Source of the DNA: Rathayibacter oskolensis
GTDB taxonomy: Bacteria; Actinomycetota; Actinomycetes; Actinomycetales; Microbacteriaceae
DNA: 64,000 nt
Direction: 5' to 3'
Assembly (NCBI RefSeq): GCF_900177245.1
Contig: NZ_FXBM01000001.1
Coordinates: 620,001 to 684,000, forward strand
The stretch's first letter is position 1. Each line of letters opens with the position of its first letter. The notes under the pieces are model-generated. The model did not search any database. It was not told the DNA's origin and saw nothing but the letters and a program-made list of their open reading frames with translations. The position numbers were made by a program, and so were the translations under genes. Positions 1 through 64,000 of the stretch are shown piece by piece.

Positions 1-287
1 ACCTCGGGCTCTTGCGCCGCAACGGCACCATGGTCAACGTCGGCGCGCCCGCCGAGGCCCTGCCGCTGCACGTGTTCACGCTGTTCGGCGCCCGCCGCTC
101 GTTCGCGGGCTCGGGCATCGGAGGCATCCGCGAGACCCAGGAGATGCTCGACTTCTGCGCCGAGAAGGGCATCGCGAGCGAGGTCGAGGTCGTCTCGGCG
201 GAGCAGATCAACGAGGCCTACGAGCGCGTGCTCGCCTCCGACGTCCGCTACCGCTTCGTCATCGACATCGCGACGCTGAAGGCCTGA
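1..287 (+). CDS. Zinc-type alcohol dehydrogenase, C-terminal fragment (cut by window edge)
   Basis: The reading frame is open from the first bases and stops at 287, so only about the last 95 residues are present and the true start lies upstream. The visible part reads as the tail of a medium-chain, NAD(P)-dependent alcohol or aldehyde reductase. It has the strand 'RRNGTMVNVGAP' that closes the Rossmann fold, then 'RSFAGSGIGGIRETQEMLDF' and a C-terminal segment 'INEAYERVLASDVRYRFVID', which is typical of the cinnamyl-alcohol-dehydrogenase/YahK branch. The catalytic zinc ligands would be in the missing N-terminal half. The substrate cannot be deduced. Confidence 0.8.
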   Translation, partial: LGLLRRNGTMVNVGAPAEALPLHVFTLFGARRSFAGSGIGGIRETQEMLDFCAEKGIASEVEVVSAEQINEAYERVLASDVRYRFVIDIATLKA

Positions 288-309
288 CCCGCCCGCTAGC
301 CTCGGCGGC

Positions 310-795
310 ATGAGCGAACGAAGCCACCCCGCGGTCGACCGCGTCCTCGCCGATCTCGCCGAGCACGGCGTGCACCCTCCGGTGCGCTGGCTCGACGAGG
401 CCGCGTCGACGGCGGCGCTCGCCGCGGCCGCCCTCGGGATCGAGGTCGGCCAGATCGCGAACTCGCTGGTGTTCCTCCTCGACGGGGAGCCGCTGCTGGT
501 GCTGACCAGCGGCGGCCACCGCGTCGACACGGCATGGCTCGGGGAGGAGCTGGGCGGCGCGATCACGCGCGCGCCCGCCTCCACGGTCAAGGAGGCGACG
601 GGGCAGACCATCGGAGGTGTCGCGCCGGTCGGTCACCTGCGTCGCCTGCGCACTGTCGTCGACGAGGCCCTCGGCGGCTACGACACGGTCTGGGCCGCGG
701 CGGGGCACGCGCACACGGTCTACCCGACGAGCATCGACAAGCTCGTGGTCGTCACCGGAGGCGACCGACGGCCGGTCGTGCCGCCCATCGCGTGA
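310..795 (+). CDS. YbaK/EbsC-family aminoacyl-tRNA deacylase
   Basis: A 161-residue single-domain protein of YbaK/ProX type. This family hydrolyses misacylated tRNA such as Cys-tRNA-Pro. Family features are the helix with 'GIEVGQIANSLVF', the strand 'LLVLTSGGHRVD', the segment 'VKEATGQTIGGVAPVGH' that carries the conserved glycines of the active-site pocket, and the ending 'HTVYPTSIDKLV'. The start is supported by a -10-like TAGCCT at 297-302, only 7 nt before the ATG, so the mRNA is probably leaderless. It stands alone, 22 bp after the dehydrogenase. Exact tRNA specificity is not visible. Confidence 0.85.
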   Translation: MSERSHPAVDRVLADLAEHGVHPPVRWLDEAASTAALAAAALGIEVGQIANSLVFLLDGEPLLVLTSGGHRVDTAWLGEELGGAITRAPASTVKEATGQTIGGVAPVGHLRRLRTVVDEALGGYDTVWAAAGHAHTVYPTSIDKLVVVTGGDRRPVVPPIA

Positions 796-810
796 GTTTC
801 GTGGGCGGTA

Positions 811-898
811 GGTCTCGAGGCGCCGCCTGCGGCGGCTGCTCGACCGGCAGGCGGGCTCCTGCTGATCGAGCAGCCCACCAGCGGGCGTCTCGAGATCC
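811..898. repeat. Pair of REP-like palindromes (GGTCGAG...CTCGAGACC family)
   Basis: Two adjacent inverted-repeat units occupy the gap between the convergent deacylase and galK: 811-845 (begins GGTCTCGAGGCG, ends CTGCTCGACC) and 864-898 (begins GATCGAGCAGCCC, ends CTCGAGATCC). They lie in opposite orientation. Further copies occur at 7899-7932 and 32159-32193. Sequences of this kind are, to my recollection, abundant in Microbacteriaceae intergenic DNA; function unknown. Confidence 0.6.
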
Positions 899-912
899 GC
901 CGGCGGGCCGCC

Positions 913-2090
<1,178 letters not shown>

Positions 2091-2094
<4 letters not shown>

Positions 2095-3290
2095 CGGGTC
2101 ACCTCGGGGTTCTCGGGAAGGGCGGCGTCCGGTCGTTCCGCGACCTCGGCCGCGAGGGTCGCGGCGTCGGCGCGCTCGATCGCGGCTCGCAGGGCGGAGG
2201 TGCTGGTCTCGGGCGCGATGTCCCCGATCCAGGCCCCCATCGCGGCCTCGCTGCCGGCGAGGTACTTGAGCTTGGACTCCGCCCTGCGCGGGGACGTGAT
2301 CTGCAGCATCAGCCGCACCTCGTCGCGCCTCTCGTGCACCGGGGCCTGGTGCCAGGCCGAGATGTAGGGAGTGGGCGAGTCGTAGAGAGCGTCGATGCCG
2401 CGGAGCAGGCGCTGGTAGACCTCAGCCAGCTCATCCCGCTCCTCCGGTGTCGTCTCGCTGATGTCGGCGACGTGGCGGTGGGGGAGCAGGTGCACCTCGA
2501 TCGGCCAGCGGGCGGCGAACGGCACGAACGCGCTCCAGTGCTCGCCGCGGATCAGCATGCGCTCGCCCGCCTGCTCGAAGGCGAGGATGTCGGCGAAGAG
2601 CGACGGGCCGTAGGAGTCGAGCGAGGCGAGCAGGCGCGTCGTGCGCGGCGTGACGTAGGGGTAGGAGTAGATCTGCCCGTGCGGATGGTGCAGCGTGACG
2701 CCGATCGCCTCCCCGCGGTTCTCGAAGGGGAAGACCTGCTGCACGCCGGGCAGCGCCGACAGCGCGGCGACCCGGTCGGCCCACGCCTCCACCACGGTGC
2801 GGGCGCGGGAGGCGGTCAGGGTGGCGAAGGAGCCCTCGTGCTCGGGGCTGAAGCACACGACCTCGCAGCGGCCGACGCTCGTCAGTGCGCGGCCGAGCCC
2901 GAGGGTCCGGAGATCCTCGAGGGAGGCGGGAGCGTCCTCGTCCTCGAGCAGCGGGCCGAACGACGGCGAGCGGTTCTCGAAGACCGCGACGTCGTAGCGG
3001 CTCGGCACCTCCGACGGGTTCGTGGGGGAGGCGGGCGCCAGGGGGTCGAGCTCGGCCGGGGGCAGGAACACGCGGTTCTGCCGAGATGCGGCGATCGACA
3101 CCCACTCACCGGTGAGGACGTCCTGCCGCATCCTCGCGGTCGCGGGCCGGGGGTCGAGCTCGCGGGCGTCGGCCGCGCGCTCGGGCGGCAGCGACGTGTC
3201 CGCGTCGTCGAAGTAGACGAGCTCGCGTCCGTCGGCGAGGAGGTGCGGGCGCTTGACGACGCCGCCGGAGAGAGTGATCGCTTCAGTCAT
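2091..3290 (-). CDS. galT: Galactose-1-phosphate uridylyltransferase
   Basis: Exchanges galactose-1-phosphate with UDP-glucose to give UDP-galactose and glucose-1-phosphate. The active-site HPHGQ motif ('TLHHPHGQIYSYPY') lies near residue 200. The frame stays open far upstream, but the true start is the ATG at 3290 ('MTEAITLSGG'). That gives 399 residues, close to the family norm, and places the promoter elements in the 87-bp divergent gap. First gene of galT-galK, divergent from a DeoR-type regulator. A -10-like TACTCT on the minus strand sits 10 nt before the ATG. Confidence 0.95.
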
Positions 3291-3377
3291 GACAGCTGTC
3301 AGAGTAGGCCCTCGTCTTCGAGAAGGAAAGCGCGCTTTCTCTTTGACAAGTCCTGCCGAGCGGGTCACGATGGACGG
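3291..3377. promoter_or_regulatory. Divergent gal promoter/operator region
   Basis: The gap between galT and the DeoR regulator holds two perfect palindromes: GACAGCTGTC at 3291-3300, next to the galT start, and GAAAGCGCGCTTTC at 3326-3339. The regulator has an unusually good promoter: TTGACA (3343-3348), a 17-nt spacer, CACGAT (3366-3371), then 6 nt to its ATG, so it is probably leaderless. The 14-bp palindrome lies just before that -35 and overlaps the expected -35 of galT. It is the best candidate operator for the regulator on both promoters. Binding is inferred. Confidence 0.6.
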
Positions 3378-4226
3378 ATGGGAGCCGAGGGCGAGCAGGA
3401 GGGCCGCTCGGCTCTCGAGCGCCGAGTGCGCATGAGCGTCCTGGCCCAGCAGCTCGGCTTCGTCTCGGTCGCCGACCTCGCCGACAGGCTCGGCGTCTCG
3501 GTCGTGACCGTGCGCTCCGATCTCGATCAGCTCGCCGACGAGGGAGTCGTCCAGCGGGTCCGCGGCGGCGCGATCCCCTCCGCGGAGCGTCGCGGCGAGC
3601 GCTCCCTCGAGGAGGGCCTCGCCGCCGCCTCCGACGAGAAGGCCGCGATCGGGCGCGAGGCCGCCGCCTCCGTCGCGTCGGGCCAGAGCGTCATCCTCGA
3701 CGTGGGCTCCACTCCGCTCGCCATCGCCCACGCGCTGGTGGCGCGCGACGACCTCCGCGACGTCACCGTCATCACCAACGGGCTCTCGACGGCGCTCGCC
3801 CTCGAGCCCGCCATCCCGCGCTTCACGGTCGTGGTCACCGGGGGCACGCTGCGCCCGCTGCAGCACTCGCTCGTCGAGCCGCTCGCCTCCGAGGTGCTCG
3901 AGCGGCTCCGGGCCGACGTCGTGTTCATCGGCTGCACCGGCGTGCACCCCGACGCCGGGGTGACCAACGTGAATCTCCCCGAGGCGACGCTCAAGCGGCG
4001 GATGCTGCACGCGGCCGCGCGACGCGTCGTGGTCGCCGACTCCCGCAAGCTGGGCGTCGTCGACCTCGGTCGCGTCGCGGGCGCCGCCGAGTTCGACCGA
4101 CTGCTGACCGGTGCCGGCGCCTCCGACGAGCTCGTGGCCCGCCTCGAAGCGGCGGGTCTGGCCGTCACGCGCTGCGGCACCTCGGAGGCACCCGTCGCGC
4201 CCCGTCGTCGCAGCGTCAGTCCGTAG
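3378..4226 (+). CDS. DeoR-family transcriptional regulator of the galactose genes
   Basis: A 282-residue DeoR/GlpR-type repressor. The N-terminal winged helix-turn-helix (about residues 15-70, 'VADLADRLGVSVVTVRSDLDQLADEGVVQRVRGGAI') is followed by the ISOCOT-type sugar-phosphate sensor domain with the typical 'ITNGLSTALAL', 'VVTGGTLRP' and 'VFIGCTGVHPDAGVTNVNLPEA'. The ATG at 3378 is favoured over the upstream open frame because a TTGACA-17-CACGAT promoter ends 6 nt before it. Divergence from galT-galK and the 9-bp gap to galM suggest it represses galactose catabolism in response to a phosphorylated sugar. The effector is not visible. Confidence 0.88.
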   Translation: MGAEGEQEGRSALERRVRMSVLAQQLGFVSVADLADRLGVSVVTVRSDLDQLADEGVVQRVRGGAIPSAERRGERSLEEGLAAASDEKAAIGREAAASVASGQSVILDVGSTPLAIAHALVARDDLRDVTVITNGLSTALALEPAIPRFTVVVTGGTLRPLQHSLVEPLASEVLERLRADVVFIGCTGVHPDAGVTNVNLPEATLKRRMLHAAARRVVVADSRKLGVVDLGRVAGAAEFDRLLTGAGASDELVARLEAAGLAVTRCGTSEAPVAPRRRSVSP

Positions 4227-4235
4227 GATTCAGCC

Positions 4236-5189
4236 ATGGCCGACTTCACTCCCGCCCCCGCAACCGGGCGCCAGTTCGCACTCGATCTCACCGCCGAGGG
4301 ACGCACGCTGCACGCCGTCGTCACGGAGGTGGCCGCAGGGCTGCGCCACCTCTCCGTCGACGGAGTCGAGATCACCGCCGGGTACCCCGAGACCGTGATC
4401 CCGCCCTTCTGCTCGGGGATCGTGCTGATGCCGTGGCCCAACCGGGTCAAGGACGGCAAGTGGCACCACGGGGGACGCACGCTCCAGCTCGACATCACCG
4501 AGCCCAAGTACTCCAACGCGATCCACGGTCTGCTCACCACCGCCTCGTACCGGCTCGTCGAGGAGGGTCCGGCGTTCGTCGAGCTCGCGGCTCCCGTCGT
4601 CCCCCAGCGCGGCTGGCCGTTCCACCTCGAGAGCACGGTTCGCTACGAGCTGACGGCCGACGGCCTCACCGTCGTGCACCGGGTCGTCAACGTCGGGCCC
4701 GAGGAGGCGCCGGTCGCGATCGGCACGCACCCCTTCCTCGCGATCGGCGACATCCCGACCGACGAGCTCACGATCACGGTCGACGCCGCCGTGCACATCG
4801 AGGTCGACGAGCGCCTCAACCCCACGGGTCAGAGCCCCGTCGACGGCACCGACTGGGACCTCCGCTCGGGGCGCCGCATCGGCGACCTCGAGCTCGACGA
4901 CGCGTGGGCCGACGTGACCGTCGTCGACGGCGAGAGCGTGCACGGGGTGAGCGCGGCCGACGGTCGCCGCGTGCTGCTCTGGGCCGACGCCTCCCACAAC
5001 TACATCCAGGTCTTCATCACCCGCATCTACCCCGAGGGCGACGACGTCAAGACGGCCATCGCCGTCGAGCCGATGACCGCGCCGGCCGACGCGCTGAACT
5101 CCGGCCGGGGTCTGCGCTGGCTCGAGCCGGGGGAGGAGTGGACCGTCTCCTGGGGCATCCGCCACGAGGGGTTCCCCTCCTCGTCATGA
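4236..5189 (+). CDS. galM: Aldose 1-epimerase (mutarotase)
   Basis: Interconverts alpha and beta anomers of galactose or related hexoses and so feeds galactokinase. The 317-residue beta-sandwich protein has 'FCSGIVLMPWPNRV', the active-site His in 'NAIHGLL' (near residue 96), 'GTHPFLAIGD', and the C-terminal catalytic Glu in 'AVEPMTAPADALNSG' (near residue 277). A -10-like TAGGAT at 4224-4229 overlaps the stop of the DeoR gene and lies 6 nt before the ATG. It could therefore have its own leaderless promoter as well as read-through from the regulator. Confidence 0.92.
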   Translation: MADFTPAPATGRQFALDLTAEGRTLHAVVTEVAAGLRHLSVDGVEITAGYPETVIPPFCSGIVLMPWPNRVKDGKWHHGGRTLQLDITEPKYSNAIHGLLTTASYRLVEEGPAFVELAAPVVPQRGWPFHLESTVRYELTADGLTVVHRVVNVGPEEAPVAIGTHPFLAIGDIPTDELTITVDAAVHIEVDERLNPTGQSPVDGTDWDLRSGRRIGDLELDDAWADVTVVDGESVHGVSAADGRRVLLWADASHNYIQVFITRIYPEGDDVKTAIAVEPMTAPADALNSGRGLRWLEPGEEWTVSWGIRHEGFPSSS

Positions 5190-6454
5190 CGACGACCACC
5201 TCCGCCGGACGGGACGACGCGCAGAAGCGGGCCGCCCTCGTCCGGATGAAGCGCCTGGCCACCGGGCTGCTGATCCTGATGGCGATCGTGTTCACCGTCT
5301 CGTTCGCCCTGCAGGGCCGGTACCCGTGGCTGCAGTGGGTGCGCGCCGCCAGCGAGGGCGGGATGGTCGGCGCGCTCGCCGACTGGTTCGCGGTGACGGC
5401 ACTGTTCCGCCGGCCGCTGGGGCTCCCGATCCCGCACACGGCGATCATCCCCACGAAGAAGGACGAGATCGGCGCGAGCCTCGCGCAGTTCGTCGAGGAG
5501 AACTTCCTCCGCGGGGCGATCGTGCGCGAGAAGCTCGACTCGTTCGGTATCGCGCGCCGGGCGGGCGAGTGGCTCTCCGAGCCCGCCAACGCCCAGCGCG
5601 TGGGGGGCGGGAGCGCGGCGGCGGTCCGCGCGGCGATCGCGCTGCTCGACGACTCCGACGTGCAGCGGGTCATCGAGGCGCTGGCGCGCCGGCATCTGCT
5701 CGATCCGCAGTGGGGGCCGCCGCTGGGGTCGCTGGTCGGCGGGATCGTCGAGTCGGGTCACCACCGCCGCCTCGTCGACACCCTGGTCGAGCAGGCGGAG
5801 GCGTGGCTCGTCGCGAACCCGCAGAGCTTCACGCGGATGGTCAGCGGCCGCCTCCCGAGCTGGCTGCCCTCCGCCGTGAGCAGGGCCGTCGACGAGCGGC
5901 TGTACCACGAGGCCCTCGTCTTCGTCGGCGCCGTCCGCGACGACCAGGGTCACCCGTTCCGCATCGCCATCGACGGCTACCTCGCCACCCTCGCGAGGGA
6001 TCTCGGAACCGACCCCGACCTGATCGCGCGGGTCGAGGAGATCAAGAACCGCGCCTTCGACAGTCCGCGCGTGCGCGAGCTGGCCGGCGACGTCTGGGAG
6101 ACGACGAAGGCGTCGCTGCTCGGGGCGATGGACGACCCCGCCAGCCCGCTGCGCGCGAGCATCGAGTCGATCGTGGTCGACCTCGGGCGCCGGCTCTCGA
6201 CCGATCAGGCGCTGGCCTCGACGGTCGACGCCTGGATCGGCACCGTCGCCGCCAATCTCGTCGACCGCTACCGCACCGACATCGCGAGCATCATCGGCGA
6301 GACGATCGGGCGCTGGGACCCGCGAGAGACCTCCGAGAAGCTCGAACTGCAGGTCGGCAAGGACCTGCAGTTCATCCGCATCAACGGCACGGTCGTCGGG
6401 TCGCTCGCCGGGCTGGTGATCTTCACGCTCGCCCACGCCGTCTTCGGGTCGTGA
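5186..6454 (+). CDS. DUF445 family membrane protein
   Basis: The 422-residue protein overlaps the galM stop by 4 nt (ATGA), fixing the ATG at 5186. It has an N-terminal membrane segment (about residues 24-44, 'GLLILMAIVFTVSFAL'), then the DUF445 hallmark 'GGMVGALADWFAVTALFRRPLGLPIPHTAI' split over residues 57-86. A long helical, charged middle follows, and a C-terminal hydrophobic segment ('GTVVGSLAGLVIFTLAHAVF'). This layout is the family norm. The function of DUF445 proteins is not established; co-transcription with galM suggests no obvious mechanistic link. Confidence 0.88.
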   Translation: MTTTTSAGRDDAQKRAALVRMKRLATGLLILMAIVFTVSFALQGRYPWLQWVRAASEGGMVGALADWFAVTALFRRPLGLPIPHTAIIPTKKDEIGASLAQFVEENFLRGAIVREKLDSFGIARRAGEWLSEPANAQRVGGGSAAAVRAAIALLDDSDVQRVIEALARRHLLDPQWGPPLGSLVGGIVESGHHRRLVDTLVEQAEAWLVANPQSFTRMVSGRLPSWLPSAVSRAVDERLYHEALVFVGAVRDDQGHPFRIAIDGYLATLARDLGTDPDLIARVEEIKNRAFDSPRVRELAGDVWETTKASLLGAMDDPASPLRASIESIVVDLGRRLSTDQALASTVDAWIGTVAANLVDRYRTDIASIIGETIGRWDPRETSEKLELQVGKDLQFIRINGTVVGSLAGLVIFTLAHAVFGS

Positions 6455-6525
6455 CCCCACCCGGAGGGGGAGCGGCGACTGCGCAAGCCCTCGTCGGTGT
6501 CGGTGGTCGGGCGTAGCGTCGCAGC

Positions 6526-6801
6526 ATGAGCGATGACAACACCACCGATCCCGACGTCAAGACCGAAGGCGAGGTGCTCGGTGCCCGCGCCGACGCCTCC
6601 AGCGACACCAGCGCCAGCAAGGATCCGTCCGACTGGGTCACCGGCGACGAGCCGATGACCGGCCCGCAGCGCAGCTACCTCGACACCCTGGCCCGCGAGG
6701 CGGGCGAGACCCTGCCCGCCGACCTCACCAAGGCGCAGGCGTCGGAGCACATCGACCGCCTGCAGTCGGCCACCGGCCGCGGCGACGGCAGCTCGAGCTG
6801 A
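6526..6801 (+). CDS. DUF3072 domain-containing small protein
   Basis: A 91-residue soluble, acidic protein. The C-terminal half, 'DEPMTGPQRSYLDTLAREAGETLPADLTKAQASEHIDRLQ', is the DUF3072 signature; the N-terminal 40 residues are low-complexity Asp/Ser/Thr-rich and probably disordered. No enzymatic motif is visible and the function of the family is unknown. A -10-like TAGCGT (6514-6519) lies 6 nt before the ATG, so the gene is probably leaderless and separately transcribed. A perfect-stem terminator follows 11 bp after the stop. Confidence 0.85.
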   Translation: MSDDNTTDPDVKTEGEVLGARADASSDTSASKDPSDWVTGDEPMTGPQRSYLDTLAREAGETLPADLTKAQASEHIDRLQSATGRGDGSSS

Positions 6802-6812
6802 GCAGTCCCTCC

Positions 6813-6849
6813 GGCGCGCGACGGCTGAGCAATGATGCCGTCGCGCGCC
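6813..6849 (+). terminator. Hairpin terminator after the DUF3072 gene
   Basis: A perfect 13-bp stem, GGCGCGCGACGGC (6813-6825) and its complement (6837-6849), with an 11-nt loop, directly downstream of the stop. There is no T-tract, as is common for actinobacterial terminators. Confidence 0.7.
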
Positions 6850-6898
6850 CCCGAGCCGGGGTGCGCCGCGGCTCTCCGCCGCTTCGTAGTGTTCGGCC

Positions 6899-7096
6899 AT
6901 GGCGATCACTCGCACCACGCAGGCGGCACTCGATCTGATCGACGCCGTGCGCATCCCGGGCGGGATCGATCCGCGTCTCGCGCGTCAGGTCGCCGAGTCG
7001 CTGAGGCTCCTCCTCGAGGCGGGATCCTTCGGCCCGAGCGACCGCGTCCTGCGCCGCCGCTCCCGGAGGATGCGCGCGCGGCGCCTCGTCTTCTGA
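6899..7096 (+). CDS. Hypothetical 65-residue basic protein
   Basis: Small ORF with no recognised domain. The N-terminal 45 residues predict amphipathic helices ('TQAALDLIDAVRIPGGIDPRLARQVAESLRLLL'); the C-terminus is strongly Arg-rich ('RVLRRRSRRMRARRLVF'), as in nucleic-acid-binding tails. There is no Shine-Dalgarno sequence, but a -10-like TAGTGT (6887-6892) sits 6 nt before the ATG, the same leaderless pattern as proven neighbours, which supports it as a real gene. Function unknown. Confidence 0.5.
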   Translation: MAITRTTQAALDLIDAVRIPGGIDPRLARQVAESLRLLLEAGSFGPSDRVLRRRSRRMRARRLVF

Positions 7097-7317
7097 CCCT
7101 GATCACCGACGACTCATCGTGACCTCGCAGGGGGCAGACACCCGCCGCTCAGCGGTCTAGAGTTCGGGTCATCCGGTCCGCCGGACGCCTGCGGGACCTC
7201 CGTGCGGGCGACAGTGCTGTCGCCTCCCACGCGCACGTCTCCGCCGCCGCTCGCTCGTCGAGCGTCCCGCCACTGCCGACGCCCCGCGCCGACGCCGTCT
7301 CGATGAGGAGACCGTCC

Positions 7318-7803
7318 ATGCCGTCCTTCCGTTCCTCCGTCCTCGCTCTCGCCGCCGCTGCCGCCCTGGTGGGCGCCGCCGCGACTCCCGCTCTCGCCGA
7401 TCACAACGCGGGGGCGAATCTCGACGACTTCGCCTCGTCCGACATCTCGTCGAACGGCACCTGCTACTACGGTGCACTGCTCCCCGGCTCTCCCGACATC
7501 AGCCTCAGCACGACGAGCTACCGCTTCGTGCGCAGTGGAGCATCGCTGACGCTGCTCTGCTCGTACACGCGGATCCCGTCCTTCATCCCCGGCACGGACC
7601 AGGGCGACGGAGACTGGTACGCCCCGAAGAAGCCCGCGCGCTACGTCGCGCAGGACGCGTGCCTGCCGCCGGGAGTCGACTCCGCCGCCGAGGTCTACCC
7701 CGACGACGAGGACCGTCCCGTCGACAGGGTCGACGCCAAGACGCTCTTCTACCGCTCCACCATGACGATGGTCTGCTTCTGGCCCGACGATCCGACGCGG
7801 TGA
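7318..7803 (+). CDS. Secreted protein of unknown function
   Basis: The 161-residue product starts with a clear Sec signal peptide: a basic n-region, the hydrophobic core 'VLALAAAAALVGAAAT' and a cleavage site near 'ALA-DHN' (about residue 27). The mature part has four cysteines and several Tyr/Trp/Pro residues ('NGTCYYGALLPGSPD', 'LTLLCSYTRIPS', 'AQDACLPPGVD', 'MTMVCFWPDD'), suggesting a small disulphide-stabilised extracellular domain. The ATG at 7318 is preferred because GAGGAG lies 6 nt upstream. Monocistronic, with a terminator right after the stop. No family recognised. Confidence 0.7.
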   Translation: MPSFRSSVLALAAAAALVGAAATPALADHNAGANLDDFASSDISSNGTCYYGALLPGSPDISLSTTSYRFVRSGASLTLLCSYTRIPSFIPGTDQGDGDWYAPKKPARYVAQDACLPPGVDSAAEVYPDDEDRPVDRVDAKTLFYRSTMTMVCFWPDDPTR

Positions 7804-7809
7804 GCCCAC

Positions 7810-7848
7810 GCGGGACGGTCGGCGACCCCTTTCCGCCGGCCGTCCCGC
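7810..7848 (+). terminator. Hairpin terminator after the secreted-protein gene
   Basis: Stem GCGGGACGGTCGGCG (7810-7824) pairs with 7834-7848 over 15 bp with one G-T wobble and a 9-nt loop. It starts 6 bp after the stop codon. Confidence 0.7.
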
Positions 7849-7898
7849 CCTCCGGGGCGCGGTCCCGGCCGGAACCGCGCAGCCGCCCCTTCCTTGCT

Positions 7899-7932
7899 GG
7901 TCGAGTAGCCGCCGCGGCGGCGTATCGAGACC
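7899..7932. repeat. REP-like palindrome, GGTCGAGTAGCC family
   Basis: A 34-bp imperfect palindrome, starting GGTCGAGTAGCCGCC and ending GGCGTATCGAGACC. It is nearly the same as the copy at 32159-32193 and related to the pair at 811-898. A decayed copy may be present at 8009-8038 (begins GGTCGAGCACCCG). Apart from these and the terminator, the 268-bp gap 7804-8071 holds nothing I recognise. Confidence 0.7.
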
Positions 7933-8071
7933 CACTCCCTCCGAACACATCGGGAGCCACCACCGCGCGCTCGCGAGTGCGGCCCTGCGACCCCCCACCA
8001 CCCCTCCCGGTCGAGCACCCGCCCCGCGGAGCAGACCCACCCTCCGAGCGTCGCCACGACGTGAAAGGACG

Positions 8072-8266
8072 ATGATGTCCCCCCGAGTCGGCTCCCGCAC
8101 CGCCGTCACACTGCGCCTCGTCCGCTGGCACCGCACCGACGACGGATGGGCCTCCGAGATCGTCCAGGGCCGCCTGCTCGATCATCACGGAGGCGTCTGG
8201 CGCCTCCTGGTCGGCGACGATCCGCGCGACTTCGCGGACGACGTCTGGTCGCCGTGCCACGAGTGA
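8072..8266 (+). CDS. Hypothetical 64-residue protein
   Basis: Short ORF with a plausible Shine-Dalgarno (GAAAGGAC) shortly before tandem ATG codons. The sequence 'AVTLRLVRWHRTDDGWASEIVQGRLLDHHGGVWRLLVGDD' alternates hydrophobic and polar residues, as in a small beta-rich fold, with three Trp in the first 50 residues. No domain recognised. The following 151 bp to the convergent arsR gene show only a weak GAGCCC/GGGCTC hairpin near 8355-8370. Confidence 0.5.
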   Translation: MMSPRVGSRTAVTLRLVRWHRTDDGWASEIVQGRLLDHHGGVWRLLVGDDPRDFADDVWSPCHE

Positions 8267-8417
8267 CGCGCGATGACGCCGTTGCAGCCCGATTCGCGGG
8301 TGTGCGAGGACTACCGGTGCCCGGAACCCTCTGACCCCTCTTCGCCACCGTGGACCCGAGCCCCGCGGGCTCCGGCGCTCGGCTCTGCTTCAGGAGTGAA
8401 CGCCCCGTCGGCACTGC

Positions 8418-8741
8418 TCAGAGGGGCGTCGAGGGAGTCGTCATCGTCATCGTGCTCGCGCCTCGGACGTCGTCGTCGCCGAGGCTCGCGACCGCCTCCG
8501 CGATCGCCGTGAGCAGCGCCGAGTCCGCCCGGTACATCCAGTGCCGCCCGCGCCGGTCGAGCACGAGCAGTCCGGCTTTCCGCAGCACCTTGAGGTGCTC
8601 CGACACCGAGGCGAGCGAGAGGCTCGAGAGCTCCGCGAGATCTCCGGCCGATCGTTCAGCGCCGGCACACGCGCGGACGAACTCGCGGCGGTCGGGGTGG
8701 GCGAGAGCCCGGAGGGCCTCCGTGAGGTCCGCAGCACTCAC
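8418..8741 (-). CDS. ArsR-family winged-helix repressor
   Basis: A 107-residue HTH_20/ArsR-type regulator: 'LTEALRALAHPDRREFVRACAG', then the recognition segment 'SAGDLAELSSLSLASVSEHLKVLRKAGLLVLDRRGRHWMYR'. There is no CxCxxC-type metal site, so it is more like the non-metal SdpR/HTH_20 regulators paired with VOC or SRPBCC proteins. The start is the GTG at 8741, which overlaps the VOC stop by 4 nt (GTGA); longer open frames upstream are ignored. Second gene of a VOC-arsR operon, probably autoregulated through the palindrome at 9111-9130. Confidence 0.85.
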   Translation of the reverse strand: MSAADLTEALRALAHPDRREFVRACAGAERSAGDLAELSSLSLASVSEHLKVLRKAGLLVLDRRGRHWMYRADSALLTAIAEAVASLGDDDVRGASTMTMTTPSTPL

Positions 8742-9073
8742 TTCTGGATCAGCGTCATCACGTTCCCGGCCGGGTCCTCGACCTGGGCCTTCAGCACCCA
8801 GCCGTTGTCGGTCGCGGGCATGACGACCCGGCCGCCCGCCGTCACCGCCTCCGCCAGCGCGCTGTCGAGATCCTCCACGACGATGCCGAGCGTCATCGAC
8901 GACTGCGGCGCCTCGACGAGTGCGCCGCGGAGGGTCGGAGTGGTCACCTGCGCGTATCCCGGCCCCCGCGACTCGACAGTCCAGCCGAACACCCTCTGAT
9001 AGAAGGCCGACAGCGCGCCGATGTCCTCCCCTGCCACGTCGACGTGACCGATCACTCCTGCTGTTCCACTCAT
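8738..9073 (-). CDS. VOC-superfamily (glyoxalase/bleomycin resistance-like) protein
   Basis: A 111-residue single VOC module. The pattern is 'VIGHVDVAGEDIGALSAFYQRVFGWTVES' (first beta-alpha-beta unit), 'LGIVVEDLDSALAEAVTAGGRVVMPA' and the closing 'VLKAQVEDPAGNVMTLIQ' with the DPxGN motif. Possible metal ligands are His in 'GHVD' and Asp/Glu in the second half. The ATG at 9073 has GGGAGAG upstream and gives the family length. Co-transcribed with the ArsR gene. The substrate cannot be told. Confidence 0.85.
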   Translation of the reverse strand: MSGTAGVIGHVDVAGEDIGALSAFYQRVFGWTVESRGPGYAQVTTPTLRGALVEAPQSSMTLGIVVEDLDSALAEAVTAGGRVVMPATDNGWVLKAQVEDPAGNVMTLIQK

Positions 9074-9110
9074 CGAGGTCTCTCCCTGCTCCGTCGTTGA
9101 GAGACGCCTT

Positions 9111-9130
9111 ATTTCGGGTAATTCCGAAAT
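9111..9130. promoter_or_regulatory. Candidate ArsR operator upstream of VOC-arsR
   Basis: A perfect inverted repeat ATTTCGG-N6-CCGAAAT lies 38 bp before the VOC start codon, AT-rich in otherwise GC-rich DNA. Size and position fit the binding site of the ArsR-type repressor encoded by the second gene. Binding is inferred. Confidence 0.7.
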
Positions 9131-9271
9131 GTCGGGCGTGGCACGAACCATCGGAGGCATTGCGCCTCCGCGACTGATCCCACCGGGCTCGGTCCCTCCG
9201 TGAGAGGCCGGACAGCGTGCAGCCGATCGGGCGGACCGGCGCGGGCGATGGTGATAGCACCGGATCGCTGG

Positions 9272-9344
9272 TGGGCCCCGTCGGGCTCGAACCGACGACC
9301 CGCGGATTAAAAGTCCGCTGCTCTGCCAACTGAGCTAGAGGCCC
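9272..9344 (-). tRNA. tRNA-Lys (anticodon TTT)
   Basis: Read on the minus strand: acceptor GGGCCTC pairs with GGGGCCC, D-arm AGCTCAGTTGGCAGAGC, anticodon loop CTTTTAA inside stem GCGGA/TCCGC, and T-arm with GGTTCGAGCC. The 3' CCA is encoded (9269-9271). All arms fold. Confidence 0.95.
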
Positions 9345-9492
9345 GCGGCATCAAGGGTAGCGCCCCGCCGCCACCGGCGAGGCGGGCCCGTCCCGAGTGC
9401 GCCGGGGCATACCCCGGGCCGCCCGCGCGTTACCCTCCTCGAACCCCGGGAACGCATCAGCGCGCTCGGCACCGACCGCGGAAGGCGGCCCC

Positions 9493-10122
9493 ATGACAGA
9501 CGGCTTCCACAAGCCGACCAAGTTCCCCTCCCACGTCTTCGAGGCGTTCCAGGGGGGAGAGGACCCGGCCCAGATCACCCGCGTCGCGCACGAGACGGCG
9601 ATCGCGCTGCTCAGCCGCGTCCGCAACGACCCCGACCCGGTGATCATCGACCGCCTGGTCGAGTACACCGATCACCACGGCATCGACGCCCTGGCCGAGC
9701 TCTGGGCGCGATCGAGCGCGGCGAGCCTGCCGGGCGCGCTCTGGCGCCTCTACCTCCTCCGGCTCGTGATCCGCCAGGACCCGGAGAGCACGAGCTTCCT
9801 CTATCAGCGCGGCGTCGAGCTCTCGGCCACGATCGACCCGGTCGTCGCAGGAGCCGTCACCCCCACCGGGCCGGCCGAGATCACCGAGCTGGCCGACCGC
9901 ATCCTCCGCGGTGTCTTCGACGGCGACTTCGCCGTGGCGCTCGACCGCGCCGCCGCGTTCTGCCGGGTGAGCGCCTCCGGTGCCGCCTCGGTGGCCGACG
10001 ATCTCGAGCTGATCGACGAGACCCGGGCGAGCGAGCTGACCACTCGCGCGCTGCGCCTGTCGACGACCGCGTCCGAGCTGGTCGGCTGCGCGCGCCTCTG
10101 GCGCAGCGACTCGCTCGAGTAG
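9493..10122 (+). CDS. Conserved actinobacterial protein of unknown function
   Basis: A 209-residue soluble, helix-rich protein starting 'MTDGFHKPTKFPSHVFEAFQ'. The middle ('IALLSRVRNDPDPVIIDRLVEYTDHHGIDALAELWARSSA' in two parts, then 'LPGALWRLYLLRLVI') suggests a helical repeat fold. No catalytic motif. I recall homologues in related genomes labelled as RNA polymerase beta subunit, but nothing here resembles RpoB, so that label looks wrong. The ATG at 9493 is chosen because upstream codons are Arg/Pro-rich non-coding-like sequence. It lies between tRNA-Lys and the sigK locus. Confidence 0.7.
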   Translation: MTDGFHKPTKFPSHVFEAFQGGEDPAQITRVAHETAIALLSRVRNDPDPVIIDRLVEYTDHHGIDALAELWARSSAASLPGALWRLYLLRLVIRQDPESTSFLYQRGVELSATIDPVVAGAVTPTGPAEITELADRILRGVFDGDFAVALDRAAAFCRVSASGAASVADDLELIDETRASELTTRALRLSTTASELVGCARLWRSDSLE

Positions 10123-10187
10123 CAACCCGCACGCCACCGCGTTCACCGACCGCGAACGCGGCTCGCGGGCGGCAGGGGGGCAGCCGT

Positions 10188-10193
10188 TACACT
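10188..10193 (+). promoter_or_regulatory. -10 element for the structured RNA
   Basis: TACACT, a good match to the actinobacterial -10 consensus TANNNT. The start site expected 6-7 nt downstream falls at 10199-10200, exactly at the first base of the long outer stem of the next feature. The -35 region is GC-rich and not recognisable. Confidence 0.5.
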
Positions 10194-10199
10194 GGCTGA

Positions 10200-10280
10200 G
10201 GCCGGATCGCGGTAACCCCGGGCTCCACTTATAGCCGCTTCGAGCGGCCTCGCGCCGAGAGGCGTTCCCGCGGTCCGGCC
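10200..10280 (+). ncRNA. Candidate structured RNA/leader upstream of the sigK operon
   Basis: The outer stem pairs GGCCGGATCGCGG (10200-10212) with CCGCGGTCCGGCC (10268-10280): 13 bp with one mismatch. Inside are a hairpin GCCGCT-TCG-AGCGGC (10234-10248) and a second hairpin CGCC-GAGA-GGCG (10253-10264) capped by a GNRA-type tetraloop. A single-stranded C/G-rich stretch lies at 10213-10233. This is a compact multi-branch fold, unlike a terminator. It is either a cis-acting leader of the operon beginning at 10386 or a small RNA. I checked it by eye against common riboswitch cores, SRP RNA and tRNA and found no match. Confidence 0.55.
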
Positions 10281-10385
10281 CCTTCTCTGCTCGCGAGACC
10301 GCGGGTCGGGCGAGGGCCCAGTGGCGGGGAGCGGAGGCGAGGCCTCCCAGCTCGTCAGAGTCCCCGACAGACAGGCGACACCCGG

Positions 10386-10823
10386 ATGAAGAACGTCAGA
10401 GCGTTCAGGATCGGTGCGCGGCTCTGGGCCGGTCTCGGTCTGCTGGTCAGCGCGGTCCTCTACCTCCTAGCCGCTCCGGGAGTCGACTCGGCCGAGGGGG
10501 CCCTGCTCGGCACCGGAGTCGTCCTCTCGCAGGGGGCGATCATGCGCACCCTCGCGGTTCTCGACGTCCTCGCCGGCCTCTGGGTCCTCGTCCGACCGAG
10601 GAGCTACCCGGGGCTGACCGCCGCGGCCGTCGGCGTGATCTCCCTCTGGCTCTCGCCCCGGCTGTCCGATCCGGCCCTCCTCGATCTGGGCGCCTTCGCG
10701 CTCGACGTGCGCGTGGTGACGCACCCGCTCGAAGTGTCGGTCGTGATCGCGGGTCTCGCCGTGACAGCCTTCTGGATGACCCGGAACCTCAAGAACCGGT
10801 CACGAGCGGGGCAACGCGGATGA
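10386..10823 (+). CDS. Integral membrane protein in the sigK operon
   Basis: A 145-residue protein with four hydrophobic segments (about residues 12-30 'LWAGLGLLVSAVLYLLA', 50-70 'MRTLAVLDVLAGLWVLV', 77-95 and 115-132). No catalytic motif. Its stop overlaps the sigK ATG by 4 nt (ATGA), so it is the first gene of a three-gene operon with sigK and rskA. Such placement suggests a role in sensing or executing the SigK response, which is inference. The 263-bp gap before it (10123-10385) contains the structured RNA. Confidence 0.75.
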   Translation: MKNVRAFRIGARLWAGLGLLVSAVLYLLAAPGVDSAEGALLGTGVVLSQGAIMRTLAVLDVLAGLWVLVRPRSYPGLTAAAVGVISLWLSPRLSDPALLDLGAFALDVRVVTHPLEVSVVIAGLAVTAFWMTRNLKNRSRAGQRG

Positions 10824-11380
10824 GCGAGAACACCACGGCCGATGCCGGAGCGCTCCTCGAGCGCATCGCGGGCGGCGACCAGCGCGCCTTCTCCGAGCTC
10901 TACGATCTCGTCGCCTCCCGGGTCCTGGGGCTGATCACGCGCGTCCTCGTCGACCGCGCGCAGTCCGAGGAGGTCGCCCAGGAGGTGTTCCTCGAGATCT
11001 GGCAAACCGCGGGACGATTCGCTCCGAATAAAGGAAGCGCGACGACCTGGATCCTCACGATGGCACACCGCAGGGCCATCGATCGGGTACGTGCGGCTCA
11101 AGCGGGCCGCGACCGGGACGTGCGCATCGGTATCCGAGATCTCGGTCGTGAGTACGACCAGGTCGCCGAGCAGGCGGAGGTGTCCCTCGAGCACGAGAAG
11201 GTCGCGGTCGCCATGGGCCGCCTCACCGAACTGCAGAGGCAGGCACTTCAGCTCGCCTACTACGGAGGGTATTCGCACAGCGAGATCGCGAAGATCCTGC
11301 AGTGCCCCGTAGGTACCGTGAAGACGCGCTTGCGCGATGGAATGATCAGACTTCGAGAAGAGATGGGAGTGGCCCTGTGA
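10820..11380 (+). CDS. sigK: ECF RNA polymerase sigma factor SigK
   Basis: A 186-residue ECF sigma factor. Region 2 is 'AFSELYDLVASRVLGLITRVL...SEEVAQEVFLEIWQTAGRF', followed by 'GSATTWILTMAHRRAIDRVR'. Region 4 is 'LTELQRQALQLAYYGGYSHSEIAKILQCPVGTVKTRLRDGMIRLRE'. The spacing and the adjacent RskA-type anti-sigma gene place it in the SigK group, which is held inactive at the membrane and released by proteolysis of RskA. It overlaps both neighbours by 4 nt, so the three proteins are coupled. Confidence 0.93.
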   Translation: MSENTTADAGALLERIAGGDQRAFSELYDLVASRVLGLITRVLVDRAQSEEVAQEVFLEIWQTAGRFAPNKGSATTWILTMAHRRAIDRVRAAQAGRDRDVRIGIRDLGREYDQVAEQAEVSLEHEKVAVAMGRLTELQRQALQLAYYGGYSHSEIAKILQCPVGTVKTRLRDGMIRLREEMGVAL

Positions 11381-12204
11381 ACGACGAGCAGAGCTCCAGC
11401 AGCGCGGGTGACCCTCGCGATCTCGCTGCCGGCCACGCCCTCGGCATCCTGACTCCCGAGGAGCAGGCGCGCTACGAGCAGTACCTCGCCACGAACCCCG
11501 AGGCGCGGAGCGAGGCCGACGAGTTCTCCGCGGTCGCGCAGGCTCTCGCCGCCTCCGCGCCGGCAGTGGCTCCCTCACCGGCGCTCAAGGCCGATCTGAT
11601 GGCCCTGATCGCCACGACGCCGCAGCTGGCCGACGAGACGACGGGCGCCACCCAGGCTCCTCCCGTGCTCCGAGCCGTCGACCCCGCGGCTCCGGAGGAA
11701 CCGGCATCGGCCCGCCACAGCGCCGAGACCAGGGCCCGCGGCCGCTGGTTCGCCCGGCCCGCCGTCTACCTCTCGGCTGCTGCGGCCGCCGCGGTCATCA
11801 TCGTGGGCGGGGTGACCCTCCCGCCGCTGCTCTCGCCGGATGCCTCTCAGACCCAGCAGCTGACGGCGCTGGAGGAGATCCGGAGCGCGCCCGACGCGCA
11901 GGAGACCACCGGCGCCGTCGCCACGGGGGAGGAGGCGACGCTCGTCTGGTCGAGTTCGCTCGGCCGTTCCGCGCTCGTCGTCGACGACCTCGCCGCGCTG
12001 CCCGACGACAAGACCTACGAGCTCTGGTACATCGGCAGCTCCGGCGCCGTTCCCGCAGGGATCTTCGACGGAGGCGACGGCCGCACCGTCGTGCCGCTCG
12101 AGGGCACGCTCGCCGATGGCGCCGTGGTCGCCGTGACGGTCGAGGACGCGGGCGGCGCCGACGCTCCCACCACCGACCCGATCCTGGCGATCCCCACCGC
12201 CTGA
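11377..12204 (+). CDS. rskA: Anti-sigma-K factor RskA
   Basis: A 275-residue transmembrane anti-sigma factor. The cytoplasmic zinc-finger-like anti-sigma domain is N-terminal ('DLAAGHALGILTPEEQARYEQYLA'). One membrane span lies at about residues 128-150 ('VYLSAAAAAAVIIVGGVTLPP'). The extracytoplasmic RskA domain follows ('TYELWYIGSSGAVPAGIFDGG', 'LAVTVEDAGG' type strands). The start is GTG 11377, overlapping the sigK stop (GTGA). It should sequester SigK until cleaved; the signal is unknown. A strong terminator follows 18 bp downstream. Confidence 0.92.
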   Translation: MNDEQSSSSAGDPRDLAAGHALGILTPEEQARYEQYLATNPEARSEADEFSAVAQALAASAPAVAPSPALKADLMALIATTPQLADETTGATQAPPVLRAVDPAAPEEPASARHSAETRARGRWFARPAVYLSAAAAAAVIIVGGVTLPPLLSPDASQTQQLTALEEIRSAPDAQETTGAVATGEEATLVWSSSLGRSALVVDDLAALPDDKTYELWYIGSSGAVPAGIFDGGDGRTVVPLEGTLADGAVVAVTVEDAGGADAPTTDPILAIPTA

Positions 12205-12222
12205 GCCGCCGGCCACGAGCCA

Positions 12223-12270
12223 CGACGCAGAAGAGCCGCACCCCCGAGGGAGTGCGGCTCTTCTGCGTCG
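12223..12270. terminator. Bidirectional terminator between rskA and pstB
   Basis: A perfect 19-bp stem, CGACGCAGAAGAGCCGCAC (12223-12241) with its complement at 12252-12270 and a 10-nt loop. It lies between convergent genes, 10 bp before the pstB stop, and can serve both strands. Confidence 0.85.
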
Positions 12271-12280
12271 ACGAGTCGGA

Positions 12281-13060
12281 TCAGCCGAAGCGGCCCGACA
12301 CGTAGTCCTCGGTCGCCTGGACCGACGGGTTCGAGAAGATCGTCGCGGTGTCGTCGTACTCGATGAGCTTGCCCGGCTTGCCGGTGCCCGCGATGTTGAA
12401 GAACGCGGTGCGGTCCGAGACGCGAGAGGCCTGCTGCATGTTGTGCGTCACGATCACGATCGTGTACTCGTTCTTCAGCTCCTCGATGAGGTCCTCGATC
12501 GCGAGCGTCGAGATGGGGTCGAGGGCCGAGCAGGGCTCGTCCATCAGCAGCACGTCGGGAGAGACGGCGATCGCGCGGGCGATGCAGAGACGCTGCTGCT
12601 GGCCGCCCGAGAGGCCGGAGCCCGGCTTGTCGAGGCGGTCCTTGACCTCGTTCCACAGGTTCGCGCCCTGGAGCGACTTCTCGACGAGCGAGTCGGCGTC
12701 CGACTTCGAGATGCGGCGGTTGTTCAGCTTGACGCCCGCGAGCACGTTGTCGCGGATCGACATCGTCGGGAACGGGTTCGGGCGCTGGAAGACCATGCCC
12801 ACCTGGCGGCGGACGAGCACCGGGTCGACGCCCTGGCCGTAGAGGTTGTTTCCGTCGATCAGCACCTCGCCGTCGACGTAGGCGCCGGGGATCACCTCGT
12901 GCATGCGGTTGAGCGTGCGGAGGAAGGTCGACTTGCCGCAGCCGGAGGGGCCGATGAAGGCGGTGACGGTGCGGGGCTCGATGGTGAGACCGACTCCCTC
13001 GACCGCGAGGAACTTGCTGTAGTAGACGTTGAGGTCGTTGACTTCGATGCGCTTGGACAA
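12281..13060 (-). CDS. pstB: Phosphate ABC transporter ATP-binding protein
   Basis: ATPase of the high-affinity phosphate importer. It is 259 residues, the PstB norm. Walker A GPSGCGKS is at 37-44, followed by the PstB-typical '[16 protein letters not shown]'; '[19 protein letters not shown]' is the Q-loop region, '[33 protein letters not shown]' (in parts) the signature and Walker B, and '[21 protein letters not shown]' the H-loop. Last gene of pstSCAB, 15 bp after pstA. Confidence 0.97.
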
Positions 13061-13075
13061 CGGAGATCCTTAGGG

Positions 13076-14185
13076 TTAGCGGCCGAGCTTGGGGGCGAAG
13101 GTGCGCGCGACCAGGCGTGCGAGGAGATTGAGGATCATGACGATCAGGATGAGGACCAGCGCGCCGGTCCAGGCCCGATCGAGGTAGGCGGCGGCGTCGG
13201 AGCCCTGGTCCGCGTACTGACGGAAGACGTAGACCGGGAGGGTCATCATCCGGTCGTCGAACGGGTTGTAGTTCATCGACTGCGTGAAGCCGGCGACGAT
13301 CAGGAGCGGCGCGGTCTCGCCGATGACTCGGGCGATCGAGAGCATGACGCCGGTGACGATGCCGGCGATCGAGGTGGGGAGGACGATCTTGACGACCGTG
13401 AGCCACTTCGGCACGCCGAGGGCGAACGACGCCTCGCGCAGCTCGTTGGGCACCAGTCGCAGCATCTCCTCGGTCGAGCGGACGACGACCGGGATCATCA
13501 GCACCGACAGCGCCACCGCACCGCCGAAGCCCATCCGGACGCCGGGCTCGAAGAAGAGGACGAGGAGCGCGTAGGCGAACAGGCCCGCGACGATCGAGGG
13601 GATGCCGGTCATGACGTCCACGAAGAAGGTGATGCCGCGAGCGAGCGTCCCCCGGCCGTACTCGACCAGGTAGATGGCCGTCATCAGGCCGATCGGGATC
13701 GAGATGACCGCAGCGATCGCCGTGATGATGAGCGTCCCGATGATGGCGTGCAGCGCTCCGCCGCCCTCACCGACGACGTTGCGCATCGAGGAGGTGAAGA
13801 AGAGGATGTCGAAGCGTGCGGCGCCCGCGGTGACGGCCGTGTACATGAGCGAGATCAGCGGGATCAGCGCGATGACGAACGCGGCGGTGACGAGAGTCGT
13901 GACGACGCGGTCGGTCGCCCGGCGCGCCCCCTCGATGAGCCGCGCGAGGACGAAGACGGCGATCGTGTAGAGCACCGCGGCGAAGAACACCGTGCCGACG
14001 ACGTCGAAGCCCTCGGTGGTGCCGGAGGCGGCGAGGAGTCCGTAGACGAGCGCCATGATCGCGAGGCTGCCGACGAGGAGGGCGGCGGGCGCCCACTTGG
14101 GCAGCTGCCCGTTCGTGAGGGTGTTGACCGGGGCGAGCGGGGCGTCCTCGACGCGGCGCTGCCTGGGCGGAGTGATCGTGACCAT
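13076..14185 (-). CDS. pstA: Phosphate ABC transporter permease PstA
   Basis: A 369-residue permease, longer than typical because of about 100 N-terminal residues with three extra hydrophobic segments before the conserved core. The core has six spans. The binding-protein-dependent transport motif is 'EASFALGVPKWLTVVKIVLPTSIAGIVTG' (split over about residues 250-280), with 'EMLRLVPNELREA' before it. The start codon overlaps the last base of pstC. Forms the channel with PstC. Confidence 0.96.
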   Translation of the reverse strand: MVTITPPRQRRVEDAPLAPVNTLTNGQLPKWAPAALLVGSLAIMALVYGLLAASGTTEGFDVVGTVFFAAVLYTIAVFVLARLIEGARRATDRVVTTLVTAAFVIALIPLISLMYTAVTAGAARFDILFFTSSMRNVVGEGGGALHAIIGTLIITAIAAVISIPIGLMTAIYLVEYGRGTLARGITFFVDVMTGIPSIVAGLFAYALLVLFFEPGVRMGFGGAVALSVLMIPVVVRSTEEMLRLVPNELREASFALGVPKWLTVVKIVLPTSIAGIVTGVMLSIARVIGETAPLLIVAGFTQSMNYNPFDDRMMTLPVYVFRQYADQGSDAAAYLDRAWTGALVLILIVMILNLLARLVARTFAPKLGR

Positions 14186-15129
14186 CAGTTCGCTCCCGAG
14201 AAGGCCTTGCGGCGGTTGATGATGTAGCGGGCGAGCATGTTGACGAGGAGCGTGATGATGAACAGCATCAGGCCCGAGGCGATCAGCTCGTTGATCTTCA
14301 GGCCGTAGGCCTCGGGGAAGCTCAGCGCGATGTTCGCGGCGACGGTGTTCGAGTTGGTCGACTGCAGCAGAGCGAAGTTCACGACGAACGAGGGCGAGAG
14401 GACGATCGCGACGGCCATGGTCTCGCCGAGCGCGCGGCCGAGGCCGAGCATCGAGGCCGAGATGATGCCGGGGCGGCCGAAGGGCAGGACCGCGGTGCGG
14501 ACCATCTCCCAGCGGGTCGCGCCGAGGGCGAGCGCCGCCTCCTCGTGGAGGGTCGGCGTCTGCAGGAACACCTCGCGCGAGATCGCGGTGACGATCGGGA
14601 GGATCATCACGGCGAGCACCAGCGCGACGGTGAGGATGGTGCGGCCGGTTCCCGAGACGGGGCCGGCGAAGAGGGGGAACCAGCCGAACGCGTCCGTGAG
14701 GAACGTGTAGAAGGGCTGCACGAACGGCGCGAGGACGGTGATGCCCCAGAGGCCGAAGACCACCGACGGCACGGCGGCGAGCAGGTCGATGATGTAGCCG
14801 AGACCCTGCGCGAGCCGGCGGGGCGCGTAGTGCGAGATGAAGAGGGCGATTCCGATCGAGATCGGGACGGCCACCACCAGCGCGAGGGCTGCCGCGTACA
14901 CCGTTCCGAAGACCAGGGGCCCGACGTAGGCCCAGAAGCCCGCGCCCCCCGAGATGTCGTCCGAGGGTGCAGTGAGTGCAGGGATCGACTGGACGACGAG
15001 GAAGAGGGCGACGGCGGCCAGGATGATGAGGATCAGCGTGCCCGAGGCGACGGCCGATCCGGCGAAGATCCGGTCGGCCGGTCGCTGCTTCGCCTTGATG
15101 GCGCCGACTGGCCGCTCAACGGTGCTCAT
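14185..15129 (-). CDS. pstC: Phosphate ABC transporter permease PstC
   Basis: A 314-residue permease with six membrane spans, the first at about residues 27-50 ('VASGTLILIILAAVALFLVV'). The cytoplasmic coupling motif is 'EEAALALGATRWEMVRTAVLPF' (two parts). It shares its last base with pstA, so the two are coupled. It is separated from pstS by 90 bp that contain a strong hairpin, so it is probably expressed at a lower level than pstS. Confidence 0.96.
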   Translation of the reverse strand: MSTVERPVGAIKAKQRPADRIFAGSAVASGTLILIILAAVALFLVVQSIPALTAPSDDISGGAGFWAYVGPLVFGTVYAAALALVVAVPISIGIALFISHYAPRRLAQGLGYIIDLLAAVPSVVFGLWGITVLAPFVQPFYTFLTDAFGWFPLFAGPVSGTGRTILTVALVLAVMILPIVTAISREVFLQTPTLHEEAALALGATRWEMVRTAVLPFGRPGIISASMLGLGRALGETMAVAIVLSPSFVVNFALLQSTNSNTVAANIALSFPEAYGLKINELIASGLMLFIITLLVNMLARYIINRRKAFSGAN

Positions 15130-15168
15130 GTGGGTTCCCTGCGTTCGAGGTGGTGTCGGGTGTCGAGC

Positions 15169-15211
15169 CGAGAGGCGGCCCCGAACCCATTGTGGTCGGG
15201 ACCGCCTCTCG
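15169..15211 (-). terminator. Attenuating hairpin between pstS and pstC
   Basis: A 10-bp perfect stem, CGAGAGGCGG (15169-15178) with CCGCCTCTCG (15202-15211), extended by CCGA/TCGG inside. It sits just after the pstS stop. Its position fits partial termination or 3' stabilisation, which would give more PstS than permease, as is common in binding-protein operons. Confidence 0.65.
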
Positions 15212-15219
15212 AGGGGGTG

Positions 15220-16323
15220 CTACTGGATGGACTCGATCGAGGTCGCGACCTGGGCCGAGAGCTCGGAGGAGAGCGGCGCGGCGCCGGCGGAGGAGGCGGC
15301 CTCGGCCTGGCCCTCGTCGCTGGTCACGTAGCCGAGGTACGCCTTGACGAGCTCAGCCGTCGCGGGGTCCTGGTACTCCTGGCACGCGATGAGGTAGCTC
15401 ACCAGGACGACCGGGTAGACGCCGGCCTCCTCGGTGGCGTAGTCGATCTCGTACGCGATGTCGTTCTCGGGACGGTCGGTCGCCTCGGGGGAGGCGTCGA
15501 CGATCGCGGCAGCGGCCTCCGGGGAGTACTCGACGAACTCCTCGCCGACCTTGACCTTGGCGGTGCCGAGGTCACCGGCGCGCGAGGCGTCGGCGTAGCC
15601 GATGGTGTTCTGGCCGTTGGTCACGGTGTCGATGACGCCCGAGGTGCCCTGGGCCGCCTCGCCGCCCTCGTAGGGCCAGACGCCGTCCGGCTCCGCGTCC
15701 CAGACGTCGGGGGCGGTCGTGTTGAGGTACGCCGCGAAGTTCTCGGTGGTGCCCGAGTCGTCCGAGCGGTGCACCGCGGTGATGTTGGCGTCGGGGAGCG
15801 TCGCGTCGGGGTTGAGCTCGGCGATCTCGGGGGCGTTCCACTTGGTGATGGTGCCCTTGAAGATGCCCGCGGCGGTGGCGGCGTCGAGGTTCAGCTCGTC
15901 GAGACCCTCCACGTTGAAGACGATCGCGATCGGCGAGATGTAGGCCGGGACGTCGATGGCCGAGGTGCCCTCGGCGCACTTGCCGAAGGAGCCGTCGAGC
16001 TCCTCGAGGTTGAGCGCGCGGTCGGAGCCGGCGAAGTCGGCGCCGCCGGCGATGAACGCCTCGCGGCCCGCGCCGGAGCCGTCGGGCGAGTAGTTGACGG
16101 TGACGCCGGGGTTGGCACCCTGGAAGGCGGCGACCCAGGTCTCCTGGGCGGAACCCTGCGAGGAGGCGCCGATGCCGTTGAGGGTGCCCTCGAGGCTGCT
16201 GGCCTCACCGGAGGAGGAGCCGTCGGCGGGAGCGGTGTCCCCTTCGTTGGCTGCACAGGAGGTCAGCGTGATGGCTGCGACGGCGGCGATGACGGCCGCC
16301 TGGCCGAGACGCGAGAAACGCAC
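15220..16323 (-). CDS. pstS: Phosphate-binding lipoprotein PstS
   Basis: Extracytoplasmic phosphate receptor of PstSCAB. With the GTG at 16323 the product is 367 residues with a lipoprotein signal, hydrophobic core 'AAVIAAVAAITL' and lipobox LTSC (Cys23). The ligand-binding signatures are 'GIGASSQGSAQETWVAAF', 'SPDGSGAGREAFIAGGADFAGSDRAL' (in parts) and 'HRSDDSGTTENFAAYL'. GTG 16323 is preferred over ATG 16350 because AAAGGGA lies 5 nt before it and it gives a normal short n-region. First gene of the operon and downstream of a PHO box. Confidence 0.96.
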   Translation of the reverse strand: MRFSRLGQAAVIAAVAAITLTSCAANEGDTAPADGSSSGEASSLEGTLNGIGASSQGSAQETWVAAFQGANPGVTVNYSPDGSGAGREAFIAGGADFAGSDRALNLEELDGSFGKCAEGTSAIDVPAYISPIAIVFNVEGLDELNLDAATAAGIFKGTITKWNAPEIAELNPDATLPDANITAVHRSDDSGTTENFAAYLNTTAPDVWDAEPDGVWPYEGGEAAQGTSGVIDTVTNGQNTIGYADASRAGDLGTAKVKVGEEFVEYSPEAAAAIVDASPEATDRPENDIAYEIDYATEEAGVYPVVLVSYLIACQEYQDPATAELVKAYLGYVTSDEGQAEAASSAGAAPLSSELSAQVATSIESIQ

Positions 16324-16386
16324 AAGTATCCCTTTCGGGTAGGAAAGCATGGAAAACAGAACAGGGCTTGGTGCGGCCCGCAGGCG

Positions 16387-16441
16387 AGAGTACGGAGCAG
16401 GCGTGTCCTGGCACCGTCTCCTCGGTGAACGAGGGATGAAC
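16387..16441 (-). promoter_or_regulatory. PHO box and promoter of pstSCAB
   Basis: On the minus strand two 11-nt direct repeats, GTTCATCCCTC (16441-16431) and GTTCACCGAGG (16430-16420), match the actinobacterial PhoP/RegX3 PHO-box pattern of tandem GTTCAYY units. A -10-like TACTCT follows at 16392-16387. RegX3, encoded at 31180, is the likely activator under phosphate limitation (inference). Confidence 0.75.
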
Positions 16442-16527
16442 GGCGGGGTGGCCCGTTGCCGGATCCGCGCGATCGTCGCAGGGTTCGCCTCCTGCCGGAC
16501 ACGTCGAGGAACCGCGTGCGGATGGCG

Positions 16528-17463
16528 TCAGCCGAGCGGCGTGTGCGTCTCGATCGCGACGATCCCCGAGCCCGGATGCTCGGTCGAGAGGTGCACGACG
16601 GCGAAGCCTCCGGTGGGCAGGGCCGACGCCTCGTCGAGGTAGTCGCCGAGCGGAGTCGCTGTCGCCAGTGCGATCTCGCGCAGGATCTCGGGGATGACCG
16701 GTCCGTGGCTGCAGAGCACGGCCGACTTGCGCGCGCGGACGCGCTTGCCGACCACCGACCGGATGTCGGCGGTGCCCCGCTCGAACGCCTCCTGGCTGAT
16801 GTCCTCCGAGAGGCGGACCGGCCGCTTGAGAAGGGAGGAGAGCGGCGCGATCGTCGCCCGGCAGCGCTTCGCGGTGCTCGAGACGAGGCGGCGCGGGCGC
16901 CAGGCGCTGATCGCGCGTCCCGCGGCGGCGGCCTCGTCCGTGCCCCTCCCGTTCAGCCGCCGGGTCGAGTCGCGGCCGTCCCAGGAGGAGGGAGGCACCG
17001 CCTTCCCGTGCCGCAGCACGACGATCGCGAAGGTGTCGAGCGTGCCGCGCCCCGCGATCCTCGCGAACTCGTCGACGACGGCCACGTCGTGCGGGTAGCT
17101 CAGGTATCCCCGTGCCCGCTTCAGGGTGACCCACTCGAGCGCCTCGACCTCGTCGTTGGGGAGGAAGTCGGAGGCGAGCACGGCCTTCTCGGTCACGCGC
17201 GCGGCCCAGTAGTACACCGTCTTCGGGCGCCCGTTGGGGAGGGTGTACTCGGTCGAGCCCAGTGGGACGCCGAGCGCCACCGCGAGTCCCGTCTCCTCCC
17301 GGATCTCGCGCACGGCCGTCTCGGGCGGGGACTCGCCCGGATCGACCTTGCCCTTGGGGAGGCTGATGTCCTTCCGGTGCGGCCGGTGGATCACGAGGAT
17401 GTGCGGGCGCCCCTCGATGATCCGCCAGCACACGGCTCCTGCTGCGAAGACGGTCCCCGCCAC
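16528..17463 (-). CDS. mutT1: NUDIX hydrolase fused to a histidine-phosphatase domain (MutT1-like)
   Basis: A 311-residue two-domain protein. The NUDIX box GX5EX7REUXEEXGU is at residues 38-60 ('GKVDPGE...REIREETGL'). A histidine phosphatase-like domain begins with 'VVLRHGKA' (Arg151-His152-Gly153) and contains a second 'LCSHGPV'. This matches mycobacterial MutT1, which degrades 8-oxo-dGTP and diadenosine polyphosphates. The gene lies 4 bp after ppk in the same operon, the same neighbour relationship as in Mycobacterium. Likely role: nucleotide-pool sanitation linked to polyphosphate metabolism. Confidence 0.9.
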   Translation of the reverse strand: MAGTVFAAGAVCWRIIEGRPHILVIHRPHRKDISLPKGKVDPGESPPETAVREIREETGLAVALGVPLGSTEYTLPNGRPKTVYYWAARVTEKAVLASDFLPNDEVEALEWVTLKRARGYLSYPHDVAVVDEFARIAGRGTLDTFAIVVLRHGKAVPPSSWDGRDSTRRLNGRGTDEAAAAGRAISAWRPRRLVSSTAKRCRATIAPLSSLLKRPVRLSEDISQEAFERGTADIRSVVGKRVRARKSAVLCSHGPVIPEILREIALATATPLGDYLDEASALPTGGFAVVHLSTEHPGSGIVAIETHTPLG

Positions 17464-17467
17464 GGCG

Positions 17468-19672
17468 TCAGCGGTTCGAGACCCGCGAGGCGGCTCGCGA
17501 TGCGGCGCGCTTGCGGTGCGTGATGTGCTGCATCAGCCGGTTCTGGAGGTCGGACAGGGGAGCCCCGTCCTCGTCCAGGTGATGCCTGGTCCAGGTGCCG
17601 TCCGGCCCGAGCCACCACGACGCGGTCTTCGCGTCCATCGCGCGCTCGAACATGTCGTCGATCTCGCCGAGGTGCGCGGGCTCGACGATGCGCACCAGCG
17701 CCTCGACCCGGCGGTCGAGGTTGCGGTGCATCATGTCGGCGCTGCCGATGTAGACCTCGGGCTCGCCGCCGTTCACGAAGCTGAAGATGCGGGAGTGCTC
17801 GAGGTAGCGCCCGAGGATCGAGCGGACGCGGATGGTCTCGGAGAGCCCCTCCTGGCCCGGCTTCAGTCCGCAGATGCCGCGGACCCAGACATCGACCGGC
17901 ACGCCCGCCTGGCTGGCGCGGTAGAGGGCGTCGATCACCGACTCGTCGACGATCGAGTTGACCTTGATGCGGATTCCGGAGGGGCGGCCCGCGCGCGCGT
18001 TCTCGGTCTCGGCCTCGATGCGCTTGAGCAGTCCCTTGCGCAGGTGCCTCGGAGCGACGAGCAGGCGCTTGAACTTCTTCTCGATCGCGTAGCCCGACAG
18101 CTCGTTGAACAGCCTCGTGAGGTCCTTCCCGACCTCGGGGTCGGCCGTCAGCAGCCCGAGGTCCTCGTAGATCCGGGAGGTCTTCGGGTTGTAGTTGCCG
18201 GTGCCGATGTGGGAGTAGTGCCGCAGCACGCCGCCCTTCTCCTGGCGGATGACGAGCGCGAGCTTGCAGTGGGTCTTCAGGCCGACCAGGCCGTAGACGA
18301 CGTGCACGCCGGCCTTCTCGAGCTTGCGCGCCCACGAGATGTTGGCCTGCTCGTCGAACCGCGCCTTGATCTCGACCAGGGCGAGCACCTGCTTGCCCGA
18401 CTCCGCCGCGTCGATGAGCGCCTCGACGATGGGGGAGTCGCCGGAAGTGCGGTACAGCGTCTGCTTGATCGCGAGCACGTCGGGATCGGCGGCCGCCTGC
18501 TCGAGGAACGCCTGCACGCTCGTCGCGAAGGACTCGTAGGGGTGGTGCAGCAGCACGTCGCCGCGCGAGACCGCCTTGAAGATGTCCTGGCGTTGGTTCG
18601 GCTCGCTCGGCGAGAGCTGCGCCGCCGTCGTCGGCACGTGGTTGGGGTACTTGAGGTCGGGCCGGTCGATCTTCTGCAGGCTGAAGAGCCCGCCGAGATC
18701 CAGCGGAGCCGGGAGCTTGTAGACCTCCTGCGTGGTGATGTCGAGCTCGCGGACGAGGAGCCCGAGGGTCTCGTCGTCCATGTCGTCGGTCACCTCGAGG
18801 CGGATGGGCGGGCCGAACCGGCGTCGCAGGAGCTCTTTCTCGAGCGCCTTGATGAGGTTCTCGGTCTCGTCCTCGTCGACCTCGACGTCCTCGTTGCGGG
18901 TGATCCGGAAGACGTGGTGATCGATGATCTCCATGCCCGGGAAGAGGTCGTCGAGCTGGTTCGCGATCAGGTCCTCGAGCGAGATGAAGCGCGTGGGCTC
19001 GCCGGGGGCGGCCACGCCGGCGATGCGCACGAAGCGCGGCAGCATCTGCGGCACCTTGAGTCGCGCGAACTCGGTCTTCTGCGTCTTGGGGTTCCGCACG
19101 CGCACCGACAGGTTGAGCGACAGCCCCGAGATGTAGGGGAACGGGTGCGCGGGGTCGACCGCGAGCGGCATCAGCACGGGGAAGATCTGCGCCGAGAAGT
19201 AGTCGTCGAGCACGGCGCGCTCGGCGTCGCTCAGCTCGTTCCACCGCACGATGTCGATCCCGGCATCGCGCAGCGCCGGCTCCACCAGCTCCTTGTAGGC
19301 CCGCGAGTGGCGCTGCTGCAGCAGGTGGGCCTTCTCGGAGATGTCCGTGAGCACGTCGACCGGAACGCGGCCGATGTTCGTCGGCAGGGCGAGGCCGGTG
19401 AGGATGCGGCGCTTCAGCCCCGCGACCCGCACCATGAAGAACTCGTCGAGGTTCGACGAGAAGATCGCGAGGAAGTTCGCCCGCTCGAGCACCGGAACCA
19501 GCGGATCCTCGGCGAGCTCGAGCACGCGCTGGTTGAACGCCAGCCAGCTGAGCTCGCGGTCGAGGTAGCGGTTGTCGGGGAGCAGGGGGTCGGGGTGCTC
19601 CTCCTCGTCGTCGAAGTCGTCGTCGAGGTCGTCGCTCAGTCCGTCTTCGAGAAGCAGGTTGTCGCCATCCAT
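17468..19672 (-). CDS. ppk: Polyphosphate kinase 1
   Basis: Synthesises inorganic polyphosphate from ATP, reversibly. 734 residues: an acidic N-terminal extension (residues 1-30, '[15 protein letters not shown]'), the PPK N domain ('[21 protein letters not shown]'), the head domain, and two PLD-like catalytic domains. The autophosphorylated histidine is in '[12 protein letters not shown]' (about His488); the second conserved His is in '[11 protein letters not shown]'. ATG 19672 is chosen over the longer frame because upstream codons are not PPK-like. First gene of ppk-mutT1. Confidence 0.96.
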
Positions 19673-19757
19673 GCGTCCATCCTGGCACCGCGTCCGCGCG
19701 GTCCGCTCCACGCGTGGGGAACGCCGGATGAACGCGGACGGTGGAGGAGCCTCCGGC

Positions 19758-20639
19758 TCAGCGGACCGCCGGGCGCCGCTGCAGGTACTGCACGTCGACG
19801 GACGCGTCGGTGAAGCCGAGGGAGCGGTAGAGGGCGACCGCCGAGTGGTTCTCGGCCTCGACGTACAGATCGGCGGCGGTGCAGCCGCGCTCGACCATGC
19901 GCGCGAGACCGGCCCCGAGGAGCGTGCGGCCGAGCCCCTTGCCGGCGGTCTCCGGAGCGACCCCGAGGACGTAGATCTCTCCGGTCGTCGATCCGGGCTC
20001 GATCTTGAGCCAGTCGTAGCCGACGAGGCGGCCGTCGGCGTCGCGGAGGAGCAGGAAGTCGCCGTCGTCGAACCAGGCCTCGGCGCGGCGCGCCGCCAGG
20101 TCGTCCTCGGTGAGGCGGCCCTGCTCCGGGTGCGCCGCGAAGACCCGCGCGTTCAGCGCGACCCACTCGGCCGGATCGAGCCCGCTCGCATCCGAGAGGA
20201 CGTAGCCGTCTGGCACGGTGACGACCGGCGCGGTGAGCGGATCGAGGGCGAGGTGCAGGAGCGTCCGGACCGGAGCGAAGCCGTGCGAGGCCGCGAGAGC
20301 CCGAGCGGCGGGGTGGTCGCCGTGCGCCCAGGCGAGAAGACCTGTCCGGCCGCCGGCGAGCACCTGCTCGAGCGTCGCGCGCCCGAAGCCGACGCCCCGC
20401 CACTCCGGATCGACCACGAATTCGAGCTCGCCCTGACCCAGGACGGCGGCCGCGACGACCACGTCGGCCCGGAGGCCGATGAGCAGCGTGCGGGATCCGG
20501 CCCGGGCGTCGACCAGGGTCTGGTCGCTGAACGGCGGCTGCCCGTCGAACCAGGAGGCGCGACCGATCAGGTGCTCGAGACCGGCCGACACGGTGGGGTC
20601 GGCCAGGTTCTCAACCGAGAGATTGAGCGATTCGCTCAT
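19758..20639 (-). CDS. mshD: Mycothiol synthase
   Basis: Acetylates Cys-GlcN-Ins, the last step of mycothiol synthesis; mycothiol is the main thiol of actinobacteria. The 293-residue protein is a tandem GNAT. The N-terminal half has '[21 protein letters not shown]'; the active C-terminal half has '[26 protein letters not shown]' (acetyl-CoA motif) and '[19 protein letters not shown]'. It overlaps the glnR 3' end by 29 nt, a glnR-mshD order shared with Mycobacterium. Confidence 0.94.
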
Positions 20640-21300
20640 TGTCCTCTTCGTAGACGTTGAAGCGGTATCCGACGTTGCGGACGGTGCCGATGAGCGACTC
20701 GAGGTCGCCGAGCTTGGCTCGGAGGCGCCGCACGTGCACGTCGACCGTGCGCGTCCCGCCGAAGTAGTCGTAGCCCCAGACCTCGCTGAGCAGCTGCTCG
20801 CGCGTGAACACCCGCGACGGGTGGGTGGCGAAGAAGCGCAGGAGCTCGAACTCCTTGAAGGTGAGATCGAGCGGCCGCCCGTGCACCTTCGCCGAGTAGC
20901 TCGCCTCGTCGATGACCACGCCGGACGCCTGGATCCGCGACGCCGACTGCTCCTGCGCGAGTCGCCCGATGACCAGGCGGATGCGGGCGTCGACCTCGGC
21001 CGGCCCCGCGGAGTCGAGGATCACGTCGTTCACGCCCCAGTCGGCGCTCACCGCGGTGAGACCGCCCTCGGTGAGGATGAGGATGAGCGGGACGTTGATG
21101 CCCGTGGTGGTGAGGATCTTGCAGAGGGACTTCGCGCTGGCGAGGTCCTGCCGTGCGTCGACGAAGATGAGATCGCAGCTCGGTGCGTTCACGAGCTGGG
21201 CGGGTTCGGCCGGGATCTGCCGCGTCTTGTGGCTGAGGAGCCCCAGCGCGGGAAGTACCTCGGTGCCCCCCGCAGAGGTCAGTATCAGCAACTGCGCCAC
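20611..21300 (-). CDS. glnR: GlnR-type OmpR-family nitrogen regulator
   Basis: A 229-residue atypical response regulator. The receiver domain keeps the phospho-site-like Asp48 ('[10 protein letters not shown]') but lacks the acidic pair near the N-terminus ('LLILTSAGG'), the hallmark of GlnR, which dimerises without a kinase. The C-terminal winged helix is complete ('[55 protein letters not shown]' in parts). GTG 21300 has GGAGGATCC just before it; the much longer open frame is ignored. Expected targets are ammonium and glutamine assimilation genes, none of which are in this window. Confidence 0.9.
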
Positions 21301-21375
21301 GGATCCTCCAGAACTGTTCTGCCGCAATACTAGCGGCGGCCCGGGAGGGCCGATCGCCTGGGGCACAATTGACGG

Positions 21376-21636
21376 ATGAGCAGCGATCGCGTGGGCATCG
21401 GCATCGTCTGGGCGCTCGCGCTCGTCGGCTCCGTCGTCACGCTGATCGTCGCCCCGGCCGGATCGGTGCAGATCTGGCTCGCGCTGACCTTCGGCGGCTG
21501 CGTCCTCGCCACCTTCGCGGTGCAGCTGGCCGTCGCCCGGGCCTCCGGCTATCTGATCCGGACCATGACGAGCATGGTCGGCGCGATGATCATCGTGGCG
21601 GTCGGCAGCGCGGTGGCGGCGCTCGCCTCTCTCTGA
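21376..21636 (+). CDS. Small three-span membrane protein
   Basis: 86 residues with three hydrophobic segments (about residues 7-26 '[20 protein letters not shown]', 31-51 and 63-84) and almost no loops. No motif recognised. Divergent from glnR with 75 bp between. A -10-like CACAAT (21364-21369) ends 6 nt before the ATG, indicating leaderless transcription and supporting this start. Function unknown. Confidence 0.7.
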
Positions 21637-21697
21637 CGCTCCTCGCGGACGGGTTGTTCCCACCCTCCGTGTCGGAGCCGCCGGGTAGGATGGGCTC

Positions 21698-21808
21698 ATG
21701 CTTCTCGCCCTCGAACTCTTCTACCTCGGACTGCTCGGGCTCGCCTCCCTCGCGATCGCGTGGGTCTCGGGCATCGTCGTCTTCAAGCTCTACCGCGGCC
21801 AGCGCTAG
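21698..21808 (+). CDS. 36-residue single-span membrane protein
   Basis: A very short ORF, '[20 protein letters not shown]' then '[16 protein letters not shown]': one transmembrane helix and a short basic tail placed inside by the positive-inside rule. A strong -10-like TAGGAT (21686-21691) ends 6 nt before the ATG, the leaderless arrangement seen for many proven genes here, which is the main support. It lies 18 bp before the nitrobindin-like gene and may be co-transcribed with it. Function unknown. Confidence 0.6.
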
Positions 21809-21826
21809 CCGCCGGTCAGAGCAGGT

Positions 21827-22435
21827 GTGATCTCGCTCCCCTCGGGCCTGCCGCCCGAACTCGTCCCGTTCTCCTGGCTCCTCGGAGTGTGGGAGGGCTC
21901 GGGCGTCGTCGACTACGCCGTCGGCGACTCCTCCGTCCAGGCCGAGTTCGGTCACCGCATCAGCTTCAGCTACGACGGTCTGCCCTACCTCAACTACAGC
22001 TCCTACACCTGGCTGATCGAGGACGGCAGCGAGGTCGGCCATCGCCCGCTCGTGAGCGAGACGGGCTACTGGCGTCTCAGCCGGCCGCTCACCGACGCCG
22101 ATGCCGGTCCCGCGATGCTCCCCGGCCGCGGGGCACCCGCCTACCCCGACGCCGAGTCCGTCGAGACGCTCCGCAACGCAGCGGGAGGCTTCGACATCGA
22201 GGTCTCGCTCGTGCACCCCGACGGCGTCAGCGAGCTCTACCTCGGTCAGGTCAAGGGGCCGCGCATCGACCTCGCGACCGACGCGGTCATGCGCACCGCC
22301 GCCGCGAAGGACTACGCCGCGGCGACCCGCCTCTACGGCCTCGTCGACGACCACCTGCTCTGGGCCTGGGACATCGCCGCGCTCGGTCAGGGCCTCCGCA
22401 CCCACGCCTCAGGAAGGCTCGCCCGTGTCGACTGA
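21827..22435 (+). CDS. Nitrobindin-like heme-binding beta-barrel (FABP/DUF1794 family)
   Basis: A 202-residue member of the THAP4/nitrobindin family, similar to mycobacterial Rv0813c. These are ten-stranded barrels that bind heme or hydrophobic ligands. The N-terminal 'FSWLLGVWEGSGVVDY' contains the family GxWxGxG motif; 'GLPYLNYSSYTWLIEDG' and 'LVSETGYWRLS' follow. The usual C-terminal axial His is not obvious from reading alone. The start is GTG 21827. It overlaps ygfZ by 11 nt, as in Mycobacterium, so the pair is probably a functional unit. Confidence 0.85.
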   Translation: MISLPSGLPPELVPFSWLLGVWEGSGVVDYAVGDSSVQAEFGHRISFSYDGLPYLNYSSYTWLIEDGSEVGHRPLVSETGYWRLSRPLTDADAGPAMLPGRGAPAYPDAESVETLRNAAGGFDIEVSLVHPDGVSELYLGQVKGPRIDLATDAVMRTAAAKDYAAATRLYGLVDDHLLWAWDIAALGQGLRTHASGRLARVD

Positions 22436-23579
22436 CGCCACCGCCACCGCACTCTCTCCGCTGCTCGCGGTCGACGGGGCCGTCGCGACGACGAGCGCCG
22501 CCGAACCGGGCGTTGCCGCGCACTACGGCGAGCCGTTCCGCGAGCAGCGCGCGCTCGCCGCGGGCACCGCCGTCGTCGACCTCTCCAGCCGCGGAGTCGT
22601 CACCGTCACCGGTCCCGACCGGCTCACCTGGCTCGACTCCGTCACCAGCCAGGCGCTGACGAGGCTCGCCCCCGGCGACTCGGCCGAGACGCTCCTCCTC
22701 GACCACACCGGTCGCATCGAGCACGTCATCCGCGTGGTCGACGACGGCGAGACGGCCTGGCTGCTCCTCGACCGCGACGAGACCGCGGGGCTCGCAGCCT
22801 GGCTCGACCGGATGCGCTTCCTCCTGCGCGTCGAGGTCGCCGATCGCACAGGCGACTTCGCGACGCTCGGAACCCTCGGCGACGCCTCCGCTGCGTCGTT
22901 CGCGCTCGTCACGGCGGGCGAGGGGGCCATCAGCTGGCTCGACCCGTGGGCGCAGGTGCAGCCGGGCGGCTGGCAGTACGCCGCGGTCGAGGGCCACCCC
23001 GCCGCCCACTGGCACTACCGCGAGACGCTCGTGCCCCGCGCGGCGCTCGGCGTCCTCGCGGGGAGCGCCGCGGAGGCGGGGGTCGCCCTCGCCGGCTCGG
23101 ACGCGCTCGAGGCGCTCCGGATCGCCGCGTGGCGGCCCCGGCACGCGACCGAGGTCGACGAGCGCTCGATCCCGCACGAGCTCGATCTGCTGCGCTCCTC
23201 CGTGCACCTCGCGAAGGGCTGCTACCGCGGGCAGGAGACCGTCGCCAAGGTCCACAACCTCGGCCACCCGCCCCGCAGGCTCGTGCTGCTCCAGCTCGAC
23301 GGATCCGACTCGGCGCTCCCCGCTCACGGCGACGTCGTCACCGCGCCCCGGGGCGGCGAGCCCGTCGAGGTCGGCACGGTCACCTCGAGCGCCTGGCACT
23401 TCGAGGACGGACCGATCGCACTCGCCGTCGTCAAGCGCTCCGTCCCCGTCGATCTCGAGCTGACCGTGATCGCCGGCGAGGTCCGCGTCGCGGCCGCGCA
23501 GGAGGTCGTCGTCCCGCCCGGAGCCGGAGCGGAGGCGGGAGTGCCCCGCCTGCCCCGCCTCGGGGCGACGACCAGGTAG
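22425..23579 (+). CDS. ygfZ: YgfZ/GcvT-like folate-binding protein (Fe-S cluster maintenance)
   Basis: 384 residues with the GcvT fold. The diagnostic YgfZ motif KGCYRGQE is at residues 264-271, and it is followed by 'TVAKVHNLGHPPRRLVLLQL'. The family supports repair or assembly of Fe-S enzymes in a folate-dependent way. The GTG start at 22425 lies inside the end of the nitrobindin-like gene (11-nt overlap), implying translational coupling. The next gene (FUSC) begins 8 bp after the stop. Confidence 0.9.
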   Translation: MSTDATATALSPLLAVDGAVATTSAAEPGVAAHYGEPFREQRALAAGTAVVDLSSRGVVTVTGPDRLTWLDSVTSQALTRLAPGDSAETLLLDHTGRIEHVIRVVDDGETAWLLLDRDETAGLAAWLDRMRFLLRVEVADRTGDFATLGTLGDASAASFALVTAGEGAISWLDPWAQVQPGGWQYAAVEGHPAAHWHYRETLVPRAALGVLAGSAAEAGVALAGSDALEALRIAAWRPRHATEVDERSIPHELDLLRSSVHLAKGCYRGQETVAKVHNLGHPPRRLVLLQLDGSDSALPAHGDVVTAPRGGEPVEVGTVTSSAWHFEDGPIALAVVKRSVPVDLELTVIAGEVRVAAAQEVVVPPGAGAEAGVPRLPRLGATTR

Positions 23580-23587
23580 GCCGCGCC

Positions 23588-24715
23588 GTGGCGGCCGCAC
23601 CTCCCGAGCGTCGGGACCGGGCGGCCGAGGCGCTCCGTCGGTTGATCGGCGACGGGTTCAGCCCGGGGAGGGGGCTCGCCCGTGCGGCGGCGTCGCTGCC
23701 CGCGGTGCTGCAGATCGTGCTCGCCGCGATCCTCGCCTACTCGGTGTCGCGCTTCGTCTTCGGGCACCCGGCCCCGGTGCTGTCGCTCACGGCCACGATC
23801 TCGAGCCTCGGCATCGCCCGCGACACGCGGCCGAAGCAGGTGGCCGAGACGGCGCTCGGGATGCTCATCGGCATCGCGGCGAGTGAGGCCCTCCTGCTGC
23901 TGTGGGGCACGGGCGTGTGGCAGCTGGCGGTCGTCCTCGCGATCGTGTTCACGCTCGGGCGCGCCCTTTCGCCGGCGCCGGGATTCGCGGTCGCGGCCGG
24001 CACCCAGGCGATGCTCGTGATGATCCTGCCGGCTCCCGACGGCGGTGTCTTCACCCGGAGTCTGGACGGACTGGTCGGCGGTCTCGCGGCCCTCCTGTGC
24101 ACCGCGATCGTGCCGCGCAACCCGCTCCGGACGGCTCGGGCGGAGGGGCGCCGCCTCCTCGCGACGCTCGCGACGACGATCGACGAGCTGGCCGATGCTC
24201 TCCGCAGAGGAGACGCGAGCGCCTCGGCCGCGGCTCTCGAGCGGATCCGGGGGACGCAGCCGGTCATCGACGGCTGGTCGGCCGCCCTCGAGTCGGCCAT
24301 CGGGATCGCCAGGATCTCGCCCTTCATCCGCAAGCACCGCGGCGGCCTCGAGCGTCAGCGCGCGATGCTCGACGCCCTCGATCTGGCGACGCGGAATCTG
24401 CGGATCGTCGCCCGACGCACCGACTTCCTCGTCGGCGACGGCAGGCCGAGGCCGCAGCTCGCCGACGCGGTCGCCTCGTTCGGGCCGGGGATCGCACTGC
24501 TCGCCCGCGCGCTGTCGGAGCCGGCCGCCCTCGCCCTCGCCCGGCAGGATCTCGTCCTCCTGGCGACGACGCTCGACCCCCAGGAGCTGATCCCCGACGC
24601 ACGTCTCGCCGAAAAGACCCTCCTCGTGATCCTGCGGCCGCTCGCCGTCGATCTGCTGACGGCGGCCGGCTCGGACGCCGCGGAGGCGAGAGCGGCACTG
24701 CCGGAGCTTCGGTGA
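23588..24715 (+). CDS. FUSC-family membrane protein
   Basis: 375 residues. An N-terminal cluster of four or five membrane spans (residues 35-175) includes 'PVLSLTATISSLGIARDTRPKQVAETALGMLIGIA' (in parts) and 'FAVAAGTQAMLVMIL', the FUSC/aromatic-acid-exporter pattern, followed by a long cytoplasmic helical region ('RAEGRRLLATLATTIDELADALRR'). The substrate is unknown. GTG 23588 is chosen for its 8-bp spacing to ygfZ. It ends 3 bp before a convergent CNNM gene, with no room for a separate terminator. Confidence 0.82.
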   Translation: MAAAPPERRDRAAEALRRLIGDGFSPGRGLARAAASLPAVLQIVLAAILAYSVSRFVFGHPAPVLSLTATISSLGIARDTRPKQVAETALGMLIGIAASEALLLLWGTGVWQLAVVLAIVFTLGRALSPAPGFAVAAGTQAMLVMILPAPDGGVFTRSLDGLVGGLAALLCTAIVPRNPLRTARAEGRRLLATLATTIDELADALRRGDASASAAALERIRGTQPVIDGWSAALESAIGIARISPFIRKHRGGLERQRAMLDALDLATRNLRIVARRTDFLVGDGRPRPQLADAVASFGPGIALLARALSEPAALALARQDLVLLATTLDPQELIPDARLAEKTLLVILRPLAVDLLTAAGSDAAEARAALPELR

Positions 24716-24718
24716 GGG

Positions 24719-25750
24719 TCAGGCGTTGGTCGCGTCCTGCACCTCGCCGACCAGCTCCTCGATGATGTCCTCGAGGAAGAGGACCCCGGTCGTGGCGCCC
24801 GCCGTGTCGACGACCCGGGCGATGTGGGCGCCGGAGCGGCGGAGGGAGGCGAGCGCATCCTCCAGGTCGTCACCCGCGGAGACGGCGGCGAGGCGGCGGA
24901 TCCGCTTCGGCGGCACCGGGGCGTCGGCCGCGTCGAGGTCGGACACGTCCTTCAGGTGCAGGTACCCGGCGGGGAGCCCGTCGGCGCCCGCGAGCAGGTA
25001 GCGCGAGTACCCGTGCTCGGCGACCGCGCGCCGCACGTCCGACGGCGTCGACTCCCACGGCAGCAGCACCATCTCGTGCAGCGGCACGGCGACGTCCGAG
25101 ACGCGCTTCGAGGTGAACTCGAACGCCGCGGTGACCGTGCCGGAGGCGTCGACGAGCAGTCCCTCGCGGGTCGACTGGCGCACGATCGCCGCGACCTCGT
25201 CGAGCGTGAACGCGCTGGTCGCCTCGTCCTTCGGCTCGACGCGCACGAGGCGGAGGATGCCGTTCGCGACCGCGTTCAGCGACCAGATGACCGGCTTCAC
25301 CAGGCGCGAGACCACCACGAGCGGGGGAGCGAGCAGGAGGGCCGCCCGCGTCGGGACCGAGAACGCGAGGTTCTTCGGCACCATCTCGCCGAAGACGACG
25401 TGCAGGAGGGTCACCAGGAGCAGCGCCGCGACGAACGCGATCACGCCGATCGCCTCGGCGGACAGCGTGGTGAGGCCGAGGGGGATCTCGAGGAGGTGGT
25501 GGATCGCCGGCTCCGAGACGTTGAGGATCACCAGCGAGCACACGGTGATGCCGAGCTGGCTCGTCGCCAGCATCAGCGTCGCGTGCTCCATCGCCCACAG
25601 GGTCGTCTTCGCGGCACGGCTCCCGGCATCGGCTCTCGGCTCGATCTGCGAGCGTCGGGCCGAGATCACGGCGAACTCAGCGCCCACGAAGAAGGCGTTG
25701 ACCAGCAGCAGGACCACCAGCCACGCGATCCCGGGCAGGTACTCACTCAT
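24719..25750 (-). CDS. CNNM/CorC-type membrane protein with CBS pair (short paralogue)
   Basis: 343 residues. The CNNM (DUF21) membrane domain with 3-4 spans comes first ('GIAWLVVLLLVNAFFVGAEFAVISARRSQIE', in parts; 'LATSQLGITVCSLVILN'), then a CBS pair ('LLPWESTPSDVRRAVAEHGYSRYLLAG', 'ARVVDTAGATTGVLFLEDIIEELVGE'). The CorC/HlyC C-terminal domain is missing, so it is shorter than its upstream neighbour. Such proteins act in magnesium or cobalt efflux. It overlaps the paralogue's stop by 8 nt. Confidence 0.88.
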   Translation of the reverse strand: MSEYLPGIAWLVVLLLVNAFFVGAEFAVISARRSQIEPRADAGSRAAKTTLWAMEHATLMLATSQLGITVCSLVILNVSEPAIHHLLEIPLGLTTLSAEAIGVIAFVAALLLVTLLHVVFGEMVPKNLAFSVPTRAALLLAPPLVVVSRLVKPVIWSLNAVANGILRLVRVEPKDEATSAFTLDEVAAIVRQSTREGLLVDASGTVTAAFEFTSKRVSDVAVPLHEMVLLPWESTPSDVRRAVAEHGYSRYLLAGADGLPAGYLHLKDVSDLDAADAPVPPKRIRRLAAVSAGDDLEDALASLRRSGAHIARVVDTAGATTGVLFLEDIIEELVGEVQDATNA

Positions 25751-27098
25751 GGACGGCTCCTTCCGCGCGGATCGAGGCCGCGGTGGCGGCACCGCCGTCG
25801 GTGTCGGGGGTGAAGCGGACGCGGTCGACGCGGTTCGCAGCGACCCGGTCGACCCGGAGCACCCCTCCCTCGACGGCGACCTCGTCGCCGAGCTCGGGGA
25901 GCCGTCCGAGGCGGGAGGAGAGGAAGCCCGCGACGGTGTCGTAGTCCTCGCCCTCGGGGACGCTGACGCCGAGGCGCTCGACGACCTCGTCCGGGCGCAG
26001 CTCGCCTCCGAAGGTGGCCGATCGGCCGGTGCGGATCACTCCGGCCCGGCTGCGGTCGTGCTCGTCCTCGAGTTCGCCGACGATCTCCTCGACGAGGTCC
26101 TCGAGGGTGACCACGCCCGCCGTGCCGCCGTACTCGTCGACGACGACGGCGATCGCCAGTCCGCTGCTGCGCAGCGGAGCCAGGAGGGCGTCGGCCCGCG
26201 CGGTCTCGGGAACGCGCATCGGGGGGACCATCAGCGACTCCGCCGTCGCCGATGACCGGAGCTCGGGAGCGAGCGCGAAGGCGTGCTTGACGTGGAGGAC
26301 GCCGCGGACGTCGTCGGAGTCGCGGCCGAGGACGGGGAAGCGGGAGAAGCCGGTGCGGTTGGCGATCTGCACGACCTCGTCGGCCGTGCTGTCGAGCGAG
26401 ACAGACGCCATCCGCACGCGCGGAGTCATCACATCGGCCACGCTCCGGCTCGAGAAGCGGAGGGTGCGGTGCAGCAGATCCGCGTGATCGCGGTCCAGAG
26501 TCCCCTCGAGCGCCGAGCGCCTCACGAGCGAGCCGAGCTCGCCCGCGCTGCGCGCACCCGACAGCTCCTCCTTGGGCTCGATGCCGAAGGAGCGGATCAG
26601 GGCGTTCGCCGTGTTGTTGAAGAGCACGATCACCGGCTTGAACACCGTCGTGAACGCGATCTGGAACGGCACGACGACCTGGGCCGTCTTGAGGGGGAGT
26701 GCGAGCGCGAAGTTCTTGGGAACGAGCTCGCCGATCACCATCGAGAAGACCGTGGCGATGACGACACCGACGACGGCGCCGATACCGGGCACGATGCCCT
26801 CGGGGACGCCGATCGAGCGGAGCGGTTCGGACAGGAGGGAGCTGATGGCGGGCTCGAACGTGTAGCCGGTGAGCAGCGTCGTCAGCGTGATGCCGAGCTG
26901 CGCACCCGAGAGGTGCGTGGAGGTGATCCGGAGGGCCGAGATGGTCGGGTCGAGGCGCTTCTGGCCGCGGTCTCGACGCTCCTCGAGCTCGTTGCGGTCG
27001 AGATTGACGAGGGCGAACTCCGACGCGACGAAGAGTCCGGTTCCGACGGTGAGGACCAGGCCGATGACGATGCCGAGCCATTCAGGCACGCCGAGCAC
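25743..27098 (-). CDS. CNNM/CorC-type magnesium/cobalt efflux protein (full length)
   Basis: 451 residues in the usual order: DUF21 membrane domain ('GIVIGLVLTVGTGLFVASEFALVNLDRNELEER', in parts; 'LSGAQLGITLTTLLTGYTFEPAI'), CBS pair ('VMTPRVRMASVSLDSTADEVVQIANRTGFSRFPVLG', in parts; 'VVDEYGGTAGVVTLEDLVEEIVGE'), and a C-terminal CorC/HlyC domain ('DYDTVAGFLSSRLGRLPELGDEV'). Start GTG 27098. With the shorter paralogue it probably forms a heteromeric cation-transport complex, as tandem pairs of this kind often do (inference). Confidence 0.9.
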   Translation of the reverse strand: MLGVPEWLGIVIGLVLTVGTGLFVASEFALVNLDRNELEERRDRGQKRLDPTISALRITSTHLSGAQLGITLTTLLTGYTFEPAISSLLSEPLRSIGVPEGIVPGIGAVVGVVIATVFSMVIGELVPKNFALALPLKTAQVVVPFQIAFTTVFKPVIVLFNNTANALIRSFGIEPKEELSGARSAGELGSLVRRSALEGTLDRDHADLLHRTLRFSSRSVADVMTPRVRMASVSLDSTADEVVQIANRTGFSRFPVLGRDSDDVRGVLHVKHAFALAPELRSSATAESLMVPPMRVPETARADALLAPLRSSGLAIAVVVDEYGGTAGVVTLEDLVEEIVGELEDEHDRSRAGVIRTGRSATFGGELRPDEVVERLGVSVPEGEDYDTVAGFLSSRLGRLPELGDEVAVEGGVLRVDRVAANRVDRVRFTPDTDGGAATAASIRAEGAVHE

Positions 27099-27195
27099 CG
27101 CCGATCAGGTCGGGAAGTGCGCACGCGCGCGAGGGTTCGGGTGAGGGAGGGTCGTCCATGGGGAGCGACGGTATCGCGCCCACATCTGAGAATGC

Positions 27196-28017
27196 TCACA
27201 GGAGTGGCGGGGTAGCGGGCGCGACAGCCTCCCACGCGACGGTCACCTCGCCGAGCCGCCAGCGCCGGGGCCCGTCGAGGATCGGCCAGTCGGCGCGGAG
27301 CGACCGGATGCTCGCCTGCCAGCGCTGGATCGGGCCGTAGACGGCGAGCGGAGCGTGCACGATCCAGGCGCGCTCGAGCGCCTGGAGGAAGGCGTGCACC
27401 CGCTCGCCAGGGACGTTCCGGTGGATCAGGGCCTTGGGGAGGCGCTCCGCCGCGATCATCGGCGAGGGGACGCCTCCGACCCGGAGCGAGAGAGTCAGCG
27501 ATCGCGGACCGTCCCGGCCGACCTCGACCCAGGTGCAAATGCGCCCGATCTCGTCGCACGTGCCCTCGACGAGCACGCCGTCGGGCGCGAGCCGGTCGGT
27601 CATCACCTGCCAGGCACCGGCGACCGCGCTCTCGTCGTACTGACGGAGGACGTTGAAGGCGCGTACCACCTGCGGCCGGCGGCCCCCGGGCAGCGGGATC
27701 TCGAAGCCGCCGCGGTCGAAGCGCACGCGGGCGTCGCTCGGGAAGGCGGTGCCTCCCTCCCTGACCCGTTCGAGCTCGCTCCTCGCCGTCGCCACGCGCG
27801 CGGGGTCGATCTCGAGACCGACGACCTCGACGCCGGGCGCGACCGTCGCCAGTCGGCGGTGGAGCTCGAGCGTCGTCACCGCGCTGGCGCCGAAGCCGAG
27901 ATCGACGACGAGGGGTTCGGCGGTGCTCCGCAGCACCGGCAGCTCGGCCAGCCAGCGATCCACTCGGCGGAGGCGATTCGTGCCCGTCGTCCCGCGGGTC
28001 ACGGCTCCGATCGGCAT
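27196..28017 (-). CDS. Class I SAM-dependent methyltransferase-like protein
   Basis: 273 residues. The SAM-binding motif I is '[18 protein letters not shown]' and motif II '[20 protein letters not shown]'. The following part, '[25 protein letters not shown]', carries the usual post-II strand, and there is a specific C-terminal half. No substrate is evident. The ATG at 28017 is supported by TACGCT (28030-28025 on the minus strand) 7 nt before it. Divergent from gpmA, with only 48 bp between start codons. Confidence 0.8.
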
Positions 28018-28065
28018 GCCGCCCAGCGTATCCGCGGCGACACGGGCCGCCTCTACACTGGGCGC
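28018..28065. promoter_or_regulatory. Back-to-back leaderless promoters
   Basis: The 48-bp gap between divergent start codons carries TACGCT (minus, 28030-28025, 7 nt before the methyltransferase ATG) and TACACT (plus, 28054-28059, 6 nt before the gpmA ATG). Each -35 must lie within or beyond the other promoter, so the two overlap and may compete. Confidence 0.6.
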
Positions 28066-28818
28066 ATGTCCGAGACCTACACCCTCATCCTCGTGCGCCA
28101 CGGCAACAGCGAGTGGAACCAGAAGAACCTGTTCACCGGCTGGGTCGACGTGCGGCTCACCGATCAGGGCGTCGCGGAGGCGACCCGCGCGGGCGAGCTG
28201 CTGACCGAGGCGGGGCTGCACCCCGACATCGTCTACACCTCCCGCCAGACCCGCGCGATCCAGACCGCGAACATCGCCCTCGAGACCGCCGACCGGCTCT
28301 GGATCGACGTCAAGCGCTCCTGGCGGCTCAACGAGCGCCACTACGGCGCGCTGCAGGGCAAGGACAAGGCGCAGACGCTGGCCGAGTACGGGCCGGAGCA
28401 GTTCCAGACCTGGCGCCGCTCCTTCGACGTGCCGCCGCCCCCGCTCGACGACGACGACCAGTACTCGCAGGCCCACGACGAGCGCTACGCCGACCTCGGC
28501 GACGACCTCCCGCGCACCGAGTCGCTCAAGCTGGTCATCGAGCGGATGCTGCCGTACTGGGAGTCGGACATCAAGCCCGACCTCGCCTCGGGCAAGACGG
28601 TGATGATCACCGCGCACGGCAACTCGCTGCGGGCGCTGGTGAAGACCCTCGACGGCATCTCCGACTCCGACATCGCCGAGCTCAACATCCCGACGGGCAT
28701 CCCGCTCGTCTACACGCTCGACGAGAACTTCGAGCCGACCGAGCCGGCCCGCTACCTCGACCCGGAGGCGGCCGCCGCGGGTGCCGCCGCCGTCGCCGCC
28801 CAGGGCGCCAAGAAGTAG
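28066..28818 (+). CDS. gpmA: 2,3-bisphosphoglycerate-dependent phosphoglycerate mutase
   Basis: Interconverts 3- and 2-phosphoglycerate in glycolysis. 250 residues. The phosphohistidine motif '[23 protein letters not shown]' begins at residue 8 (LVRHG, in two parts), with the partner His in '[17 protein letters not shown]' and the dPGM-typical '[12 protein letters not shown]'. The Ala-rich tail ('[16 protein letters not shown]') is an ordinary extension. A leaderless promoter (TACACT) and a following terminator make it monocistronic. Position near senX3-regX3 repeats the mycobacterial order. Confidence 0.96.
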
Positions 28819-28833
28819 CCCTCGCCCCGTCGA

Positions 28834-28866
28834 ACGGCCCGCGGAACCCCGGTTCTCGCGGGCCGT
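28834..28866 (+). terminator. Terminator of gpmA
   Basis: A perfect 10-bp stem, ACGGCCCGCG (28834-28843) with CGCGGGCCGT (28857-28866) and a 13-nt loop, 15 bp after the stop. Confidence 0.75.
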
Positions 28867-29035
28867 CCGCGTCTGCGCCCGGCCTCGGAGCACCTCCGGC
28901 TCGTGAAACCACGTTCGGCTCGCAGGATCACACGACGCCCACGAGCCGAGGCAGAACTCTCCGGTCACGCGGCTGACGAGTGCCGTCCGCCGAACGATCT
29001 GTGCCGTACAGCTCTACCGCCTGGCATAGGCGAAG

Positions 29036-29063
29036 CGCCGAATCGCGTGCTAGCGATTCGGCG
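29036..29063. terminator. Hairpin in the gpmA-phoU gap
   Basis: A perfect 11-bp stem, CGCCGAATCGC (29036-29046) with its complement at 29053-29063 and a 6-nt loop. A second hairpin closer to phoU (29117-29147) looks like the primary phoU terminator, so this one may be a back-up. The rest of the 336-bp gap 28819-29154 shows nothing I recognise. Confidence 0.6.
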
Positions 29064-29116
29064 TAGCCGTTCGTGACCCGCTCTGCAGTTCGCGACCCCA
29101 CTGGAGAGCCGACCGC

Positions 29117-29147
29117 GGTCGAGATCGCGCTTCGCGCGATCTCGACC
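29117..29147 (-). terminator. Terminator of phoU
   Basis: A perfect 13-bp stem, GGTCGAGATCGCG (29117-29129) with its complement at 29135-29147 and loop CTTCG. It begins 7 bp after the phoU stop on the minus strand. Confidence 0.8.
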
Positions 29148-29154
29148 GATGGAT

Positions 29155-29796
29155 TCAGGCGTAATCGCCCGAGATCAGGTACTGCACCTTCTTGGCGATC
29201 GACACCGCGTGGTCGGCGAAGCGCTCGTGGTAGCGGCTGGCGAGGGTGGCGTCGACGGTGTCGGCGGCCTGTCCCTTCCACGCCTCGCTGAGGACCTTGT
29301 CGAAGACGCTCACGTGCAGCTCGTCGATCTTGTCGTCCTCGTCGCGGATCTCCTCGGCGATGCGGCCGTCCTGCGAGCGGAGGAGCTCGGTCAGCTTGTG
29401 CGCGACGACGACGTCGAGGCGGCCCATCTCGACGAAGGTCGGACGCAGGCTCTTCGGGACGACCTTGTCGGGGAAGCGGTAGCGCGAGAGCTGAGCGATG
29501 TGCTCGGCGATGTCGCCCATCCGCTCGAGGGAGGCGCTGATGCGGAGCGCCGAGACGACGGTGCGGAGGTCGCGGGCGACAGGGCCCTGACGGGCGAGGA
29601 TGTCGATCGCCAGCTCGTCGAGGCTGATGGCGAGCTCGTCGATGCGGGGGTCGTTCGCGATCACCTCTTCGGCGAGTGCGACGTCGGAGTGGTTGAACGC
29701 CTGGGTCGCCTTCTCGATCGCGATCTCGACGAGTCCGGAGATCTCGACGAGACGGTCCTGGACTTCGGCGAGCTCCTGCTGGAATACTTCGCGCAT
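29155..29796 (-). CDS. phoU: Phosphate-signalling complex protein PhoU
   Basis: 213 residues, all-helical, made of two PhoU repeats: 'VFQQELAEVQDRLVEISGLVEIAIEKATQAF' (in parts) with 'LRTVVSALRISASLERMGDIAEHI', and 'FVEMGRLDVVVAHKLTELLRSQD' with 'RYHERFADHAVSIAKKVQYLI'. PhoU links PstSCAB to the sensor kinase and represses the Pho response when phosphate is ample. Divergent from senX3. PHO-box-like repeats lie in its upstream region. ATG 29796 gives the standard length. Confidence 0.95.
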   Translation of the reverse strand: MREVFQQELAEVQDRLVEISGLVEIAIEKATQAFNHSDVALAEEVIANDPRIDELAISLDELAIDILARQGPVARDLRTVVSALRISASLERMGDIAEHIAQLSRYRFPDKVVPKSLRPTFVEMGRLDVVVAHKLTELLRSQDGRIAEEIRDEDDKIDELHVSVFDKVLSEAWKGQAADTVDATLASRYHERFADHAVSIAKKVQYLISGDYA

Positions 29797-29910
29797 CTTC
29801 TGATCGTCCCTCTCTGCGGCACGCACGGAGGACGGTGCCGTTCGGCGTCGCGCATCGCGCGCGACCCTGGGCCTGCACCGAGACGGCGCAAGCGCAGCAA
29901 TGATGACCAC

Positions 29911-29943
29911 GGCAGGTTAACGGACGGTGCCGGGGGTTTGAAC
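29911..29943 (-). promoter_or_regulatory. Candidate PHO box upstream of phoU
   Basis: On the minus strand three consecutive 11-nt units read GTTCAAACCCC (29943-29933), CGGCACCGTCC (29932-29922) and GTTAACCTGCC (29921-29911). The first and third fit the GTTCA/GTTAA core, the middle is degenerate. The match is weaker than at pstS. It could serve phoU, senX3-regX3, or both. Confidence 0.45.
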
Positions 29944-30013
29944 AGTACTCGACCCCCAGCCGGGCGGTCGGCGTCCGGTAGGGGGACGGCCGGTGGATGG
30001 TTAGCCTGGGACC

Positions 30014-31183
30014 GTGGATACGGGCTTGTTCGTAGTTCTGGCGCTCGTGCTCGGGTTGGCCATCGGCGTCGTGATGACGACCGTCGTCACCCTCGCCGCA
30101 CGTCAGGGTCGGATCGCCGCGGAGGTCGTCACCGTCGGTCTGCCCGAGGGGATCGACGCGATCATCGACGCCGTCGGTGCGCCGGCGTTCGTGACGGACC
30201 CCTCCCACAACGTCCTCAAGGCGTCGACCAGGGCGATCTCGCTCGGACTCGTCTCGCAGGACACCCTCCTCCACCCCGACCTCGTGGCTATCGTCGACCG
30301 CGTGCGCCGCTTCGGCGACGACATCGAGCAGGATCTCGAGCTCCCGACGAGCCCCCTGTCGGACGCGGCCGTCACCCTCGTGGTGCACGCGACGAGGCTC
30401 GGCTCCCGCTTCGTCCTCGTCCTCGCGGAGGACCACACCGAAGCGCGTCGGCTCGAGGCCGTGCGGCGCGACTTCGTGGCTAACATCTCGCACGAGCTGA
30501 AGACCCCGATCGGCGCCGTCGGGCTCCTCGCCGAGGCCCTCGACTCGGCGGCCGACGACCCGGTGCAGGTGCGCCGCTTCGCCCACCGCCTCACCCAGGA
30601 GTCGCACCGCCTCGCCAAGATCACCCGCGAGATCATCGAGCTCTCCCGCCTCCAATCGACCGACGTCGCCGCAACCGCCGAGGTGATCCGCGTGGACGAC
30701 ATCGTCCGCGCGGCGCTCGAGACGACCCACGTGATGGCGGAGTCGCACGACGTGACCCTGGTCAAGGGCGGGATGAAGAAGGCGTACGTCGCCGGCCAGG
30801 AGAAGATGCTGGTCTCGGCCCTGCACAACCTGCTCTCCAACGCCATCCAGTACTCGCCGCCCGGATCCCGCGTCGGAGTCGGAGTGCGCGCGACAGGCGG
30901 CGTCGTCGAGATCGCGGTCACCGACCAGGGCGTCGGCATCCCCGAGGAGGACCTCGACCGAGTGTTCGAGCGCTTCTACCGCGTGGACCAGGCCCGCTCC
31001 CGCCACACCGGAGGAACCGGCCTCGGCCTGAGCATCGTCAAGCACGCGGTGCAGAACCACGGAGGCGACGTCCGCGTCTGGTCCAAACCGGGACGCGGCT
31101 CCACCTTCACCATCCGACTCCCCGAAGTAGACCCGGCCAGGACGCCCTTCGCGTCGACGGCCCCGATAGGAGACACCGCGTGA
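30014..31183 (+). CDS. senX3: Phosphate-sensing histidine kinase SenX3
   Basis: 389 residues: one N-terminal membrane span (5-28), a PAS-like domain (about 45-140), a HisKA domain with the phosphorylated His160 in 'FVANISHELKTP', and an HATPase domain ('NLLSNAIQYSPPG', 'VTDQGVGIPEEDLDRVFERFYRVD' in parts, 'GGTGLGLSIVKH'). The start is GTG 30014. TAGCCT (30002-30007) lies 6 nt before it, so the transcript is probably leaderless. It overlaps regX3 by 4 nt (GTGA). Confidence 0.95.
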   Translation: MDTGLFVVLALVLGLAIGVVMTTVVTLAARQGRIAAEVVTVGLPEGIDAIIDAVGAPAFVTDPSHNVLKASTRAISLGLVSQDTLLHPDLVAIVDRVRRFGDDIEQDLELPTSPLSDAAVTLVVHATRLGSRFVLVLAEDHTEARRLEAVRRDFVANISHELKTPIGAVGLLAEALDSAADDPVQVRRFAHRLTQESHRLAKITREIIELSRLQSTDVAATAEVIRVDDIVRAALETTHVMAESHDVTLVKGGMKKAYVAGQEKMLVSALHNLLSNAIQYSPPGSRVGVGVRATGGVVEIAVTDQGVGIPEEDLDRVFERFYRVDQARSRHTGGTGLGLSIVKHAVQNHGGDVRVWSKPGRGSTFTIRLPEVDPARTPFASTAPIGDTA

Positions 31184-31857
31184 CCAGCATCCTTCTCGTC
31201 GAGGACGAGAGCGCACTCAGCGAGCCCCTGAGCTACCTGCTCGAGCGGGAGGGCTACGACGTCACGGTCGCCGAGGACGGCACCCGCGCGGTCGCCGCGT
31301 TCGACGAGGGCGACTACGACCTGATCCTGCTCGACCTGATGCTCCCGGGAATGCCCGGAACCGAGGTGTGCCGCGAGATCCGCACCCGATCCTCCATCCC
31401 GATCATCATGGTGACCGCCAAGGACTCCGAAGTGGACATCGTCGTCGGGCTCGAACTCGGCGCCGACGACTACGTCACCAAGCCCTACTCGACCCGCGAA
31501 CTCCTCGCCCGCATCCGTGCCGTCCTCCGCCGCCGTACCGAGGACCCGGGGGAGGAGCGGATCGTCATCGCCGGCCCCGTCCGCATGGACATCGAACGCC
31601 ACACGGTCGAGGTCGACGGCGTCGAGACCCCGATGCCGCTCAAGGAGTTCGAACTCCTCGAGATGCTCCTGCGCAACGCCGGACGCGTCCTCACCCGCGG
31701 CCAGCTCATCGACCGCGTCTGGGGCAGCGACTACTTCGGCGACACCAAGACCCTCGACGTCCACGTGAAGCGCATCCGCTCGAAGATCGAGAAGACACCG
31801 AAGGAGCCGACGCTCTTGGTTACTGTCCGCGGCCTCGGCTACCGCTTCGACAGTTGA
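31180..31857 (+). CDS. regX3: Phosphate response regulator RegX3
   Basis: 225 residues. Receiver domain with acidic pocket Glu8/Asp9, phospho-acceptor Asp52 ('LILLDLMLPGMPG') and Lys in 'DDYVTKPYS'; then an OmpR/PhoB winged helix ('PLKEFELLEMLLRNAGRVLTRGQLIDRVWGSDYFGDTKTLDVHVKRIRSKI', in parts). It should bind the PHO boxes found here upstream of pstS and possibly phoU. The GTG start is coupled to senX3. A 102-bp structured repeat begins at the base after its stop. Confidence 0.95.
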   Translation: MTSILLVEDESALSEPLSYLLEREGYDVTVAEDGTRAVAAFDEGDYDLILLDLMLPGMPGTEVCREIRTRSSIPIIMVTAKDSEVDIVVGLELGADDYVTKPYSTRELLARIRAVLRRRTEDPGEERIVIAGPVRMDIERHTVEVDGVETPMPLKEFELLEMLLRNAGRVLTRGQLIDRVWGSDYFGDTKTLDVHVKRIRSKIEKTPKEPTLLVTVRGLGYRFDS

Positions 31858-31959
31858 TCGCGGGCCCTGGCGGGGGCATCTGCGGCGTTGTCGTCGGTTG
31901 CCATAGCTCCGCTATGGCGCCCTCCTCCGCCTTGCAGCTACCCCCGCCAGGACCCGCGA
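31858..31959 (+). repeat. Structured intergenic element, copy 1 (after regX3)
   Basis: The outer stem TCGCGGG-c-CCTGGCGGGGG (31858-31876) pairs with CCCCCGCCAGG-a-CCCGCGA (31941-31959): 18 bp with one mismatch. A short stem CTGC/GCAG follows. The conserved core has GGCGTTGTCGTCGG, an inner hairpin GCCATAGC-TCC-GCTATGGC and CCTCCTCCGCCTTGC. The element starts immediately after the regX3 stop in a convergent gap. Copies 2 and 3 are at 36736 and 54201. Confidence 0.8.
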
Positions 31960-31983
31960 TCCGCCGGGTGGGGGGTGGTGGGG

Positions 31984-32114
31984 CCGTCGCTGCGCGACGA
32001 GCTACGCCAGCCGTCGCTGTGCGACGAGCTGCTTTCGGGCCGTCGCTGTGCGACGAGCCACCCCCGGGCCGTCGCTGCGCGACGAGCTACGCCAGCCGTC
32101 GCTGCGCGACGAGC
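31984..32114. repeat. Array of five palindromic 19-bp repeats
   Basis: The 19-mer CCGTCGCTGYGCGACGAGC occurs at 31984, 32011, 32040, 32069 and 32096, separated by 8-10 bp. Each contains the self-complementary CGTCGC-TGY-GCGACG. Two separators are the same (TACGCCAG). It lies between element copy 1 and a REP-like palindrome in the 421-bp gap between regX3 and the LpqE-like gene. The separators are far too short for a CRISPR array. Confidence 0.8.
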
Positions 32115-32158
32115 TGCTCCGGTGGGCGGTGGCTTGACGAGGTGGGGCGCAGCCTGGT

Positions 32159-32193
32159 GGTCGAGTAGCCGCGGGACGCGGCGTGTCGAGACC
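32159..32193. repeat. REP-like palindrome, GGTCGAGTAGCC family
   Basis: 35-bp palindrome starting GGTCGAGTAGCCGCG and ending GCGTGTCGAGACC, closely similar to the copy at 7899-7932. Confidence 0.7.
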
Positions 32194-32236
32194 GACCTCC
32201 CTAGGGGCGGGAGGGGGGCTCCTCCCCGAACGACGG

Positions 32237-32266
32237 AGGGCCGCCCACTCGCGTGGACGGCCCTCG
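32237..32266 (-). terminator. Terminator of the LpqE-like gene
   Basis: GAGGGCCG (32237-32244) pairs with CGGCCCTC (32259-32266), continued by CCAC/GTGG with one unpaired base on each side and a 4-nt loop. It lies 12 bp after the stop on the minus strand. Confidence 0.75.
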
Positions 32267-32278
32267 GACGCGTGGGGG

Positions 32279-32848
32279 CTACTCGCCCGAGGGCTCGATG
32301 GAGTTGCCGGGCTCGGTCGTGGGGGTCGGCAGGGCGGTGTTCGCGGGGTCGGGAGTGGCCGTCTGAGTGGGGGTGGCCGACGGGGCGGGAGTGAGGGTCG
32401 AGTAGGCCTCGAGGGCCGACGTCAGGATCGGCACCAGCAGCTCCTTGCCCTGCTCGGAGCCGTACTGGAAGTAGACGGGGAGGAGGCTGCCCGGCACGGT
32501 GTCGAGATCGGCCATGGTGACCGACTCGTCCTTCTGCGGGCCGATCTCGGTGCTGCCGGGAACGATCGTCGCCTCCGCGTCGGTGCGGCCGGTGCTCGAG
32601 TCGTACTGCACTTCGAGGGTCTGCGTCTCGTCGCCGGAGTTGACGACGGTCACGACGAGAGTCCCCTCCTCACCGTCGTTCGAGACGATGAACGCGTTGC
32701 GGATCGCCAGCTCGCCGATGGTCGCGCCGACGCCGTCGCTGGGGTCGTAGATCTTGCGCGTCGCCTGCGGGGCGACGAGGTTGCAGCCGGCGGTAGCGAG
32801 AGCGACGCCGACCGCGAGAACGACGGATGCAGCGATTCGCGCCTTCAC
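32279..32848 (-). CDS. LpqE-like lipoprotein
   Basis: 189 residues. A lipoprotein signal peptide has core 'VVLAVGVALATAGC' with the lipidated Cys at about residue 22. The mature domain is beta-rich ('IGELAIRNAFIVSNDGEEGTLVVTVVNSGD', in parts), resembling the LpqE/copper-chaperone-like immunoglobulin fold. The C-terminal 40 residues are a Thr/Pro/Ala-rich disordered tail ('TPAPSATPTQTATPDP'). In Mycobacterium lpqE lies beside carD and ispD; here ispDF follows divergently but carD is absent. Function not established. Confidence 0.7.
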   Translation of the reverse strand: MKARIAASVVLAVGVALATAGCNLVAPQATRKIYDPSDGVGATIGELAIRNAFIVSNDGEEGTLVVTVVNSGDETQTLEVQYDSSTGRTDAEATIVPGSTEIGPQKDESVTMADLDTVPGSLLPVYFQYGSEQGKELLVPILTSALEAYSTLTPAPSATPTQTATPDPANTALPTPTTEPGNSIEPSGE

Positions 32849-33011
32849 AGATACCTCCAGGTCATCGGCCCTGCTCGCCCCGGACAGGGCGGATCCACGG
32901 TGCTGGAGCCGGACACCAGATTAGCGTAGCGAGGTCGTGGGCGACGCCCGTCCGAGGGTGCCCCGCGCGAGGGCGCGTGCTACTCTGACCGCCGCTGAGA
33001 GGACGTCACGC

Positions 33012-34220
33012 ATGCAGGTCGAGTCCGGCGGGACGCCGGGAACGCCGAGCGCCGCCGTCGTCATCGTGGCCGCCGGCAGCGGCACCCGCCTCGGCCGGGA
33101 GCGGCCGAAGGCCTACGTCGACTGCGCCGGCGTCACCATCCTCGAGCGCAGCCTGCGCACGGTGCTGACGCTGCCGGAGCCCGTGCAGATCGTCGTCGTC
33201 GCACCGCTCGACCTGGTCGACGAGACGATCCGGCTGTGCGAGTCCGCCGCTGGCCGCGCCGCGTCGTCGGTCGCCGTCACGGCCGGAGGCCCGACCAGGC
33301 AGGAGTCGGTCGCGCAGGGGCTCGCGCTGCTCCTCCCGTCGGTCGAGACCGTTCTCGTGCACGACGCCGCCCGCGCGCTCACCCCGGTCGGCCAGTTCGA
33401 GCGGGTCGTCGCCGCGGTCCGCTCGACCGGAGGAGGGGTCATCCCCGGCCTGCCCGTCACCGACACCATCAAGCGCGTCGCTGCCGACGGGGCGATCCTC
33501 GACACGGTCGACCGCTCCGAGCTCGCCGCCGTGCAGACCCCGCAGGGGTTCCCGCGGCACCTGCTCGACGAGGCCTACGCCGCGGCGCAGGAGGAGTACA
33601 CCGACGACGCCGCGCTGCTCGCCTCCCACGGGCACCGATCGGTCGTCGTGGCCGGCGACGCGCTCGCCTTCAAGATCACCACTCCCTGGGATCTCGCCCG
33701 CGCCGAGCAGCTGCTCGCGCCCGTCGTCCCGTCGGCACCGCCGAGGGTCGGCGTCGGGACCGACGTGCACGCCTTCGACGACGAGTCGCCGCTCTGGCTC
33801 GCCGGGCTGCACTGGCCGGGAGAGCGCGGGCTGTCGGGTCACAGCGATGGCGACCCGGTCGCCCACGCGATCTGCGACGCCCTGCTCGCCGCCGCGGGGC
33901 TCGGCGACATCGGCTCCCGATTCGGGACGGCCGACCCCCGCTTCCGTGACGCTCACGGTGAGGTGTTCCTCGCAGCGACACGGGAGCTCGTCGAGGCCGC
34001 CGGCTTCACGATCGGCAACGTGTCGGTGCAGCTGATCGGCAACCGACCGAAGTTCTCGCCCCGACGCAGCGAGGCGCAGCAGCTGCTCTCCGAGCTGCTC
34101 GGCGCGCCGGTCAGCGTCGCCGCGACGACCTCCGACTCCCTCGGTTTCACCGGGCGGGGAGAGGGAGTCACGGCGATCGCCACGGCGCTCGTCCTCCCCA
34201 CACCCGCGACTCGCGCCTGA
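33012..34220 (+). CDS. ispDF: Bifunctional MEP-pathway enzyme IspDF
   Basis: 402 residues joining two enzymes of isoprenoid synthesis. Residues 10-235 are IspD, the CDP-ME cytidylyltransferase ('[20 protein letters not shown]', '[10 protein letters not shown]', 'VQTPQGF'). Residues about 243-402 are IspF, the 2-C-methyl-erythritol-2,4-cyclodiphosphate synthase ('GVGTDVHAF' with metal ligands, '[18 protein letters not shown]', '[13 protein letters not shown]'). In most actinobacteria these are separate genes; the fusion skips the IspE step in between. The ATG is at 33012 and there is a -10-like TACTCT near 32980, giving a short leader. Confidence 0.94.
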
Positions 34221-34277
34221 TCCACCGGTCGGCACTCCCGCCGGGCTGCGAGCGGCGCGCCCGGTAAACTCCCCACC

Positions 34278-35726
34278 GTGACTCTGCGACTGCATGACTC
34301 GAAGGCCCAGGCCCTCGTCGATTTCGTCCCCCTCCGCGAGAACGAGGTCGGGATGTACGTCTGCGGACCCACGGTGCAGTCCTCGCCGCACATCGGGCAC
34401 CTCCGATCGGCGCTCGTCTACGACCAGCTGCGCCGCTGGCTGCGCTACCGCGGCTTTGCGGTCACCCTCGTGCGCAACGTCACCGACATCGACGACAAGA
34501 TCCTCGCGATCGCCGAGGAGGCGCGCCTCGCGTCGGCCGACGGCGTCGCCGCGGAGCAGTGGTGGGCCCTGGCCTACCGCGTCGAGCTCGAGTTCACGGC
34601 GGCGTACACGGCGCTCGGCATCCTCCCGCCGACCTACGAGCCGCGGGCGACGGCCAGCATCGCCGAGATGATCGCCCTCGTGCAGCGTCTCGTCGAGCTC
34701 GGGCACGCCTACCCCGCCCCCGACGACTCCGGCGACGTCTACTTCGACACGCGCTCGTGGCCCGACTACGGCTCGCTCACCCACCAGCGCCTCGAGAGCA
34801 TGGAGGCGGCGACCGACGCCGACCCGCGAGGCAAGCGCGACCCGCACGACTTCGCCCTGTGGAAGGGCATGAAGCCCGGCGAACCCGACTCGGCCTCGTG
34901 GGCCTCGCCGTGGGGTCGCGGGCGCCCGGGCTGGCACATCGAGTGCTCGGCGATGTCGACCAAGTACCTCGGCACGCAGTTCGACATCCACGGAGGCGGC
35001 CTCGACCTGCGCTTCCCGCACCACGAGAACGAGCTCGCGCAGTCGACCGCGGCCGGACACGCCTTCGCGAGCTACTGGCTCCACAACGGACTCGTCTCGG
35101 TGACCGGGCAGAAGATGAGCAAGTCGCTCGGCAACTCGGTGTTCGCCGCCGAGCTCCTCGACCAGGCCCGACCCCTCGTCGTGCGCTACTACCTCGGCTC
35201 GGCCCACTACCGTTCCACGCTCGAGTTCCACGACGGTGCGCTCGAGGAGGCCGAGGCCGCGCTGGAGCGGATCGAGGGCTTCCTCGACCGCTCGCGCCGG
35301 CGTCTCGAGGGCACCCGCTTCGCCTCCCTGGGCTCGCCCCTCGTGCCGGACGAGTTCGCCGAGGCGATGGACGACGACCTCTCCGTCCCGCAGGCCATCG
35401 GAGTCCTGCACGAGACGGTGCGAGCGGGCAACGCCGCCCTCGACGCCGAGGATCTGGGCACGGTGTCCGCGCTCCGCACGCAGGTGCTGGCGATGGCCGC
35501 CGTGCTCGGCATCGACCCCGAAGCGCCCGAGTGGGCGCGCTCGGACGACGAACCCTCCTACCGGGCGCTCAGCGTCCTGGTCGACCGCCTGGTCGCCGAG
35601 CGCCAGACCGCGCGCGAGCAGCGCGACTGGGCTGCAGCCGACCGCATCCGAACCGATCTCGCCGCGGCGGGAATCACGATCGAAGACACCCAGACGGGTG
35701 CGCATTGGAGTCTCGATGGCGAATAA
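34278..35726 (+). CDS. cysS: Cysteinyl-tRNA synthetase
   Basis: 482 residues, class I synthetase. HIGH is at residues 38-41, KMSKS at 279-283, zinc ligand Cys29 in 'YVCGPTVQ', and the zinc-site motif '[14 protein letters not shown]' is present. The C-terminal helical domain is normal. The start is GTG 34278, preceded by TAAACT (34265-34270) with a 7-nt gap, hence leaderless. Its end overlaps rlmB by 11 nt. The ispDF-cysS-rlmB order is conserved in actinobacteria. Confidence 0.96.
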
Positions 35727-36735
35727 GGCTGACCGCCCAGGAGCGGTCCGGAAGAAGAGCAGGGGCAAGGCCGTCGGATCCGGCGGACAGGGTCGGCAGG
35801 CCCTCGAGGGCAAGAAGCCCACGCCGAAGGCCGAGGACCGCCCCTACCACCCCGCGGGCAAGGCGAAGGCGGCGCGCGAGCGCTTCGTCGCGGCCGGCGG
35901 CAAGGGGCGGCCGGGCAGCACGCTGTCGTCGGCCGCCCGTGGGCAGGGCCGGTCGCCCGGCCCCCGCAAGCCCAAGACGGGCGACGAGTCCGAGATGGTG
36001 ACGGGTCGCAACTCGGTGCTCGAGGCGCTCCGCGCGAAGATCCCCGCGACGACGCTCTACCTGGCGACCCGCATCGAGATGGACGACCGCGTGAAGGAGG
36101 CGCTCAAGCTCGCCACCGCGCGCGGCCTCCCCGTCCTCGAGGTGATGCGTCCCGAGCTCGACCGGCTCGCCGGGCCCGACTCGGTCCACCAGGGCCTGGT
36201 GCTGAAGGTGCCGCCGTACGAGTACGCCCACCCGAGCGATCTGCTCGAGCGGAGCGTCTCGAAGGGTGTGCTGCCGCTGCTGGTCGCACTCGACGGCATC
36301 ACCGACCCCCGCAACCTCGGCGCGATCATCCGCTCCGTCGCCGCGTTCGGCGGGCAGGGCGTCATCGTGCCGCAGCGTCGATCCGTCGGTCTGAACTCGG
36401 CGGCCTGGAAGACCTCGGCCGGTGCGGCCGCACGCGTCCCGGTAGCGATGGCCGCGAACCTCACCCAGATGGTGAAGGACTACAAGCGCGAGGGCGTCTT
36501 CGTGATCGGGCTCGACGGCGACGGCGACACGCCGCTGCCGGGTCTCGAGCTCGCCGATCGCCCGCTGCTCGTGATCGTCGGGAGCGAGGGCAAGGGCCTC
36601 TCGCGTCTCGTCACCGAGCAGTGCGACGCGGTCGTCTCGATCCCGATCAGCTCGGCGGCGGAGTCGCTGAACGCCGGCATCGCCGCGTCGGTCGCGCTCT
36701 ACGAGATCTCGAAGCTCCGAGCCGCCTCGGAGTAG
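35716..36735 (+). CDS. rlmB: 23S rRNA 2'-O-ribose methyltransferase, RlmB/TrmH type
   Basis: 339 residues. An N-terminal Lys/Gly/Arg-rich unstructured extension (residues 1-90) precedes the substrate-binding domain ('[24 protein letters not shown]' in parts) and the SpoU catalytic domain with motif 1 '[20 protein letters not shown]', motif 2 '[14 protein letters not shown]' and motif 3 '[24 protein letters not shown]' (in parts). The RlmB target is G2251 of 23S rRNA (E. coli numbering). The long basic tail is typical of actinobacterial members. Coupled to cysS; structured element copy 2 starts directly after the stop. Confidence 0.92.
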
Positions 36736-36835
36736 CGAGGCACCCGGCACGATGATCCGCGGCGTTGTCGTCGGTCGCGATACCTCCGGTATCGCTCCCT
36801 CCTCCGCCTTGCGGCTCACCGCACCGGGCACCTCG
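36736..36835 (+). repeat. Structured intergenic element, copy 2 (after rlmB)
   Basis: The outer stem CGAGG-ca-CCCGG (36736-36747) pairs with CCGGG-ca-CCTCG (36824-36835). The next stem CCGC/GCGG replaces CTGC/GCAG of copy 1. Core GGCGTTGTCGTCGG is identical, and the hairpin is GCGATACC-TCC-GGTATCGC followed by CCTCCTCCGCCTTGC. Starts at the base after the rlmB stop, in a convergent gap with the DUF4032 gene. Confidence 0.8.
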
Positions 36836-36892
36836 CGATGAACGTGGGGCTCGTGGGGTCAGGAGTACCCGCGAGCCCCGGCAATAAGAGGG

Positions 36893-38209
36893 TCAGACGT
36901 TCTTCGTCCAGTCGACGTCGGCGTCCTCGTCGGTCAGCTCGGCGTCGCCCGAGTCGTCGATCACGAGGTTGGGCAGCGTGAGCGCCTCGGTCGGCGGGGC
37001 GATGATCGTCGCCTCGTCGCGGCGGTGGCGGAGGATGTCGTTCACGTAGGCGGTGACGGCCTCGGCGAGCGGGACGTCCCGCGCCTGCTGCTGCGACATG
37101 AACCAGCGGTGCTCGAGCAGCTGGTGGAACATCTCGGCCGGCTCGAGGCGCCCCTTGAGGTCGCGCGGGATCGACCGGATGACGGGCTCGAAGACCTGGG
37201 CGAGCCATTCGTGCGCGACCATCTCCTCGTCGAGGCCCTGCTTGTCGTAGGTCGCCGTGTACGAGTCGAGGTCGTTGAGGAGTCTCCGCGCCTGGTTCTC
37301 CTGCGCGTCCAGCCCGGTCAGGCGCAGCAGCCGACGCTGGTGGTGGCCCGCGTCGACGACCTTCGGCTGGATCCGAACCGTGGATCCGGCCTCGTCGGTC
37401 TTGATCGCCAGCTCCTCGATGTCGAAGCCGAGCTCGTTCAGCCTGTTCACCCGGTCGTTGATGCGCCAGCGCTCCGAGGTGGCGAACGACTCGACGCCGG
37501 TCAGTTCCTTCCAGAGGCTGCGGTAGGCGGCGACGATGCCGTCCGACACGGTGATCGGGTCGAGGTCGTCGTCGACGCGGCCGCCGGCCTCGAGGTCGAG
37601 GAGCTCCCCGGCGATGTTCACCCGAGCGATCTCGAGGTCGTTCTCGCGCTGGCCGTTCGACAGCCCACCGGTGTAGAGCTGCCCGGTCTCGGCGTCGACC
37701 AGGTAGGCGGCGAAGGCTCCGGCGTCGCGGCGGAACAGGGTGTTCGAGAGCGAGACGTCGCCCCAGAAGAACCCGATCACGTGGAGGCGGACGAGCAGGA
37801 GTGCGAGCGCGTCGACGAGCCGCGTCGCGGTGTCGGGTCGCAGCGTCTGCGAGAAGAGCGCACGGTAGGGGAGGGAGAACTTGAGGTGCCGCGTCACGAG
37901 CACCGCGGGCAGTTCGCCCCCCTCGTCGTCGGTGCGATTGGTGATGACCGCGCCGGGCACGACGCAGGGGACGTCGAGGCGCTGCAGGGTCTTCAGCATC
38001 TCGTACTCGCGGCGGGCCATCTCGGCGGTCGTCTCCTTCACGGCGACGACGTGGCCCGAGAGGTGGGCGAAGCGGACGGTGTGCCGCGAGATGCCCTTGG
38101 GCAGTGCCGCGATGTACTCGTCGGGCCAGTCGTTCAGCCGCAGAGTCCACGGCAGATCGAGGAGAGCGGGATCGACCGTGGCCGAGGTGATGTTCAGAGA
38201 GCCGGACAT
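36893..38209 (-). CDS. DUF4032 protein with kinase-like N-terminal domain
   Basis: 438 residues. The N-terminal two-thirds look like a lipopolysaccharide-kinase/protein-kinase fold: 'HVVAVKETTAEMARREYEML' holds a candidate ATP-binding Lys, 'LHVIGFFWGDVSLSNTLFR' resembles the catalytic loop HxxGxxxGDxxxxN, and 'AYLVDAETGQL' the metal-binding DxE. DUF4032 follows ('LHVGRRVDDDLDP' region to 'EWLAQVFEPVIRSIP'). Substrate unknown. The C-terminus is acidic. Its transcription converges on rlmB and element copy 2. Confidence 0.85.
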   Translation of the reverse strand: MSGSLNITSATVDPALLDLPWTLRLNDWPDEYIAALPKGISRHTVRFAHLSGHVVAVKETTAEMARREYEMLKTLQRLDVPCVVPGAVITNRTDDEGGELPAVLVTRHLKFSLPYRALFSQTLRPDTATRLVDALALLLVRLHVIGFFWGDVSLSNTLFRRDAGAFAAYLVDAETGQLYTGGLSNGQRENDLEIARVNIAGELLDLEAGGRVDDDLDPITVSDGIVAAYRSLWKELTGVESFATSERWRINDRVNRLNELGFDIEELAIKTDEAGSTVRIQPKVVDAGHHQRRLLRLTGLDAQENQARRLLNDLDSYTATYDKQGLDEEMVAHEWLAQVFEPVIRSIPRDLKGRLEPAEMFHQLLEHRWFMSQQQARDVPLAEAVTAYVNDILRHRRDEATIIAPPTEALTLPNLVIDDSGDAELTDEDADVDWTKNV

Positions 38210-38248
38210 GCTGCGCCGTTCGTGTCGTGAGTCGGACGGTGTGGAGAC

Positions 38249-38298
38249 CGAACGAACGCTGCCGCCGTCCCGGAGGAGACGGCGGCAGCGTTCGTTCG
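38249..38298 (-). terminator. Terminator of the MsiK-type gene
   Basis: A perfect 21-bp stem between 38249-38269 and 38278-38298 with an 8-nt loop, 11 bp after the stop on the minus strand. It is the strongest hairpin in this part of the window and lies between two genes read in the same direction. Confidence 0.85.
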
Positions 38299-38309
38299 CG
38301 TTCGAGGGA

Positions 38310-39386
38310 TCAGGAGAGGCGCAGACCCGACTCGCCGTCGAAGATGTGCACGCGGTGGTTCGCGGTCACGTAGACGCGGTCGCCCGCGGTCGGGTGGACG
38401 CGGCCGTCGACGCGCGCGACGATGTCGGTGCGGCGACCCTCGACCTCGGTGTGGCCGTAGAGGTAGCCGTCCGAGCCGAGCTCCTCGATCAGGTCGACCT
38501 CGATGGGCAGGCCGCCGGGCTGGGTCGAGACGGTGACGTCCTCGGGGCGCACGCCGAGCGTGACGACCTTCTGGGTCGTCTTCGCGAGCGCCTCGCGGGC
38601 GATCGGGAGGACGGTGTCGCCGAACTTGACGCCGCCGTCGGTGACGTCCGCGTGGAACAGGTTCATCGCGGGCGAGCCGATGAAGCCGGCAACGAAGACG
38701 TTGGTCGGGTTCTCGTACAGGTCGCGCGGCGTGCCGACCTGCTGCAGGAGGCCGTCCTTGAGGACCGCGATGCGGTCGCCCATGGTGAGCGCCTCGGTCT
38801 GGTCGTGGGTGACGTAGACCGTGGTGATGCCGAGGCGACGCTGGAGCGTGCCGATCTGCGTGCGGGTCGAGACGCGGAGCTTCGCGTCGAGGTTCGACAG
38901 CGGCTCGTCCATGAGGAACACCTGGGGCTTGCGGACGATCGCACGTCCCATCGCGACGCGCTGACGCTGACCACCCGAGAGGGCCTTCGGCTTGCGGTTG
39001 AGGTAGGGCTCGAGGTCGAGCATCTTCGCGGCCTCGAGGACCCGCGCTGCGCGCTCGTCCTTGTTGATGCCGGCGATCTTGAGCGCGAAGCCCATGTTCT
39101 CAGCGACCGACATGTGCGGGTAGAGCGCGTAGTTCTGGAACACCATCGCGATGTCGCGGTCCTTCGGCGGAACGTCCGTGACGTTGCGGTCGCCGATCAG
39201 GATGCGGCCCTCGTTGACCTCTTCGAGGCCGGCGAGCATGCGGAGGGAGGTGGACTTGCCGCAACCGGAGGGGCCGACGAGGACGAGGAACTCGCCGTCT
39301 CCGACCTCGAGGTTGAGCTTGTCGACCGAGGCACGCGTGGCCCCGGGGTAGACGCGGGACGCGTGGTCATAGGTTACGGACGCCAT
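38310..39386 (-). CDS. msiK: Multiple-sugar ABC transporter ATPase (MsiK/UgpC type)
   Basis: 358 residues. Walker A GPSGCGKS (38-45), Q-loop 'AMVFQNYALYPHMSVAENMGFAL' (in parts), signature 'LSGGQRQRVAMGRAIVRKPQVFLMDEPLSNLDAKLR' (in parts), H-loop 'VYVTHDQTEALTMGDRIAVL', and the C-terminal TOBE/OB regulatory domain ('VTLGVRPEDVTVS'). No permease or binding-protein genes are adjacent, which fits MsiK, a shared ATPase serving many sugar importers in actinobacteria. AAGGAG lies 8 nt before ATG 39386. Monocistronic. Confidence 0.92.
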   Translation of the reverse strand: MASVTYDHASRVYPGATRASVDKLNLEVGDGEFLVLVGPSGCGKSTSLRMLAGLEEVNEGRILIGDRNVTDVPPKDRDIAMVFQNYALYPHMSVAENMGFALKIAGINKDERAARVLEAAKMLDLEPYLNRKPKALSGGQRQRVAMGRAIVRKPQVFLMDEPLSNLDAKLRVSTRTQIGTLQRRLGITTVYVTHDQTEALTMGDRIAVLKDGLLQQVGTPRDLYENPTNVFVAGFIGSPAMNLFHADVTDGGVKFGDTVLPIAREALAKTTQKVVTLGVRPEDVTVSTQPGGLPIEVDLIEELGSDGYLYGHTEVEGRRTDIVARVDGRVHPTAGDRVYVTANHRVHIFDGESGLRLS

Positions 39387-39402
39387 TGTTCTTGCTCCTT
39401 CA

Positions 39403-39420
39403 CCGGCAGGTACGTGCCGG
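39403..39420 (-). promoter_or_regulatory. Leader hairpin upstream of msiK
   Basis: CCGGCA-N6-TGCCGG, a 6-bp stem immediately before the Shine-Dalgarno of the MsiK-type gene, inside a non-coding leader. A cis-regulatory 'msiK' RNA motif has been described in actinobacteria; whether this is a member cannot be told by eye. Confidence 0.35.
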
Positions 39421-39654
39421 ACGATCCGAGTGAATGGAAGTGATGGTCGATGCCGCGTGGGCGACGGCGACCAACCGTCACAGTATGCCACGTGCAACGG
39501 ATCGCGTCAGCGGAAGCCTCCGGGAGCCGGGCGAGAGCTGGCGGGGCAGTGCCGCTGGACGCCCGCCGTTTGGAGGATTCCCAGGGCTCGCGCGTAGGAT
39601 TCCGCGAGTCGCGCCCGGCGACGATCGCCCCCTCTCACTCGGAGTGTCCTTGTC

Positions 39655-40557
39655 ATGACCAACGGCGGAGCCAACGACCGTCTCTCGAAGAACCAGCGTC
39701 GAGAGGCTGCGAGGGAGAAGGCCCGACGGCTCCGTGAGCAGCAGAAGCGCCGCGACCGCGTGAGCAGGATCGCCCTGCAGGGTGGTCTTGCCGTCGTGGT
39801 CATCGCGATCGTGGCGGTCGTCGTCTTCGCGGTCACCTCGAGCATCCGCCCAGCGGGCCCCGGGCCGGCCAACATGGCGAGCGACGGCATCGTGATCGGC
39901 GAGGGCATGGTCGCCCAGACCTCCGACGCGATCCCCGCAGAGGGCACCCCGAGCCCGAGCGCGCTCGACACCTCGACCGGGACCGTCGACATCCGCGTCT
40001 ACCTCGACTACCTCTGCCCCTACTGCGGGCAGTTCGAGGCGACGAACGGCGAGCAGATCGAGGAGTGGGTGTCCAGCGGTGCGGCCACCGTCGAGATCCA
40101 CCCGATCGCGATCCTGACGACGCGGTCGAACGGCACCAAGTACTCCGAGCGCGCCGCCAACGCCGCGGCCTGCGTCGCGAACACGGCTCCCGACTCCTTC
40201 TTCGACTTCAACGCCCTGCTCTTCGCCAACCAGCCGGAGGAGGGGACGGACGGTCTCTCGGACGCCGAGCTGAAGGACTACGTCTCGCAGGCCGGGGTCG
40301 AGGACACCGCTGCGATCGACACCTGCATCGACGACCAGTCGTTCGTGAGCTGGGTGCGCGCCGCGACGGAGCGGGCGACCGCCGGCCCCCTGCCGGGCAC
40401 CGACGTCGAGGCCGTCTCGGGCACCCCGACGGTCCTCGTGAACGGCGAGGCCTACTCCGGATCGCTGACCGACCCCGACGCCTTCAGCTCGTTCGTGCTC
40501 TCGGCCGCCGCCGTCTCGTACTCCTCGGCCACGCCGTCGGCCACGCCGAGCAGCTGA
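39655..40557 (+). CDS. Membrane-anchored DsbA-like thioredoxin-fold protein
   Basis: 300 residues. A highly basic cytoplasmic N-terminus (1-38, 'RREAAREKARRLREQQKRRDR') is followed by one membrane span ('GGLAVVVIAIVAVVVFAVT', 43-61) and an extracytoplasmic DsbA/DSBA_4 domain with the redox motif CPYC at 121-124 and cis-Pro in 'VSGTPTVLVNG'. It is probably a disulphide oxidoreductase acting on exported proteins. The Ser/Ala/Thr-rich C-terminus is low complexity. It ends 42 bp before the tRNA-Thr gene on the other strand. Confidence 0.88.
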   Translation: MTNGGANDRLSKNQRREAAREKARRLREQQKRRDRVSRIALQGGLAVVVIAIVAVVVFAVTSSIRPAGPGPANMASDGIVIGEGMVAQTSDAIPAEGTPSPSALDTSTGTVDIRVYLDYLCPYCGQFEATNGEQIEEWVSSGAATVEIHPIAILTTRSNGTKYSERAANAAACVANTAPDSFFDFNALLFANQPEEGTDGLSDAELKDYVSQAGVEDTAAIDTCIDDQSFVSWVRAATERATAGPLPGTDVEAVSGTPTVLVNGEAYSGSLTDPDAFSSFVLSAAAVSYSSATPSATPSS

Positions 40558-40598
40558 GCCGCGCGGCGGGGGCTCGCGCTCCGGCCGTGAGGATAGGG

Positions 40599-40671
40599 AG
40601 CCGACGACGGGACTTGAACCCGTAACCGCCCGATTACAAGTCGGGTGCGCTACCAATTGCGCCACGTCGGC
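40599..40671 (-). tRNA. tRNA-Thr (anticodon TGT)
   Basis: Minus strand: acceptor GCCGACG/CGTCGGC, D-arm GCGCAATTGGTAGCGC, anticodon loop CTTGTAA in stem CCCGA/TCGGG, T-arm GGGTTCAAGTCCC. All stems pair; CCA is not encoded. Confidence 0.95.
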
Positions 40672-40740
40672 AGGTGCGTCGCCGCACCGGGCCACCCTAT
40701 CGCGGGCGCCGGAGGGTCGACTCCGGCCCGCGAGGTGTGG

Positions 40741-41298
40741 TCAGGGCTCGAGGATGCTCAGGTGCCGCTCGGCCGGCGTCGGCCGCTTGGGCCCGCCGAT
40801 CTTGCCGTCGGGCCGACCGACGTAGAGCCAGCCCAGCAGCTCCTCGCCCTTCTCGAGACGGTGCGCCTTGCGCACCTGCTTCGCCCGCGTGTACGAGCCG
40901 GTCCTCCAGAACACGCCCCAGCCGGCCTCGTCGAGCAGCAGGCTCAGCAGATGGGCGACACCGGAGGCGACGGCCTCCTGCTCCCAGGCGGGCACGGAGG
41001 ACTTCTTCACGCTCACCACGACGGCGAGCAGGAGCGACGCGCGGTGCGTCTTCTCGATGTACTTGCGAGCGTCCTTCTTCGAACCTGAGGCCGCGGCGAA
41101 GCTCCGCCCCACCCTGTCGCGCGCAGCGCCGCGGATCTCGATCACGCGCCACGGGCGGAGCGAGCTGTGATCGGCCAGGCGCGAGGCCGCCGAGACCAGC
41201 GCGGCGATCTCCTCGTGGCCCGGCGCCTCCGAGGTCACCTTCGAGCGGGACCGCCGCGCGAGGACGGCCTCGAGGACCGGTGCTGCGGCCACCCTCAC
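40741..41298 (-). CDS. Nitroreductase-family protein
   Basis: 185 residues. The FMN-dependent nitroreductase fold is suggested by 'VLARRSRSKVTSEAPGHEEI' (the R-R-S phosphate-binding segment), 'ADHSSLRPWRVIEIRG' and 'LLDEAGWGVFWRTGSYTRA'. It overlaps the msrB stop by 4 nt if GTG 41298 is used (GTGA), which I prefer over GTG 41292. The pairing with msrB suggests a redox or oxidative-stress operon. Substrate unknown. Confidence 0.82.
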   Translation of the reverse strand: MRVAAAPVLEAVLARRSRSKVTSEAPGHEEIAALVSAASRLADHSSLRPWRVIEIRGAARDRVGRSFAAASGSKKDARKYIEKTHRASLLLAVVVSVKKSSVPAWEQEAVASGVAHLLSLLLDEAGWGVFWRTGSYTRAKQVRKAHRLEKGEELLGWLYVGRPDGKIGGPKRPTPAERHLSILEP

Positions 41299-41702
41299 TC
41301 GCTCTCGGCCTGGAAGTTCAGGGCGAGGGAGTTCATGCAGTAGCGGTCGCCGGTCGGCGTCCCGAAGCCGTCGGGGAAGACGTGGCCGAGGTGGGAGCCG
41401 CAGCTGGCGCAGCGCACCTCGGTGCGGACCATTCCGAGAGTGCTGTCCTCGATGAGCTGGACCGCCTCGGGGCGGACGGACTCGTAGAAGCTGGGCCATC
41501 CGCAGCCGGAGTCGAACTTCGTTCCGCTCTTGAAGAGCTCCGCGTTGCAGGCGGCACAGGTGTAGAGGCCGGAGCGGTGCTCGTCGAGCAGCTCGCCCGT
41601 CCACGGACGCTCGGTGGCGGCTTCGCGCAGGACGGCGTACTTCTCGCGGTCGAGCTCCTCGCGCCACTGGGCATCGGTCTTGTTGACGGAATACGACGAC
41701 AT
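41295..41702 (-). CDS. msrB: Peptide-methionine (R)-S-oxide reductase
   Basis: Reduces methionine-R-sulfoxide in proteins. 135 residues. The structural zinc site is Cys49/Cys52 and Cys98/Cys101, the catalytic Cys122 is in 'RYCMNSLALNF', and a possible resolving Cys67 is in 'SGCGWPSFYE'. A GGGAGA Shine-Dalgarno precedes the ATG at 41702. Divergent from the GNAT gene; first gene of a two-gene operon with the nitroreductase. Confidence 0.95.
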   Translation of the reverse strand: MSSYSVNKTDAQWREELDREKYAVLREAATERPWTGELLDEHRSGLYTCAACNAELFKSGTKFDSGCGWPSFYESVRPEAVQLIEDSTLGMVRTEVRCASCGSHLGHVFPDGFGTPTGDRYCMNSLALNFQAESE

Positions 41703-41772
41703 GGGTCTCCCTAGGATTCCTCGTCAGTTTACGGGGAGGGGCGTTCCCCTCTTCTCTCGTAAACTCCACCGC

Positions 41773-42267
41773 GTGCAGGTGAATTCCGTGATCGTGAAGG
41801 CGTGGAGCGAACTCTCGACCGCGGAGGTCTACTCCTTCGCACGCCTCCGGACCGATGTCTTCCTCCGCGAGCAGAGGGTGGACGACGACGAGCTCGACGG
41901 GCGGGATCTCGAGCCGACGGCACTGCACTGGTGGATCGCGGACGCCCGCGGGACCGCGGCCTATCTCCGCACGCTGCACGACGCGGAGGCGGAGCACGCG
42001 GACGCCCACCGCGTCATCGGCCGCGTGGTCACCCGCGCCGATCGTCGGGGTGAGGGCCTCGCCCACAGGCTGGTCGAGGCCGTCGTCGCGCGTTTCGGCG
42101 ACGAGGCGATGCTCCTGCACGCGCAGTCCCACGTCGCCGGGCTCTACCGCCGGTCGGGCTTCGTCGCGTTCGGCGACGAGTACGAGGAGGCGGGGATCAC
42201 CCACGTGAGCATGTACCGGAGCGCCTCCGCCGAGCCCGGCGCCGCTCTGCCTACCCTGGAGCGGTGA
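41773..42267 (+). CDS. ElaA-type GNAT acetyltransferase
   Basis: 164 residues. ElaA-family features: 'LSTAEVYSFARLRTDVFLREQRVDDDELDGRDLEPTALHW' (in parts), the acetyl-CoA motif 'GRVVTRADRRGEGLAHRLV', and 'LLHAQSHVAGLYRRSGFVAFGDEYEEAGITHVSM' (in parts). Substrate unknown. The GTG at 41773 is supported by TAAACT (41760-41765) 7 nt upstream, a leaderless promoter. Its end overlaps the DUF3263 gene by 4 nt. Confidence 0.88.
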   Translation: MQVNSVIVKAWSELSTAEVYSFARLRTDVFLREQRVDDDELDGRDLEPTALHWWIADARGTAAYLRTLHDAEAEHADAHRVIGRVVTRADRRGEGLAHRLVEAVVARFGDEAMLLHAQSHVAGLYRRSGFVAFGDEYEEAGITHVSMYRSASAEPGAALPTLER

Positions 42268-42551
42268 GCGGGACCACGGACACCGGACGGACGCAGGGCG
42301 CAGCTCTGACTGATCGCGATCGTCGCGTGCTCGAGTTCGAGCGCGAGTGGACGGCGCGCACAGGAGGCAAGGACGACGCCATCCGCGCTCAGTTCGGCCT
42401 TTCGGTCGCCCGCTACTATCAGGTGCTCGGCGCGGTCCTCGCCTCCCCGGCGGCTCTCGCCCACGACCCGATGCTCGTCACGCGGCTGCAGCGCATCCGC
42501 GACGGGCGCGCGGGCGCCCGCGCCGCGCGACGACTCGGGCGCCCCGAGTAG
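42264..42551 (+). CDS. DUF3263 protein
   Basis: 95 residues, DUF3263 ('LTDRDRRVLEFEREWTARTGGKDDAIRAQFGLSVARYYQVLGAVL', in parts). The sequence resembles a helix-turn-helix ('IRAQFGLSVARYYQVL'), so a small DNA-binding role is possible but unproven. The start is GTG 42264, overlapping the acetyltransferase stop (GTGA). In actinobacteria this family usually precedes a LytR_C protein, as here. Confidence 0.85.
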   Translation: MSGTTDTGRTQGAALTDRDRRVLEFEREWTARTGGKDDAIRAQFGLSVARYYQVLGAVLASPAALAHDPMLVTRLQRIRDGRAGARAARRLGRPE

Positions 42552-42597
42552 ATCCGCTGCTCGAGCCCACTGCAACGGAAGGCCGGCCGTCACCCCG

Positions 42598-43140
42598 ATG
42601 TCGAACACGCACCCGAAGGACCGCTTCGACGAGATCCCGGCCACCGAGGGTCGTGTCGGAGCGCATCGCCGACCGCCGCTCCCGCACGCGCGGGCGATCG
42701 CGTTCGCGTGGGCCGCGCTCGCGACGGGCGTGATCGTGCTCCTCGGGTTCATCGGACTGCTCGTCATCGACAACCGGGTCCAGTTCAACGACGTGTTCAC
42801 CGCGCCGACCGGCCTGGCCGAGACGAGCGCGACGCCGACCACCGTCCCCACGGTCGATGCCTCCCTCACGGTCGCCGTCCTCAACGGCACAGCGACCGCG
42901 GGTCTCGCCGCGAGTGCCGGGCAGGTCCTGACGACCGCGGGCTGGAACGTCCCGACCGTCACCAACGCGAGCACCGAGGACGAGACGACGACCACGATCT
43001 ACTACGCGGATCCCGCGCTGGAGGGTGCGGCGCTCGGGCTCGCGGGCTCGCTCGGCACGGGCACCCTGGTGCAGACGCAGGACTTCGTCGAGACGGCGAA
43101 CCTCGTCGTCGTGCTCGGTGCCGACTTCACCGCCGGATAG
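42598..43140 (+). CDS. LytR C-terminal domain membrane protein
   Basis: 180 residues. A cytoplasmic N-terminus of about 30 residues, one membrane span ('AWAALATGVIVLLGFIGLLVI', about 38-58), a Thr/Ala-rich linker and an extracytoplasmic LytR_C domain ('LTVAVLNGTATAGLAASAGQVLTTAGW', in parts; 'TTTIYYADPALEGAALGLAGSLG'). The catalytic LCP domain is absent. LytR_C domains probably bind cell-wall components. Same direction as the DUF3263 gene, with a 46-bp gap. Confidence 0.85.
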   Translation: MSNTHPKDRFDEIPATEGRVGAHRRPPLPHARAIAFAWAALATGVIVLLGFIGLLVIDNRVQFNDVFTAPTGLAETSATPTTVPTVDASLTVAVLNGTATAGLAASAGQVLTTAGWNVPTVTNASTEDETTTTIYYADPALEGAALGLAGSLGTGTLVQTQDFVETANLVVVLGADFTAG

Positions 43141-45363
<2,223 letters not shown>

Positions 45364-45380
45364 GTCCAGGCCCACCACCT

Positions 45381-45418
45381 CGAAGGCGGTTCCCCTCAGG
45401 GGGAGCCGCCTTCGGCGT
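45381..45418 (+). terminator. Terminator of groEL
   Basis: CGAAGGCGGTTCCCC (45381-45395) pairs with 45400-45414 with one wobble and a 4-nt loop, followed by GCGTTT. Confidence 0.85.
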
Positions 45419-45482
45419 TTCCGCGGACCGCCGCGCGGGAGGAGGGCGCCGCGACGGTCGCGCCTCCTCCCGTCCCGGCCGC

Positions 45483-45773
45483 TCAGTACGCGAAGAGTCG
45501 GGCGTTGGCCTGCTCGGTCTCGGCGTACTGCTGCGCGGCCGTGCCGAGTGCGAGCATGATCGTCGAGAGCCCCTCGTCGACCTGGCTCTGGGTGGTCCGC
45601 CAGACGCCGACGACCCCCTGGAACGCAGTGGACGCCTGGCCGGACCACGACGCCTCGAGGCTCGTGAGCTGCCCGAGGAGGCCGGCGACCTCGGCCTGGA
45701 TGCGCTCCATGTATCCGTGCGCCGTGCCGTTCATGGCCGTGAGCGCGTCGATGTCGGTCTGGTAGTGGGTCAC
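45483..45773 (-). CDS. WXG100-family protein (orphan)
   Basis: 96 residues, two-helix WXG100/ESAT-6-like protein with the central WxG motif 'SWSGQASTAFQ' and the helix 'VWRTTQSQVDEGLSTIMLALGTAAQQYAETEQAN' (in parts). Such proteins are substrates of type VII (ESX) secretion, but no EccC ATPase or other ESX gene is near. It lies 80 bp after the histidine kinase in the same direction. The GTG at 45773 is the only reasonable start. Confidence 0.85.
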   Translation of the reverse strand: MTHYQTDIDALTAMNGTAHGYMERIQAEVAGLLGQLTSLEASWSGQASTAFQGVVGVWRTTQSQVDEGLSTIMLALGTAAQQYAETEQANARLFAY

Positions 45774-45853
45774 TGGAGGGTCCTCTCGCTGAGCTGCGCA
45801 CCGGGCGGCGCGTGCGAGAAACCTAGAACCGACGCGACCCGCGGCGCGGCCCG

Positions 45854-47509
45854 TCAGACCGAAGCTGGGGAGGATTCGCCGTTCGGGCCGACGGTGAGGA
45901 GCGGCAGGGCGACCCGGAAGGTGGCGCCGCCTCCCGGAGTCTCGACGACGTCGACGCGACCCTTGTGCGCGCTGACGATGGAGGCGACGATCGCGAGGCC
46001 GAGCCCGCTGCCTCCGGTCTCGCGCGTGCGCGAGGTGTCGGCCCGCCAGAAGCGCTGGAAGATCTTCTCGCGGATCTGCGGCGGGATGCCGTCGCCGTGG
46101 TCGATGACCTCGAGCAGGGCCAGGCGGCGCGAGCGGTCGACGGCGACGCCGATCTCGATCGGAGTGTCCTCCGGCGTGTAGCGGACGGCGTTGCCGATCA
46201 GATTGGTGAGGACCTGGCGGATCTTGTTCTCCTCGGCCATCACCATCGCGGGCACGCCCGGCTCCTCCGGCGCGATGGCCGTCCCGGCGGCGAGCTCCTC
46301 GGCCATGACGCGACGCGGACGACGGCGGAAGCGCGCGAGACGGGCGCCGGCCGCGGCGATCGGCCCGGTCAGACCGGGGGAGGCCATCTCCATCGTCTGC
46401 GTGCTCGCGCCGTCGGGCTCGTCCGACTCGAGGGCGGGCGTCTCGACGGGAGTGTCGTCGCGCGTCTCGACGCCGAAGTCGCGATCCGGCCACGACGCCA
46501 TCGCGTCCATCGCGGCGTCGCGGGCGAGCGGCATGAGGTCGACCGGGGCGAGGGCCAGGGGCTTGGTCTCGTCGAGCCGGGCGAGCTCGAGCAGGTCCTC
46601 GACGAGTCCGCCCATGCGGATCGCCTCCTTCTCGATGCGCTCCATGGCCTGGCCGACGGCCTCGGGAGTCTGGAGCGCCCCCATGCGGTAGAGCTCCGCG
46701 TAGCCGCGGACCGAGACCAGGGGGGTTCGCAGCTCGTGGCTCGCGTCGCCGACGAAGCGGCGCATCTGGTCGATGGTGCGCGCCCGGTCGCGGAAGGCGG
46801 TGTCGATCCGCCCGAGCATCGCGTTGAGGGAGCGGTTGAGACGCCCGACCTCGGTGTTGGGCGTCGTGCCGTCCAGGCGCTGGCTGAAGTCGCCGTCCGC
46901 GATCGCGGCTGCCGTCCGCTCGACCTCGCGGAGAGGGGCGAAGGTGGTCGTCACGAGGAGCCGGGTGAGCATCGCGCCGATGACGACGATCGCGACTCCG
47001 AAGCCGAGGAAGATCGTCAGGTACAGCGTCATGATGTAGTCGACGTTGCGAGTCGACGTCGCCAGCAGCAGCGTGGCGATCTGGTTGCCCTGCGAGTAGG
47101 TCGTCGCGACGACGTGGTACTCGATCTTCCCGTTCGCGCTGTACAGCTGGCGGGCGTCGTCGTCCATCGCCAGAGCCTGCTCGATGGTGAACGTCTCGGG
47201 GAAGACCGGGTCGTTGCTCCCGACGGCTGTCGAGTCCTGCGGATTGCCGGCGGCGTCGTAGAGCGCGCCGATGTACAGGTTGTCGTCGTCGCTGAGCCCG
47301 GCCTCTCCGCTGTTCTTCAGCGCGTCGGCGACGGACTGGGCCTTGATCGTCAGGTCCTTGTCGAGCTGAGCGACGAGCTGGGGCTTCAGCATCGTCATCG
47401 TCCCGATGCCCGAGACGAGGAGTCCGAGGGTCAGGAGCAGGACGGTGACGGCGGTGATCTTGGTGCGCAACGAGATGGAGTTCCACCGCTCGGCCAGACC
47501 CTGGTGCAT
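45854..47509 (-). CDS. Sensor histidine kinase with a long inter-domain insertion
   Basis: 551 residues: two membrane spans (about 19-40 and 160-183) enclosing an extracytoplasmic sensor (41-159), HAMP ('LVTTTFAPLREVERTAAAIADGDFSQRL', in parts), HisKA with His258 ('FVGDASHELRTPL'), and HATPase ('NLIGNAVRYTPED', 'DHGDGIPPQIREKIFQRFWRAD' in parts, 'GGSGLGLAIV'). Unusually, about 70 extra residues (roughly 350-418; Pro/Glu/Asp-rich, then the basic 'ARFRRRPRRV') interrupt the kinase core before the N-box. Similar overall to mycobacterial TcrY. It pairs with the response regulator 69 bp upstream. Confidence 0.9.
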   Translation of the reverse strand: MHQGLAERWNSISLRTKITAVTVLLLTLGLLVSGIGTMTMLKPQLVAQLDKDLTIKAQSVADALKNSGEAGLSDDDNLYIGALYDAAGNPQDSTAVGSNDPVFPETFTIEQALAMDDDARQLYSANGKIEYHVVATTYSQGNQIATLLLATSTRNVDYIMTLYLTIFLGFGVAIVVIGAMLTRLLVTTTFAPLREVERTAAAIADGDFSQRLDGTTPNTEVGRLNRSLNAMLGRIDTAFRDRARTIDQMRRFVGDASHELRTPLVSVRGYAELYRMGALQTPEAVGQAMERIEKEAIRMGGLVEDLLELARLDETKPLALAPVDLMPLARDAAMDAMASWPDRDFGVETRDDTPVETPALESDEPDGASTQTMEMASPGLTGPIAAAGARLARFRRRPRRVMAEELAAGTAIAPEEPGVPAMVMAEENKIRQVLTNLIGNAVRYTPEDTPIEIGVAVDRSRRLALLEVIDHGDGIPPQIREKIFQRFWRADTSRTRETGGSGLGLAIVASIVSAHKGRVDVVETPGGGATFRVALPLLTVGPNGESSPASV

Positions 47510-47578
47510 GGCGGTGGAACTCCCTCGAGATCGTGCGGGCGGTGACGCCTCCGGGGGAGTGCATCACCGGGCCGGAGG

Positions 47579-48268
47579 TCAGACCTTCGCGACCTTCAGC
47601 ATGTATCCGAATCCTCGCTTGGTCTGGATGAGCGATTCCTCCGAATGCGTGTCGAGCTTACGTCGGAGGTAGGAGATGTAGGACTCGACGATGCCCGCAT
47701 CGCCGTTGAAGTCGTACTCCCAGACGTGGTCGAGGATCTGCGCCTTGCTGAGCACCCGGTTCGGGTTCAGCATCAGGTAGCGCAGCAGCTTGAACTCCGT
47801 CGGGCTCAGCTCGACGGGCTCGTCGCCGACGAGGACCTCGTGCGTGTCCTGGTCCATGGTGAGCTCGCCCGCCCGGATGACCGCGTCCTCCTCGGCGTGC
47901 ATCGTGCGCCGCAGGATCGCCTTGATGCGCGCGACGATCTCGTCGAGGCTGAACGGCTTGGTGACGTAGTCGTCACCGCCGACGGTGAGACCGGTGATCT
48001 TGTCCTCGGTGTCGTCCTTGGCGGTGAGGAACAGGATCGGCGACGTGTAGCCGGCGGAGCGCAGGCGCTTCGTGACGCCGAACCCGTTCATGTCGGGCAG
48101 CATCACGTCGAGGATGATGAGGTCCGGCTCCTCCTCGAGGACTGCGGAGATCGCCTGGGCGCCGTTGCCGACTGCGCGCACGGCGAAGCCGGCGAAGCGG
48201 AGGCTCGTGGTGAGCAGGTCGCGGATGTTGGGTTCGTCGTCGACGATGAGAATGCGGGGTCCGTCCAT
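47579..48268 (-). CDS. OmpR-family response regulator (TcrX-like)
   Basis: 229 residues. Receiver with Asp10/Asp11, phospho-acceptor Asp54 ('LIILDVMLPDMNG') and Lys in 'DDYVTKPFS', then a winged helix ('LSPTEFKLLRYLMLNPNRVLSKAQILDHVWEYDFNGDAGIVESYISYLRRKLD', in parts). Partner of the downstream kinase. The ATG at 48268 is preceded by TACTGT with a 5-nt gap, so it is probably leaderless. Confidence 0.92.
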   Translation of the reverse strand: MDGPRILIVDDEPNIRDLLTTSLRFAGFAVRAVGNGAQAISAVLEEEPDLIILDVMLPDMNGFGVTKRLRSAGYTSPILFLTAKDDTEDKITGLTVGGDDYVTKPFSLDEIVARIKAILRRTMHAEEDAVIRAGELTMDQDTHEVLVGDEPVELSPTEFKLLRYLMLNPNRVLSKAQILDHVWEYDFNGDAGIVESYISYLRRKLDTHSEESLIQTKRGFGYMLKVAKV

Positions 48269-48361
48269 GGGGGACAGTATCTGCGCGTCGACTGTGCGAA
48301 GTCTGGGAGTCGGATGCCCGGTCGCTCGGCGGCGGCGTCGTGGTTCCCGAGAGTGCGGCGC

Positions 48362-48610
48362 CTAGGAGGCTCGGCGTCGTCGGACGCCCACGATCAGCAT
48401 CCCGATCATCATGAGGAACGCGATCGGCAGGCCGACGAGGGGGAGGGCGAAGACGAACTGCCACAGTGCGCCGCCGTACTCGCGGACCCCCAGCATCGGC
48501 GCGATCAGGATGGCGAGGAACGCGATCACCACGACGACGATGATGGCGATGAACATGTAGGCGAGCGTCCGCTCCGCGCGTCCGATGCCCGCCGGCTCCT
48601 GTGGCTTCAC
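48362..48610 (-). CDS. Small two-span membrane protein
   Basis: 82 residues with spans at about 17-40 ('LAYMFIAIIVVVVIAFLAILI') and 50-74 ('WQFVFALPLVGLPIAFLMMI'), ending in a basic tail 'GVRRRRAS'. No domain recognised. The GTG at 48610 is supported by TATCCT 6 nt before it (leaderless). It precedes the two-component genes in the same direction but is separated from them by about 90 bp. Confidence 0.75.
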   Translation of the reverse strand: MKPQEPAGIGRAERTLAYMFIAIIVVVVIAFLAILIAPMLGVREYGGALWQFVFALPLVGLPIAFLMMIGMLIVGVRRRRAS

Positions 48611-48678
48611 GGGACAAGGATAGGGCGGCGCGGTGTCGACTAAACTGATGGTCGCTTCATTTCCAGGAGGGGTTCTGC

Positions 48679-49059
48679 ATGCCTACCGGCAAGGTCAAGT
48701 TCTACGACGAGGAGAAGGGCTTCGGCTTCATCAGCACTGATGACGGCCAGGAGGTCTTCCTGCACGCTTCCGCGCTGCCCTCGGGGACCGCGGTGAAGGC
48801 CGGCACTCGCCTCGAGTTCGGCATCGCCGACGGGAAGCGCGGCGCGCAGGCGCTCTCGGCGCGCGTGCTCGATGCGCCCCCGAGCATGGTCAAGCTCAAC
48901 CGCAAGTCGGCCGACGACATGTCGGTGATCGTCGAGGACACCGTCAAGCTGCTCGACGGCATCGGCACCGGCCTCAAGCGCGGACGGTACCCGGACAAGG
49001 CGCACGGGCGCACGATCGCGGCGCTGCTGCGCCGAGTGGCGGACGAGCTGGATGCCTGA
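48679..49059 (+). CDS. Cold-shock-domain protein with C-terminal extension
   Basis: 126 residues. The first 68 form a cold-shock domain (RNP-1 'KGFGFIST', RNP-2 'VFLHASAL'); residues 70-126 are an extra helical domain ('SMVKLNRKSADDMSVIVEDTVKLLDGIG', in parts; 'HGRTIAALLRRVADEL'), typical of the two-domain actinobacterial form. AGGAGGGG lies before the ATG. Overlaps the DUF3027 gene by 8 nt, an arrangement also found in Mycobacterium. Confidence 0.9.
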   Translation: MPTGKVKFYDEEKGFGFISTDDGQEVFLHASALPSGTAVKAGTRLEFGIADGKRGAQALSARVLDAPPSMVKLNRKSADDMSVIVEDTVKLLDGIGTGLKRGRYPDKAHGRTIAALLRRVADELDA

Positions 49060-49837
49060 GGTCGACGAGACGGCAGGCGGCTCCACGCCGCTCGAGACGG
49101 ACGGTCTGATGATGACGTTCTCGGACCGGAGCGTCGACGTCGCCGCCGCCCCGGCCGAGGGCGACCGCGCCGACGAAACTCCCGAGAACGACCTCCCCGC
49201 GGAGGCGACTCCGACCGCCGGGACGTCCGCGGACGACGGCTCCGCGACAGCAGACGGCGACGCGGTCGCCGATCCGGTCGAGCCCGAACCGGTGTACGAG
49301 GTGGATCCGGTGCTCGGCGGTTCGGTGGAGCGTGCGCGAGCGGCGCTCGCCGAGATCACTCCGGTCGAGACGATCGGCGAGCTGGTCGCCACCCTCGCGC
49401 AGGGCGAACACGTCGTCTCGCTGCAGTTCGCGAACCTGGTGCGGGGCTACCCCGGTTGGCTGTGGACGGCGACGCTGTCGCGCATCGACGAGACCGAGGA
49501 CGTGAACGTGCTCGAGGTCGAGCTCCTGCCCGGCGAGGGCGCCGTGCTCGCGCCGGACTGGGTGCCGTGGTCGGTCCGCCTCGCGGACTACACCTCGGCG
49601 CAGGAGGCAGCGGAGAGCGAGTCGGACGACGAGGACGAGGACGACCTCGTCGACGACGAGTTCGACGAGACGGAGGTCCTGGACGCGGACGTGGAGGACT
49701 CGGACGACGACGACGAGGACGACGACGACTCTGAGGACGACGACTCTGACGACGAGGACTCTGACGACGAGGACTCGGATGACGACGACGACCCCGACGA
49801 CTTCGACCCGTCCGACGAGGACGAGCGCGACCGCTGA
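49052..49837 (+). CDS. DUF3027 protein with long acidic tail
   Basis: 261 residues. The central DUF3027-type domain ('GGSVERARAALAEITPVETIGELV' in parts, 'HVVSLQFANLVRGYPGWLWTATLSRI', 'LLPGEGAVLAPDWVPWSVRL') is followed from about residue 185 by an almost pure Asp/Glu/Ser tail of about 75 residues, encoded by short tandem DNA repeats (GACGAGGACTCTGAC-type units at 49730-49780). The tail length is likely to vary between strains. Coupled to the cold-shock gene, which hints at RNA-related work (inference). Confidence 0.85.
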   Translation: MPEVDETAGGSTPLETDGLMMTFSDRSVDVAAAPAEGDRADETPENDLPAEATPTAGTSADDGSATADGDAVADPVEPEPVYEVDPVLGGSVERARAALAEITPVETIGELVATLAQGEHVVSLQFANLVRGYPGWLWTATLSRIDETEDVNVLEVELLPGEGAVLAPDWVPWSVRLADYTSAQEAAESESDDEDEDDLVDDEFDETEVLDADVEDSDDDDEDDDDSEDDDSDDEDSDDEDSDDDDDPDDFDPSDEDERDR

Positions 49838-49934
49838 CCGCCCCGGTCGGTGACCCGCGGGGCGGTCGGGTGATTGTCGACTCCGACGCCGCCGTCGCGG
49901 ATGCCGACGGAGCGCCGCAGATCGGTGCGTCGCG

Positions 49935-50171
49935 TCAGCGCCGGTTCCGGCTGTAGAACAGGCCGATCGTGCCGAGCACGAAGCCGATCACGACGGTCGA
50001 CAGCACGACCGAGGGGACGGCCGCTCCGACGGCGACGGCGATGAGCACGCCGACCAGCGCGAGTGCCCAGGCGATGCAGCCGACCAGCAGGGCGGTGGCG
50101 TCATCGCTCGGGTAGGGCGGCGGGCTCGGGCGACGCTCATCCGGTCTCAGCCACACCCGCATCCGGCTCAC
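49935..50171 (-). CDS. DUF2530 small membrane protein
   Basis: 78 residues with two spans ('TALLVGCIAWALALVGVLIAVAV', 'VVLSTVVIGFVLGTIGLFYSRNRR' in parts), fitting DUF2530. It lies 4 bp downstream of serC in the same direction, so it is in the serC transcript. Function unknown. Confidence 0.8.
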   Translation of the reverse strand: MSRMRVWLRPDERRPSPPPYPSDDATALLVGCIAWALALVGVLIAVAVGAAVPSVVLSTVVIGFVLGTIGLFYSRNRR

Positions 50172-50175
50172 CCGC

Positions 50176-51297
<1,122 letters not shown>

Positions 51298-51418
51298 TTA
51301 ATACTAGGGTTCCCGGCTCGCCCCGCCTTCGAGTGACGAAGGCCGGAGCGCCGTGCGTGCGCTGATTCAGCGCCACGGCGCCCACTAAGGTTGAGCGCGC
51401 CGAGACGGGAAGGCTGAC

Positions 51419-52111
51419 ATGACGGATCTGATCGACACGACCGAGATGTACCTGCGCACGATCCTCGAGCTCGAGGAGGAGAACATCATCCCCCTCCGCG
51501 CACGCATCTCGGAGCGGCTCAGCCACTCGGGTCCGACCGTCTCGCAGACCGTGGGGCGCATGGAGCGCGACGGTCTCGTCGTCGTCTCGGGCGATCGCCA
51601 CCTCGAGCTCACCACGGACGGTCGCCGCAAGGCGATCCACGTCATGCGGAAGCACCGGCTGGCGGAGCGGCTCCTCCACGACGTCATCAAGCTGGACTGG
51701 GAGTTCGTCCACGAGGAGGCATGCCGCTGGGAGCATGTGATGAGCGAGCAGGTGGAGCGCCGCCTCCTCGAGATGCTCGACCACCCCACGGAGTCGCCGT
51801 ACGGCAACCCGATCCCCGGGCTCGACGAACTCGGCGACTCGCCGGCCTCGCGCTTCGCCGACGGAGTCATCAGCCTTCCGCGCTTCGTCGCACGGTCGGC
51901 GGAGCCTCAGCGCGGCGTCGTCCGCCGCCTCGGCGAGCCGGCGCAGGTCGACCCGGAGCTGCTGCTGCAGCTCAAGCAGGCGGGAGTCGTCCCCGGAGCC
52001 GAGGGCGAGTTCTCCGCGCTCAGCGGGTACGTGCTCGCTCGGATCGACGGCGCCGAGGCGGGCATCGAGCTGCCGAACGAGGTCGCGGCGCACATCTTCG
52101 TCATCGTCTGA
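51419..52111 (+). CDS. ideR: Iron-dependent regulator of the DtxR/IdeR family
   Basis: 230 residues. N-terminal winged helix ('LSHSGPTVSQTVGRMERDGLVVV'), the dimerisation and metal-binding domain, and a C-terminal SH3-like domain. Metal ligands sit at exactly the DtxR positions: Met10, Cys102, Glu105, His106 (primary site) and His79, Glu83, His98 (ancillary site). With Cys102 and the SH3 domain it is the iron-sensing type rather than MntR. It represses siderophore and iron-uptake genes when iron is ample; no such genes are in view. Confidence 0.93.
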   Translation: MTDLIDTTEMYLRTILELEEENIIPLRARISERLSHSGPTVSQTVGRMERDGLVVVSGDRHLELTTDGRRKAIHVMRKHRLAERLLHDVIKLDWEFVHEEACRWEHVMSEQVERRLLEMLDHPTESPYGNPIPGLDELGDSPASRFADGVISLPRFVARSAEPQRGVVRRLGEPAQVDPELLLQLKQAGVVPGAEGEFSALSGYVLARIDGAEAGIELPNEVAAHIFVIV

Positions 52112-52186
52112 CCCAGTCCGCCCGGCGTTCCGAGCGCTTTCGAAGCCGGTTCCACGGCGGACCGCAGGTCGCCGTTCGCCGAGAAG

Positions 52187-52334
52187 GTGACAAAACGGTA
52201 ACGGTCGCTTACGCTCTGGGGAGCCCTCCGGCCGAACCTCGGTCGACGGGCACGGTCTCCGACGCCCCCTCGCCCGTCTCGGAGCCCGTGAACTTCGATG
52301 CTTCGCGCATAAGACGGGACAGCTGCCTGGGCTG
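52187..52334 (+). promoter_or_regulatory. Promoter and structured leader of the NlpC/P60 gene
   Basis: GTGACA (52187-52192), a 17-nt spacer and TACGCT (52210-52215) predict a start near 52222 and a leader of about 113 nt. The leader can form CGGGC/GCCCG extended by CTCCGA/TCGGAG (about 52248-52293). Fragments such as GGGGAGCC, GCCGAACC and GACAGCT recall the c-di-AMP (ydaO-type) riboswitch that often precedes cell-wall hydrolase genes in actinobacteria, but the closing stem is not evident. Confidence 0.4.
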
Positions 52335-53282
52335 ATGGGACGTCGGAGGTTCACCCCCTTGCCCCAGAACGACACCCCCGGTTCCCCCGACCGGTTCCGC
52401 TCCACTCACCCGAGTCGCCGCTCCTCCTCCCTCGAGAACCAGCCCCCCGTCATCCGGGCGCGGATCCACGAGGAGGCGCCGGTCGCCCGTCGGGCCGTGC
52501 CCGTCGCGACCGCTCGTCACGCCGACGTGACCGACTTCGTGCCGTCCCCGATCGGCACTCCGCGCAAGCAGCGCGGACGCACGCTCGGCAAGATCGCGAT
52601 CGTCGGCTTCGCGGGCGCTCTCGTCGCCACGATGGCGCTGCCCGCCTATGCCTTCACGCCCGGCAGCGAGGACGACGGACTCTTCGCCGCCTCGCAGGCC
52701 GACCTCCTCCGGCAGGGCGACGCGCAGAGCGTCGACGTCGCGGGGAGCGTCGTGCTGGCCGCGATCGCCCGCGACGGCTTCTCGGCCGAGGCGGCGCCTC
52801 CGCCGCCCGAGCCGGAGCCCGTGGTCGAGCCGGTCGTCGACACGACAGACGTCGAGGCCGCCCGCGCCGAGACCGCCGAGGAGTTCAACTCCTACGACGG
52901 CGCCTCGGCCAGCGAGCTCGCCGCCTCGGCGCCGACCACCGGCTACAGCCTCTCGGCCGTCTTCGGCACTGCGATGCAGTACCAGGGCGTGCCCTACGTC
53001 TTCGGGGGCGCGGATCCCAGCGGCTTCGACTGCTCCGGCCTGGTGATGTACGTCTTCGCGCAGTACGGCATCTCGATGCCGCACTCGGCCGCGGGACAGG
53101 CGGCCATGGGGACGCGGATCCCGGTCTCGGAGGCGCAGCCCGGCGACCTCGTGATCATGCCGGGACACGACGGCTTCTACGCGGGGAACGGCAACATCCT
53201 GCACGCGCCGTACCCGGGAGCGAGCGTCCGCGTGCAGCCGATCTGGACCCCCGACTACTACATCGTCCGCATCGCCGGCTGA
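52335..53282 (+). CDS. NlpC/P60 cell-wall endopeptidase
   Basis: 315 residues. A long basic cytoplasmic N-terminus (1-83), one hydrophobic segment ('GKIAIVGFAGALVATMALPAYAF', about 84-107, a signal anchor or late signal peptide), a Pro/Glu-rich linker ('PPPPEPEPVVEPVVD') and the C-terminal NlpC/P60 domain. Catalytic Cys233 is in 'GFDCSGLVMYVF', His in 'MPGHDGFYAG', and a polar third residue near 'ILHAPYPG'. It cleaves peptidoglycan stem peptides. A terminator follows 20 bp after the stop. Confidence 0.9.
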   Translation: MGRRRFTPLPQNDTPGSPDRFRSTHPSRRSSSLENQPPVIRARIHEEAPVARRAVPVATARHADVTDFVPSPIGTPRKQRGRTLGKIAIVGFAGALVATMALPAYAFTPGSEDDGLFAASQADLLRQGDAQSVDVAGSVVLAAIARDGFSAEAAPPPPEPEPVVEPVVDTTDVEAARAETAEEFNSYDGASASELAASAPTTGYSLSAVFGTAMQYQGVPYVFGGADPSGFDCSGLVMYVFAQYGISMPHSAAGQAAMGTRIPVSEAQPGDLVIMPGHDGFYAGNGNILHAPYPGASVRVQPIWTPDYYIVRIAG

Positions 53283-53302
53283 TCTTCCGCAGTCGAACGT
53301 CG

Positions 53303-53327
53303 AGCCCGTCCCCATCCGGGACGGGCT
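53303..53327 (+). terminator. Terminator of the NlpC/P60 gene
   Basis: AGCCCGTCCC (53303-53312) pairs perfectly with GGGACGGGCT (53318-53327) across a 5-nt loop. Confidence 0.8.
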
Positions 53328-53409
53328 TGACGCGTCTGCGTCACCGCCTCCGGTGTGAACTGCCGGTAACGAATCCCGGCGAATCGCTGGTGTTCCGGGC
53401 CGGAAGGGT

Positions 53410-53652
53410 TAATGTGATCCCAGTCCGCTCGTGGCGAGCGGACCGGTTCGTCGAGGGACGGAGTGCCGGATGGCCGAGCGGAACGGGCACCACTGCGTGG
53501 GGCTCCGTTCGCGCGTGCGGCGGACCGACTCGATCCGAGCGGGGATCCTCTCCGCGTCGGTGCACTCCTCCGACACGCGGATACGACTCCACGACATCAC
53601 GCGCCTGCGCGCCGAGGACTCGAAGGGCGCCGTCATCATGACGGCGCCCTTC
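53410..53652 (+). ncRNA. Candidate non-coding transcription unit
   Basis: Between the NlpC terminator and the HNH gene lie, in order, a -10-like TAATGT (53410-53415), a perfect hairpin GTCCGCTCG-tgg-CGAGCGGAC (53423-53443), about 170 nt without a convincing reading frame, and a very strong terminator-like palindrome with 15-bp arms at 53622-53652. Promoter-hairpin-terminator spacing fits an sRNA of about 230 nt. The -35 is weak and there is no comparative support. Confidence 0.35.
53622..53652 (+). terminator. Strong hairpin upstream of the HNH gene
   Basis: GAAGGGCGCCGTCAT (53622-53636) is the exact reverse complement of 53638-53652, giving a stem of up to 13-14 bp, followed by TTCG. It would terminate transcription before the HNH gene at 53706. 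Confidence 0.75.
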
Positions 53653-53705
53653 TTCGCGTCCGCGGCCGAGTCTCGTGGCGGCGTGCGACAGCCCGGAGGT
53701 CAGTG

Positions 53706-54200
53706 ATGCGCACTTTGGTTCTCAACGCCGGATACGAGCCGCTCGCGGTCGTGTCGTTCAAGCGGGCGCTCGTCCTGCTGATGACCGAGAAGGCGACCAT
53801 CATCGCGGCCGACGACGAGAATCCGGTGCACGGGGCGACCGGAGACTACGTGCGGCCCTCGGTCATCCTGCTCACGCGCTACGTGCGCATCCCGAACTCG
53901 CGCACCGTGCCGGTGTCGCGGCGCGGCGTGCTCCGGCGGGACAACCACCGCTGCGGCTACTGCGGATCGCACGCGAACACGATCGACCACATCCAGCCCA
54001 AGTCGCGCGGCGGCCGGGACACCTGGGAGAACCTGGTCGCCTGCTGCCACCGCTGCAACAACATCAAGAGCGACCGCACGCCGCTCGAGATGGGCTGGCG
54101 CCTGCGCACCGTGCCGCGCGTGCCGCGCGCCGGCTCCTGGCTGGTCCGCGGGGCGGAGCGCACCCAGCCCGAGTGGGACGACTACCTCGTGGCTGCCTGA
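53706..54200 (+). CDS. HNH endonuclease-family protein
   Basis: 164 residues. The N-terminal part ('MRTLVLNAGYEPLAVVSFKRALVLLMTEKA', in parts) is the conserved lead segment of a widespread bacterial HNH family; the HNH domain is 'LRRDNHRCGYCGSHANTIDHIQPKSRGGRDTWENLVACCHRCNNIKSDRTP' (in parts) with two CxxC zinc pairs and the DH...N...H core. The role is unknown; homologues are chromosomal and stable, not obviously part of a defence system. GGAGG precedes the ATG at 53706. Element copy 3 begins at the base after its stop. Confidence 0.9.
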   Translation: MRTLVLNAGYEPLAVVSFKRALVLLMTEKATIIAADDENPVHGATGDYVRPSVILLTRYVRIPNSRTVPVSRRGVLRRDNHRCGYCGSHANTIDHIQPKSRGGRDTWENLVACCHRCNNIKSDRTPLEMGWRLRTVPRVPRAGSWLVRGAERTQPEWDDYLVAA

Positions 54201-54296
54201 CGCGCCGCGGGCGCTCCTCTCGCGGAGTTGTCGTCGGGCGCGATACCGCCGGTATCGCTTCCTCCTCCGCCTTGCGAGAGAAACGCCCGCGACGCG
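54201..54296 (+). repeat. Structured intergenic element, copy 3 (after HNH gene)
   Basis: The outer stem, with internal loops, pairs CGCG / GCGGGCG / CTCTCGC (54201-54223) with GCGAGAG / CGCCCGC / CGCG (54274-54296). The core is GGAGTTGTCGTCGG, the hairpin GCGATACC-GCC-GGTATCGC, then CCTCCTCCGCCTTGC. It fills nearly the whole convergent gap to the phosphoketolase gene, which stops at 54310. Confidence 0.8.
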
Positions 54297-54309
54297 TCAG
54301 CCGTCGTGG

Positions 54310-56772
54310 TCACTCGTTGTCGCCGCCGGTGGCCTCGCTCGCGTTGCCGGAGCGCTCGCCGGCCCACGACCAGTTGGCGACCTCGGGGAGGTCCTCGCCG
54401 TGCTCGCGGGTGTAGGCGCGGGCGCGGATCCGGGAGTCCTGCATCTCCTGGCGGAGGCCCGCGGCCCGCGAGCCGAGGCCGGGGGTGCGGTCGATCACGT
54501 CGATGACGAGCGAGTAGCGGTCGAGGTCGTTGAGCATCACCATGTCGAACGGAGTGGTCGTCGTCCCGTTCTCCTTGTAGCCGCGCACGTGCAGGTTCTG
54601 GTGCCCGCTCCTCTTGTAGGTGAGGCGGTGGATCAGCCAGGGGTAGCCGTGATACGCGAACACGACCGGCCGGTCAGGGGTGAAGATCGCATCGAACTCG
54701 CGGTCGGAGAGGCCGTGCGGGTGCTCGGACTCGGACATCAGGCGCATCAGGTCGACGACGTTCACCGTCCGGATCGCGAGATCGGGCAGCTTCTCGCGGA
54801 GGATGCTCACCGCGGCGAGCGTCTCGAGGGTCGGCACGTCTCCCGCGCAGGCGAGCACGACATCCGGTGACTCGCCCTGCCGCTCGTTGCTGGCCCACTC
54901 GAGGATGCCGAGCCCGCGGGTGCAGTGGGCCACCGCCTCCGCCATGGTCAGCCACGCCGGGGCCGGCTGCTTGCCCGCGACGACGACGTTGACGTAGTCG
55001 ACGCTGCGGAGGCAGTGGTCGTAGACCGACAGGAGCGTGTTCGCGTCGAACGGCAGGTAGACGCGCACCACCTCCGGCTTCTTGTTGACGACGTGGTCGA
55101 TGAAGCCCGGGTCCTGGTGGCTGAAGCCGTTGTGGTCCTGTCGCCAGACGTGGCTCGAGAGCAGGTAGTTGAGGCTGGCGATCGGGCGGCGCCATTCGAT
55201 GTCGCGAGTGCCGGTCAACCACTTCGCGTGCTGGTTGAACATCGAGTCGATGATGTGGATGAACGCCTCGTAGCAGGTGAAGAGTCCGTGGCGGCCGGTG
55301 AGGAGGTAGCCCTCGAGCCAGCCCTGGCACTGGTGCTCCGACAGCACCTCCATCACGCGGCCGGCGCGGGCGAGGTGGTCGTCGAGCGGGCTGAGCTCGG
55401 CGTCCCACTGCTTGTCGGTGGCGGCGTAGACGCTCTGCAGGCGGTTGCTCGCCACCTCGTCCGGCCCGAAGATGCGGAAGTTGGTGGGGTTCGCGCGGAT
55501 GACATCGGCGAGCCACTCGCCGAGGACCTTGGTCGCCTCCGCGGTCGTGCCGCCGGGGGACTCGACGACGACCTCGTAGCGGCGGAAGTCGGGCAGGCGG
55601 AGCGCCTGGCGCAGCAGCCCGCCGTTGGCGTGCGGCGTGGCGCTCATCCGCAGGTCGCCGTCGGGTGCGAGCGAGCGCACGCGCTCCGCGATGCCCCCCT
55701 CCTTGGTGAAGAGCTCGTCGGGGCGGTAGGAGCGCAGCCAGTCCTCGAGGAGGCGGGTGTGCGCCTCCGTGTCGCGGGCGTTGGCGAGGGGGACCTGGTG
55801 GGCTCGGTACGTGCCCTCGACCTGGACACCGTCGATCTCGGTCGGGCAGGTCCAGCCCTTGGGGGTCTTCAGGATGATCATCGGCCACGCGGGACGGTTC
55901 AGGTCGCCCTCGGCGGCGCGCTTCTTGATCGCGGCGATGCGGTCGAGCACCGTGTCGAGGACCGCCGCGAAGCGCTCGTGGACCCGCATCGGGTCCTCGC
56001 CGTCGAACCCGCCCTCGACGAGGAACGGCTCGTGACCGTACCCGCGCATCAGGCTCTCGAGCTCCTCCTGTGGGATGCGGGCGAGGATGGTCGGGTTCGC
56101 GATCTTCCAGCCGTTGAGGTGCAGGATCGGCAGCACCACGCCGTCGGTGGCCGGGTTCACGAACTTGTTCGAGTGCCAGCTCGTGGCCAGGGGACCGGTC
56201 TCGGCCTCACCGTCGCCGACCACGGCCGCGACGAGCAGGTCGGGGTTGTCGAAGGCGGCTCCGTAGGCGTGGCTCAGGGCGTAGCCGAGCTCGCCGCCCT
56301 CGTGGATGCTGCCGGGGGTCTCGGGGGCGGCGTGGCTCGGGATGCCGCCGGGGAAGCTGAACTGGCGGAAGAGGCGGCGCAGGCCGTCCTCCGTCTCGTC
56401 GATGTGCGAGTAGATCTCGCTGTAGGTGCCGTCGAGGTAGGCGTTGGCGACCATGCCGGGGCCGCCGTGGCCCGGACCGGTGATGTAGAGCGTGGGCTGG
56501 CTGCGCTCGCGGATCGCGCGATTGAGGTGCGCGTAGATGAGGTTCAGTCCGGGAGTCGTCCCCCAGTGGCCGAGGAGACGCGGCTTGATGTCATCGCGGC
56601 TCAGGGGCGTGCGGAGGAGGGGGTTGGCCAGCAGGTAGATCTGGCCGACGGCGAGATAGTTCGCGGCGCGCCACCAGGCGTCGATCGTCTCGAGGGTGTC
56701 GGGGTCGAGCGGTGCGTCGTCGCGGGAGGCCCAGACGTGCTGGGCGGCAGAGGTGATCGAGGATGCGGCCAT
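54310..56772 (-). CDS. xfp: Xylulose-5-phosphate/fructose-6-phosphate phosphoketolase
   Basis: 820 residues. TPP-dependent enzyme that splits xylulose-5-P or fructose-6-P with phosphate to acetyl-phosphate. Family features: '[21 protein letters not shown]' (in parts), '[18 protein letters not shown]', '[23 protein letters not shown]' (in parts), and the TPP motif '[22 protein letters not shown]' (in parts). '[20 protein letters not shown]' sits in the C-terminal half. Monocistronic; its ATG is followed by codons typical of the family. Confidence 0.96.
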
Positions 56773-56884
56773 GGTGCAACGCTGGCACCCGGCCGTCCCC
56801 GGGGGAAGGGCCTTGTGACGTCCGGCCCGTGACCGGCCGGGGCCCCTCCTCGCGTCGGCGAGGGAGACAGGGCCCTGCGCCGGG

Positions 56885-57640
56885 TCAGCCCCGGGGAGTC
56901 GCCCGGCGGAGGATCAGGTAGCCGAGCACTGCGGCGACCACCGTGGGGATCAGCAGGAGGGCGAACGCTCCGCTGAAGCCGATCGCCTCGACGGAGAGCC
57001 AGACGGCGTCCCAGCTGCCGATGAGGGTGACGAGCGCGATCAAGCCGACGACGAGTGCGCCCAAGGAGAGGAAGAACACGGTCATCCCGGCCGCGCGCCA
57101 GCGGACGTAGACCGACGCCGTCGCGGAACCCGCGAAGAAGAAGAAGAGGAACAGGATGAACGTCGCGACCGCCTGCGCACCCCAGGAGACGTCGGTGAAG
57201 GCGGAGGTGCGGAACATGTACCCGCCGAGCCCCCATCCGTTCGTCGCCTGCTCGAGTGCGGACATCCCGGAGTAGACGACCGTCCACGCGGCCGAGAGGA
57301 CCACGAAGGTCAGGGCGCTGCCGAGGTAGTAGTCGCGGCGGGTCGAGCCGTAGCCGAGCGCGAGCGCGAAGGTCACGTTGGTCGCCTGGATCGCGACGAC
57401 CAGCATGTAGATGAAGATGAAGGTCGTGCCTCCCGTGATCTGCACACCGGACTCGCCTCCCGCGGCCTCGACGCCGGCCATCCGCAGGACCAGCAGCCAG
57501 ATGATCAGGGTTCCGACGAAGATCGCGGCGAGGATCGCCAGCGGCGTGTAGAGGAGCGTCGCCGGGTTCGCGAAGTGCAGGCGGACGATGCGGAGGAGAC
57601 GGTCGCGCGTGACGGACGGGCGCGGAGCGAGGGCGGTCAT
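56885..57640 (-). CDS. ABC transporter permease (YtrA-type cluster)
   Basis: 251 residues with six predicted spans, the first at about 33-55 ('[23 protein letters not shown]', in parts). There is no binding-protein-dependent loop, so it is an ABC-2-like exporter permease. It overlaps the ATPase gene by 4 nt (57637-57640). Substrate unknown; GntR/YtrA-linked transporters often respond to cell-envelope antibiotics (inference). Confidence 0.85.
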
Positions 57641-58512
57641 GATGCTGCCTTTCCGGTGGTCAGCTGGACGACGAGCTGCTGGAGGGAGACGGGCTCGAGC
57701 TCGAGGCCGAGCCGGCGCGCCTCGGCGCGATCGGTGGCGTCGAGTCGGGAGAGCGTCGCGGTCGCGAGGCCACCCACTCCGCTGCGGGAGAGGACCTCGC
57801 GGCCCGTGGTGAAGGAGTCGACGGCGGTGCGCGGGCCGGCGACCGTCGCGGCCGAGCCGCGCAGCTCCTCCGTGTCGCTGTCGATGAGGAGGCGGCCGTC
57901 GTCGATGACGAGGACGTGCTCGAGGAGATTGCTCACTTCGTCGATCAGATGGGTCGAGAGGATCACGGTGCGCGGGTGCTCGGCGAAGTCGGCGAGCAGG
58001 CGGTCGTAGAACAGTTGCCGGGCGACGGCGTCGAGACCGAGGTAGGGCTCGTCGAAGAAGGTCAGCGGGGCGCGCGAGGCGAGGCCGACGATCACACCGA
58101 TCGCCGAGAGCTGGCCGCGGCTCACCTTCTTGACCTTGCGGTCGAGAGGGAGGCGGAACTCCTCGACGAGCTGCTGCGCGAACTCCTCGTCCCAGCCCTC
58201 GAAGAACCAGCGGGCGCTCTTGAGCACGTGCTTCACCCGGAAGTCGTCGGGGTACTTCTGGCTCTCCTTGATGAAGCAGGTGCGGGAGAGGACGGCGGCG
58301 TTCTCGACGGGGGAGGCACCGAAGACCCGGATCTCGCCGCTGGAGGCGAACTCCTGGCCGGTGAGCAGCGACATCAGCGTCGTCTTTCCGGCGCCGTTGC
58401 GGCCGAGGAGGCCGTGGATCCGGTTCTCGTCGAGCGCGAAGCCGACGTCGGTGACGGCGTTCATGGAGCCGTAGTGCTTGCTGAGGCCGGCGACCTCGAT
58501 GACCGCGCTCAT
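57637..58512 (-). CDS. ABC transporter ATP-binding protein (YtrA-type cluster)
   Basis: 291 residues. Walker A GRNGAGKTT (37-45), a degenerate signature 'VSRGQLSAIGVIVGLA' in place of LSGGQ, Walker B 'PLTFFDEPYLGLD', and H-loop 'VILSTHLIDEVSNLLEHVLVI' (in parts). The altered signature is typical of this YtrB-like subfamily. It overlaps the GntR gene by 4 nt and the permease by 4 nt, so three proteins are made from one tightly coupled operon. Confidence 0.9.
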   Translation of the reverse strand: MSAVIEVAGLSKHYGSMNAVTDVGFALDENRIHGLLGRNGAGKTTLMSLLTGQEFASSGEIRVFGASPVENAAVLSRTCFIKESQKYPDDFRVKHVLKSARWFFEGWDEEFAQQLVEEFRLPLDRKVKKVSRGQLSAIGVIVGLASRAPLTFFDEPYLGLDAVARQLFYDRLLADFAEHPRTVILSTHLIDEVSNLLEHVLVIDDGRLLIDSDTEELRGSAATVAGPRTAVDSFTTGREVLSRSGVGGLATATLSRLDATDRAEARRLGLELEPVSLQQLVVQLTTGKAAS

Positions 58513-58865
58513 CGCGATCCCCCTTCGTTGATCATGGCGGCGAGCTGCTCGGTGGTGAGGCCGAGCTTGGCGGCCTCGGCGAGCAGCGGTGCGACGAACT
58601 GGTCGCGGAACTGCGTGCGGCGCTTCTCGACCAGCCGGTCGCGGGCGCCCTCGGCGACGAACATGCCGATCCCCCGTCTCTTGTAGAGGACCCCGTCGTC
58701 GACGAGCAGGTTCACGCCTTTACCGGCCGTGGCCGGGTTGATGCGGTGGAACGCGGCGAACTCGTTGGTGGAGGGGACCTGAGTCTCTTCGGGGAGCGCC
58801 CCGGCGATGATGTCGTTCTCGATCTGCTCCGCGATCTGCAGGAAGATCGGGCGGGAGTCGTCCAT
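58509..58865 (-). CDS. GntR-family (YtrA subfamily) regulator
   Basis: 118 residues: a GntR winged helix ('PIFLQIAEQIENDIIAGALPEETQVPSTNEFAAFHRINPATAGKGVNLLVDDGVLYKRRGIGMFV', in parts) and a short C-terminal helical tail, as in YtrA, which lacks a ligand-binding domain. First gene of the operon with the ABC transporter and probably its repressor, through the palindrome at 58893-58920. Confidence 0.92.
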   Translation of the reverse strand: MDDSRPIFLQIAEQIENDIIAGALPEETQVPSTNEFAAFHRINPATAGKGVNLLVDDGVLYKRRGIGMFVAEGARDRLVEKRRTQFRDQFVAPLLAEAAKLGLTTEQLAAMINEGGSR

Positions 58866-58892
58866 GAGGGCCTCCTTCCGTCAGCAGGTGTG

Positions 58893-58920
58893 TTGGTTAG
58901 TTGGTGCAGTAACTAACCAA
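58893..58920. promoter_or_regulatory. Operator of the GntR-ABC operon
   Basis: TTGGTTAGTT (58893-58902) and AACTAACCAA (58911-58920) form a perfect 10-bp inverted repeat with an 8-bp centre, 28 bp before the GntR start. Strikingly AT-rich for this genome. It is in the right place to be the autoregulatory site. Confidence 0.8.
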
Positions 58921-59006
58921 GCAGGGTGGAGGGCCGCTGTCAAGAGACGCGTGCACGCGGTTCGCGACGGTGGGGCGGGCGGGCGTCGGTACACTGGGTC
59001 CGGCCA

Positions 59007-59078
59007 GCCTCTGTAGCTCAATGGAAGAGCGACTCCGTCCTAAGGAGCAGGTTGGGGGTTCGAGTCCCTCCAGGGGCA
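59007..59078 (+). tRNA. tRNA-Arg (anticodon CCT)
   Basis: Acceptor GCCTCTG/CAGGGGC (one G-T pair), D-arm GCTCAATGGAAGAGC, anticodon loop GTCCTAA in stem CTCC/GGAG, and T-arm GGGGGTTCGAGTCCCTCC. CCA is encoded at 59079-59081. The DNA beyond the tRNA looks accessory, and tRNA-Arg(CCT) genes are common integration sites. Confidence 0.93.
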
Positions 59079-59081
59079 CCA

Positions 59082-59601
59082 CGGTGTCTTCATCAAGACC
59101 CTCGCCAAGGGAATTCCGCGCGTCAGCACCGATGTCAGCCTGCGGAAGGCCGGCGAGGGTCCGAGCACCACTCTTCCGAACGGTGTTTTTTCGTGCGCGA
59201 GAGTCTGAGCCCTCTGCGATGTGATCGCGGCGAACGTCTCGTTCGACTCGGCAGTGATCGTCTCGTCGGAGCGGGCTGAGGCTCACGGGGTACAGCGCCG
59301 GTGTGCAGCACGAGGATGCAGCTTGCGAGACAGAGAAGTGAACATCGTCCTCAGCGTCGACACACCGAGTCGGTCATCACGAACGTCTTGACGCCGCTCT
59401 TGTTCTCCGTCGGCGAGTGCTCATGGGCGGTGGGAGTGCCGGCGCTCGCTGCGGGTCGTTCGGGCAACGCCGAGCTCGCGCGCTCCAGCGGCCTTCGAGA
59501 CGTTCACGAGAGCTCACCTGGATCGGGGCAGTCGGCCGTCCCGTATGGGGATCGTTCTCCGGGACGCGCATCGTGAGAAGGGCGTGTGTCCCTTGCACGA
59601 A
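59082..59601. other. Gap without recognisable genes next to tRNA-Arg
   Basis: About 520 bp downstream of the tRNA without a convincing CDS; open frames are Arg/Ser-rich and lack start signals. A weak CACC/GGTG hairpin followed by six T (59185-59191) may terminate the tRNA transcript. Near 59310-59370 base composition drops slightly. I see no integrase, no direct repeat of the tRNA 3' end and no insertion-sequence ends. Confidence 0.5.
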
Positions 59602-59638
59602 CTGAGCGGCCGCCGGCGAAGCGCCGGCGGCCGCTCAG
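59602..59638 (-). terminator. Terminator of the secreted carboxypeptidase-regulatory-like gene
   Basis: CTGAGCGGCCGCCGGCG (59602-59618) pairs perfectly with 59622-59638, a 17-bp stem with a 3-nt loop, 14 bp after the stop on the minus strand. Confidence 0.85.
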
Positions 59639-59652
59639 GTGCGTCTCCTGGG

Positions 59653-60543
59653 TCAGGCGCAGCGGGCGAGGTACTGCTTGACGTCGGCGCTGGTCAGAGT
59701 CTTGACCGCGTCGACCCCGCCGTGGCTGCGGAGGTAGGCGCGGGCTGCGGCGGTCGCCTTCGCGAAGGTCAGCGTCGAACGGTCCACGCAGGGAGCGGAG
59801 GCGAGCGGGTTCGCCTTCGTGGTGCGGACATCGGCGTCGATGCCGGTCACGGCCTGATCGAGGCTCGTGATGATGATGGGCTCAGCGCCGTCCTGGGTCG
59901 GGCTGTTCCGCCACCACTGCGCCCAGTTCCCTTCGCTGTCTGTAGGACCGAAGGCGACGGTGAAGGTGGTTCCGAGGTCGGTGTCGATTCCGCGGATGGT
60001 GTAGTCGCCGTTCGCGTCCGTCGTCGCATCGATGGTGGGCAGGAATGCGTAGACGCCCTGGTACGCGGATACCGGAACGGAGGCGCCGTCATCGGTGGTC
60101 ACGTGGCCGCTGATCGTCGCTCCGAGCGGGAGGACGTACTCGGGCAGGGTCAGGGTCTCACCGGCGCCGACCGAGAAGTCGGTGCCTCGCGCGTTCCTGG
60201 TCTGCGCGCCGAGATCACGGGGCACGTGGACGCCGTTCTCGACCTGAGCGGCGACCGCGTAGTCCAGGTCGGGCAGCACCGCGGCGGAGAAGGTGCCGTC
60301 GGCGGTCGTCGTCGTGATGACGGTGGGCGTTGCTTCGCTCACGCTCTCCGGGAAGAGGTACACCTCGGTGCCGGCGGCAGGGGGAGCGTCGGGCGTGCCT
60401 TCGAGGAGGACCCGGCCGGTGATCGTCCCGGTCGCCTCCGCGGTGTCGGCGAACGCGGGAGTGGCCAGTGCGGAGCCGGCGACCAGGACGGCGGCGGCGA
60501 ATGCGAGCGTGCGCCGGGCGGCGGCGAGCGAGAGCAGTGACAT
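59653..60543 (-). CDS. Secreted protein with carboxypeptidase-regulatory-like repeats
   Basis: 296 residues. Sec signal peptide ('TLAFAAAVLVAGSALATPAFA', in parts; cleavage near residue 33). The mature part has two or three beta-sandwich units of the carboxypeptidase-regulatory/CNA-B kind: 'GTITGRVLLEGTPDAPPAAGTEVYLFP' (in parts) with 'TTADGTFSAAVLPDLDYAV', then 'GATISGHVTTDDGASVPVSAYQGVYAFL' (in parts) with 'TDANGDYTIRGIDTD'. The C-terminal 60 residues hold a Cys pair and a helical segment. No sortase motif. AGGGGA precedes the ATG. Role unknown, likely cell-surface. Confidence 0.78.
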   Translation of the reverse strand: MSLLSLAAARRTLAFAAAVLVAGSALATPAFADTAEATGTITGRVLLEGTPDAPPAAGTEVYLFPESVSEATPTVITTTTADGTFSAAVLPDLDYAVAAQVENGVHVPRDLGAQTRNARGTDFSVGAGETLTLPEYVLPLGATISGHVTTDDGASVPVSAYQGVYAFLPTIDATTDANGDYTIRGIDTDLGTTFTVAFGPTDSEGNWAQWWRNSPTQDGAEPIIITSLDQAVTGIDADVRTTKANPLASAPCVDRSTLTFAKATAAARAYLRSHGGVDAVKTLTSADVKQYLARCA

Positions 60544-60693
60544 GGAGATCCCCTCAGCGGGAGCAGCGTGCTCCCATCGATTCCGACACTAGAGGTAGCG
60601 GCGAGATCCCAGACGAAAGCCTGCCGCGTCGTCCCGGTGGAGGATCGCGCTGCGGACGCTGTCGCCGCGCTTACGTGCCGCACGGAGTGAGGG

Positions 60694-61143
60694 TCACGCG
60701 TTGATGGTGAGGTCGTACGGCTCTGCTCGCCAGCCGCAGCCTGGCCCGTTCGGTTCATCGATGAGCACCCAGTCGATCCGGTACTCCTGCTGACGTATCT
60801 GTCCGCCGACGGAGTCGAGGAGGGTCAGTTGCACGGTGTCGGGATGGTGGTCACCGAAGTCATAGACCCACAAGCCCGGAGTCGAGTGGGTGACCCAGTA
60901 GGAGCGTCCTACAGCGGGAGCGGCGTCCTGTGAGGGGTATGCGCGGATGTCACCCGCACACAGCCGAATATCGCTGATGGCCTCTGCCCCGGCGCCGACC
61001 GCGGTGATGCGCAGTTCATTCCGGAAGCCGATCTCAGTGCAACTGAAGCCGCAGGACGACAGCGCCAAGGACGCGCTGACGCCGAGCGCGACCGTTCCGA
61101 CCCAGGCGAAAGCGCGCATCTGATGACGTGAGCTCGAGGTCAT
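60694..61143 (-). CDS. Putative lipoprotein of unknown function
   Basis: 149 residues with a lipoprotein signal: core 'FAWVGTVALGVSASLALSSC' with the lipobox LSSC. The second Met (61119, 'MRAFAWVG') may be the real start, since it gives a normal signal-peptide length. The mature domain has four further cysteines ('FSCTEIGF', 'IRLCAGD', 'GCGWRAEPYD') and looks beta-rich. No family recognised. In-frame sequence upstream of the ATG belongs to the broken gene described next. Confidence 0.65.
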   Translation of the reverse strand: MTSSSRHQMRAFAWVGTVALGVSASLALSSCGFSCTEIGFRNELRITAVGAGAEAISDIRLCAGDIRAYPSQDAAPAVGRSYWVTHSTPGLWVYDFGDHHPDTVQLTLLDSVGGQIRQQEYRIDWVLIDEPNGPGCGWRAEPYDLTINA

Positions 61144-61199
61144 GCCGGTGACGCTACCCGCACAGGGCGCCCCGCAAGGGGATGGTCTCGCGGGCGCTA

Positions 61200-61498
61200 C
61201 GCCGGGAGACGGTGTCGCGACGTGCCGCTCGACGATGCTTCGCGCTTGCGCCTCGTCGCCTTCAGCGCGGTACAGGTCTGCGATATCGAGCTCGCCGGCA
61301 GGCGTGACGGTACCCGGGTCTCGCTCGAACGCTGCAGTGATGCTCCGGGCTGTCGAGCGTGATCGTCAGGAATGCGACGATCCGGTCGTTCACGTTCGCT
61401 GATCGTCGCGATGCTCTGGCGAAGTCGCTGGTGAGGAGGTCGCGGAGCGGGCCCTCGGTGTTGTCCTCGACGACGAAACGACCGCACGTGCGCTCAGC
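61200..61498 (-). pseudogene. Frameshifted gene remnant
   Basis: On the minus strand two frames carry protein-like sequence that would join into one product. Frame A, from just after 61498, reads 'RFVVEDNTEGPLRDLLTSDF' then 'NDRIVAFLTITLDS'. Near 61350 the sense moves to a second frame, 'ARSITAAFERDPGTVTPAGE' then 'LDIADLYRAEGDEAQARSIV'. Neither frame has a usable start and both show non-random codon use. This looks like a gene broken by an indel, but no family is recognised. A sequencing error cannot be excluded. Confidence 0.4.
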
Positions 61499-61642
61499 CT
61501 ACGGACGGGGCCGCCCGCGCCCTCCGATCCACTTGAGGATGCCGGTCGTGCCGACCGAGACCACGGCGACCAGGAGGAGGAATGGAAGGACACCCAGAAA
61601 CAGGAACAGTATGAAGCTGTCTGCACCCGCGAACCCATCCAT
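61499..61642 (-). CDS. 47-residue single-span membrane protein
   Basis: Short ORF 'MDGFAGADSFILFLFLGVLP' continuing 'FLLLVAVVSVGTTGILKWIG' and ending in a basic tail 'GRGRPRP'. One membrane helix of about 25 residues. TAGGAT lies exactly 6 nt before the ATG (61654-61649 on the minus strand), the leaderless pattern of this genome, which is the main support. Function unknown; possibly once co-transcribed with the broken gene downstream. The 177 bp up to marR show nothing else. Confidence 0.55.
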   Translation of the reverse strand: MDGFAGADSFILFLFLGVLPFLLLVAVVSVGTTGILKWIGGRGRPRP

Positions 61643-61819
61643 ACGCCGATCCTAGGTTCTGCGCCTGGCCCCGGGAGGAGGTCCACCAGCCCTCACGAGG
61701 AGGAAGTCGGGCCAGCCACCTCGCTCCCGGGATGTCGAGGCTGCAGCACTGACCGCTGGGCCTCCGGCGCATCCTCGGGATCAGCGACGTGTGAGATGCG
61801 GGTCGACGAGATCGGCGGA

Positions 61820-62326
61820 TCAGCTGTTCAGTTCGGGGACCGACCAGCGCGACGGCTGCTCCGGCGGCGGCGGTCTCTCCTGCCTGGACGCCCCGGGGAG
61901 CACGGCGGCGAAGCGGGTCAAGACGGTGCTCACGGTCTCGAGCGTCCGGTCGTCGTACTCGTCGAGTGCCGCCTCGAGCGAGATCTGCGAGGAGCGGAGG
62001 AACGGGGCTGCGCGCTCTCGTGCCGCCCCGGTCGCCCGCAGTGTCACGATGCGGCGGTCGCCGCTCTCGCGACTGCGGGCGACGAGGCCCTGCCGCTCGA
62101 GCCGGTTCACGAGCGCGTTGGTCGCACCGGAGGTGAGGCCGATGCGCGAGGACAGCCGGCCGGGCGAGAGCGGGCTGTCCTCGTCCTCGGCCCAGAGGAT
62201 CTCGCCGAGCGCCGTCCCGTCAGTCGTCGGCAGGTCCAGCCAGCGCGCCAGCTGATGAGCGGAGTCCTGGTAGCTCACCGCGTACCACCGCAGAGCCTCG
62301 AGCATCTGCTTCCTCGGCGTCGTCAT
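61820..62326 (-). CDS. MarR-family transcriptional regulator
   Basis: 168 residues. MarR winged helix: 'LSPGRLSSRIGLTSGATNALVNRLERQGLVARSRESGDRRIVTLRATGAAR' (in parts) with the DRR wing motif 'SGDRRIVTL'. Helices before and after form the dimer interface. GAGGAGACC lies before ATG 62326. Divergent from the esterase gene, so it probably controls it. Effector unknown. Confidence 0.9.
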   Translation of the reverse strand: MTTPRKQMLEALRWYAVSYQDSAHQLARWLDLPTTDGTALGEILWAEDEDSPLSPGRLSSRIGLTSGATNALVNRLERQGLVARSRESGDRRIVTLRATGAARERAAPFLRSSQISLEAALDEYDDRTLETVSTVLTRFAAVLPGASRQERPPPPEQPSRWSVPELNS

Positions 62327-62486
62327 TCGGTCTCCTCGCACTCGGAGCGGATCCGGTCGAGTGCAGCGCTGCTCTGACGGATCTCGGATATCTTCATGGT
62401 GATAACACTTCACTGTGATTGTATGGCGCAGTGCGGTCGCGATCGACGTGTCCGCGCGTCCCTGCATTCAGCTCGAGAGGCGCACA
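62327..62486. promoter_or_regulatory. Divergent marR-esterase control region
   Basis: 160 bp, relatively AT-rich around 62385-62425. It contains the 9-bp palindrome TCACTGTGA (62410-62418) and related half-sites (TTCATGGTGAT nearby) that could form a MarR operator. No clear -35/-10 pair is visible. An alternative esterase start (GTG or ATT-like codons at 62415) would lie inside this region. Confidence 0.4.
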
Positions 62487-63413
62487 GTGACCCGTCGTCC
62501 GTTCCGACCGCTCTTCTGGTCGCTGTCCCAGCTCGGTTCCCGCGTCCGGTTCACGCCCTCGGTCGCCGGTGGCCTCGCGACCATCGCGCTTCCCGCCGAG
62601 ACAGGATTGGTCATCCCGACGAGGCACGGGCCCGTGAGAGCCGTCGTCGTCCGGCCGGCGTCGGGGCCCGCAGACTCCGACCCTCCTGTGGTCCTGCAGC
62701 TGCACGGCGGCGGGTTCCTCAACCGGTACCCGGAGCAGGACCGCCATATCGCTCGTTATCTCGCGTCGCGACTCGGAGCGGTGGTCGTGCTGCCGGACTA
62801 CTCCACCGCACCAGGAGCGCAGTACCCCGACGCGGAGGAGGAGATGGACGACGTCGCACGCTGGGTAGGAGCCTCCGGGCGGACGCACGGATGGGACGGG
62901 TCGCGTCTGCTGCTCTCCGGGATCAGTGCGGGCTCGAAGCTCGCGATCAACATCTGCCAGCAGATCCACACGAGCGGAGGCGTTCGACCGCTCGCCGTCT
63001 TGCTGATCGTCCCCGTCACGGACATGAGCCGGACGGACCGCACCTCCCCGGCACGACGACCCGTGATCAGTCCCTTCGTCCAGCGGCTGGTGGCCTGGGC
63101 GTACGTCCCGGACGTGACGAGGCGTCGGGAGGCACTGGCATCACCGCGCTACGACCCCTCGGTGCCTCTCGCCATGCCGCCGACCCTCATCCAGACCGCT
63201 GAGTACGACACGCTCGCCACCGAGGGGCGCGAGCTGGCGCTCTCCCTGCGAGCCGCGGGAGTCCCCGTCGTCCACAAGACCTACGCCGAAGCGGACCACG
63301 GCTTCTACTCTCAGAAGCCAGTAGCCCGGGTCGACGAGATGCTGGGTGAGATCGTGGACTTCTTCGCGGAGCGTCTCACACACTCCCGGGTAGCAGGACC
63401 GCCTCCGGCGTAG
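62487..63413 (+). CDS. Alpha/beta-hydrolase (HSL-family esterase)
   Basis: 308 residues from the GTG at 62487 (GAGAGG 6 nt upstream); a longer form from 62415 is possible but its first 24 residues look unrelated. Oxyanion-hole motif HGGG at 73-76 ('VLQLHGGGFLNRY'), nucleophile Ser147 in GISAG, Asp in 'TAEYDTLATEGREL' and His in 'EADHGFYSQ': the full hormone-sensitive-lipase triad. It hydrolyses short-chain esters; the natural substrate is unknown. Divergent from, and probably regulated by, the MarR gene. Confidence 0.9.
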   Translation: MTRRPFRPLFWSLSQLGSRVRFTPSVAGGLATIALPAETGLVIPTRHGPVRAVVVRPASGPADSDPPVVLQLHGGGFLNRYPEQDRHIARYLASRLGAVVVLPDYSTAPGAQYPDAEEEMDDVARWVGASGRTHGWDGSRLLLSGISAGSKLAINICQQIHTSGGVRPLAVLLIVPVTDMSRTDRTSPARRPVISPFVQRLVAWAYVPDVTRRREALASPRYDPSVPLAMPPTLIQTAEYDTLATEGRELALSLRAAGVPVVHKTYAEADHGFYSQKPVARVDEMLGEIVDFFAERLTHSRVAGPPPA

Positions 63414-63528
63414 CACTGGATCATGTAGTCGAGGAGTTGTCGCTGCCGAAGAAGTGACTTCGCATCAGAACGGAGTGCCAGGGCCCCGGCCGGCTGACCC
63501 GTATGGGGATGGTCAACTGCGACAGCTG

Positions 63529-63756
63529 TCAGGGCTGCGTCTCTGGAGGCTGATCGACGCGGCGGCCCGCAGCGCGCTTCTCGCGTCGGAGCTGCCAGCC
63601 GCCGCCTGCGATCAGAGCGAGAGCGAGGGCGAGGCTGCCGAGGCGCGCCAGCCAATGCATGTCCGGGAACATGATCATCGGCAGGGCGGCGACGAACGTC
63701 GCTCCCACGAAGTACCAGACCGCGACCGGCGCGGCGAGATTCTCATTCGAGGCCAT
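63529..63756 (-). CDS. Small two-span membrane protein
   Basis: 75 residues with spans at about 9-28 ('APVAVWYFVGATFVAALPMI') and 37-55 ('ARLGSLALALALIAGGGW'), ending in a basic tail ('QLRREKRAAGRR'). ATG 63756 is chosen over longer frames because TACCGT lies 6 nt before it (leaderless pattern). No family recognised. The 115-bp gap to the esterase gene holds no clear terminator. Confidence 0.65.
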   Translation of the reverse strand: MASNENLAAPVAVWYFVGATFVAALPMIMFPDMHWLARLGSLALALALIAGGGWQLRREKRAAGRRVDQPPETQP

Positions 63757-63866
63757 ACATTCACGGTAGCTGCGACGTATGGCTCGAGCCTCCCCCTCAA
63801 GACGCAGATCCACCGAGCGGAGGTGTCCCTGCACCCGTGCCGTAAGAAGATCCCCGAGCGGGCAGC

Positions 63867-64000
63867 TCAGGGGATGAGCTGCTGGGTGATCGAGGCGTTT
63901 TCTCCGTCCAGCACGACGTCGGCGAGTGCTCCGTTGACGAGAGGCATCTGCGGAGGCTGGTGTCCGGTGTCGAAGTCGAGGATCACGGGGACGTCGAGAC
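63867..64000 (-). CDS. S66-type LD-carboxypeptidase/MccF-like protein, C-terminal end (cut by window edge)
   Basis: The frame is open at the window end and stops at 63867. About 44 residues are visible, 'LDVPVILDFDTGHQPPQMPL' then 'VNGALADVVLDGENASITQQ' and 'LIP'. The pattern of a strand ending in DFDTGH, then 'PPQMPLVNGALADV', fits the C-terminus of the S66 peptidase family (LD-carboxypeptidase A or microcin-immunity MccF), where this His is part of the catalytic triad. Too short to decide which. Confidence 0.65.
   Translation of the reverse strand, partial: LDVPVILDFDTGHQPPQMPLVNGALADVVLDGENASITQQLIP

What the first reader, a model, noticed from the sequence alone, without database searches (positions are those of the whole stretch)
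31858..54296. A ~100-bp structured element occurs three times, always directly after a stop codon in a convergent gap
Copies at 31858-31959, 36736-36835 and 54201-54296 share the core (GG[C/A]GTTGTCGTCGG ... CCTCCTCCGCCTTGC) and an inner hairpin with compensatory changes (GCCATAGC/GCTATGGC versus GCGATACC/GGTATCGC). The next stem co-varies too (CTGC/GCAG, CCGC/GCGG, TCGC/GCGA), while the outer stem sequence differs in each copy yet still pairs. Each begins at the base after the stop of a plus-strand gene (regX3, rlmB, HNH), facing a minus-strand gene. Covariation plus this fixed placement argues for a selected RNA or DNA structure, perhaps a terminator, 3'-end stabiliser, sRNA precursor or mobile REP-like unit. 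I do not recognise it as a named family.
Basis: seen in the sequence. Interest (0 to 1): 0.85.

Follow-up and report, generated by a model that had tools for sequence, protein, structure and literature searches.

The report
Mobile hairpin repeat behind stop codons
The three look-alike hairpins are copies of a small mobile DNA repeat with a strongly conserved inner hairpin, shared by actinobacteria and clostridia, whose copies show signs that one particular strand has to fold.

Summary
In detail: three ~100-bp palindromes start one base after the stops of regX3, rlmB and an HNH gene and covary strongly. They belong to a mobile repeat family, not a local RNA. Outside Rathayibacter 62 of 115 testable copies are MITE-like, bounded by TA, with ends like two IS5-family elements; TA plus the element's first G gives TAG, which explains stop-codon landing. 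The window's copies (Rathayibacter) lack such ends. At rlmB 7 of 15 Rathayibacter genomes have no copy and 8 have one to three, so it is an insertion. Two unusual signals: G-U wobbles lie mostly on the strand antisense to the upstream gene (132 against 11 A-C; 118 against 18 in a set not chosen by exact core), and that strand is the leading-strand template in 50 of 51 copies of four Rathayibacter chromosomes (7 of 10 in a fifth; 57% of genes run with the fork). Two other genomes show this, one Streptomyces does not. Best reading: mobile hairpin with selection for folding of one strand; RNA or single-stranded DNA is undecided. No Rfam match.

The parts
31856..31961 (-). Copy 1, whole hairpin (strand given is the better-folding one). 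Outer arms 31856-31883 and 31934-31961; core GTTGTCG...CCTTG (as read on plus) 31887-31934
   Evidence: R1 match 31863-31958, 91.6 bits. Part of R1's own training set.
36735..36836 (-). Copy 2, whole hairpin; core 36764-36811
   Evidence: R1 match 36740-36835, 94 bits. Part of R1's own training set.
54198..54299 (-). Copy 3, whole hairpin, reaching into the HNH stop codon; core 54227-54274
   Evidence: R1 match 54203-54298, 80.2 bits. Part of R1's own training set.
31180..31857 (+). regX3-like response regulator gene directly before copy 1
Evidence: element present in 10 and absent in 2 of 12 resolved Rathayibacter regX3 sites.
35716..36735 (+). rlmB gene directly before copy 2
53703..54200 (+). 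HNH gene directly before copy 3

Best explanation
The three copies belong to a superfamily of small non-coding mobile palindromes (MITE-type) built around one conserved hairpin core. SHOWN: several copies in all 12 host genomes followed up; presence, absence and tandem duplication at one orthologous site; TA-bounded inverted-repeat ends in about half of the testable copies outside Rathayibacter; covarying stems; wobble pairs mostly on one strand; a replication-oriented placement in Rathayibacter and two other genomes. INFERRED: the long form is moved in trans by IS5-family transposases that insert at YTAR with a 2-bp TA repeat. Because the long form begins with G, insertion into the TA of a stop codon gives TAG, so gene ends are harmless landing sites. 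The window's copies are a shorter Rathayibacter form without such ends, sitting behind stop codons of genes that mostly run with the fork; how this form moved is not known. In both forms the strand containing GGAGGAGG (antisense to the upstream gene in Rathayibacter) has to fold, as RNA or as single-stranded DNA. The orientation bias is most simply explained if copies that put the stronger hairpin on the lagging-strand template are lost.
For: Distribution and copy number. Insertion polymorphism at rlmB: 7 of 15 empty, 8 of 15 with one to three copies. TA-bounded ends in 62 of 115 non-Rathayibacter copies with enough flank, against 1 of 125 with the right flank shuffled. IS5-family genes with like ends at L275 and L260. 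Stop 56-58 nt from the core in 33 of 122 copies: 23 upstream, 8 downstream, 2 both. Covariation 0.655, 0.469 and 0.776 against shuffled 0.190, 0.158 and 0.201. Wobble 132 GU to 11 AC, 85 to 5 in Rathayibacter, 275 to 20 over arms of 61 TA-bounded units, 118 to 18 in 55 copies not chosen by exact core. Fork orientation 50 of 51 in four Rathayibacter chromosomes.
Against: 53 of 115 testable non-Rathayibacter copies fail the TA-end test, and 14 of 125 pass it with AT in place of TA. DUF4096 genes were found in only 5 of 12 hosts, none of them Clostridia or Rathayibacter, and like ends in only 2 of 29 DUF4096 loci scanned. None of 10 Rathayibacter copies has TA ends. Fork orientation fails in Streptomyces CCM_MD2014 (6 of 15 listed) and is weak in G164 (7 of 10), G771 (3 of 5), G951 (1 of 2). 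Many wobbles and sites are shared by descent, so counts are not independent. No transcript of either strand was seen.
Confidence: 0.68

Rival explanations
1. It is a transcription terminator or mRNA 3'-end stabiliser of the upstream gene, acting as a hairpin in the sense RNA.
For: Sits 24-31 nt (core to stop) behind a sense gene in the 10 distinct Rathayibacter copies; a very stable hairpin on either strand.
Against: At rlmB a separate terminator-like hairpin lies further on in empty sites (G168, G162, G163) and in a filled one (G166). No run of T follows the window's hairpins. The sense strand is the weaker folder in 44 of 44 of A2 and 44 of 45 of A3, and wobbles are placed against it.
Confidence: 0.2
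2. It is an element that moves or is maintained through single-stranded DNA at the replication fork, like IS200/IS605, REP or integron attC hairpins, by an unidentified enzyme.
For: One strand folds and is selected; near-uniform fork orientation in Rathayibacter; [quoted passage not shown]
Against: Y1 transposase family PF01797 in only 3 of 12 hosts; no partner gene found; IS608-type elements use the lagging-strand template (PMC6006769, passages), the opposite template from the folding strand here.
Confidence: 0.22
3. The covariation is a by-product of template switching that re-perfects palindromes, without selection on structure.
For: Template switching can make and repair stems in one event (PMC8794818, abstract and passages). 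Tandem copies and internal deletions show local instability.
Against: It does not by itself give 132 GU to 11 AC on one strand, nor keep the mismatched core boxes in most of 55 copies found without requiring them.
Confidence: 0.15

Closest known systems
MITEs of IS5-family insertion sequences (NF033580 / DUF4096 type; IS427-like by recall)
   Same: Short, non-coding, inverted-repeat ends beside TA in YTAR; ends resemble those of two IS5-family elements
   Different: Conserved structured core, strand-biased wobbles, presence in two phyla; the window's copies have no such ends
REP elements, GTAG and CGTC super-families (PMC3733652, abstract and passages read)
   Same: Palindromic, multicopy, mostly behind coding regions; CGTC REPs also lack a known transposase
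   Different: REPs are 20-40 bp with an end tag; the CGTC families listed have 8-9 bp stems starting with AT and a CCA tail, and were reported from five other phyla
Integron attC sites (PMC5371416, passages read)
   Same: Imperfect palindrome just behind a stop codon, folding bottom strand mostly on the leading-strand template
   Different: Here the copies sit between resident genes in conserved order (regX3, rlmB), not in a cassette array; no integrase was looked for
BOX, RUP, NEMIS/Correia and similar repeats (recalled, not searched)
   Same: Intergenic repeats that can fold in RNA
   Different: Other hosts, sequences and structures; no comparison was run

Membership tests
IS5-family MITE | Inverted-repeat ends next to a short target repeat | tested here: inconclusive
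   62 of 115 testable non-Rathayibacter copies, 0 of 10 Rathayibacter copies including the window's; controls 1 of 125 (shuffled flank) and 14 of 125 (AT for TA)
IS5-family MITE | Autonomous element with the same ends in the same genome | tested here: inconclusive
   Like ends at L275 (G011) and L260 (G012), 2 of 29 DUF4096 loci; DUF4096 in 5 of 12 hosts
IS5-family MITE | Target duplication shown by an empty site | not tested
   TA repeat is inferred from flanks only; no empty site of the long form was compared
REP (RAYT-borne) | Y1 transposase in the host | tested here: not met
   PF01797 in 3 of 12 hosts
REP, CGTC type | CGTC tag, 8-9 bp stem starting AT, CCA tail | tested here: not met
   Core has CGTC before its apical stem, but no AT start and no CCA tail in the copies; read by eye against PMC3733652
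Integron attC | R boxes at the outer ends | tested here: inconclusive
   None seen by eye; box consensus is recalled and no attC model was run
Integron attC | Integron integrase in the genome | not tested
   No search made
Intrinsic terminator | GC-rich hairpin followed by a run of T | tested here: not met
   No T run after the window's hairpins on either side, by eye
Known Rfam family | Match at gathering score | tested here: not met
   Whole window at gathering level; copies 1 and 2 and ten other loci at E up to 5

The most novel reading that the evidence does not exclude
A hairpin module older than its carriers: one core that must fold as a single strand has been carried between phyla by successive mobile palindromes, and in Rathayibacter it spreads or persists without a DNA transposase, coupled to the replication fork through the folded strand.
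Probability: 0.2. Interest if true: 0.9.

Novelty: new variant of a known kind. Interest (0 to 1): 0.72.

Why it matters
Short bacterial repeats of this sort are usually read as passive DNA moved in trans. Here one inner hairpin stays recognisable in two phyla while the stems around it change, and the sense of the wobble pairs says which strand has to fold. That makes the old question of what MITE and REP hairpins do directly testable. TA + G = TAG gives a simple reason why such elements gather at stop codons, and the orientation to the fork links survival of a repeat to the direction of replication.

Tried and rejected
REP/RAYT mobilisation: PF01797 in 3 of 12 hosts. IS630/Tc1, the other TA-target group: PF13358 in 5 of 12, and among its 9 loci only one weak end match. 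Phages: no exact core in viral contigs, no match of copy 2 in phage records. Plasmids: 57 and 11 records, all Streptomyces. Rfam: none. A first palindrome-extension script was too lenient and its output was dropped. The 'stop near' table is biased by unequal arm lengths and is not used. The idea that the arms are copied from the host gene's own 3' flank: the empty rlmB sites do not contain the arm sequence (by eye). Deamination as the cause of the wobble bias: it should act on the exposed strand, here the other one (inference). Ten literature searches, one with the core letters themselves, listed nothing that I recognised as this element; the library lacks most subscription journals.

The overall confidence of the best explanation was set at 0.68 because of the first of these.

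Weak hits: the counts 9/150, 38/396 and 19/398 include marginal ones; L173 and L174 look like chance. With best E below 1e-6, counted by hand, they are 7/150, 23/396 and 18/398. In 18 stretches of G168 that hold no listed copy plus two IS loci, R1's best match had 24 bits (the two stretches holding copies, L389 and L398, were left out).
Full report
Observation. Each core box has exactly three exact matches in the window. All copies fold better than every shuffle, and the minus strand folds 12 to 21 kcal/mol better than the plus strand with RNA parameters; with DNA parameters the difference is 3 to 7 kcal/mol, same sign.

What else carries it. I aligned 41 of the 119, chosen by hand for variety, with the three window copies (A2, 44 rows). 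Because the pattern demands the core, the core's invariance in A2 is by construction. Model R1 from A2 found 6 to 112 matches in 12 of 12 host genomes followed up. At E up to 0.001 it matched 38 of 396 Actinomycetota, 19 of 398 Bacillota and 9 of 150 genomes of the family of G001, some of them marginal.

A set not chosen by exact core. From the genome searches I aligned the R1 matches of 56 loci (A4; 55 distinct, 49 of them without the exact core). Covariation is as strong: score 0.776 against 0.201 shuffled and 0.073-0.132 slid (the alignment is fitted to the model, so it leans towards the structure). A 5' box C[AG]AGGCG is present in 42 of 55, CAAC in 46 and both in 39. Some members carry an added base pair next to the bulge (GGCGCGAGGAG...CGACGAGCAACGC) and also lie between CTAG-like ends (by eye).

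Anatomy. On the minus strand the core reads CAAGGCGGAGGAGG - apical hairpin - CCGACGACAAC: a short stem with an AA bulge on one side and CAA on the other, then G.A/A.G, one G-C pair, G.A/A.G, two G-C pairs, and a variable apical hairpin. In A3, 45 Rathayibacter matches of which 37 have the exact core, the four mismatch columns are kept in 44, 45, 44 and 45 of 45. In A2, 21 of 28 pairs have double changes, score 0.655 against 0.190 shuffled and 0.081-0.173 slid; on this set the number of such pairs alone is not beyond shuffles (81 of 500 reach it). In A3 it is 20 of 28, 0.469 against 0.158.

One strand must fold. In a DNA palindrome a one-sided transition reads G-U on one strand and A-C on the other. 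On the GGAGGAGG strand there are 132 GU and 11 AC in A2, GU in excess in 43 of 44 rows and equal in one; 85 and 5 in 44 distinct Rathayibacter rows, 38 in excess, none reverse, 6 equal; 118 and 18 in A4, 43 in excess, 2 reverse, 10 equal; and 275 and 20 over the arms of 61 TA-bounded units, 58 in excess and 1 reverse. Many of these wobbles are shared by descent, so the counts are not independent events, but the sense is the same in low-GC and high-GC hosts. Deamination of the strand exposed in transcription or on the lagging-strand template would push the other way (inference), so I read this as selection on the GGAGGAGG strand.

Mobile unit. Many copies run on to ends such as C-TA-GGGCCTCTCGTTTGGATCA ... 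TGATCCAAACGAAAGACCC-TA-G, 56-60 nt from the core. Of 136 distinct copies in L001-L149 and the window, 11 had too little flank. Of the rest, 62 of 115 non-Rathayibacter copies and 0 of 10 Rathayibacter copies pass a TA-end test; 1 of 125 passes with the right flank shuffled and 14 of 125 with AT in place of TA. Outer bases are mostly C before and G after TA, with CTAA, TTAG and TTAA variants, hence YTAR (by eye). Because the element starts with G, TA + G makes TAG, and 33 of 122 copies have a predicted stop 56-58 nt from the core (23 before it, 8 behind it in the other direction, 2 both). In Streptomyces RKAG290 the end motif has 113 matches with up to two mismatches and none for the reversed pattern, and several are core-less short units. 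Y1 and IS630-type transposases did not fit. DUF4096 genes occur in 5 of 12 hosts, and 2 of 29 such loci (L275 in Streptomyces CCM_MD2014, L260 in Actinoallomurus) have TA-bounded ends of the same kind with IS5-family proteins. R1 reports no match in these two loci at E up to 1. For Clostridia and Rathayibacter no partner was found.

The Rathayibacter form. The window's RlmB protein is 96% identical to that of G168 in the genus set of G001, the genome of Rathayibacter sp. VKM Ac-2754, so the window is taken as Rathayibacter. At rlmB the element is absent in G168, G167, G163, G162, G164, G170 and G171, single in G165, G057, G166 and G173, double in G001, G128 and G172, and triple in G169. A further hairpin that looks like the terminator (10-15 bp stem) folds in empty G168, G162 and G163 and in filled G166; in others it was seen by eye or lay beyond the stretch printed. 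At regX3 the element is present in 10 and absent in 2 of 12 resolved genomes; G164 and G173 were not resolved and G172 was not fetched. Arms at regX3 differ between species but keep pairing, for example GGGGGCTGG/CCAGCCCCC, GGGGCCTGG/CCAGGCCCC, GGGCCCTGG/CCAGGACCC. In one search all 10 distinct Rathayibacter copies have a sense gene's stop 24-31 nt before the core, of 10 further copies matched in the 20 stretches, eight do at 24-50 nt, one is the second of a tandem pair (141 nt) and one (L404) follows an antisense gene.

Replication. Taking dnaA as origin and, for circular chromosomes, the opposite point as terminus, the GGAGGAGG strand is the leading-strand template for 17/17 copies on the main contig of G168, 7/7 of G167, 14/14 of G169, 12/13 of G162 and 7/10 of G164, 4/4 on the dnaA contig of G165, 14/16 in G458, 23/28 on the main contig of RKAG290 and 4/5 in G504, but 6/15 listed of 17 in CCM_MD2014, 3/5 in G771 and 1/2 in G951 (counted by hand). 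P against 0.5 is 0.0042 for G458, 0.00091 for RKAG290 and 0.61 for CCM_MD2014. In 20 sampled stretches of G168, 193 of 338 genes called by my own script (57%) run with the fork. With copies within 1 kb merged, G168 has 13 sites, all one way. Sites are shared between species, so the pooled P values overstate the case.

Reading. The simplest account is a mobile palindrome family in which a folded single strand matters, plus loss of copies that put the stronger hairpin on the lagging-strand template. That a folding strand is kept on the leading-strand template has a parallel in sedentary chromosomal integrons, 25 of 30 (PMC5371416, passages). I could not decide between RNA and single-stranded DNA, and I do not know how the short form moved.

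Literature. Seen: abstract and passages of PMC3733652 and PMC8794818; passages of PMC5371416 and PMC6006769. All other titles were seen only in search listings.

Noticed in passing
31984-32113: Five copies of a small palindromic unit CCGTCGCTG[CT]GCGACGAG just beyond copy 1; the same unit appears behind the regX3 element in other Rathayibacter genomes.
   Followed up: partly
39389-39446: Rfam msiK RNA on the minus strand, 57.3 bits, upstream of a gene that looks like an ABC transporter ATPase.
   Followed up: no
L296, L297, L302, L303, L309, L310: A sister core, GGCGCGAGGAG...CGACGAGCAACGC, in other genomes; in L302 and L310 it lies between CTAGTGC-like ends.
   Followed up: partly
L226-L231, L233, L236, L244, L245: Short core-less units with the same ends in Streptomyces RKAG290, which look like internal deletions of the long palindrome.
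   Followed up: partly
L009, L013, L025, L054, L055, L061, L077, L105, L113: One Oscillospiraceae genome (G005) has 89 matches, many nearly identical with TA-bounded CTGCTCTCAAGTAAAA-like ends, as after a recent burst.
   Followed up: no
L206, L207: In G170 and G171 the rlmB 3' end carries an unrelated palindrome beginning GGGGGTTGTCAC.
   Followed up: no
L307 and other matches in G190, G330, G373, G378, G548: Several weak matches lie at contig ends, as if the hairpin were part of a longer repeat that breaks the assembly.
   Followed up: no
L128, L137: In Leucobacter (G002) two copies lie 3.1 kb apart in opposite orientation on one contig; what lies between was not examined.
   Followed up: no
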